Assembly (NCBI GenBank): GCA_014381305.1
Contig: JACNLW010000066.1
Location: 1-32,091 of the forward strand
From: Planctomycetota bacterium
GTDB taxonomy: Bacteria > Planctomycetota > Phycisphaerae > Phycisphaerales > SM1A02
DNA: 32,091 bases
Direction of reading: 5' to 3'
The notes beneath the pieces were generated by a model. It saw only the letters and a program-made list of their open reading frames with translations. It did not search any database and was not told where the DNA came from. Shown one piece after another: positions 1-32,091 of this stretch (the first letter of the stretch is position 1; every line of letters begins with the position of its first letter). The translations under genes were made by a program, and so were the position numbers.

Positions 1-188
1 GAAGTTGCAGCAAGCGTGGAGTGCTTCATGGGATCAGCGGAGCAAGCGCAGTTGGGTTTCATATGTAGTGCTTCAGGCGCTAGCGAAACAAGTGTGACTA
101 GGAGGGCGAAGCAAGTGACCCTTTATGGGTCATCGATGGAGCCCGACGAAGTCACGCGAAGTTGCAGCAAGCGTGGAGTGCTTCAGAT
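1..188. repeat. Degenerate short-repeat block (28-bp direct repeat plus variants)
   Basis: A 28-bp sequence beginning GAAGTTGCAGCAAGCG is identical at 1-28 and 158-185, a period of 157 bp. Between the copies are shorter variants of a GCGRARCAAGYG core at 37-48, 83-94 and 106-117, and a partial AGTGCTTCA at 67-75. A small perfect hairpin, TGACCC-TTTAT-GGGTCA, sits at 116-132. The block lies beyond the terminator of the prepilin-like gene. It could be the edge of a longer repeat array cut off by the window. An open frame on the plus strand crosses it but looks non-coding. Confidence 0.6.
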
Positions 189-208
189 GGAACCCAGCTG
201 CGCAAAAG

Positions 209-235
209 AAAACCACGTCTCAGAGACGCGGTTTT
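209..235 (-). terminator. Intrinsic terminator of the prepilin-like gene
   Basis: Arms 209-221 and 223-235 (AAAACCACGTCTC and GAGACGCGGTTTT) pair with a single A-C mismatch. On the minus strand the stem is followed by TTCTTTTG. It lies about 29 bp past the stop codon of the minus-strand gene. The plus strand also has Ts after the stem, so it may work in both directions. Confidence 0.75.
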
Positions 236-263
236 CTCGTGTATACGCAAAATGTGTTAGGTG

Positions 264-1433
264 TTATTTACCTAGGATATCTCTACCTTTGATACCACCA
301 GTAGTGTGCGTGTGACCTGACCAATTAACCCAGTCAGATCCACGGTCGTTGAAGTAACCGTTATCATCATCACCAGTTTCTCGGTGCCAAAGACCCATTC
401 CGTTTGATTGGGCAACGAGTGCATCGTCACGATCTGCTTGTGCGACTTCGAAAGTCCCAACATGTCCATCAGCAAAAGCTGTGATAGGAGCAGATTTGTA
501 GGAGTTATTAAAGTGGAATGGTTCACAACCGTCCCAACATCCATCTAAGTTGGTAAACCAACTGCCGTCCCAGTTCAAGCCACAGTCAGTTACTGGGTTT
601 TGTAACCAGTAGTGTTCCATGAGCCAAGATTTAAGATTAGGAAATTGAGCTTGGTCAATAGTACTAGGTCGGAAACCAGTATTGATATCCATAGGATCTG
701 TGAAAGTAACATCTGCATCTTGATCCCACGCGTACACCTGAGCGTTGTACATCATTGCTGGGGAAATGCAGTAACTTGATGGAGCTAAAATCATATTTGA
801 GTTCCATTCTGCTGACCAACCCCAAATAGTTGCACCTCTACTTGATACACAATATGAACCGTTCAATGATTCACAGCCTTCAAGCGACCGAAGGGCAATT
901 GTGTCTTTTGGAGAAAAATATGCCTTGTGGAGAGGAAGTCCATTCATGTATTCAGCACATTGAAGTGCGTTTGGATATCGCCATGTTCCAAAGCCCGGCA
1001 TTGCTGGTCTACTACCAGAAGAGGTAGCGCCAGTATTCCCACTGTAAAAGAGGTAAGGTGCTACACCTTCTTGGTTGTTGAGGAAGAATACATATGTTTG
1101 GTCACCTTGTGAGTGTTCACCTAAACGAATTCCCAGTGGGGTTGATCCGCCAGCCACTTGACTAGTTGCTGCTGCAATTGTGAGTCCGCGGCGTGCTCCA
1201 GATGAAAGGTTTGGAGGTGCAGTGGTGTAGTGGTCACCATTCCAGTCAGCAGCGTAGTTTGACAGTGCAATTGTGACTTGGTGAAGATTACTCTTCGACT
1301 GTGTCATTTTTGCTGTGTCTCTCGCTTTGTTCACCGCGGGTACAAGAATACCCACAAGTAATGCGATGATCGAGATGACCACCAAGAGTTCAACGATGGT
1401 AAAACCATGTTTGTTGTTTTGTTTTTTGTTCAT
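264..1433 (-). CDS. Type II/IV prepilin-like protein with N-terminal methylation site
   Basis: The protein is predicted to be 389 aa. Near the N-terminus is a class III prepilin signal, [12 protein letters not shown], with the cleavage glycine at residue 10 and the conserved Glu at +5. A single hydrophobic helix follows (about residues 11-33), as in type II secretion pseudopilins. Near the C-terminus is ADGHV, the DG motif of the large planctomycete prepilin-like family (DUF1559-like or related). The rest looks like an extracellular globular domain rich in Trp, Asn and Gly. The ATG at 1433 is chosen because an AAAAGGAA ribosome site lies just upstream and it places the signal at the N-terminus; an in-frame start at 1502 would add 23 improbable residues. 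The gene is monocistronic and ends at a hairpin terminator. The role (surface fibre or secretion minor component) is inferred. Confidence 0.85.
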
Positions 1434-1764
1434 TGCACGATTCCTTTTTTTTGCGCTACAAATGTATACGGTATGCCCTACAGTCGGGTTCCTTTTTACC
1501 ACAGATAAACACGCAAGAAAACGTAATTAAAGTGGCGTGAATACTATATGGTAGGCTAAATCACCCACCGCAGGGTGCAGATCGGAGACATGTGATCGAG
1601 ATCTGCCAAACCACCTCAGACTGCGCTAGCCTGATCGATCAACCATAGCATTGTCGATAAATGCTCAATTGCCAAGAGGAAAATCCGAAAAAAAGCGATT
1701 TTCTTTTAAAAAAACGTTTTTTTATAGGCAGGAAAGCGAGTGTAAGTAGTTGTCAAAAAGAGAG
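1434..1764. other. Intergenic region with hairpins between ruvB and the prepilin-like gene
   Basis: No gene is seen in these 331 bp. Two adjacent small inverted repeats are visible: CACCC/GGGTG at 1562-1577 and GCAGATC/GATCTGC at 1577-1606 (16-nt loop). They sit 130-175 bp upstream of the prepilin-like start and could belong to its leader or promoter. Nearer ruvB is an A/T-rich tract with a 16-bp palindrome (A7-CG-T7) at 1708-1723, followed on the minus strand by a T-run. It may serve as a weak terminator for the ruvB operon. No promoter is assigned with confidence. Confidence 0.4.
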
Positions 1765-2799
1765 TTAGGTACTGTTTTTGCCTGCATTAAGCCATTCGTG
1801 ACCCTTAGAAGTTATCTGCCTGCCTTGGCGGGTTCTTGCGAGAAATCCAGCTTGAAGGAGATATGGCTCCACTACATCTTGCAATGTACCAGCATCTTCA
1901 CCCATCGAAGCAGCGACAGCTTCGACCCCAACAGGACCACCGTCATAGATTGTTTCAATCGTTTCCATATATGTACGATCAAGCGAATCCATACCAACTT
2001 CATCGATCCCTTCGAGTGCGAGTGCAGCGTTTACAACCGCATCACTGAAGTCACCACCGCAACGAACTTCAGCATAGTCACGAACACGGCGGAGTAGACG
2101 CAATGCGATTCGAGGTGTGCCACGGCTTCGCGATGCAATTGTGCGTAGTGCATCTTTATGTACACACACGCCTTCAAGTTTTTTTGCAGCTTGTTCGAGA
2201 ATATCAGTAAGTTCATCCACATTGTAAAAGCGAAGATTGTGCACGATGCCAAATCGACTTCGCAAAGCACCAGTGAGTAAACCTGCGCGTGTTGTTGCGC
2301 CAATTAATGTAAATGGTTTAAGTGAATAAGAAACTACACGTGCGTGCATCCCTGTGTCTAATGTGAAATCAATTTTGTAATCTTCCATTGCAGGGTAAAT
2401 ATATTCTTCAACTGAAGCAGGAAGCCTGTGAATTTCGTCAATGAACAGAACATCATTTGCTTCCATTCGTGTGAGCGTGCCAACAAGATCGCTGCCTTTT
2501 GTGAGCGCGGGTCCTGATGTTACCCATGCTCGAGTGCCTAGTTCATTTGCAATGACATGTGCAAGCGTGGTCTTACCAAGACCGGGAGGTCCGTACAACA
2601 GAACGTGTTCCATTGGATCGTCACGTTTTTTGGCGGCATCAAGCGCAATGCCAAGCCGTTGTAAGAGTTCAGATTGACCAAGGTATTCATCTAAACTTTT
2701 CGGTCTGACATTAACAGGGGATCCCGAAAAGAGATTGCTATCTTCAGAAGGAACATCTTCTTTTACTTCTTTTGGTGTGATGATACGTTCGCGAGCCAT
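1765..2799 (-). CDS. ruvB: Holliday junction branch-migration ATPase RuvB
   Basis: At 344 aa this is the usual RuvB length. It is the AAA+ motor that, with RuvA, drives branch migration of Holliday junctions in the cytoplasm. Visible motifs are Walker A GPPGLGKT (about residues 70-77), Walker B VLFIDEIH (117-124), sensor 1 GATTRAG (167-173) and the arginine-finger region LRSRFG (179-184). The RuvB C-terminal winged-helix end follows (EPYLLQAGFL...TSKGHEWL). The ATG at 2799 is used. The gene begins 24 bp after the stop of the PLP enzyme gene, on the same strand, so it is probably the last gene of a three-gene operon. ruvA and ruvC are not in the window. Confidence 0.97.
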   Translation of the reverse strand: MARERIITPKEVKEDVPSEDSNLFSGSPVNVRPKSLDEYLGQSELLQRLGIALDAAKKRDDPMEHVLLYGPPGLGKTTLAHVIANELGTRAWVTSGPALTKGSDLVGTLTRMEANDVLFIDEIHRLPASVEEYIYPAMEDYKIDFTLDTGMHARVVSYSLKPFTLIGATTRAGLLTGALRSRFGIVHNLRFYNVDELTDILEQAAKKLEGVCVHKDALRTIASRSRGTPRIALRLLRRVRDYAEVRCGGDFSDAVVNAALALEGIDEVGMDSLDRTYMETIETIYDGGPVGVEAVAASMGEDAGTLQDVVEPYLLQAGFLARTRQGRQITSKGHEWLNAGKNST

Positions 2800-2823
2800 G
2801 AGTAGTTGCAGCGTACCAAATTA

Positions 2824-4056
2824 TCAGCAGCAGACTGAATTAGCGTGCGAAATTGCTTCTTCCATTTGTTTCCACCGCTGCTCAATACCACCAGTCAATC
2901 CAATTGAGAATCGAACGAGTCCGGGTGAAATGCCCGCTTCTTGAAGGGCTTCTTCAGAAAGTTCACTCGAAGTTGATGCGCCAGAGCAAGACATGAGCGT
3001 GTCAAAATATCCAAGGCTGACAGCCATGTATCCAAACTGCCCTTCGTTTTGCAAGTGATTTAACAATGCAAAGGCTTTCTTCTCGCTTCCCATGTCCAAT
3101 GTAAAGAGTCCTCCGTATCCATACTCTTGGTTGAGTTGGGAAGTGAACAGTGCGTGATCTTGATGTGATTCAAGTCCCGGATACGTTACGTCTAAATCCA
3201 TTTTTTGCAATCGCCTTGCGAACTCCATCGCGCGGTAACTGTGTTCCTTCATTCTCGCTGCAAGGTGAGGCAATCGAAGTGAAAGCCGAAACGCAACGAG
3301 AGGATCCATTGTCGGTCCAAGGAGCATGAGTGAGCCAAGATGTAAATCCATCAGTTCATTAATGAACTCTTGGCTTGCACAGATAACACCGGCGATGACA
3401 TCAGAAGCTCCGCTTAAAAATTTTGTTGCACTGTGTACAACCACATCGGCTCCAAGCTGCATCGGACTGACCATCATAGGCGTGAACGTATTGTCTACAA
3501 CGAGCATGGCATCATACTTGTGTGCAATTTCTGCAAGGGCTGGGATGTTCGCTGCGCGTAATGTTGGATTTGAAAGTGATTCGGTGTAGAGAATCTTTGC
3601 TCCATTTTTCATAGCATCTTCAACAGCGTCGAGATCTTGAATATCAACAAAAGAAGTTTGAACATTGCAATTTTTTGGCAAGTACTCAGAAAGTAACGCC
3701 CATGTTCCACCGTAGAGTGTGTTGGAAGAAACAACGGTTCCACCACCACCACAGCGTTGGATGATGACTGCTGCAATTGCGGCAAGTCCACTTGCTGCGC
3801 AGTACCCTGCTTCAGCGCATTCCATTGCAGCGACCATTCTTCCTAAAACATAGACAGTTGGGTTGAAGTGGCGACCATACAAATAGCAACCGCCATCATC
3901 TGGTCCATGTAGCCCTTCGAAAATTTCTGGCATCATGTCCGGCGTCATGACAGTAAATGTCGTACTCGCTTCAATTGACATGTTGACACCGCCATGTTCG
4001 CCAAACTCGTGCCGCGCGTCAGCCATTGCTTGTTGGGGATCAAATGGAGTTGACAT
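2824..4056 (-). CDS. Cys/Met-metabolism PLP-dependent enzyme (gamma-synthase/gamma-lyase family)
   Basis: The protein is 410 aa, the normal size for trans-sulfuration enzymes (fold type I, PLP). It shows the cofactor-contacting YGRHFNPT segment (60-67), ASGLAAIAAV (88-97), VVDNTF (186-191) with the PLP-ring aspartate, and the Schiff-base lysine in HSATKF (Lys212). The C-terminal LVRFSIGLTGG is also typical. The family covers cystathionine gamma-synthase, cystathionine and methionine gamma-lyases and O-acetylhomoserine sulfhydrylase; the sequence alone does not tell me which. The start ATG overlaps the upstream RNase D-like stop by one base (TAATG), and an AAAGG site lies upstream, so the two are probably translationally coupled. 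Confidence 0.9.
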   Translation of the reverse strand: MSTPFDPQQAMADARHEFGEHGGVNMSIEASTTFTVMTPDMMPEIFEGLHGPDDGGCYLYGRHFNPTVYVLGRMVAAMECAEAGYCAASGLAAIAAVIIQRCGGGGTVVSSNTLYGGTWALLSEYLPKNCNVQTSFVDIQDLDAVEDAMKNGAKILYTESLSNPTLRAANIPALAEIAHKYDAMLVVDNTFTPMMVSPMQLGADVVVHSATKFLSGASDVIAGVICASQEFINELMDLHLGSLMLLGPTMDPLVAFRLSLRLPHLAARMKEHSYRAMEFARRLQKMDLDVTYPGLESHQDHALFTSQLNQEYGYGGLFTLDMGSEKKAFALLNHLQNEGQFGYMAVSLGYFDTLMSCSGASTSSELSEEALQEAGISPGLVRFSIGLTGGIEQRWKQMEEAISHANSVCC

Positions 4057-5333
4057 TATTTTTTTACCTTTGCAATAAATGTATTGTCTCTTGAAAATTG
4101 AAGTTCTTCTTCACCTTGCATAAATGCAGAAAAAGGCTGCATCACCTGTGAACGCCAGCCGGTTGTGAGTGGTGAACTTGGTGGCTGTGTATCTGCGCGA
4201 ACAGCGAGGCACCAATCAGTAAAGGTTGCTCTACTTGCAACAAGGTTGGAAGAAAGTTCGTTGCCTACACACCAAGCACAAAAGAGCGACCAGAGCCCGT
4301 CAAGTTCTTGTCTGGTGTTTGCTTCTTTTTCAATTGGGTTTGGTTTACGTAAAGTTAGAGGTGTAAGATCTTGCGCGTCAACAATGGATTGAAGAATATT
4401 TTTACCAAATCGCATTGCAATATTTTTTGGAAAGCCCTTCAGGGAAGCAAGTTGCTCTGGTGTGTCCGATGGTTTTCTTGCAATGGCGATTAAACAGTCA
4501 TCTGGAATAACAGATCGCGGCGGTTCATTTTCTTGTTGCGCGATGGAATCTCGTAGCGTCACGAGCGATTGAATTCGGAGGAGTTCTTTTTTTCGCGGGG
4601 TCTTGTTTTTACAAATGCGTTTGACCGTAGTTTGTAGATCGAATCCAAATTCGCTTGGTGAAGTGAGAGATTGACATTCCTCTTCAACCCACTCAAGCCT
4701 TCCAAGTGTATCTAATTTTTTCTGAATAATGTCATGGATGGCAAGCAAGTATCTCACGTCGTCTGCTGCATAAAACTTTTGCCTTTTGGTCAATGGCCTC
4801 GCATCCCATTGTGTGAGTGTGAAATGTCCACCAACATCATGCTGCAAAAGTACTTCAATGAGTTTTGTAAGTGCAATGGGCCATGGAAAACCAATTAGAC
4901 CTGCAGCAAGTTGCGTGTCGAAAACATTGGCAGGGGGTTTCCCAAAGAGTCGCATGACTGGTTCAAAATCTTGCTTTCCAGCGTGTACAACCTTTGTGCA
5001 CTCAGGATCGCAGAGTAATGTATAGAGAGGCGTAAGATTATCTGCCGCAAACGGATCGATGAGTGCAACCGTTTCTGCAGTACCAACTTGGATGAGGCAG
5101 GTTTTTGCAAAATACGAATCTTCTCCGATAAACTCAGTGTCGAATGTAAAAATTTTCGATGCTTTCAGTTCTTCGCAAATAGCAACGACACCATCATTCG
5201 TGTCTATCCATTGTGCTTCTTCGGTCGGGACAAGTGGATTCCCTTGAAGAACAGGCGTGATTTCGCCGTTTGCGTGAGATTCTTGGTGACTTTGCTGTCG
5301 GTAATTGCGGCGATGTGATCTTTTTTTTGCCAT
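4056..5333 (-). CDS. rnd: RNase D-like 3'-5' exonuclease with HRDC-like region
   Basis: The protein is about 425 aa. It carries a DEDDy exonuclease domain: Exo I FDTEF (Asp65, Glu67), Exo II HAGKQD (Asp122), a further FDTQLAAG segment, and Exo III YAADDVRYL (Tyr188, Asp192). This matches RNase D, which trims 3' ends of tRNA precursors and other RNAs. Residues around 270-300 (IPDDCLIAIARKPSDTPEQL) fit an HRDC RNA-binding domain. The N-terminus is short and basic (MAKKRSHRRN). I prefer the ATG at 5333; an in-frame TTG at 5354 would add seven residues, and neither has a clear ribosome site. It is the first gene of an apparent operon with the PLP enzyme and ruvB. Confidence 0.85.
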   Translation of the reverse strand: MAKKRSHRRNYRQQSHQESHANGEITPVLQGNPLVPTEEAQWIDTNDGVVAICEELKASKIFTFDTEFIGEDSYFAKTCLIQVGTAETVALIDPFAADNLTPLYTLLCDPECTKVVHAGKQDFEPVMRLFGKPPANVFDTQLAAGLIGFPWPIALTKLIEVLLQHDVGGHFTLTQWDARPLTKRQKFYAADDVRYLLAIHDIIQKKLDTLGRLEWVEEECQSLTSPSEFGFDLQTTVKRICKNKTPRKKELLRIQSLVTLRDSIAQQENEPPRSVIPDDCLIAIARKPSDTPEQLASLKGFPKNIAMRFGKNILQSIVDAQDLTPLTLRKPNPIEKEANTRQELDGLWSLFCAWCVGNELSSNLVASRATFTDWCLAVRADTQPPSSPLTTGWRSQVMQPFSAFMQGEEELQFSRDNTFIAKVKK

Positions 5334-5437
5334 CTTTGGCGCATTGTATCGCAACCGCTTCGTGCAATGTGGCGAATGTCTTTTTGGAAGAGAAGGTGCG
5401 TGCCGATGATTGAGGGGATCACCGGTGCAAAATGAAA

Positions 5438-5468
5438 CAGGGGAGCATCTTTCTTCGATGCTCCCCTG
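5438..5468 (-). terminator. Strong terminator after groEL
   Basis: A perfect 11-bp stem (CAGGGGAGCAT at 5438-5448 and ATGCTCCCCTG at 5458-5468) has a 9-nt loop. On the minus strand it is followed by TTTCATTTT. It lies 28 bp past the groEL stop codon. Ts also follow it on the plus strand (TACTCTTTTT), so it may be bidirectional. It separates the chaperonin operon from the rnd-PLP-ruvB operon. Confidence 0.88.
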
Positions 5469-5495
5469 TACTCTTTTTAATTACCTATCGGTGAA

Positions 5496-7127
5496 TCAGA
5501 AACCCATATCATCCATGCCACCGCCGCCGGCTGCTGGTTTCTTGTCGGCGATGTCAGTAATCGCACAATCTGTCGTCAAGAGTAAGCCGCTGATTGAAGC
5601 TGCGTTTTGAAGTGCAACGCGTTCAACTTTTGTTGGCACGATCACTCCAGCTTTTACAAGATCTTCATATTCTCCAGAAAGACCATTGAAACCGAAGGCA
5701 TCGTCAGTTGCTTCTTCAACTTTTTGAGCAACAATTGAACCGTCTAGTCCGCAATTTACGGCGATTTGCTTGATTGGAGCCATAAGTGCTCGACCAAGAA
5801 TATCAATGCCAAGTTTTTCATCGCCTTTTGCTTTCTTTCGTGCAGCGATGAGTGCTCGTCTTGCTCGGATGACAGCGACGCCTCCACCAGGCAAGATGCC
5901 TTCTTCGACTGCTGCTCGGCACGCATGAAGTGCATCTTCGACACGAGCTTTCTTTTCCTTCATTTCAACTTCGGTTGCAGCGCCAACGTTGATTTGTGCA
6001 ACGCCGCCAGCAAGCTTTGCAAGTCGTTCTTGCAATTTTTCAGCATCGTAGTCAGATGAAGTATTATCAATTTGGGCGCGAATTTGATCGATGCGACCCT
6101 TGATGTCACTAGATTTTCCAGCGCCTTCGATGATGGTAGTCGCATCTTTATCAATCGTAATTTTCTTGGCGCGACCAAGGTTTGAAAGATCGATGTTTTC
6201 TATGTTGATACCGAGTTCTTCCATGATTGGATCAGCACCAGTAAGAATCGCGATGTCTTGCAACATTGCTTTTCGACGGTCGCCAAAACCGGGGGCTTTG
6301 ACTGCTGCAATTTTGAGTACACCTCGAAGTCGGTTTACGACCAAAGTTGCGAGTGCTTCGCCGTCAATGTCTTCCGCAATAAGAAGTAGTGACTTTCCGC
6401 TTTCAGCAACTTTGCCAAGAATTGGTAGAAGGTCTTTTGCAGAATTAATTTTCTTCTCGTGGACAAGAACGTAGCAATCTTCAAGAACCGCTTCCATTGT
6501 TGTAGTATCTGTTACGAAGTGTGGGCTGAGGTAGCCCTTATCGAATTGCATGCCTTCAACAAGTTCAACGTCTGTTTCAAGGCTTTGGCCTTCTTCGACT
6601 GTGATGACGCCATCTTTGCCAACTTTGTCCATAGCTTTTGCAATGATTCGACCAATTTCTTGATCTTGATTTGCAGCGCACATCCCTACCTGTGCAATTT
6701 CGTTTGAATCTTTTACGTCATTTGACATTTTATGTAACTCAGCAACGATCGCGCCAACGCCTTGGTCGATTCCGCGGCGAACTTGGTTTGCGTGCGCGCC
6801 AGCAGTAATGTTCTTCAACCCTTCGGTAAAGATTGCTTCAGCGTATACAGTTGCAGTGGTCGTGCCGTCGCCTGCATCCTTTGAACACTTAGCAGCGACT
6901 TCTTTAACCATCTGAGCGCCCATGTTTTCCCATGCGTCTTCGAGTTCTATTTCTTTCGCAACGGTAACACCGTCTTTGGTAATCGTTGGTGCGCCGAATG
7001 ATTTTTCAAGAATAACAACGCGGCCCGATGGTCCGAGTGTAGTCTTTACGGCTTTGGCTAGTTTCTGAATTCCATGGAGCATTTGCTCACGGGCTTCAAC
7101 ATCAAAAGCAATTTGTTTTGCAGTCAT
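5496..7127 (-). CDS. groEL: Chaperonin GroEL (60 kDa, Hsp60)
   Basis: At 543 aa this is full-length GroEL. It forms the double-ring ATP-driven folding chamber in the cytoplasm with GroES as lid. Visible signatures are KTTLGPSGR near residue 30, the ATP-site [11 protein letters not shown] (about 83-93), the apical-domain segment ...[26 protein letters not shown], and the equatorial GGGVAVIRA region. The C-terminus [10 protein letters not shown] is a Gly/Met tail of the usual type. The start ATG at 7127 has an AAGGAAAA site upstream. The gene lies 20 bp after an unknown small ORF that separates it from groES. No CIRCE element is seen upstream of the operon. Confidence 0.98.
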
Positions 7128-7147
7128 TTGTAGTATTTTCCTTTGTT

Positions 7148-7375
7148 TTAGTTGAGATCAGATCGCGCTTGCCATGCCGCAGAGACATGAGAACTGTCGA
7201 TCCAAAGTGTATTTGCATTTGTCGTAACGCGAATTCCATGCGAACTATTGAGTTCTTCAACTCGTTCAACATTTCGGATTTCTAAAGGGGAATCTTCTCC
7301 CCAAAAAATGAGAGAGAGTTCTTTGTCGGTGTTGATCATATCGATCAAACATTCAATAAGTGGTCCTCGTTCCAT
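7148..7375 (-). CDS. Small uncharacterised protein encoded between groES and groEL
   Basis: A 75-aa ORF starts at ATG 7375 with a good AAGGAG ribosome site 8 nt upstream. It begins 10 bp after the groES stop and ends 20 bp before groEL. The fit into the operon and the strong ribosome site argue that it is translated. The protein has no signal peptide or membrane helix. It alternates short hydrophobic strands ([23 protein letters not shown]) after an N-terminal helix ([10 protein letters not shown]), which could suggest a small beta-barrel such as an LSm-like fold; that is only an impression. I do not recognise the family. A longer in-frame version from 7411 would overlap groES and is not preferred. 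Confidence 0.72.
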
Positions 7376-7385
7376 TGGAAACTCC

Positions 7386-7676
7386 TTAGTCGACAATTCC
7401 GAGGATATCATCCTCAGTCATGATGAGATATTCATTGTCATCGATTTTAATTTCAGTGCCAGCGTATGAAGTAAAGATCACACGATCGCCTTTACTTACT
7501 GTAAAGGGAATTCTCTCGCCATTGTCATGGTTGAGTCTTCCATCACCAACTGCGATGACGGTGCCTTCTTTTGGTTTGTCAGTTGCGGATTCTGGTAGAT
7601 AGATTCCGCTATCAGTTTGTGTTTGAGCTTCTGCTCTTTGGACAATTAACTTGTCTCCGAGTGGTTTTACGTTCAT
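7386..7676 (-). CDS. groES: Co-chaperonin GroES (10 kDa)
   Basis: At 96 aa this is the standard GroES length. It caps the GroEL ring. The N-terminal VKPLGDKLIVQR strand, the mobile loop around residues 17-32 (ending in SGIYLP), KPKEGTVIAVGDG, and the closing DDNEYLIMTEDDILGIV all match the family. The ATG at 7676 is preceded by AGGAG. In the upstream 59-bp gap is a small inverted repeat, GACC-GCGAA-GGTC (7702-7714), which might be an operator or leader hairpin but is too short to be sure. The gene is the first chaperonin gene of groES-ORF-groEL. Confidence 0.97.
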   Translation of the reverse strand: MNVKPLGDKLIVQRAEAQTQTDSGIYLPESATDKPKEGTVIAVGDGRLNHDNGERIPFTVSKGDRVIFTSYAGTEIKIDDNEYLIMTEDDILGIVD

Positions 7677-7735
7677 TTTGGGGACTCCTGTTTCTCTCTA
7701 TGACCGCGAAGGTCGTTCCTGTTTCAAGCCTCGTT

Positions 7736-8221
7736 TCAGTACGAAGGCCATTCATTTCGATAACAGCGTCGCAACACGCGTCGCAATGCGTCAAGTATGG
7801 TTTCTAGCCTCGCAGGGCGATCAACCACCGTAAATGCTCCTTCTTGCATGGACCGTGCCAAACTTCGATCGGCAGCTCTTTGGCTTGCTTGTCGTGGGCG
7901 AAGGACGATGGTTGGTGGGGGTGAATCGAGCCTTCTGAGCAATTGGAGGATTCGCTCACCGGCGGGGGTTCCCTTGGTGCAACCAGCACGCAGAGGCAGC
8001 GAAAGATCAACGAGGGCAATGTGAATGACGTTATTTTCAATCACATCCGTGGCTTCTTCGCCGCTATTTGCCGTCAAACTGCATATTCCCATAGGTTCAA
8101 GCAAACTTGGTAGTTGCACAACTGTTGCATCCTCCCGCCATCCACCGCGTGTGAGCAGTAAATTGAGGCGGTGATTGCCCTTGTTGAAGTCGGATCTTGG
8201 ATTGGAATTATGCGGTTGCAT
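7736..8221 (-). CDS. Degenerate response-regulator receiver-like protein
   Basis: The protein is about 161 aa. The segment IALVDLSLPL around Asp72 resembles the phosphoacceptor strand of a CheY-like receiver. TIVLRPR and GAFTVVDRPARLETILDALRRVL resemble the beta4 and beta5-alpha5 parts. The acidic pair expected on strand 1 is not evident (LNLLLTRGG instead), and the conserved Lys before Pro is Arg (VDRP). Phosphorylation by the classical mechanism is therefore doubtful. There is no output domain. ATG 8221 is chosen; a GTG at 8224 would add one residue. It is on the same strand as groES, 59 bp upstream, and may be co-transcribed with it. A role in controlling the chaperonin operon would be speculation. 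Confidence 0.6.
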   Translation of the reverse strand: MQPHNSNPRSDFNKGNHRLNLLLTRGGWREDATVVQLPSLLEPMGICSLTANSGEEATDVIENNVIHIALVDLSLPLRAGCTKGTPAGERILQLLRRLDSPPPTIVLRPRQASQRAADRSLARSMQEGAFTVVDRPARLETILDALRRVLRRCYRNEWPSY

Positions 8222-8360
8222 CACAAGATGATATGGAGCAAAAACTGTGCCGTTTTGATGGGGGTGGTTCGTGTCAAAGATCGCTATTTTTAGCCTTCAT
8301 CTGCCGTCTTGGCAGGGGGTTGCCTGTTATTATTGCCCGACTTCAACAGGAGACAACACA

Positions 8361-9791
8361 ATGGCTTTTGACCTTGGCACAACAACCCTTAAAGATATCC
8401 TTCTTGCCCCCGATCCAGAGCAAGTCATTGGCACCTCAGTTTCAGTGAGTGGCTGGGTTCGATCACGCCGTGATTCAAAGGCTGGGCTCTCTTTTATTCA
8501 ACTTTCAGACGGCACGTGTTTTGATTTATTACAAATTGTTGCACCGAGCGATTTGGATAATTACGAATCTGAAGTATTGCAACTTACTACGGGCGCTTCA
8601 ATTGTTGCAACTGGTGAACTCGTTGCCTCGCAAGGCAAAGGACAAGCAGTTGAAATGCAGGCGAAGAACATCGAAGTGGTGGGGCTTGTTGAAGATCCAG
8701 ATACATATCCTGTTGCAGCGAAGCGCCATACGTTTGAATATTTACGAACGGTTTCACATCTCCGGCAACGAACAAATACATTTGCTGCAATCGCACGTGT
8801 TCGAGATTGTTTGTCTCAGGCAGTGCACCGTTATTTTTCAAGCAATCAATTTCTTTGGGTGCACACACCAATTATTACTGCGAGTGATTGTGAAGGCGCG
8901 GGTGAAATGTTTCGTGTTTCCACTCTTGATCAATTGAATGTTCCAAAAAGCGAAGAGGGTGGTGTTGATTTCGATCAGGACTTCTTTGGCAAGGAATCGT
9001 TTTTAACTGTTTCTGGTCAGATCAATGTTGAAACGTATGCGTGTGCATTGAGCCGAGTGTATACATTTGGGCCGACGTTTCGTGCAGAAAATTCCAATAC
9101 TTCAAGGCATTTGTCTGAATTCTGGATGATCGAACCTGAAATTGCATTTGCTGATTTGAACGATGACGCAGATCTTGCTGAAGATTTTTTGAAAGCGATT
9201 TTTACTGATTTGTTAAACGAGCGCGGAGATGATATGGCGTTCTTTCAGCAACGAATTGATAAAGGGTGTATTGAACGTTTGGAAAACTTTGTATCTGCAA
9301 GTTTCGAACGGATGGAGTACACCGACGCTATCACGGCACTGAAAAATGCGCAAGATAGCGGAAAGAAGTTTGATTTTAATGTTGAGTGGGGATGCGATTT
9401 GCAATCTGAACATGAGAGGTGGCTCACTGAAGAGCATGTTGGTAGACCAGTTGTGCTGATGAATTATCCAAAAGATATCAAAGCGTTTTACATGCGATTA
9501 AACGATGATGAAAAAACTGTTGCAGCAATGGATGTCCTCGCTCCGGGAATTGGTGAGATCATCGGCGGCGCGCAACGTGAAGAGCGCCTTGATGTGCTTG
9601 ATCGGCGTATTGCTGCCTGCGGACTTGATCCCGAACCATACTGGTGGTATCGGGATTTACGAAAATACGGGACGGTACCACACGCCGGTTTTGGTCTTGG
9701 TTTTGAGAGAACTATTCTGTATGCAACAGGCATGACAAATATTCGCGATGTGATTCCATTTCCTCGTGCCCCGAGGTCATGCGATTTCTAA
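8361..9791 (+). CDS. asnS: Asparaginyl-tRNA synthetase
   Basis: The protein is 476 aa, a class IIb aminoacyl-tRNA synthetase that charges tRNA-Asn. The N-terminal OB-fold anticodon-binding domain (about 20-115) has the usual [12 protein letters not shown] and LSDGT segments. The catalytic domain shows motif 2, [21 protein letters not shown]-like, with its arginine near residue 241, and motif 3, GFGLGFERT (about 443-451). It ends [11 protein letters not shown], the AsnRS signature. ATG 8361 is chosen because AGGAG lies 8 nt upstream and it begins the conserved region; an in-frame upstream start at 8271 adds a low-quality tail. It is divergent from the receiver-like gene across about 140 bp that must hold both promoters. 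Confidence 0.96.
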
Positions 9792-9957
9792 GAAACAGTT
9801 CTGATGCTGTGTAAAACACGTCCGATAACAAGCACGTATACGTTCTGTCACTTCATAAATTTTCACTGATATCACTGTTTTAGGAAACTAAACCTCGCTT
9901 TTGCCCGAACATGTAGATACAGTTGTTACTACTTACATGAAATTGGAGCAAGATTAG

Positions 9958-12900
9958 ATGATTCGATATATCAGTACCGTATTCGCCGTTGTGTGCATGG
10001 TTTTTGTGATGGCTGGATTCGCAGCAAAGCCAGATAAACCGCAGCAATATGATTACACCATTACCCTTGGCGAACAATCGTTTGATCCTCTCACTGAAAT
10101 GGAGCCAATGTCACTCGGGTGGGGATACTCCTCTCAAACTGGTGATGATCTCCGACTCATCCAATTTGATGGACCCATCCAAGAATCTTGGGTAGAGGCG
10201 ATGGAAGAGGCTGGTTTGAAACCAGTGCAGTACATCCATCCATTTACTTACATCACGTGGGCTACACCAGAAAGTAGAGACACTGCTTATCAAATCCCGC
10301 ACACTCGGTGGTCGGGAGATTTTGTGAATGGGTATCGGGTCCTTCCAAAGTGGAGGAATCTCAGTGCTACACCAATCAATGCTCGCATCATGGCATACAA
10401 AGGTGTAGACGTTGATGAAGTGATCGGGCAACTACAAAGTGTTGGTGCAACTCGCATCGAACACCGTGCCATAGATTCGCGTTTTGAAATCGTTTCATTT
10501 ATCACACCAGGAAATGCATTCAACGAAATTTCAAAAATACATGGTGTTTTTACTGTGCAACCAACACCAACCGATGGCGGTTTGCGAAGTGAAATGAGTA
10601 ACCAAGTAAACGCAGGAAATGTTGATGCAGGAAACAATGCTTTTCCTGGATATCGAGATTGGCTCTTCGGTGTCGGCGTGGATGGCAATGGTGTGACCAT
10701 CGCTATCGTTGATGGTGGCAGTGACCAAGATCATGCAGATCTAGCCGGACAGTTTGTTTCCTGTGCTGGACAAAGTTGTGGTGGCAGTGCATCAAGTTCA
10801 CACGGTACGCATACCGGAGGCATTGTCGGTGCAACAGGCGCATCTGGGACTACAGATAGTGATGGCTTTTTACGTGGGCAAGGTGTAGCGCCTGGCGTTT
10901 CACTCGTAGAGCAAGTGTACTCACCAACCTATCAACAAGCTGGGGGCATGACACTGCTCATGACAGAATCGTATCGAAATGGCGCAACTGCTTCGAGTAA
11001 TAGTTGGGGACCTTCTGGATCACCACAGGGGTATGACGTTGACACACTTGAAGTCGATGTTGCAATCCGAGACGCTGAACCAAACGAAGTAGGCAATCAA
11101 CAATTTTCTTACGTCCTAGCGATTATGAACGGCAATGGGGGCACGAGTACCCAAGGATCGCCTGACGAAGCAAAGAATATTTTTACAATCGGATCAACCA
11201 AAATGCGAACATCAAGTGGCTCGCAAGACACACAAATTAACGATATTTCGAGCAACTCAGCACACGGTCCATGCCTAGATGGGCGAACAATCCCACACAT
11301 GGTTGCACCAGGCTGCAACGTAGACTCTACAGTTCCCGGATCGCACGATTTAATGTGCGGTACATCTATGGCGTGTCCGCAAGTTGCAGGTGGTGTTGCA
11401 CTTTTTGTTGAGCAATACAGAAACTCTCAAGGTGAAGATCCAACACCTGCAATGATTAAAGCGGCGTTTACCGCTGCCGCTTCTGACCTTGCGGGCAATG
11501 ACGATGCAGATGGTGGAACACTCGGGCACCCATTTGATTCAAAACAGGGCTGGGGACGAATGGACTTGCCTGCAGTTTTAATCAACAGTGAAGGGTCAGT
11601 TCGGTACTACGATGCCCCAGTTGTGCTTGAACAAACTGGCGATCAATGGTCAGCTACTGTTTCACCTGTCGATCCATCCAGGCCGATGCGGATTATGTTG
11701 GTTTGGACAGATGCACTTGGTCACGGACTTGGTGGCAGTACACCTGCTTGGAACAACGATTTGGATTTAACAGTTTCAACTGGATTAAGCACATACAAGG
11801 GAAACAACATCGGCTCCCAAGGTTGGTCAACAACCGGCGGAAGCGCAGATAATAAAAATAACACAGAAGGTGTTTTTCTAGGGCCAACAGCGCCCGGTCA
11901 AGCAACGATCACTGTAACTGCAGCAAACCTTAACTCTGATGGTATTCCAGGTGAAGGTGATGGAATCGATCAGGATTTTTCTGTAGTTTGTTACAACTGC
12001 GCTGCTGAACCGGGGTTTTCAATTTCAGTTGATCCAAGCGAACAATCTGTTTGTGCGCCAGCAACAGTTGAATACACAATTCAAGTTGGGCAGCTCATGG
12101 GGTACGATCTTCCAATTACGTTGTCCGCTGAAGCGGCTTCTGGAATTTCAGCCACATTTTCTCAAAACCCAGTAACTCCACCTGCGAGTGTAACAATGTC
12201 AGTTTCAGTGTCTGGCCTAGTTGGCGATGGAACGCACACGATCGGTGTTGTTGGTTCTTCAACGGATGGGACTGCACACGATGCATCTGCAACTCTTGGT
12301 GTATCGAGTGGTTTGCCAGCAGTTGTTGCACTAACCCAACCATCAAATGGTGCAACAGATGAAGCAGTTTCACCCACGTTTTTCTGGCAAGCAGAAGCAG
12401 GCGTGAATACATGGCGATTCCAACTTTCAACAAGCGCTTCACCTGGGGGAATTGTGCACGATGCATCCAATATAGACATCTCTTCATATCAAGTACCAGT
12501 GATTCTTGAATCGAACACAACATACTACTGGCGCGCTAATGGTTCAAACAATTGCGGAGATGGTGATTGGGCAGCGTGGTGGTCATTTACAACAACTGAT
12601 GCGATGACTGTTTTACTTGTCGACGATGATGACAACAGCCCAGACGTACGAGCAGACTATATAGATATGATCACTGCAGCGGGCTTGCTGTATGAAGTTC
12701 ACGATACGCAAAATTCAAACAATGAACCTGATGCTGCAACGTTGCAGGGATATCCACTAGTCATTTGGTTTACTGGTGACGAGTGGGGTGGTTTTGCGGG
12801 ACCCGGCTCAGCTGGTGAAACTGCACTTGCTTCATATATAGATGCAGGTGGTCATCTGGTACTTTCTAGTCAGGATTACCTGTACGACAATGGCGTAACA

Positions 12901-13383
12901 GGATTTGGTAGTTCACATCTTGGCATTGAAAGTTTCACGAGTGATGTGGGTCAATCCACAGTGACAGGAGCGGGCGAACTCTTTGGCGACCTTGGTTCTG
13001 TTTCGCTCTCTTACCCATTTACGAATTGGAGTGATGTAGTTTCTCCCTCTTCAACAGCAGAACTTGCCTTTAGCGGTAACATGGGTGACGCTGGTGTCCA
13101 CAAAGATGGCGACCTTGGTGGTGCGATCTTCCTCGGTTTCCCAGTAGAAGCAATGAGTTCATCCGATCAACAGAACCTTGTTACTGCAATACTGAGTTGG
13201 CTTGGTGATACAGGCACCACTTGCGCTGCTGATTGCAACGGTGATGGATTTGTGGATGTTGTCGACATTCTAAGCATCATTGACGCATGGGGATCTAACA
13301 GTGGATGCGACACAAATGGCGATGGAGTCACCAATGTGATCGACTTACTCGAAGTTGTAGGTTCTTGGGGTGCATGCCCGTAA
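9958..13383 (+). CDS. Secreted subtilisin-like (S8) protease with C-terminal dockerin
   Basis: The protein is 1141 aa. An N-terminal signal peptide (about 1-22) implies export. A peptidase S8 domain has a complete triad: Asp252 in AIVDGGS, His282 in SSHGTHTGG and Ser470 in GTSMACPQVAGG. Next comes a P-domain-like beta segment (LVWTDALG...NNDLDLTV, about 575-600). Ig-like and fibronectin-like modules follow (about 685-880; LTQPSNGATDEAVSPTFFW, TTYYWRANG). A GATase/ThuA-like segment begins TVLLVDDDDNSPDVRADYID (about 882-1075). The end is a dockerin-like pair of calcium loops (DCNGDGFVDVVDIL and DTNGDGVTNVIDLL). An extracellular proteolytic role is likely; substrates are unknown. GGAG lies about 10 nt before the ATG. 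A stem-loop follows the stop. Confidence 0.93.
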   Translation: MIRYISTVFAVVCMVFVMAGFAAKPDKPQQYDYTITLGEQSFDPLTEMEPMSLGWGYSSQTGDDLRLIQFDGPIQESWVEAMEEAGLKPVQYIHPFTYITWATPESRDTAYQIPHTRWSGDFVNGYRVLPKWRNLSATPINARIMAYKGVDVDEVIGQLQSVGATRIEHRAIDSRFEIVSFITPGNAFNEISKIHGVFTVQPTPTDGGLRSEMSNQVNAGNVDAGNNAFPGYRDWLFGVGVDGNGVTIAIVDGGSDQDHADLAGQFVSCAGQSCGGSASSSHGTHTGGIVGATGASGTTDSDGFLRGQGVAPGVSLVEQVYSPTYQQAGGMTLLMTESYRNGATASSNSWGPSGSPQGYDVDTLEVDVAIRDAEPNEVGNQQFSYVLAIMNGNGGTSTQGSPDEAKNIFTIGSTKMRTSSGSQDTQINDISSNSAHGPCLDGRTIPHMVAPGCNVDSTVPGSHDLMCGTSMACPQVAGGVALFVEQYRNSQGEDPTPAMIKAAFTAAASDLAGNDDADGGTLGHPFDSKQGWGRMDLPAVLINSEGSVRYYDAPVVLEQTGDQWSATVSPVDPSRPMRIMLVWTDALGHGLGGSTPAWNNDLDLTVSTGLSTYKGNNIGSQGWSTTGGSADNKNNTEGVFLGPTAPGQATITVTAANLNSDGIPGEGDGIDQDFSVVCYNCAAEPGFSISVDPSEQSVCAPATVEYTIQVGQLMGYDLPITLSAEAASGISATFSQNPVTPPASVTMSVSVSGLVGDGTHTIGVVGSSTDGTAHDASATLGVSSGLPAVVALTQPSNGATDEAVSPTFFWQAEAGVNTWRFQLSTSASPGGIVHDASNIDISSYQVPVILESNTTYYWRANGSNNCGDGDWAAWWSFTTTDAMTVLLVDDDDNSPDVRADYIDMITAAGLLYEVHDTQNSNNEPDAATLQGYPLVIWFTGDEWGGFAGPGSAGETALASYIDAGGHLVLSSQDYLYDNGVTGFGSSHLGIESFTSDVGQSTVTGAGELFGDLGSVSLSYPFTNWSDVVSPSSTAELAFSGNMGDAGVHKDGDLGGAIFLGFPVEAMSSSDQQNLVTAILSWLGDTGTTCAADCNGDGFVDVVDILSIIDAWGSNSGCDTNGDGVTNVIDLLEVVGSWGACP

Positions 13384-13432
13384 GTCCGAAAACATCCTCG
13401 CTTTAACGCGATAAATACAGATTTTGACGATA

Positions 13433-13458
13433 AACACCCTCGGAAAGCCGAGGGTGTT
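13433..13458 (+). terminator. Stem-loop after the S8 protease gene
   Basis: A perfect 11-bp stem, AACACCCTCGG / CCGAGGGTGTT, with an AAAG loop starts about 50 bp after the protease stop codon. No proper T-run follows (GTCGTCC), so termination may be inefficient or factor-aided. Confidence 0.6.
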
Positions 13459-13533
13459 GTCGTCCGATATCGCAACTTTTGCATGATCTTTGACATTTGT
13501 CGAGCGAAAAGATGGTGATACACGATTATCAAA

Positions 13534-13656
13534 ATGTCGACGGTTAAGTTACCAACGTGGGTAACCCGAAGACGCTGCTATGGCGAACAGTCAACGGCAG
13601 TTTGGTACGCCTCGTGGATAAGAGGCATTGATTACGCAAAAGGGGTTTTGCCGTGA
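13534..13656 (+). CDS. Candidate 40-codon ORF overlapping the start of the B12-fold gene
   Basis: An ORF of 40 codons begins at ATG 13534. Its TGA (13654-13656) overlaps the GTG start of the next gene in a GTGA arrangement typical of translational coupling. The peptide begins MSTVKLPTWVTRRR and ends IDYAKGVLP; it is basic and has three Trp residues. No convincing ribosome site precedes it, and I do not recognise it. It may be a leader peptide, a small protein or chance. A second, shorter frame (13 codons, 13580-13621) is also open and even less convincing. Confidence 0.28.
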   Translation: MSTVKLPTWVTRRRCYGEQSTAVWYASWIRGIDYAKGVLP

Positions 13657-14357
13657 AGACTGATACTTTCCTAGAACAAATTTTCCCACTCTTGATTACT
13701 GGCGATCGCCCAAAAGCGCGAGCACTCGTTGGTGAAGCAATTACAAGTGGATGGACACCTGAAGAAGTTGCAGAGAATGGTTTTTGGCCAGCACTCGAAA
13801 CAATTCAATCACTGTATAGAAGCGACCAAATTACAAACCTTGCACATCATTATGCAACACGTTTGCTTCGTACGCTCGTTGACCAAGTACAAGCTGGCTA
13901 TCACAAACAACAAACGAATGGTAAATCAATTCTCTTGTTCTGCGGACCAAGCGAAGGTGATGACCTTGCAGCACAGATCGTTGCAGATCTCTGCGAAGCT
14001 GACGGTTGGCAAGTGAAGTTTGGCGGCGGTGGCGTTGCAGCAGATGAAATTCTCGCTGAAACAAACGAATGCAAACCAGATGCACTGTGCATGTTCTCAT
14101 CAGCTGCTTGTGATGCACCGCATATTCGTGGCATTATCGATACGATCAAAGAAGTTGGCGCTTGTCCCAATACGCAAATCGTTGTTGGTGGCGGTCTCTT
14201 TAATCGTGTCGAGGGTCTTGCTGAAGAAATCGGTGCAGACCTCTGGGCAAGTTCACCATCAGAACTCAAAGAAAAAATCATTACAGAATCTACACGCCGA
14301 GCAACGGAAGACCAACGCACTGTTGGACGAAATATTCGACCAAGTAAAGCCGCGTAA
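13653..14357 (+). CDS. B12-binding-domain-fold protein lacking the ligand histidine
   Basis: The protein is 234 aa and cytoplasmic. Residues 1-85 form a helical cap like the B12-binding helical domain of methionine synthase and CarH, including AHHYATRLLRTLV where the family usually has EHFATALLR. Residues 93-215 fit a Rossmann-like B12-binding domain: the first strand and loop ILLFCGPSEGDDLAAQ, FSSAAC at the SxL position and VVGGGLF with the GG motif. In the DxHxxG region the cobalamin-ligating His is replaced by Leu105 and the Gly by Gln108. Binding may thus be base-on, altered or lost. The start is GTG 13653, with AAGGGG 7 nt upstream. No partner methyltransferase, mutase or DNA-binding domain is attached or adjacent, so the function is open. 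Confidence 0.8.
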   Translation: MKTDTFLEQIFPLLITGDRPKARALVGEAITSGWTPEEVAENGFWPALETIQSLYRSDQITNLAHHYATRLLRTLVDQVQAGYHKQQTNGKSILLFCGPSEGDDLAAQIVADLCEADGWQVKFGGGGVAADEILAETNECKPDALCMFSSAACDAPHIRGIIDTIKEVGACPNTQIVVGGGLFNRVEGLAEEIGADLWASSPSELKEKIITESTRRATEDQRTVGRNIRPSKAA

Positions 14358-14381
14358 CGATACATAAACCTCTTTTCCGAG

Positions 14382-14418
14382 AATCCAACGAGCCTTCAAG
14401 GGCTCGTTGGATTTTTTT
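14382..14418 (+). terminator. Intrinsic terminator after the B12-fold gene
   Basis: A 10-bp perfect stem (CCAACGAGCC at 14385-14394 and GGCTCGTTGG at 14401-14410), extendable by A-T pairs, has a TTCAAG loop and is followed directly by ATTTTTTT. This is a textbook Rho-independent terminator and separates the gene from the tandem paralogs downstream. Confidence 0.92.
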
Positions 14419-14449
14419 ACGTTATGATTGTTTTATAGAGGAGTTTTAT

Positions 14450-16927
14450 ATGCATTACGCACGAACATTGATATTTTTTTTAGGGCTACTTCCAATATTT
14501 GTTTCATCAACGGTTTTTGGGCAAGCGATGCCAATGTTCAACGATCCGTTGAAGATTCGAGAAATAGAGCGATATGCTGAACGCCTTGAACTGACATCTC
14601 CACAGAAAGATGGGGTACTTCAGGCGTATGATCAATATGTGGTTGCTTACGCAAAAGTCCGGAAGGGTGAAATACAAAAATTTGAAGATTTTGTAACAGC
14701 GTTTATTGAAAATTTTGGTTTTATGCAATTTCAAATTCCAGAGCGAGAAGATATTCACGATTTGATTGCAAAAGGAAAGCGGGCAATGAAAAGTATTGAT
14801 CGTGTTGACAATATTTTTTTTGATTCAATACTTGGAATGTTGACGGAACGACAGCAACGAGTGTTAAAAAGAATTCGCAATGAACGGCAACTCGCAGCGT
14901 ATCGAATCATTGTCCTAGAGATGCTCTCAGAGTTTAACAAAAGTTCAAGCCCAAACATAACCCAACTCGTTCAACAAGTTGTGAAGGGGGAATCACTAGA
15001 AACCGAAGCATCTCTTGAATTGTATGAACAAAAAATGGTGCGGCATGCTGAAGGCTCACTTGAAGCAATGATCAAGGTTATTGACCAAGCGTTAGATATG
15101 GTTGATGAAATGGGTTTGCGCGGGATGGAACGCGAAGAGATGTTCATGATTTTTATGGACAAAGAACAGCTGGCTAATCTTGAAGCGAAGGGGAATATTC
15201 TCCTTGCGCCGTTGCAAAAGCAAGCAGCTGAGATCAGTGAACTTCATTGGAAAACATGGAAATCAATTGATTCTCAAATTGCAGAAGAGTACAGACGCCC
15301 ACTTGCGATGAAATATTTTCGCAGAGGTTTTTGGGAGCCGATTCGTGGATATGAGAAAATTGACAACCGTTTTAGAAAAGCGTTGGACATGAAATTGAAT
15401 GAGGGGCAGAAGCAAGAACTGCTTTCACTTCAAAAAGATTATGAAGACCGTAGTTTGTCTTTGGCTACAAAATATGCGAAACTTTTAGTTCAAGCGTGGG
15501 AGAAACGGACGATCGAGCAACAAAGAAAACGCACATCACCATTTGATGATCGAATCGCTCAAGCAGACGATGATCGAAAAAAACTTGTAGACACAACTAC
15601 CGCGCGTTTCGAAGGCATCCTTGGTTCTCATCTTGTAGCAGAACTTGACGGCAAAAAACGAAATGAAGAAAAAGCAGAAAATGGTATGATTAAGGTGACG
15701 AAGGAAGATGGTTCGGTCTATTACGACGACGACCCAGCAGTAGATAAAACTAAAAAAGTTGATGCAGCGTCAAAACCGATTAAAGTAAATCTTGTTGGGG
15801 GTGTAAACATTCCAAAACCTATGGGAAGCACATTTGCAAAAGATATTGCGTTGCAACTGGGTCTTGGAACTGAAGGTGAGGATATTGTCAACGCACTCTT
15901 TACTGATTATCGTGAAAAATACAATGCATACTACGATACACTCAAAGCTGAATGCGTAACATTTGATCAAAACAAATCGCTTGGTTTAGGTGCACGTTTG
16001 AAAAAGAAACAGGATCTAACAAACAAGGCAAAAGAAAAAGTGACCGACTTGGAAGTTGCATTTTTTGATGATTTGGCAGTTGTGACTGGGTTTGAAAGAG
16101 ACGATCCACTTGTGCAAATGCTAGAGCAGTTTAGGATGAGAAAACGAATCACAAGCACTGGAAGTAGGTACGGTTGGGGTCGATCCACCGACAAGGTTCT
16201 AGACCTTGTCGATGTTTTTGTAATTGATGATGAGCCACTGGTTTTGACAGAAAACGGAAAAGCGATCCTAGACAAAATGATGCTCGAATACCAACAACAA
16301 GCAGATGTGCAATTTCAAGAAATTGTCCAAGCTGAGTATGACATGAACCATTTTTCAGATGCAATGATGCTTGCTAGTGAGTTCAGCAAAACTCCCATGA
16401 ACACTACTGACATGCAAAAAAAATGGAGTGACGCATTCACAGCAATACGCGCGGCAAAACAAAATCTTATTCGATCCAACCAAGTACTCGTTGATACGTT
16501 ACTCAGTGAAATTCCACAGGAAGATTACTGGACAGTCAGGATGCACTATGTAAAAGTTGCGTATCCAAATATTTTTGAAGACAAAGGTGAAGTCACGACT
16601 ATTCTAGAGGCAGCAAGTGCAATTCAATCTCTTGACGGGGCGCAGCAGGGCGAAATTACAAGAATGCAGGAGCAGTATCGCCAACAATATTGGAATCTTT
16701 GCGAGTCAATGATCGTGATGAATGAAGCTGCAGTGTTAGAAGAAAGTAATGGTAGTATGATCTCACAGAGTGCGATGAAAAATAAGATCGATGAAGAGAA
16801 ACTACGATTTGAGCGTTCTGAATTGAACGATCGAATGCGCATGCGACTTCGCATGGTGCTGAGTGAGGATCAAATCAAGCACGTGCCTGGTCTGCGACCT
16901 GCTGTGACTGCGAGTGCTGAAAAATAA
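14450..16927 (+). CDS. Secreted helical LTxxQ-like repeat protein, paralog 1
   Basis: The protein is 825 aa and of unknown function. A signal peptide (about 1-25, cleaved near VFG-QA) implies export. The mature part is almost all helix, rich in Lys, Glu, Gln and Met. Four related units are visible, at about 40-150, 305-400, 465-560 and 720-815. Each has an LTxxQ- or LNxxQ-like helix, a Tyr-rich helix and often an FFDxILGMLTERQ-like helix. The pattern recalls Spy/CpxP LTxxQ proteins, though that link is only by resemblance. An AGAGGAG site precedes the ATG. It is the upstream member of a tandem pair with 17132-19786; the mature N-terminus (QAMPxxxDPxKIRExER) is conserved between them. The last 35 codons are nucleotide-identical to those of the paralog. 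The stop codon runs into the first palindrome. Confidence 0.82.
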   Translation: MHYARTLIFFLGLLPIFVSSTVFGQAMPMFNDPLKIREIERYAERLELTSPQKDGVLQAYDQYVVAYAKVRKGEIQKFEDFVTAFIENFGFMQFQIPEREDIHDLIAKGKRAMKSIDRVDNIFFDSILGMLTERQQRVLKRIRNERQLAAYRIIVLEMLSEFNKSSSPNITQLVQQVVKGESLETEASLELYEQKMVRHAEGSLEAMIKVIDQALDMVDEMGLRGMEREEMFMIFMDKEQLANLEAKGNILLAPLQKQAAEISELHWKTWKSIDSQIAEEYRRPLAMKYFRRGFWEPIRGYEKIDNRFRKALDMKLNEGQKQELLSLQKDYEDRSLSLATKYAKLLVQAWEKRTIEQQRKRTSPFDDRIAQADDDRKKLVDTTTARFEGILGSHLVAELDGKKRNEEKAENGMIKVTKEDGSVYYDDDPAVDKTKKVDAASKPIKVNLVGGVNIPKPMGSTFAKDIALQLGLGTEGEDIVNALFTDYREKYNAYYDTLKAECVTFDQNKSLGLGARLKKKQDLTNKAKEKVTDLEVAFFDDLAVVTGFERDDPLVQMLEQFRMRKRITSTGSRYGWGRSTDKVLDLVDVFVIDDEPLVLTENGKAILDKMMLEYQQQADVQFQEIVQAEYDMNHFSDAMMLASEFSKTPMNTTDMQKKWSDAFTAIRAAKQNLIRSNQVLVDTLLSEIPQEDYWTVRMHYVKVAYPNIFEDKGEVTTILEAASAIQSLDGAQQGEITRMQEQYRQQYWNLCESMIVMNEAAVLEESNGSMISQSAMKNKIDEEKLRFERSELNDRMRMRLRMVLSEDQIKHVPGLRPAVTASAEK

Positions 16928-17076
16928 ACTCACCGGGGGTGAGTTAAAAAATAAACTCACCGGGGGTGAGTTAATCGTGAAAATTATAAAAAGTTGACCC
17001 CGGGTGAAATAATCGTTGATTCTGCAACGCGAGGTGATCAAAAGCAAATGGACACGATTAATTCACCCGCGGTCTA
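16823..17076 (+). repeat. 254-bp perfect direct repeat, copy 1
   Basis: This copy is identical, base for base by eye, to 19682-19935 (offset 2859). It covers the last 35 codons of paralog 1, the stop codon and 149 bp of downstream DNA with four palindromes. The identity starts abruptly inside the coding sequence and stops at the end of the fourth palindrome. About 25 bp of weaker similarity follows. Confidence 0.95.
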
Positions 17077-17097
17077 GGATATTTCACCGCGGGTTAG
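16927..17097. repeat. Palindrome array 1 (ACTCACC-NNN-GGTGAGT family)
   Basis: Two perfect 19-bp palindromes, AACTCACCGGGGGTGAGTT, lie at 16927-16945 and 16954-16972. Three degenerate members follow, all with a 3-nt G/C spacer: TTGACC-CCG-GGTGAA at 16994-17008, TTCACC-CGC-GGTCTA at 17062-17076 and TTCACC-GCG-GGTTAG at 17083-17097. A longer inverted repeat is superimposed: GGTGAGTTAATCGTG at 16965-16979 pairs with CACGATTAATTCACC at 17053-17067 at 14 of 15 positions. On the minus strand the perfect palindromes are followed by TTTATTTTT runs, so they could form terminators in that direction. The rest of the gap between the two paralogs holds only the possible promoter of paralog 2. Confidence 0.9.
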
Positions 17098-17126
17098 TTT
17101 ATTTCCATTGAATTTACAATTATAAT
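17098..17126 (+). promoter_or_regulatory. Possible promoter of paralog 2
   Basis: A perfect TATAAT lies at 17121-17126, only 5 nt before the first candidate ATG (17132). A weak -35 (TTTATT, 17098-17103) lies at 17-bp spacing. If used, transcription would begin almost at the start codon, giving a leaderless message. The palindrome at 17083-17097 would then be centred near -43. The region is A/T-rich, so a chance match is possible. Confidence 0.35.
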
Positions 17127-17131
17127 ACAAT

Positions 17132-19786
17132 ATGTTTACTATGAAACAATCACTTATTACTGCTCTTTTTGTACTTTTGGCGAGTTTGTTTTTTGTAGAT
17201 AAAGCAAGCGCTCAAGCAATGCCTTTGCTTTCTGATCCAGTGAAAATCAGAGAGTTCGAACGCATGTCAGAGAAACTTGATTTGACATTACTGCAACAGG
17301 AAGCAGCGATCGAAGTGTATGACAGATACCTTGATACCTTTTCAAGAGTTCGGAAGGGTGAGATACAAGCGTTCGAAGATAGCATTGCAGATGCGACAGA
17401 AACTTTTGGGTTTATGCAATTTTCTATCCCAGAACGTGACTTGATTGAAGATCTAATTCGAAAAGCAAAGCGAGCGATCAAAGCAATACATCGATCAGAT
17501 TCTTCATTCTTTGAAGAAATTTCCGGAATGTTGACAGAAAAACAACGTGTTATTCTTACGAGAACTCAAATTGCCCGTGAACTTGAAGCGTATGAAGTAT
17601 TCATTCAATTCATGATCGGGCAGTTGAATGAAGGTGCTGGGGCGCAGATCAGAAAGTATTATGATTCTCTTCAACATGAATCAAACAAAGAACTTGACGA
17701 AGTGATGGATCAATACGATCAGCGATATTTGAAAGAAGTCAAACAAGGATTTGATGCCGTTGTTGAAACAATTGGACTTATACTTGACATGATCGATGAA
17801 TTGGGTATTCGCGATCAGGATCAACAAGCGTTGATGATGAAGTACATGATGGATGAAGGCGCGATTGAAGATTTAAAAAGGCGAGGGGATTTGCTTCTTA
17901 AACCGCTTGTCGATCAGGCGTATGCAATCAGCCAATTGAATTGGAAAACATGGAAAAAAATAGACGCTCTACTCGATACTGATGATGCAAAATCACTTCG
18001 AGATCGATATTTCAATGCATCTTTTCGTACAGCCATGCGAGGTGGTTCAAAAATTGAGAAATATATTAATCGTGCACTGAAGCACAGCGATTTACTTGAG
18101 AGTCAACGAATCGACCTTGAAGAATTACAGAGTTCTTTTGAAACAAAATGGAAAAAGAAAACAAAAAATCACGCTGAACTTCTAGAAAAATCAAGGCAAA
18201 TTCAATCTGTTGCAACAATGATGGGAGAAAGCACAACACCGTTTGTTGCAAAACTTGCAAAACTTGAAGAAGAACGAGAAGCGTATATTCAAGCAACAGA
18301 AGACCGAATTGATTCTATTCTTGGAACTGTTCTTGCAAAAGCATTGCATAAGAGTAATGCTTCTCCAATGAAGTTCTTGTTTGATCAAGCGATGGTTGAT
18401 GAATCGATGGATTCAACGGAGAGTGTGCAGATAATTGTTGGTTCATCAACAACACATGATATTGAAATGACAGATGAGCAAATTGAATCGTTGATTGCTT
18501 CTGGTGAGTTTGAATCAGTTGATGGCTCGGGTTCGATGGTTGTTTCTAGTAGCATCAGTTTTGGTGAACCAATCGAAATGGATCAATTAGAAAGTGTGGA
18601 AGCTGATCCTTCGGTCCAATTTGCTTCTTCTACAACAACTCAAGGCACGAGTACAATTCCAAAACCAATTGCCCCATCTTTTCCCGCACGCTCGTCTGTA
18701 GTTTTGGGTCTTGATGAGAATGGCGAAGTTATTATTGGTGCTGTCTATGACGAATACAGAGAGAAATATACGCTTGCAAGAGAAACTGTTTCAATTGAGT
18801 CTAAAAAAATCTCAGACGATGTTTCACTCACACACGCAGAGCGACTACGAAAAAATCGCGAGATAAGCCAAGGGGCTGCTGCATCAGTTGCAGTTCTTGA
18901 TACAGCATTTTTTGATGATCTTGCAACAATTACAGACTTAGAGCGAGATGACTTGAATCTGAAGATGCTTGAAAACCATAGAGATCGTCAACGCACCTCA
19001 GTTCCAGATGATCCGTTTGGCTGGCGAGGCGGGGAGGGGGATACGATTGATTTGGTTGGGTTATACGTCATGTCTGATGTTTCAGATGATTTACACGAAG
19101 GTATTTCGACTACTTCTATTCAAGAAATCCGAACTGCAATGCAACAATATCATGATCAAATTACAAGTGTGCATAAGTCATTTGTGGATGCACAATATGA
19201 AATGAATCACATGGAAGATGCAATGTATTTGATTAGCGAGTCCCAAACTAGTGGCCGTGTAGCGGAGTCAGTACAGGGAAAATGGATGGATACTTTTACA
19301 AATCTTCGAGATGCCAAGAGAGCGTTAATGCTTGCAAATCAAGAAGTCATGGATACGTTACTCAAGGTAGTTCCCGAATCTGACTTTTGGAAAGTTCGAA
19401 TGGAGTATGTTAAAAAAGCATACCCAGATGTTTTTAAGAAAAGTTTAGATATAACAACGATGTTAAAAGCAGCTGTATCCATTCCAAATTTAGATCCAGC
19501 TCTAAAGGGACAACTTGAAACACTTGCCACATCATATCGATCGGACTATTGGAATATTTGCGAAGCCATGATAGACAATCACAAATCTAATGCTTCGGCA
19601 GTGAGCGGCAATCAAATGATGAGTAAGGAAGACATGCACAGACAACTTCGTTTGGAAACATTGCGATTTGATCGAAAGGAGTTGAACGATCGAATGCGCA
19701 TGCGACTTCGCATGGTGCTGAGTGAGGATCAAATCAAGCACGTGCCTGGTCTGCGACCTGCTGTGACTGCGAGTGCTGAAAAATAA
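17132..19786 (+). CDS. Secreted helical LTxxQ-like repeat protein, paralog 2
   Basis: The protein is 884 aa, of unknown function, and parallel to paralog 1 along its whole length. A signal peptide (cleaved near ASA-QA) is followed by the shared QAMPLLSDPVKIREFER start. Four related helical units lie at about 40-150, 310-405, 520-620 and 780-875, with features such as SSFFEEISGMLTEKQ and TAFFDDLATITDLERDD. A longer acidic, Ser/Thr-rich linker (about 410-510) replaces the short linker of paralog 1 and ends at the same IPKP. The first three-quarters are only moderately similar to paralog 1, yet the last 35 codons are identical in DNA. The start may be ATG 17132 or ATG 17141; neither has a ribosome site. 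The gene is convergent with the FAD/Fe-S dehydrogenase gene. Confidence 0.82.
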   Translation: MFTMKQSLITALFVLLASLFFVDKASAQAMPLLSDPVKIREFERMSEKLDLTLLQQEAAIEVYDRYLDTFSRVRKGEIQAFEDSIADATETFGFMQFSIPERDLIEDLIRKAKRAIKAIHRSDSSFFEEISGMLTEKQRVILTRTQIARELEAYEVFIQFMIGQLNEGAGAQIRKYYDSLQHESNKELDEVMDQYDQRYLKEVKQGFDAVVETIGLILDMIDELGIRDQDQQALMMKYMMDEGAIEDLKRRGDLLLKPLVDQAYAISQLNWKTWKKIDALLDTDDAKSLRDRYFNASFRTAMRGGSKIEKYINRALKHSDLLESQRIDLEELQSSFETKWKKKTKNHAELLEKSRQIQSVATMMGESTTPFVAKLAKLEEEREAYIQATEDRIDSILGTVLAKALHKSNASPMKFLFDQAMVDESMDSTESVQIIVGSSTTHDIEMTDEQIESLIASGEFESVDGSGSMVVSSSISFGEPIEMDQLESVEADPSVQFASSTTTQGTSTIPKPIAPSFPARSSVVLGLDENGEVIIGAVYDEYREKYTLARETVSIESKKISDDVSLTHAERLRKNREISQGAAASVAVLDTAFFDDLATITDLERDDLNLKMLENHRDRQRTSVPDDPFGWRGGEGDTIDLVGLYVMSDVSDDLHEGISTTSIQEIRTAMQQYHDQITSVHKSFVDAQYEMNHMEDAMYLISESQTSGRVAESVQGKWMDTFTNLRDAKRALMLANQEVMDTLLKVVPESDFWKVRMEYVKKAYPDVFKKSLDITTMLKAAVSIPNLDPALKGQLETLATSYRSDYWNICEAMIDNHKSNASAVSGNQMMSKEDMHRQLRLETLRFDRKELNDRMRMRLRMVLSEDQIKHVPGLRPAVTASAEK

Positions 19787-19935
19787 ACTCACCGGGGGTG
19801 AGTTAAAAAATAAACTCACCGGGGGTGAGTTAATCGTGAAAATTATAAAAAGTTGACCCCGGGTGAAATAATCGTTGATTCTGCAACGCGAGGTGATCAA
19901 AAGCAAATGGACACGATTAATTCACCCGCGGTCTA
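19682..19935 (+). repeat. 254-bp perfect direct repeat, copy 2
   Basis: This copy matches 16823-17076 exactly. It covers the last 35 codons of paralog 2, its stop and 149 bp of downstream DNA. It ends 2 bp before the stop codon of the convergent gene at 19938. Similarity continues weakly across the next palindrome (19942-19956). Confidence 0.95.
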
Positions 19936-19960
19936 TGTTATCTCACCGAGGGTGAGTTTA
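19786..19960. repeat. Palindrome array 2 (ACTCACC-NNN-GGTGAGT family)
   Basis: Perfect AACTCACCGGGGGTGAGTT palindromes lie at 19786-19804 and 19813-19831. Degenerate ones lie at 19853-19867 and 19921-19935. A further good copy, CTCACC-GAG-GGTGAG, is at 19942-19956 and lies inside the 3' end of the minus-strand gene. The array occupies the whole space between two convergent genes. Read on the minus strand, the perfect stems are followed by TTTATTTTTT, as expected for a terminator of the convergent gene. Confidence 0.9.
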
Positions 19961-22760
19961 TAACTTCAAGCGGGTGGCGAATGGACAGTTGCTCGATTCG
20001 TTTTGCTTGGGAGTGGCAAGAATATCCAGTGGTGAGTGAATCGGAAGCGGTCGGTGCATGCCTCCCCCAAGTTTGGTTCCATATTTTGATGGATTGTTTT
20101 TTATGTTCTTTTTCGTGCCCAAACATGCCTCCCATTCCACAACATGAAGTGTTGACAATTTCTATATGGGATCCAATTTTTTCAAAAATCTGTTGCCACT
20201 GCATCTCACTATTTTTTACAAGTGCTCTCTCGTTGCAGTGGGGGAACAACCGCCAATTCCCTTCTATTTCTAATTTTGAGAGATCTTGTTCAACAAGCCA
20301 CTCTTGTGGAAGGAGTACGCTGATGGGCTCGGAGCCGAGAATCTGCGGGTATTCGTCTCGCCATAACAATGTTGTTGCTGGGTCAATGGCAACAATCGGA
20401 ATGTTCGTTCCTTGAAGTTGTTTAAGCCACTGTACATTTGCGTGAGCAACAGCATGAAATGCTCGCAATTTTCCACGAATATGCAGTGCTTTTCCAGAAG
20501 GTCTGATTGGTAGTACAGAGACATTCAATCCAAGCGTATGAACAATCTGCAAAAAACTTGTGACAACTTGAGGTCGGAAGTACGTCGTAAATGAATCTTG
20601 AAGAAGAACGACATCTGGTTGGTTCTGAATGATCTCACTCACTCTTGAAGTTTTTGTTTTCAATTTGTGTGCAATAGTTGGTGAATCAACAATTCCAAAG
20701 AATGGTGCGAGAACGCTTCCTATTTTCAATGGAAAGCAAGAGAGGAATAATTCCATTCTGCTCCAAACTAAATCCCGAAGGGGGCGTGGATATCTGCTGT
20801 AGTAATATGACAGAAACTCTGAGCGCATCTGTGGAATATCAATTTCCATAGGGCAATCACTTACGCACGCTTTACAAGCAAGACACCCATGCAGCGATTC
20901 GTACACATCATGCGAAAAATCATCTTTTGCGAATCGATTGAATAAACGGTTAATCCAAAAACTTTTTGTTGAAACTTTTCGGCCGCCAATTCTATGTAAC
21001 CAGTGGCGGAGTAATTCAGCTCGGCCCCTTGGACTGTGGAATGGGTTGCCATTCACTCTATACGTCGGGCACATCGCCTCATCGAATTTGGCACTTTGAC
21101 ACTGGCTGTTTCCATCGCACTGTAGGGAGTTTGCAATGATAGGCAACTGAGGGGTATTGCTATTCGTGTGCCCACGGTTTTGCGAATCAATGGAAACAAG
21201 CGGATGGTGTTGCGTTACTCCCGCAACTTTTTCAGGATTGAATTGGTTCGTAGAATCAAATGCTGCTTTGACTCGGCATATTTGTTCCCACAATCCTTCT
21301 CCAAAAACCCGCGGACCGTATTCACTTCGAAAACCCTTCCCATGTTCACCCCAGAGGATCCCGCCATAAGAATGCACAAGATTCGCAACTCCATCTGTCA
21401 CAGTACGAATCAACGATTGATCATGCGTATCACAAAGATCAAGTGCGGGGCGAACGTGTATCACCCCAGCGTCAACATGCCCAAACATACCCGATCGGAT
21501 ACTGTGTGTATCTAGCAAGGAACGAAAATCACAAATGAAATCAGCAAGTTTTTCAGGAGGTACTGCGCAATCTTCTACAAAAGGAACTGGGCGTTTGTGA
21601 GTCCCTGAAGATGAAAGTAAACCAACACTTTGGTTTCTGAACTGCCAAACTTTTTGTATTTCTTCGTCGGTTTCTAGTAAGGTTGCAGAAAGAACGCCTT
21701 CATTGAGCAACACTGCTTCTTTTAATTTTGTACCTTCCTTGCATTCAATGCACAACATTGCAGCAGCGCTTTTCTCAATAAAGGTAGCCGTATTTTTTCT
21801 CGCAGCATGTAGCACTAACTCATCAACCACTTCGACAGCGGATGGTTTTAGTGTTGCTATTGCTGCACCGCAGCGGAGTGCTGCATCGAAAGTAGAAAAT
21901 CCAACAACAACAAGTTGTTGATCTGTTGGAATTTCAACGCACTGTAGTGTTGCCTCTGTGACAACACCTAGGGTTCCTTCGCTACCACAAATAATTCGGT
22001 TGAGATCGAATGTTTCACCATCCCACGCCATTGGGAGGTTGTAACCAGAAACGAAGCGGGGGAGGTTTGGCCAATACTCTTCGAAAAATTGCTTTGCCGA
22101 ATCACAAGCGCGGGCGACTTCACGATGTATATCGCCAACAACACCCGGAATGGTTTCAAGGTTCTCGAGTTCCTTTGTTGCTTGTGAATCCCACACAACA
22201 CCGCCACGAAGAACAGTTCGCAGCGAAACAACGCAGTCGCTCATTTTTCCATACACAAGTGAGCCTTTGCCGGCAGAGTCATTCCCAATCAATCCACCAA
22301 TCGTTGCACGATCTGCAGTTGCGACTGTTGGGCCAATCATTAATCCATATTGTTCTAATTCCTTATTGAGTGCAGAAAGTATGACGCCACATTCGACTGT
22401 GATTTGTTTTTTGTCTGCATCAAAGTTTTTGATTTGATTCAAAAATCGTTTGCAATCAAGAGACACGCTTTCCGTCAGTGATTGCCCTGCGGTACTTGTT
22501 CCACCACCACGGGGAGTGATCTTGATACTTTGAAATGTTGGTGTTGCGAGAAGAGATAACAAAATGGCAACATCGTCGGTGGAACGAGGTGCAATGATAG
22601 CACTTGGCATTTGTTCCCAAATAGAGTTATCATTTGACGCAAGAACTCTTGACGATTCATTTGTCGAAAGTTCACCTCTGAAACCATTCCCTAGGAGCAT
22701 GCTGAAAAGTTTCGCAAGAAGAGAAGAACAAGTTTGATCTCTTGGAAGTTGCGGGATCAT
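19938..22760 (-). CDS. FAD-binding and (Fe-S)-binding dehydrogenase, YdiJ/GlcD-like
   Basis: The protein is 940 aa. An N-terminal FAD-linked oxidase domain (PCMH type) shows PRGGGTSTAGQSL and TIGGLIGNDSAGKGS. A FAD oxidase C-terminal domain follows (GHVDAGVIHVRPALDL, GGILWGEHGKG). The Fe-S part has CDGNSQCQ...MCPTYR (about 546-566), CLACKACVSDCP (about 625-636) and a C-terminal CCG-type motif TSCCGMGGMFG (about 868-878). This matches the large fused D-2-hydroxyacid dehydrogenases such as E. coli YdiJ (D-2-hydroxyglutarate) and the D-lactate/glycolate group. The exact substrate cannot be told. The start overlaps the preceding stop as ATGA. The last residues, NSPSVR, are encoded by a copy of the palindrome repeat, suggesting the original C-terminus was altered. 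Confidence 0.9.
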   Translation of the reverse strand: MIPQLPRDQTCSSLLAKLFSMLLGNGFRGELSTNESSRVLASNDNSIWEQMPSAIIAPRSTDDVAILLSLLATPTFQSIKITPRGGGTSTAGQSLTESVSLDCKRFLNQIKNFDADKKQITVECGVILSALNKELEQYGLMIGPTVATADRATIGGLIGNDSAGKGSLVYGKMSDCVVSLRTVLRGGVVWDSQATKELENLETIPGVVGDIHREVARACDSAKQFFEEYWPNLPRFVSGYNLPMAWDGETFDLNRIICGSEGTLGVVTEATLQCVEIPTDQQLVVVGFSTFDAALRCGAAIATLKPSAVEVVDELVLHAARKNTATFIEKSAAAMLCIECKEGTKLKEAVLLNEGVLSATLLETDEEIQKVWQFRNQSVGLLSSSGTHKRPVPFVEDCAVPPEKLADFICDFRSLLDTHSIRSGMFGHVDAGVIHVRPALDLCDTHDQSLIRTVTDGVANLVHSYGGILWGEHGKGFRSEYGPRVFGEGLWEQICRVKAAFDSTNQFNPEKVAGVTQHHPLVSIDSQNRGHTNSNTPQLPIIANSLQCDGNSQCQSAKFDEAMCPTYRVNGNPFHSPRGRAELLRHWLHRIGGRKVSTKSFWINRLFNRFAKDDFSHDVYESLHGCLACKACVSDCPMEIDIPQMRSEFLSYYYSRYPRPLRDLVWSRMELFLSCFPLKIGSVLAPFFGIVDSPTIAHKLKTKTSRVSEIIQNQPDVVLLQDSFTTYFRPQVVTSFLQIVHTLGLNVSVLPIRPSGKALHIRGKLRAFHAVAHANVQWLKQLQGTNIPIVAIDPATTLLWRDEYPQILGSEPISVLLPQEWLVEQDLSKLEIEGNWRLFPHCNERALVKNSEMQWQQIFEKIGSHIEIVNTSCCGMGGMFGHEKEHKKQSIKIWNQTWGRHAPTASDSLTTGYSCHSQAKRIEQLSIRHPLEVINSPSVR

Positions 22761-24436
22761 TTTGTTGGTTCTTTGATGACTATTTTGCCTTGTTGAATGG
22801 AGGGAATTGTCGTGGTTTTCCCAGAAGCCCAGTTGACAGTGATATCTGTGATATTTTTATAATCCCCTAATCCAACATGGATGATGGGCGACATTGCAGA
22901 GAGATAACTTCTCGAAGAACGGACGCGATGCCGATGTTGCTGATCTCCAAGGTGAAATGTAACAATTGTTCCAATTGCTGGCGAACCGTGTGTGTTTCGA
23001 AGATCAAGTTCAACGGCATTTTTCTTTTCTGTAATGTTGTGCAATACGTACGCAGGCGCATCTCTATTGACAACGACAATGTCGAGCCGTCCGTCACCGT
23101 CGAAATCACCAGTTGCAGCGCCGCGGCTTGTGTGAAGTGGTGTAATCTGTGTGCCTCCTTGGTGGGAAGTTCGTGACATGATCCCGTTGCTGTCACCTGA
23201 AAACAACAAATTCTGCTCAGCGTAGACATCTTTGACAACTGGCTCAAACAGACGGGAAATTCTTCCGTTTGCAACATATAAATCGCTGTTTCCATCGTTA
23301 TCAAAATCTTCTCGAAGTACACCGAATCTCGTGTGTAATCTCGATAAACCCACCAGCCCTGTTGCGCCTGTTGCATCAACAAAATATCCATCACCATCGT
23401 TGAGGAAAAGTGAGTCAGATTGGTTTTCCATGTTTACTACAAGAATATCTGGATCACCATCTTGGTCTGCATCAAAAATTTCAGTCCCCATGCCTGCTTT
23501 TTTGTTTCCCGATCCGTCAATTGCGCATCCACGAACCTCCGCTTCATTTTTAAATGTGCCATCCCCTTGGTTGATCCAAAGGTGGTGTTCACTCATATCA
23601 TTGGCAACGAAAACATCTTCTAATCCATCTCCATTGAAATCATCAACGCCGATTCCTAAGCCGTATCCAACTGCAGTTGCAATTCCTGATTTCTTTGATA
23701 CGTCTGTAAACGTGCCATCTCCGTTGTTGTTGTACAAGATGTCTGGCAGTGGTGAGTTGTACACAACTGGCGAACAATAATCGTGTTTACCAAAAAATAA
23801 TACGCCGCAATCTGATTCTTTATTTTGATCCCAATGTAAATATCTCATGACAAAAAGATCAAGATCTCCATCGTTGTCATAATCAAAAAAAACTGACCCA
23901 GTAGTCCATGCGTCAATTGAAAAACCAGCAGCAGTTGTGGCGTCTGTAAAAGTTCCGTTTCCATTGTTCTGTAACAAAGTGTCTGGTCCAAAATTTGTCA
24001 CATATAGATCAGGATCGCCGTCGTTGTCATAATCACCAACTGAAACACCCATGCCATACCCGGTATCACCTGCACCAGCGAATTCAGTCGTGTTTGAAAA
24101 ATATCCATTCTTGTTGATAAAGAGTTGATTTGCATTTATATCTTCAGTGACTGCGAACATCGAACCGCCTTGCACGAAGTACAAATCTAAATCATCGTCA
24201 CCGTCAATGTCAATCATTGCTACGCCCCCGCCAATGATCTCAGGCATGTGGTGTTTTCCTTTTGCACCACTCTTCCACGAAAATTCAACTCCACGTTCCT
24301 TTGCTTCATCCACGAACCAAGGGTCCGATGCAATAACATCAGGAATTGCAATTGGTGGGGGAGGTGGGGGTTCTGCGCAATGGCAGAGGAAACATGCCAG
24401 ACTTAAAGAGATTGTTCTGATAGAAAGGATCTGCAT
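22757..24436 (-). CDS. CRTAC1-like FG-GAP/VCBS and ASPIC-UnbV lipoprotein
   Basis: The protein is 559 aa. The N-terminus (SLSLACFLCHCAEPPPPPP) looks like a lipoprotein signal with a Cys at or near residue 16-20, followed by a proline stretch. The body is made of FG-GAP/VCBS repeats with calcium-binding loops such as DIDGDDDLDLYF, DYDNDGDPDLYV, DYDNDGDLDLFV and DFNGDGLEDVFV, forming a beta-propeller. The C-terminal segment (VELDLRNTHGSPAIGTIV...VRSSRSYLSAMSP...HVGLG) is an ASPIC/UnbV domain. Such proteins are surface or periplasmic; their partners are generally unknown. No clear ribosome site is seen. It lies 21 bp after the preceding dockerin protein gene and overlaps the FAD/Fe-S dehydrogenase gene by 4 bp (ATGA), so all three are probably co-transcribed. 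Confidence 0.88.
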   Translation of the reverse strand: MQILSIRTISLSLACFLCHCAEPPPPPPIAIPDVIASDPWFVDEAKERGVEFSWKSGAKGKHHMPEIIGGGVAMIDIDGDDDLDLYFVQGGSMFAVTEDINANQLFINKNGYFSNTTEFAGAGDTGYGMGVSVGDYDNDGDPDLYVTNFGPDTLLQNNGNGTFTDATTAAGFSIDAWTTGSVFFDYDNDGDLDLFVMRYLHWDQNKESDCGVLFFGKHDYCSPVVYNSPLPDILYNNNGDGTFTDVSKKSGIATAVGYGLGIGVDDFNGDGLEDVFVANDMSEHHLWINQGDGTFKNEAEVRGCAIDGSGNKKAGMGTEIFDADQDGDPDILVVNMENQSDSLFLNDGDGYFVDATGATGLVGLSRLHTRFGVLREDFDNDGNSDLYVANGRISRLFEPVVKDVYAEQNLLFSGDSNGIMSRTSHQGGTQITPLHTSRGAATGDFDGDGRLDIVVVNRDAPAYVLHNITEKKNAVELDLRNTHGSPAIGTIVTFHLGDQQHRHRVRSSRSYLSAMSPIIHVGLGDYKNITDITVNWASGKTTTIPSIQQGKIVIKEPTK

Positions 24437-24457
24437 TTGGTGCAGGATACTCGGTTC

Positions 24458-24496
24458 TTAGCAAGGACCCCACGCACCAATGAGAATGAGGAGGTC
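24458..24496 (-). repeat. 39-bp identity at the 3' ends of the two dockerin genes
   Basis: The last 39 bp of gene A, covering the stop codon and DLLILIGAWGPC, are identical to 27967-28005 at the end of gene B. The codons upstream of these blocks differ at silent sites. This fits either strong constraint on the dockerin end or local recombination between the paralogs. Confidence 0.85.
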
Positions 24497-27400
24497 ATCA
24501 ACATCCACGATGCCATTTCCATTTAGATCAAGTGTTGGATTAGCAGAGCCAAATCCAGCAATGAGCGATAGCAGGTCATCAACATCAACGATTCCACTTC
24601 CGTCAAAGTCCGCAGGACATGCGAGCGCAGTTTCGTTCAGATACACACTTATTGCTGGAGAGTTTGCCCGCATGGCTGGTGCTAAGTCGATGACAGAAAC
24701 AATATCAGTTAAGCCATCTGCATCAAAGTCGCCTGTTGCAATAAGCGTAGGTTCGCTTCCAGAAGCAACTGGTGCTCCAATATCTGAAAGAACAGTTGTC
24801 GTTGATACAGTCGTGTCGTTGCGAATAACTGTTAACTCTCGAGTAAGTGATGTGCTGCCGATAGCGGAGAGAACAAAATCATCATCCCCGTCATTATCAA
24901 AGTCGGCTACTGCAATGCTTTGCGGTTGAGTTCCAACGGGAATGGTTGAAGGGATATTTAGTGACGAGCCATTTCCATGAAGTAGACTAATCGTATTGCC
25001 TGCACTGTTGATCGTAATATAATCTTCATAGGTATCTCCGTTTAATGCAGCGAACGAAGCTGCCACGGGAGTGCTACCAGTTGGAAGTCCAATTGGCATA
25101 GAAAGCGGATCGAGTGTCCCCCCAGTTCCATCGCCACGTTTTACCGTAACCGAATTGCCAGAGTTACTGAGAATGATAAGGTCACGATCAAGATCTTTCG
25201 TATCGTTGATATCAGTTGGGTCGATTGAAGTAGGGATTGGAGTTGACCAAGTTGAGTTGTAGTTAAATGTTGCAACTCTTGGACCTCTTGCTGCCATGAC
25301 CGTTGCGTTTGTATACATCTCCACACCAACAGGAGTACTACTGTCACATCCGACTGCAATGTCAGCAAGGCCGAGCAGATCACTTGTGTCGAAATCACCT
25401 ATAGCCAATGAGATTGGACCGTTTCCAGTTGCGAGTGTAGTAGTTGTAAAACTAGCACTGCCATCATTCAGTAAAATAGTAACTGTATTATCGTTGTAAT
25501 TTGCTACAACGAGATCAAGAGTGTTGTCATTATCAAGATCACCAACTTCAATATCTTCAGCTGTTGACCCTGTTGCAATGATAATCGGAGCAGCAAAACC
25601 TTGCCAAACACCTGCGGTCATTCCGTTGTTAAGCAAAACATAAACACTGCCTGTACCAGCAGTTGTTGTCGCCGAGTACGCAATATCTACACCGTTGATG
25701 CCATCAAAATCTGCAACAAGGAAATCAGAAGGTGTTTCTGTGATAGAAACTGCATTTGCAATTCCAAAAAGAATTGGTCCAGTTGTTGTGACGTTCGTTT
25801 CTCCTCCGCCACGCAAACTAGCAGTTCCAATCCACTGCGTTGTGAGTTCATTTGGCAAACCGGTACTCATCAAGACGCGAGGAAGGTTTGTGAGGCCTCC
25901 AGCAGCAGAAATGAGATCAAAAGAAGTGCTCTCAAGAGGTGTCCAACTTGGTGAATATCGAAGAACGACACTGAGATCGATTAAATCCGCATACCCATCG
26001 ATAGAAACGTAATCATGATCGATGCCTTGCAATGTTCCGTCGATATCGAAAGTCATCACACCGGCGTATAGTTTGTTTTCAATCAGAGGACCATCGTAGT
26101 TTCCTGTGATTCTAGCAGTCGCTATATCTAATCCTGCAGGGCTGAGGTCACCACCACTGTTAACAAGATTGCCAGCATGCGTTCCACTTAGTATGAGCGT
26201 TGCACCGTCACTAATATCAAGTGAGGTTGTTTGGAGCAGCGCAGAACTGTTGATTTGAATTGTGCTATGTGATCCACAAATTTCAAAACTACTATCTAAA
26301 ATCAAACTCCCATTTTCAATTGAGAGCTTTGCATCATCGTGAAACGCTCCAATTGACATCGCTTCATTTGTGTCTTTCACTTCAATTGTTGTGCCACTTA
26401 AGTTCATACTAAACACACCGCTTGCAACTGTAAGTGAATTGAGAGTCACATTAGTTCCGGGAGTGAATGCAATATCAGTGACGCTAGTGATATCAAAAAG
26501 AGCTTCATCATCAAGACCAGGTACCTCAAGTGGAAGCCAATTGAACGAATCATCGAATTGATTGGAGTTCGATCCAGACCAAATCCGAGTACCAGCAAAG
26601 CCTGCATCTGATGAGATGTATTCATACGGTCCCATGTCGCTCACGGGGTCGCCCGGTGGATTATCACCCGAGTTATCTGTAAAGGGATCATCGATAAACC
26701 GAAGGTGACCATCAAGATCAGGAGAGACGGTGACATCTGCGTTATGCGCGGCATCTATACAAGGAGATGTCGCTTTGAGGCGAAAGTTTTCATCTCCAGA
26801 GCCTTCGTTATCTATGAATCGTGGGTTGTTATCTATGTTGCCATAGAGCATGAAGCTAACAGAAAGATTATCAACGCAACTGTAGGTGATTGTCAGCGTG
26901 CCGTTTGGAACTTGGACTTGATCTTCATTTCCATCCTCGGTATCGTTATCCCAGAGGATCGAGTTCACAATTGTAGCAGTTGCACCTTCAACTGCGATGC
27001 CTCCAATAAGTTGCGCTTCATTTTGTACTACAGTTGTACTTCTCATTTCTAAATCACCAAGCAGCAACATCGCTCCACCTTTTTCTTCATGTGCTCTGTT
27101 TGCTGCAATCAAACATGTATTGATTACTGCTGAACCCGCTGAGAAAATTCCTCCTCCTTTGAGTGTTGCCATATTATGTTGGATATTAGTGCTTGTGATG
27201 TTGAGTGTGACTATCGCAGAATTGCATGCAATACCACCACCAATTCTTGCGGTGTTTCTGTGGATGTTACATCGATTGATGTAGATAGGTTTTGTTGTTG
27301 TATCGTCAATAAAAATACCGCCTCCTGTTGAGTCGATTGCCGAAAGCGCATTCCCCGCGGAAATTTGAATACTGTCAAAAGTAAGAGCGTTTGTTGTTAC

Positions 27401-27841
27401 ACCTGTAACTGTGAAAACGTGGTATGCATTTTCTCCGTTTGATCCACCGGTATTGTCATCACCAAACAAGTCACCACTTATGATTGTTGGGTTTGCAAAA
27501 AGAATGCGCTCAGAAAGTGTACTCTCTGTTCCAGCAAACCCTCCATAGAGACCAATTCCATAACTTAATTCAAAAGTTGCAGTGCGGTCGTCTACACCAT
27601 CTGTGCGTGTTGGGATGTACGTTCCTGTGGCGATCCAAATATCATCATTTGTTAGTGCTGCATCAATCGCGTTATCTAGTGACTGGAATGCATTGGTCCA
27701 AGATGTGCCATCTCCGCCAAGAGGGGAGGATTGATCAACGAACCAAATGGTTCCACTTTGCCCGCTTGCGATTGTGGTAATGCATACGCTCCAAAGGAGG
27801 AACATGGAAATAGTTGTGGTTATCTTTCTCTTTTGCATCAT
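24458..27841 (-). CDS. Giant secreted beta-helix / FG-GAP / dockerin protein A
   Basis: The protein is 1127 aa. A signal peptide (about 1-28, cleaved near ASG-QS) is followed by IWFVDQ...GGDGTSWTNAF, the start of a right-handed parallel beta-helix of the polymorphic outer-membrane/choice-of-anchor type (to about residue 400). A module with the NW...P...DEALFD pattern follows (autotransporter-like beta segment, about 420-640). FG-GAP/VCBS repeats come next (ADFDGINGVDIAY, GDLDNDNTLDLVV, ADFDNDGDDDFVL, GDFDADGLTDIVS; about 715-1055). The C-terminus is a dockerin-like pair of calcium loops (DFDGSGIVDVDDLL, DLNGNGIVDVDDLL) ending GAWGPC. The ATG at 27841 is followed directly by a second ATG. A possible promoter (TTGCTG, 19 bp, GATAAT) lies in the 125-bp gap before it. 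It is a tandem paralog of the next gene. Confidence 0.88.
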   Translation of the reverse strand: MMQKRKITTTISMFLLWSVCITTIASGQSGTIWFVDQSSPLGGDGTSWTNAFQSLDNAIDAALTNDDIWIATGTYIPTRTDGVDDRTATFELSYGIGLYGGFAGTESTLSERILFANPTIISGDLFGDDNTGGSNGENAYHVFTVTGVTTNALTFDSIQISAGNALSAIDSTGGGIFIDDTTTKPIYINRCNIHRNTARIGGGIACNSAIVTLNITSTNIQHNMATLKGGGIFSAGSAVINTCLIAANRAHEEKGGAMLLLGDLEMRSTTVVQNEAQLIGGIAVEGATATIVNSILWDNDTEDGNEDQVQVPNGTLTITYSCVDNLSVSFMLYGNIDNNPRFIDNEGSGDENFRLKATSPCIDAAHNADVTVSPDLDGHLRFIDDPFTDNSGDNPPGDPVSDMGPYEYISSDAGFAGTRIWSGSNSNQFDDSFNWLPLEVPGLDDEALFDITSVTDIAFTPGTNVTLNSLTVASGVFSMNLSGTTIEVKDTNEAMSIGAFHDDAKLSIENGSLILDSSFEICGSHSTIQINSSALLQTTSLDISDGATLILSGTHAGNLVNSGGDLSPAGLDIATARITGNYDGPLIENKLYAGVMTFDIDGTLQGIDHDYVSIDGYADLIDLSVVLRYSPSWTPLESTSFDLISAAGGLTNLPRVLMSTGLPNELTTQWIGTASLRGGGETNVTTTGPILFGIANAVSITETPSDFLVADFDGINGVDIAYSATTTAGTGSVYVLLNNGMTAGVWQGFAAPIIIATGSTAEDIEVGDLDNDNTLDLVVANYNDNTVTILLNDGSASFTTTTLATGNGPISLAIGDFDTSDLLGLADIAVGCDSSTPVGVEMYTNATVMAARGPRVATFNYNSTWSTPIPTSIDPTDINDTKDLDRDLIILSNSGNSVTVKRGDGTGGTLDPLSMPIGLPTGSTPVAASFAALNGDTYEDYITINSAGNTISLLHGNGSSLNIPSTIPVGTQPQSIAVADFDNDGDDDFVLSAIGSTSLTRELTVIRNDTTVSTTTVLSDIGAPVASGSEPTLIATGDFDADGLTDIVSVIDLAPAMRANSPAISVYLNETALACPADFDGSGIVDVDDLLSLIAGFGSANPTLDLNGNGIVDVDDLLILIGAWGPC

Positions 27842-27966
27842 CTTGTTATTCGCACTAGGAACTGTAAGTATGCAGTAGAGAACAAGATTATCCAGTTAAA
27901 TACAGTTGATTCAGCAATGAAACTGTTACAGCGAGTCCGATAACAATATTATTCTTGTGTTCCTCG

Positions 27967-30900
27967 TTAGCAAGGACCCCACGCACCAATGAGAATGAGG
28001 AGGTCGTCAACATCAACAGTGCCTGATCCATCAATATCTAAGGCTGGATCTGCACTACCCCAGCCAGCAATGAGTGCAAGGAGATCATCCACATCTACAC
28101 TCCCAGAGCCATCTACATCAGCTGCACATGTTACTGCGGTGATATTTAAGTACAAACTTAAGGCAGGGGAGTTTGCTCTGAAATCAGGTGCTAAATCAAT
28201 GACTGAAACGATGTCTGTTAACCCGTCTTCATCAAAGTCTCCAGTAGCAACAAAGGTAGGATCGCTTCCATTTCCAACAGGATCTCCAATACCTAAGATG
28301 AGCGTCGATCCTGAAGAGTCATTTCTAATAATTGCAAGTTGTCGTTCGCCCAAAGCATCAAGTTCAGAAACAACCAAATCTTCGTCTCCGTCATTATCAA
28401 AATCAGTTGTTGCAATACTTAAAGGTTCATCGCCAATGGAAATGGTGGATGGGTTGTTTAAAGTTGAGCCCGTGCCAGTTAAAATACTCAAAGAATCTCC
28501 ACCGTTGTTTACGGTGATGTAATCTTCGTATGCATCTTCATTCAACGTGCCAATACTTGCACTAACTGGGCTACTACCACTTGGAAGTCCAAAGGGGAAT
28601 GCCATGAAATCAATTGTGTTTCCCGCGCCATCTCCACGTTTTACTGTGACAGAGTTCCCTCCATTGCTGAGAATAATAAGATCCAGATCCTTAGTGTCAT
28701 TTACATCAGTTGGATCAATCGATGTAGGCACAGGAGAAGCCCACGTTGAAGTCAGGCTAAACACTACAGCCCTCGATGCCAGTGTTGTTGAGTTTGTATA
28801 TACTTGCACGCCAACTGGGCTACTGCTTTCACAACCAACAGCAAGGTCTGGGAGATTTAATCCATCACTTGTATCAAGATCTGCAATCGCGAGACATATT
28901 GGACCAGTTCCAGTCGCAAGCGTTGTTGTAGTAAAGTTCCCAGTACCATCATTGAGCAGAATAGTCACTGTGTCATCGTCGTAATTAGTCACAGCGATAT
29001 CGATTGATCCATCACTATCGAGATCACCTATTTCAAGATCTTCTGCACTTGAACCCGCCGAGACACTGATCGGAGCTGCAAATCCCTGCCAAACGCCACC
29101 GGACATTCCCATGTTTAGTAGGATCTCAACTGATGCAGGGCCACCAATAAGTGAAGGTATCGACATAGCAATGTCTGATCCATTTACTCCATCAAAATCT
29201 GCAACAATGATATCGTTTGGTGTTCCACTAATTGCAGTTGTTGTACCACCATCAAAAAGAATTGGCCCTGTTGTGACAACTGTTGCATCGCCTCCGCCAA
29301 GGAGGCTTCCGTCTGTAGACCATTCACACCCAAGATTGCTTGGTAACCCACTGTACGTCATCACGCTTGGTGTTCCGGTGATAGTGGGTGTAGCACTGAT
29401 GAAATCAAACGTTTGATTGATTGATGGAGTCCAATCATATCGCAACTGAATCGCGACATTTGTTAGATCAGCAAATCCATTGATATTAAGATAATCATAA
29501 CTGATGCCCTGTGTTGAACCCTGAATATCAAAAACGATTTTACTTGGGAGGTAAGGATCTCGCGCGGGATCGGTCTCATTTAAACTACCAATGATAGTTG
29601 CGCTAGCAATGTTCGTTCCACCAAGGTCAATTACACCACCAGATACAAAAATATCAGAGGTGATCTCATTGCCTATGTTGAGCGTAGCGCCATTTTCTAC
29701 ATACAGATTGGTACTATAAAGAAACGAAGTACTATCAATCTCTAATTCATTCCACTCGCCAGAAATTCTCATGTCACCTTGTGCGTATACGCTTCCATTC
29801 TTAATACCCAGAAAGGAACGGGTCCCAGTTTGTCCAATTTGAATTGGATTCACAATGTTTCGGAATTGAAGAAAATACCCGTTCAGATCAAATTTTATCC
29901 TTCCTTGAGTAACATTAATGTTGTCTATAAGAATAGCTTCAGCAGCAACAACATCATGTATTCCTGATACATCAAACAATGCAGTGTCAAATTCGCCCGG
30001 AACACTGTTTGGCAACCAATTTCCTTCATCTTGAAACACTGTTGAGATTAATTCAGACCAAATGCGAACGCCATCTTGTCCAATAACCGCAGGTATCAAT
30101 TCGTAAGGTCCCATGTCAGCGATTGGGCTGCCTGTAGGATTATTGCCAGTATCTACAGTGTAGGGGTCATCAATAAAACGGAAGTTACCAGCAAGATCTA
30201 ACACAGTAGTAACTAACGTGTTGTCACCTGCGTCGATGCAAGGGGAGCCTTGGAATAAATGAAAATTTTCATCTCCAGTTCTGACCACACCATCATCTCC
30301 GAGTGGATTTGCAAAATGAGGGTTTGCAGCAATATTACCATTACCATTAAGATCATTTGGTAATTCTTCAATACAACTGTACCTCGCAGTCGCTGATGCA
30401 CCATTTCTATTAATCTGAGCAGTTGAACCATACGTGCTCTCGTTTCCCCAAAGAATCGAGTTATACACATCAACAGAAGAACCATGTGCAGAAACACCAC
30501 CAGTAAATATCGCAGCATTTTGAGAAATTGTTGTATTGGTGATAGAGATGTTTCCAGTGGCAATGATTCCGCCACCGATTGTAGATTCGTTTCCGGTAAT
30601 CTCACTTGTGTTGATAGAGAGATCACCATTGACATATACACCACCACCATACGACCCTGCGATGTTCAATTTAACCTTCACTTTGAGAAGCGATACACTT
30701 GAGCCAGAATCAACGCCGATCGCACCACCATCGATGGCATTGTTTCCTTGAATGCGACATAAATTCACTTCGAGTGGAACAGTTGTGGAATTGTGGATGT
30801 GAATACCACCACCAAGTTTTTCTATTGCATCATTGGCATTACCACCATAGATCCAAAATCCGTCAATCGTAATAGAGCCTGTGGTTACATTAGATGATGT

Positions 30901-31749
30901 GATTACGTGATATGCGTTTTCACTATTATTTCCACCGGCGTTATCATCACCATTGAGATCACCAGTAAGTATTGTGTGATGTAATGATACATCTCGATCC
31001 TCGACCGATAGTTCTGTTCCATCAAATCCGCCGTACATACTAACTGGTTCGCGGATAGTGAATGAAACGCTTCGAGGGTCGCCGATGTCTGTTTCTATAG
31101 TAGGGGTATAAGTTCCTTCAGCGATCCATATTTGATCTGTACTAACAGCAATTGCAAGTGCCTCTTCAATTGTACGGAACGCGTCACTCCAAGAAGTTCC
31201 TCCGCCAGTTGCAGGCGTATCTCGGTCAACATACCAGATGTTTCCAGTTCCGCCTCCGCTCGCAGCAGCGACCGTTAATTCTCCAAAACCGACTGCGCCA
31301 TTGTAACCACCGATTCGAACAAAGTATTCTGTTCCGGCAAACAGACTCATTTCAATTTCTGAATAATAAGATTGACAATTATTGTTTGTATTGGCACTAT
31401 CACCATTACATGCAATTTGGACAAGGCTTCCGCACGATCCACTATATAAAACCATAGAAGTGTCATAACTATCAACATTACAAGTAGAAAAGTTGTACGT
31501 GTCGTTCACAGTTGGAGTAAATACAAACCAAACGTCAGGGCTGCTATTCCAACCTAGATATGTTCCTGAACACATCGCTTCATCGGGATCAGGTTCATTG
31601 CTTGGAGTTGCACTCGATGTGTCAAAATAGTTTGGACCAGCGATAGATGCAGTCATTGCATCCCAACATTCATCACCACTTGTTTGGGCTTTTACTTGCG
31701 TGGCACAACAGAGTATCACAACAGATAGGATTGTAATTGTCTTAACCAT
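27967..31749 (-). CDS. Giant secreted PPC-like / beta-helix / FG-GAP / dockerin protein B
   Basis: The protein is 1260 aa. A signal peptide (about 1-21, cleaved near VKA-QT) is followed by a PPC-like beta domain (about 25-160; DVWFVFTPTVNDTYNFSTC, TSMVLYSGSCGSLVQIAC). The order then matches protein A. A beta-helix starts at IWYVDRDTPATGGGTSW; an autotransporter-like module has NWLPNSVPGEFDTALFD. FG-GAP/VCBS repeats follow (ADFDGVNGSDIAM, GDLDSDGSIDIAV, TDFDNDGDEDLVV, GDFDEDGLTDIVS). A C-terminal dockerin (DVDGSGSVDVDDLL, DIDGSGTVDVDDLL) ends GAWGPC. The extra N-terminal domain accounts for much of the size difference from protein A. A good AAGGTGAG ribosome site precedes ATG 31749. It is the first gene of a likely four-gene minus-strand unit. 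A surface or extracellular matrix role is inferred. Confidence 0.88.
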   Translation of the reverse strand: MVKTITILSVVILCCATQVKAQTSGDECWDAMTASIAGPNYFDTSSATPSNEPDPDEAMCSGTYLGWNSSPDVWFVFTPTVNDTYNFSTCNVDSYDTSMVLYSGSCGSLVQIACNGDSANTNNNCQSYYSEIEMSLFAGTEYFVRIGGYNGAVGFGELTVAAASGGGTGNIWYVDRDTPATGGGTSWSDAFRTIEEALAIAVSTDQIWIAEGTYTPTIETDIGDPRSVSFTIREPVSMYGGFDGTELSVEDRDVSLHHTILTGDLNGDDNAGGNNSENAYHVITSSNVTTGSITIDGFWIYGGNANDAIEKLGGGIHIHNSTTVPLEVNLCRIQGNNAIDGGAIGVDSGSSVSLLKVKVKLNIAGSYGGGVYVNGDLSINTSEITGNESTIGGGIIATGNISITNTTISQNAAIFTGGVSAHGSSVDVYNSILWGNESTYGSTAQINRNGASATARYSCIEELPNDLNGNGNIAANPHFANPLGDDGVVRTGDENFHLFQGSPCIDAGDNTLVTTVLDLAGNFRFIDDPYTVDTGNNPTGSPIADMGPYELIPAVIGQDGVRIWSELISTVFQDEGNWLPNSVPGEFDTALFDVSGIHDVVAAEAILIDNINVTQGRIKFDLNGYFLQFRNIVNPIQIGQTGTRSFLGIKNGSVYAQGDMRISGEWNELEIDSTSFLYSTNLYVENGATLNIGNEITSDIFVSGGVIDLGGTNIASATIIGSLNETDPARDPYLPSKIVFDIQGSTQGISYDYLNINGFADLTNVAIQLRYDWTPSINQTFDFISATPTITGTPSVMTYSGLPSNLGCEWSTDGSLLGGGDATVVTTGPILFDGGTTTAISGTPNDIIVADFDGVNGSDIAMSIPSLIGGPASVEILLNMGMSGGVWQGFAAPISVSAGSSAEDLEIGDLDSDGSIDIAVTNYDDDTVTILLNDGTGNFTTTTLATGTGPICLAIADLDTSDGLNLPDLAVGCESSSPVGVQVYTNSTTLASRAVVFSLTSTWASPVPTSIDPTDVNDTKDLDLIILSNGGNSVTVKRGDGAGNTIDFMAFPFGLPSGSSPVSASIGTLNEDAYEDYITVNNGGDSLSILTGTGSTLNNPSTISIGDEPLSIATTDFDNDGDEDLVVSELDALGERQLAIIRNDSSGSTLILGIGDPVGNGSDPTFVATGDFDEDGLTDIVSVIDLAPDFRANSPALSLYLNITAVTCAADVDGSGSVDVDDLLALIAGWGSADPALDIDGSGTVDVDDLLILIGAWGPC

Positions 31750-31798
31750 TTTCTCACCTTTTAGTACTCTTTTAACCAGAGATTCACTTCTGAATCAC

Positions 31799-31827
31799 GT
31801 ACTACTATGACACAACAAAACCAGCAA
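31799..31827 (-). promoter_or_regulatory. Possible promoter of the dockerin/FG-GAP gene unit
   Basis: On the minus strand, TTGCTG (31827-31822) and TAGTAC (31804-31799) are separated by 17 bp, about 50 bp before the start codon. A perfect inverted repeat, GATTCA-CTTC-TGAATC (31781-31796), would lie at the predicted transcription start and could be an operator or leader hairpin. The -10 match is weak. Confidence 0.33.
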
Positions 31828-31917
31828 GTCTAGAAAATACTTGGTTATTTCATCTATATATTGAAACACACGCTTTTATACGTCCGAAAACTTCAATTTC
31901 ACGCATCCACCCCGAAA

Positions 31918-32032
31918 TAAACTCACCCCCGGTGAGTTTATTGTTTTTTACTCAAAATATGCAAAAACTCACCGGGGGTGAGTTTTGACCCAATTCACTC
32001 CAAATCTGAATAAACTCACCGGGGGTGAGTTT
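31918..32032. repeat. Palindrome array 3 (ACTCACC-NNN-GGTGAGT family)
   Basis: Three strong palindromes are evenly placed. At 31918-31940 the arms are 10 bp with a CCC spacer; at 31964-31986 they are 10 bp with a GGG spacer; at 32012-32032 they are 9 bp with a GGG spacer. Centres are 46-47 bp apart. The first is followed on the plus strand by TTGTTTTTTA, so it could terminate transcription in that direction. The first differs in spacer orientation from the other two. The stretch 31750-32091 contains no gene that I can see; 32033-32091 shows nothing notable. Confidence 0.9.
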
Positions 32033-32091
32033 GCTTAAAAGGAATGACACACTTGCATTGATATTGCAGGTGCAGGATTTGACGCCGCGGG

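Follow-up and report, generated by a model that had tools for sequence, protein, structure and literature searches.

What is the palindrome ACTCACC-NNN-GGTGAGT (hereafter P) that recurs in a single Planctomycetota contig? The window analysed here is the whole 32,091-nucleotide stretch of contig JACNLW010000066.1, and the original prediction left three readings for P, namely the operator of a dimeric protein, a terminator and a REP-like element, while recognising no described family.

P in the window and across the genome

The palindrome family is real. Ten matches with at most three mismatches were found in the window, compared with a mean of 0.99 and a maximum of 3 in 100 shuffles. Seven are exact and one has a single mismatch (Table 1), so that the eight good copies originally claimed hold up, although their coordinates had been given 1-3 bp off. 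No match at this threshold lies upstream of 16928, in agreement with the reported absence of P from the first 16 kb. The spacers fared less uniformly: exact copies carry GGG (n = 6) or CCC (n = 1), and GAG and GCG occur in mismatched copies, but CCG and CGC, which had also been listed, are absent from the ten matches; sequences with those centres more probably belong to M, a related second element. Because a 300-bp duplication contains four of the eight good copies, these do not count as independent. A search of the window with Rfam 15 returned no match at the gathering score.

Table 1 Positions of P, M and the duplication in the window
Feature	Position	Strand	Remarks
300-bp duplication, copy 1	16796-17095	+	gene tail, two P and M; 95% identical to 19655-19954
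P, GGG centre	16928-16944		exact; abuts TAA stop of 825-aa gene 14450-16927
P, GGG centre	16955-16971		exact; 27 bp from 16928 copy
M, copy 1	16996-17074		imperfect inverted ends GACCCCGGGTGAAATAATCG / CGATTAATTCACCCGCGGTC, both matched; folds as one stem, z -3.6
Degenerate P-like, GCG centre	17082-17098		three mismatches; possibly chance (~1 expected at that level)
300-bp duplication, copy 2	19655-19954	+	95% identical to 16796-17095
P, GGG centre	19787-19803		exact; abuts TAA stop of 884-aa gene 17132-19786
P, GGG centre	19814-19830		exact
M, copy 2	19855-19933		both ends matched
P, GAG centre	19941-19957		one mismatch; read as altered C-terminal tail of 940-aa gene 19938-22760 (minus strand), which has a different tail in the sister species G005
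P, CCC centre	31921-31937		exact; left half of doublet
P, GGG centre	31967-31983		exact; right half of doublet, 46 bp after 31921 copy
P, GGG centre	32014-32030		exact; 47 bp beyond 31967 copy

The family extends beyond the 15-kb stretch: P occurs at 164 sites in the 1.88-Mb genome when one mismatch is allowed (140 of which were read in sequence), and a reversed-pattern control gave none. Eleven of 12 congeners hold 0-2 copies and the remaining one holds 11. In a survey of the phylum with the 21-bp form, one of 392 genomes was positive, the window's own, and that sample contained no other congener. P is amplified in one species and almost missing from its sister species.

Gene ends, stop codons and longer gaps

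Where does P lie relative to genes? P is intergenic, sits mostly at gene 3' ends and is enriched between convergent genes. Outside called genes lie 76 of 78 P clusters, and the other two fall in unsupported open reading frames; as a short, intergenic palindrome in 164 copies, P is a REP in the wide sense. With gene contexts based on open reading frames, in part backed by homology, rather than on gene-finder calls, 24 of 56 clusters are convergent, 20 tandem and 12 divergent. The convergent enrichment corresponds to an odds ratio of 3.6, for loci picked around P sites and background gene pairs drawn from those same loci. Stop codons adjoin a P site in 23 of 442 called genes, with exact ACTCACC after the stop in 17 and a variant in 6; among these, the case in locus L017 is likely to be unrelated, and in L025 the gene is a doubtful 101-aa open reading frame. 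P provides the stop codon (TAA, as AATAA followed by ACTCACC) of some 20 genes.

Comparison with G005, which covered ~0.85 of 2.1 Mb, shows that intergenic gaps holding P or M have a median of 349.5 bp versus 128.5 bp in the sister and are longer in 14 of 16 cases, while control gene pairs (n = 102) gave 17.5 versus 24.5 bp. The sister gaps differed too much for these comparisons to reveal an exact insertion boundary or a target duplication.

Doublets and transposase genes between palindromes

The spacing of P copies is regular, in that 40 of 70 close pairs are 46 or 47 bp apart. Read from the left to the right centre, 24 of these 40 pairs run from CCC to GGG, 9 from GGG to GGG, 7 from CCC to CCC and none from GGG to CCC. 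The CCC-left/GGG-right pairs are inverted doublets with a preferred spacing, as in REPINs, though the other 16 doublets have both copies in the same sense. The window's doublet at 31921/31967 folds into a single long hairpin (-41 kcal/mol, z -8.3). P also occurs in tandem and in nested arrays in which a half-site, P and a half-site follow one another. As a separate observation, many contigs of the window's genome terminate in P arrays, and the family may partly account for the fragmentation of this assembly.

RAYTs, the REP-associated tyrosine transposases, are Y1/HUH enzymes related to IS200/IS605. On contig C131 of assembly G009, a 238-aa Y1_Tnp gene (2770-3486) has P arrays on both sides, with copies at 2574, 2621 and 2667 on one and at 3487 and 3533 on the other. 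Its product scores above the Pfam cut-off for Y1_Tnp, and its profile matches TnpArep 4er8 (E 2.4e-4) across the HxH motif and a conserved Tyr. The NCBIfam RAYT model NF047646 has a cut-off of 80 bits, below which fall both this protein (55.3) and the four other RAYTs tested (56.8 for that of contig C87, described below). Given this low score and the lack of one Arg found in its two relatives, the C131 RAYT may be divergent or inactive. The genes that flank it are ~1 kb apart here versus 15 bp in G005 and 20 bp in G002. The contig was binned with the congener G009; we infer that it probably comes from the window's species or from a P-bearing sister species, and G+C content did not separate the contigs of the two. 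The palindrome-flanked Y1/HUH gene typical of REPINs, REPtrons and TIRtrons is present on this contig of inferred species, and P lies beside none of the three Y1_Tnp genes in the assembly of the window's genome. A palindrome common to both flanks was seen in only 10 of 78 RAYT relatives, C131 included, a count that has no control set beside it. In locus L049, P arrays enclose a 236-aa gene that was considered for its size as the missing RAYT and rejected, since its translation is not RAYT-like; by eye alone, the product looks like a potassium channel.

A second couple lies in the window's genome itself. The RAYT on contig C87 is 51% identical to that of C131 and has AATTGACTCSGAGTCAATT on both flanks, a sequence present in 97 copies in this genome and in none of 12 congeners.

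Weighing the readings of P

We hypothesize that P is quite probably the REP-like palindrome of a RAYT, with the P doublet as its REPIN-like and likely mobile unit. In support of the original REP-like reading stand the species-restricted amplification, the inverted doublets, the placement in intergenic DNA and at 3' ends, and a RAYT with P on both sides; the longer gaps and the C87 couple favour it as well. Against it weigh the absence of a P-flanked RAYT from the assembly of the window's genome, the binning of the C131 contig with G009, the missing Arg and low model score of the C131 protein, the lack of a GTAG or CGTC tag, the failure to find an insertion boundary or target duplication, the same-sense doublets and the small share of RAYT relatives with a palindrome on both flanks. 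Two opposite-sense copies 46 or 47 bp apart would form one hairpin, which the RAYT, acting in trans, would recognise in single-stranded DNA, cut and rejoin. Copies would thereby spread to intergenic DNA, mainly to gene 3' ends, where a landed copy may supply a stop codon or form an RNA hairpin that serves as a terminator or 3'-end structure.

How well do other explanations account for these observations? An operator of a dimeric regulator would agree with the perfect arms, the fixed 3-nt centre and the 12 divergent clusters; however, the excess of convergent over divergent placement, the adjoining stop codons, the near absence of P from 11 of 12 congeners and the tandem, doublet and nested arrays all argue against a regulon, and this reading, rejected on placement, is extremely improbable. 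P is read as RAYT-linked rather than as an operator because P arrays flank a RAYT and because the C87 couple forms a parallel case. A larger element, M or a P-M-P composite, might instead carry P passively and be spread by another transposase: M has imperfect inverted ends, exists in ~60 copies, is as species-restricted as P and is joined to it by conserved junctions in many clusters. Yet many P clusters lack M, the arrays flanking the C131 RAYT contain none, and no M lies within 1.5 kb of any RAYT of the window's genome, so that M was rejected as the vehicle of P and such a carrier seems very unlikely.

The terminator reading has more in its favour. The hairpins are stable, T-rich tails follow on at least one strand at 132 of 140 sites and on both strands at 83, and convergent gene pairs are preferred; in G005, some of the same gene ends carry other hairpins, such as AATAAACAACCCGCGAGGTTGTTTATT. 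P can therefore resemble a terminator, and that role is a candidate one, judged from sequence. However, the four window copies between 16928 and 19830 are terminator-like on the minus strand only, whereas the adjoining genes end on the plus strand; 12 of 56 clusters lie between divergent genes; and hairpins of at least 8 bp occur in 3 of 16 sister gaps corresponding to P or M and in 6 of 60 control gaps, with no clear excess, so that a general rule by which P replaces resident terminators was not borne out. We consider it unlikely that P is primarily a bidirectional intrinsic terminator of the host, kept uniform by gene conversion or selection and linked to a RAYT incidentally or later, which would leave the 46/47-bp inverted doublets, the P-flanked RAYT and the second couple unaccounted for.

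The preferred reading, a RAYT-linked REP-like palindrome, can be set beside described systems. TIRtrons (TIRYTs) are untagged, partly self-complementary repeats that flank a Y1 tyrosine transposase gene and are amplified, frequently in dimers or clusters (Di Nocera et al. 2013, PMC3733652). P shares all of this apart from its sequence, and its flanking repeats are unrelated to GTAG REPs, a likeness that concerns the repeats; the TIR families are moderately abundant, some with a GGGGWSAS motif, and nested half-site arrays seem not to be among the TIRtron features described there. REPINs are intergenic, RAYT-linked doublets of opposite-sense REPs at fixed spacing (Bertels and Rainey 2011, PMC3116915), from which P differs by its same-sense doublets, half-site nesting and lack of a GTAG tag. 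Among REPtrons, TnpAREP group 3 pairs perfect short palindromes with an HUH enzyme, as appears here, but REPs of groups 2 and 3 are preceded by a GTAG used by the enzyme (Corneloup et al. 2021, PMC8266576). GTAG- and CGTC-tagged REPs, palindromes of 20-40 bp, likewise adjoin the 3' ends of genes in convergent and tandem arrangement and, in the GTAG type, often supply a TAG stop codon (PMC3733652), where P offers TAA. Of 280 14-nt flanks of P, 7 contain GTAG or CTAC and none CGTC or GACG, and P is nearer to untagged TIRtron repeats than to classic tagged REPs. No paper on the P family was found in a search of a library of openly licensed literature. The original statement that no described family fits therefore stands for the sequence, within that search, but not for the kind, as palindromes tied to Y1 transposases have been described; P appears to be a new family within a known kind of system.

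Another palindrome, ACTACCT-NNN-AGGTAGT, occurs in 21 copies in G005 and 18 in G002; the remaining 11 genomes of the 13, among them the window's own, have none. At two spots where P arrays enclose a gene (the L063 RAYT and the channel-like gene in L049), G005 has this palindrome 0-3 bp away; five other sites of it in G005 with matching loci gave no such exact coincidence, and the sister gaps show no clear excess of hairpins. It is possible, though doubtful, that the RAYT-palindrome couples of this genus are species dialects in turnover, each of which invades older hairpin sites. If so, a newly arriving palindrome would insert at a resident gene-end hairpin or within its loop, and this turnover would yield both the nested arrays and the coincidence of P with the sister's older ACTACCT palindrome.

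One small genome is associated with two sibling RAYTs that have quite different palindromes, and both couples are all but missing from its relatives. The C131 and C87 couples are a natural pair in which to ask how transposases of this type recognise perfect hairpins that carry no tag, and the P family would represent mobile hairpins that reshape gene ends, stop codons included.

Copy number and anatomy of the palindrome

The repetition of the palindrome ACTCACC-NNN-GGTGAGT (P) on which the original prediction was based is borne out far above shuffle expectation: the window holds seven exact copies and one with a single mismatch (table), and a tolerance of three mismatches yields 10 matches, where 100 shuffles average 0.99 and never exceed 3. 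The additional spacer centres then reported belong to sequences that are not exact copies of P. Four of the eight good copies are contained in a 300-bp duplication, so the three clusters in the window are not all independent. The duplicated stretches, 95% identical, cover the tails of two paralogous genes and the DNA downstream of them. Apart from these tails the two genes are divergent; such identity points to recent duplication or gene conversion. Genome-wide (G000, whose contig C23 is the window; 1.88 Mb, 114 contigs, 95% complete), P occurs at 164 sites with at most one mismatch (reversed control, 0), and exact copies with a CCC or GGG centre number 133. Eleven of 12 congeners have 0–2 copies, and G009 has 11, spread over three contigs. 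The 21-bp form AAACTCACC-NNN-GGTGAGTTT is present at 140 sites in G000 and at none in the other 391 phylum genomes drawn, a draw without other congeners.

Sequence was read at 140 distinct sites, of which 68 have a GGG centre, 59 a CCC centre and 13 another triplet. Neighbouring copies less than 200 bp apart form 70 pairs, 40 of which are spaced by 46 or 47 bp, and the order of centres in these 40 is CCC then GGG in 24, GGG twice in nine and CCC twice in seven; GGG then CCC, expected about 10 times from the centre counts, is never found (chance ~1e-5). Extra half-sites, seen by eye in the cluster listing as AATAAACTCACCCCC to the left of P groups and GGGGGTGAGTTTATT to the right, give rise to nested hairpins, one of which (locus L043) folds with a stem of 34 pairs at −63.1 kcal/mol (z −14). 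A second, related element of ~78 bp with imperfect inverted ends (M) mostly adjoins P or lies between its copies, with two copies in the window and ~60 elsewhere. Its end pattern occurs 59 times forward and 62 times reverse in G000 and 0–2 times in 12 congeners, and in locus L118 M is itself nested, its core bracketed by three left and three right ends.

Coordinates of P, M and associated genes
Feature	Contig	Position	Detail
P, exact (7)	window	16928, 16955, 19787, 19814, 31921, 31967, 32014	pattern match
P, one mismatch	window	19941	pattern match
M	window	16996-17074, 19855-19933	
Duplicated stretches	window	16796-17095, 19655-19954	
Paralogous genes	window	14450-16927, 17132-19786	
RAYT ORF	G009:C131	2770-3486	238 aa; Y1_Tnp match at 2800-3132
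P flanking this RAYT, one side	G009:C131	2574, 2621, 2667	
P flanking this RAYT, other side	G009:C131	3487, 3533	
C87 RAYT with its palindromes	G000:C87	50416-51332	L125:6417-7331
Gene between P arrays	G000:C59	L049:4085-4795	236 aa

Placement between genes

The 78 P clusters comprise 56 with a called gene on each side, 20 at contig or locus ends and two in unsupported ORFs. The scan against gene positions that had been proposed as a check reveals a bias to convergent gene pairs, in that the 56 clusters lie between 24 convergent, 20 tandem and 12 divergent pairs against 79, 225 and 71 for all gene pairs in the same loci (odds ratio for convergence 3.6, P 6e-5, cluster pairs removed from background). 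Of 442 called genes, 23 have a TAA stop codon immediately followed by ACTCACC (17 genes) or by a variant of it (6), and the copy at 19941 is read as the tail of a 940-aa gene whose sister protein has a different end. A role of P as terminator, one of the resemblances originally suggested, is plausible: T-rich tails stand beside 132 of 140 sites on at least one strand and beside 83 on both, but the copies at 16928-19830 are called terminator-like on the minus strand only. A terminator consensus scan of 14000-32091 returned 22 hits (15.4 expected), six of them P copies.

In the sister species G005 (median protein identity 86%, 183 ORFs), the counterparts of gaps holding P or M are mostly shorter. 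For 16 gene pairs adjacent in G005, the median gap is 349.5 bp against 128.5 bp in G005, and the G000 gap is the larger one in 14 cases (sign test 0.004), whereas 102 control gaps have medians of 17.5 bp in G000 and 24.5 bp in G005. At position 19787, P and M together put ~150 bp between two convergent genes whose counterparts in the congener G002 have overlapping stop codons (by eye). Comparison of G000 gaps with those of the sister yielded no exact insertion boundaries.

A transposase gene flanked by the palindrome

Ten Y1_Tnp genes are found in four of the 13 genomes of the genus. One, encoding a REP-associated tyrosine transposase (RAYT) on contig C131 (JACNLR010000084.1), is flanked by P on both sides, its ORF ending in GAATAA with P immediately following; none of the three in G000 has P or M within 1.5 kb. 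The C131 protein scores above the Pfam Y1_Tnp cut-off and, at 55 bits, under the NCBIfam REP_Tyr_transpos cut-off of 80, below which all five RAYTs tested fall. A profile of three RAYTs matches TnpArep 4er8 (E 2.4e-4) in an alignment spanning the HxH motif as well as a conserved Tyr, presumably the catalytic one; the C131 protein is without one Arg common to its two relatives. On C131 the genes flanking the insert are ~1 kb apart; in G005 and G002 they are 15 and 20 bp apart, respectively (between aligned pieces), and both species have a small ACTACCT-type hairpin there. Among RAYT relatives from named genomes (80 fetched, 78 with an ORF), a palindrome is common to both flanks in 10 of 78, the P contig included (uncontrolled count).

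Although binned in G009 (MAG NIOZ-UU88), C131 is probably misbinned and derived from another species of the genus. Part of it has a second G009 ortholog, on contig C93, at 73% identity, against 78% to G002 and G005, and the sole C131 gene with a G009 counterpart is 81% identical to G005 in the C131 copy and 61% in the C93 copy. The contig names give C131 a coverage of 10.5, against 4.9 for the single other contig of the bin compared. Also in favour of misbinning, 3.6 kb of C131 has no match in G000, and a further 6.6 kb matches only in short pieces (39–324 bp, 69–92% identical) that are probably paralogs. G+C did not separate contigs by species, and identities are mixed for the bin's remaining two P contigs. 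If C131 is not from the window's species, it is from a close species also having P.

Related couples and classification

The C87 RAYT of G000, 51% identical to that of C131, is flanked on both sides by AATTGACTCSGAGTCAATT palindromes ~35 bp apart, a family with 97 copies in G000 and none in 12 congeners. This couple lies wholly within G000, whereas the P couple lies on a contig whose origin we infer. Of the 13 genomes, only two contain ACTACCT-NNN-AGGTAGT, which is built as P is: G005 with 21 copies and G002 with 18. The genus search found no Y1_Tnp gene in either. Seven of 11 ACTACCT sites in the examined part of G005 have a flank match in the examined loci, and at two of these seven (L049, L063) P arrays start 0–3 bp from the ACTACCT-type spot. 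A gene that is channel-like by eye and is possibly cargo lies between the P arrays of L049; the corresponding place in G005 contains nothing but an ACTACCT-type hairpin. Repeats differing again from P accompany the RAYTs of G007 and G008 (L189, L190, L192) and G009:C7 (L188), with GGGGACTGTCCCC on both flanks at G007:C48, GGTCCGTACCAGACCC on both at G007:C13, GGGTCAGACCCCGGACC on both at G008:C64 and a repeat on a single side at G009:C7.

From the linkage of P to the C131 RAYT, and by analogy to REPtrons (PMC8266576), REPINs (PMC3116915) and TIRtrons (PMC3733652), we infer that this RAYT would mobilise P. As far as anatomy tells, P works like a REPIN, an inverted REP doublet. It is no member of the GTAG and CGTC REP superfamilies, the tag, tested for, not being a feature of P, and in make-up the closest repeats are those of TIRtrons, which are untagged and lie on both sides of a Y1 tyrosine transposase gene. 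The REP-like resemblance originally suggested is supported, and P is an untagged, RAYT-linked, REP/REPIN-like family of a planctomycete.
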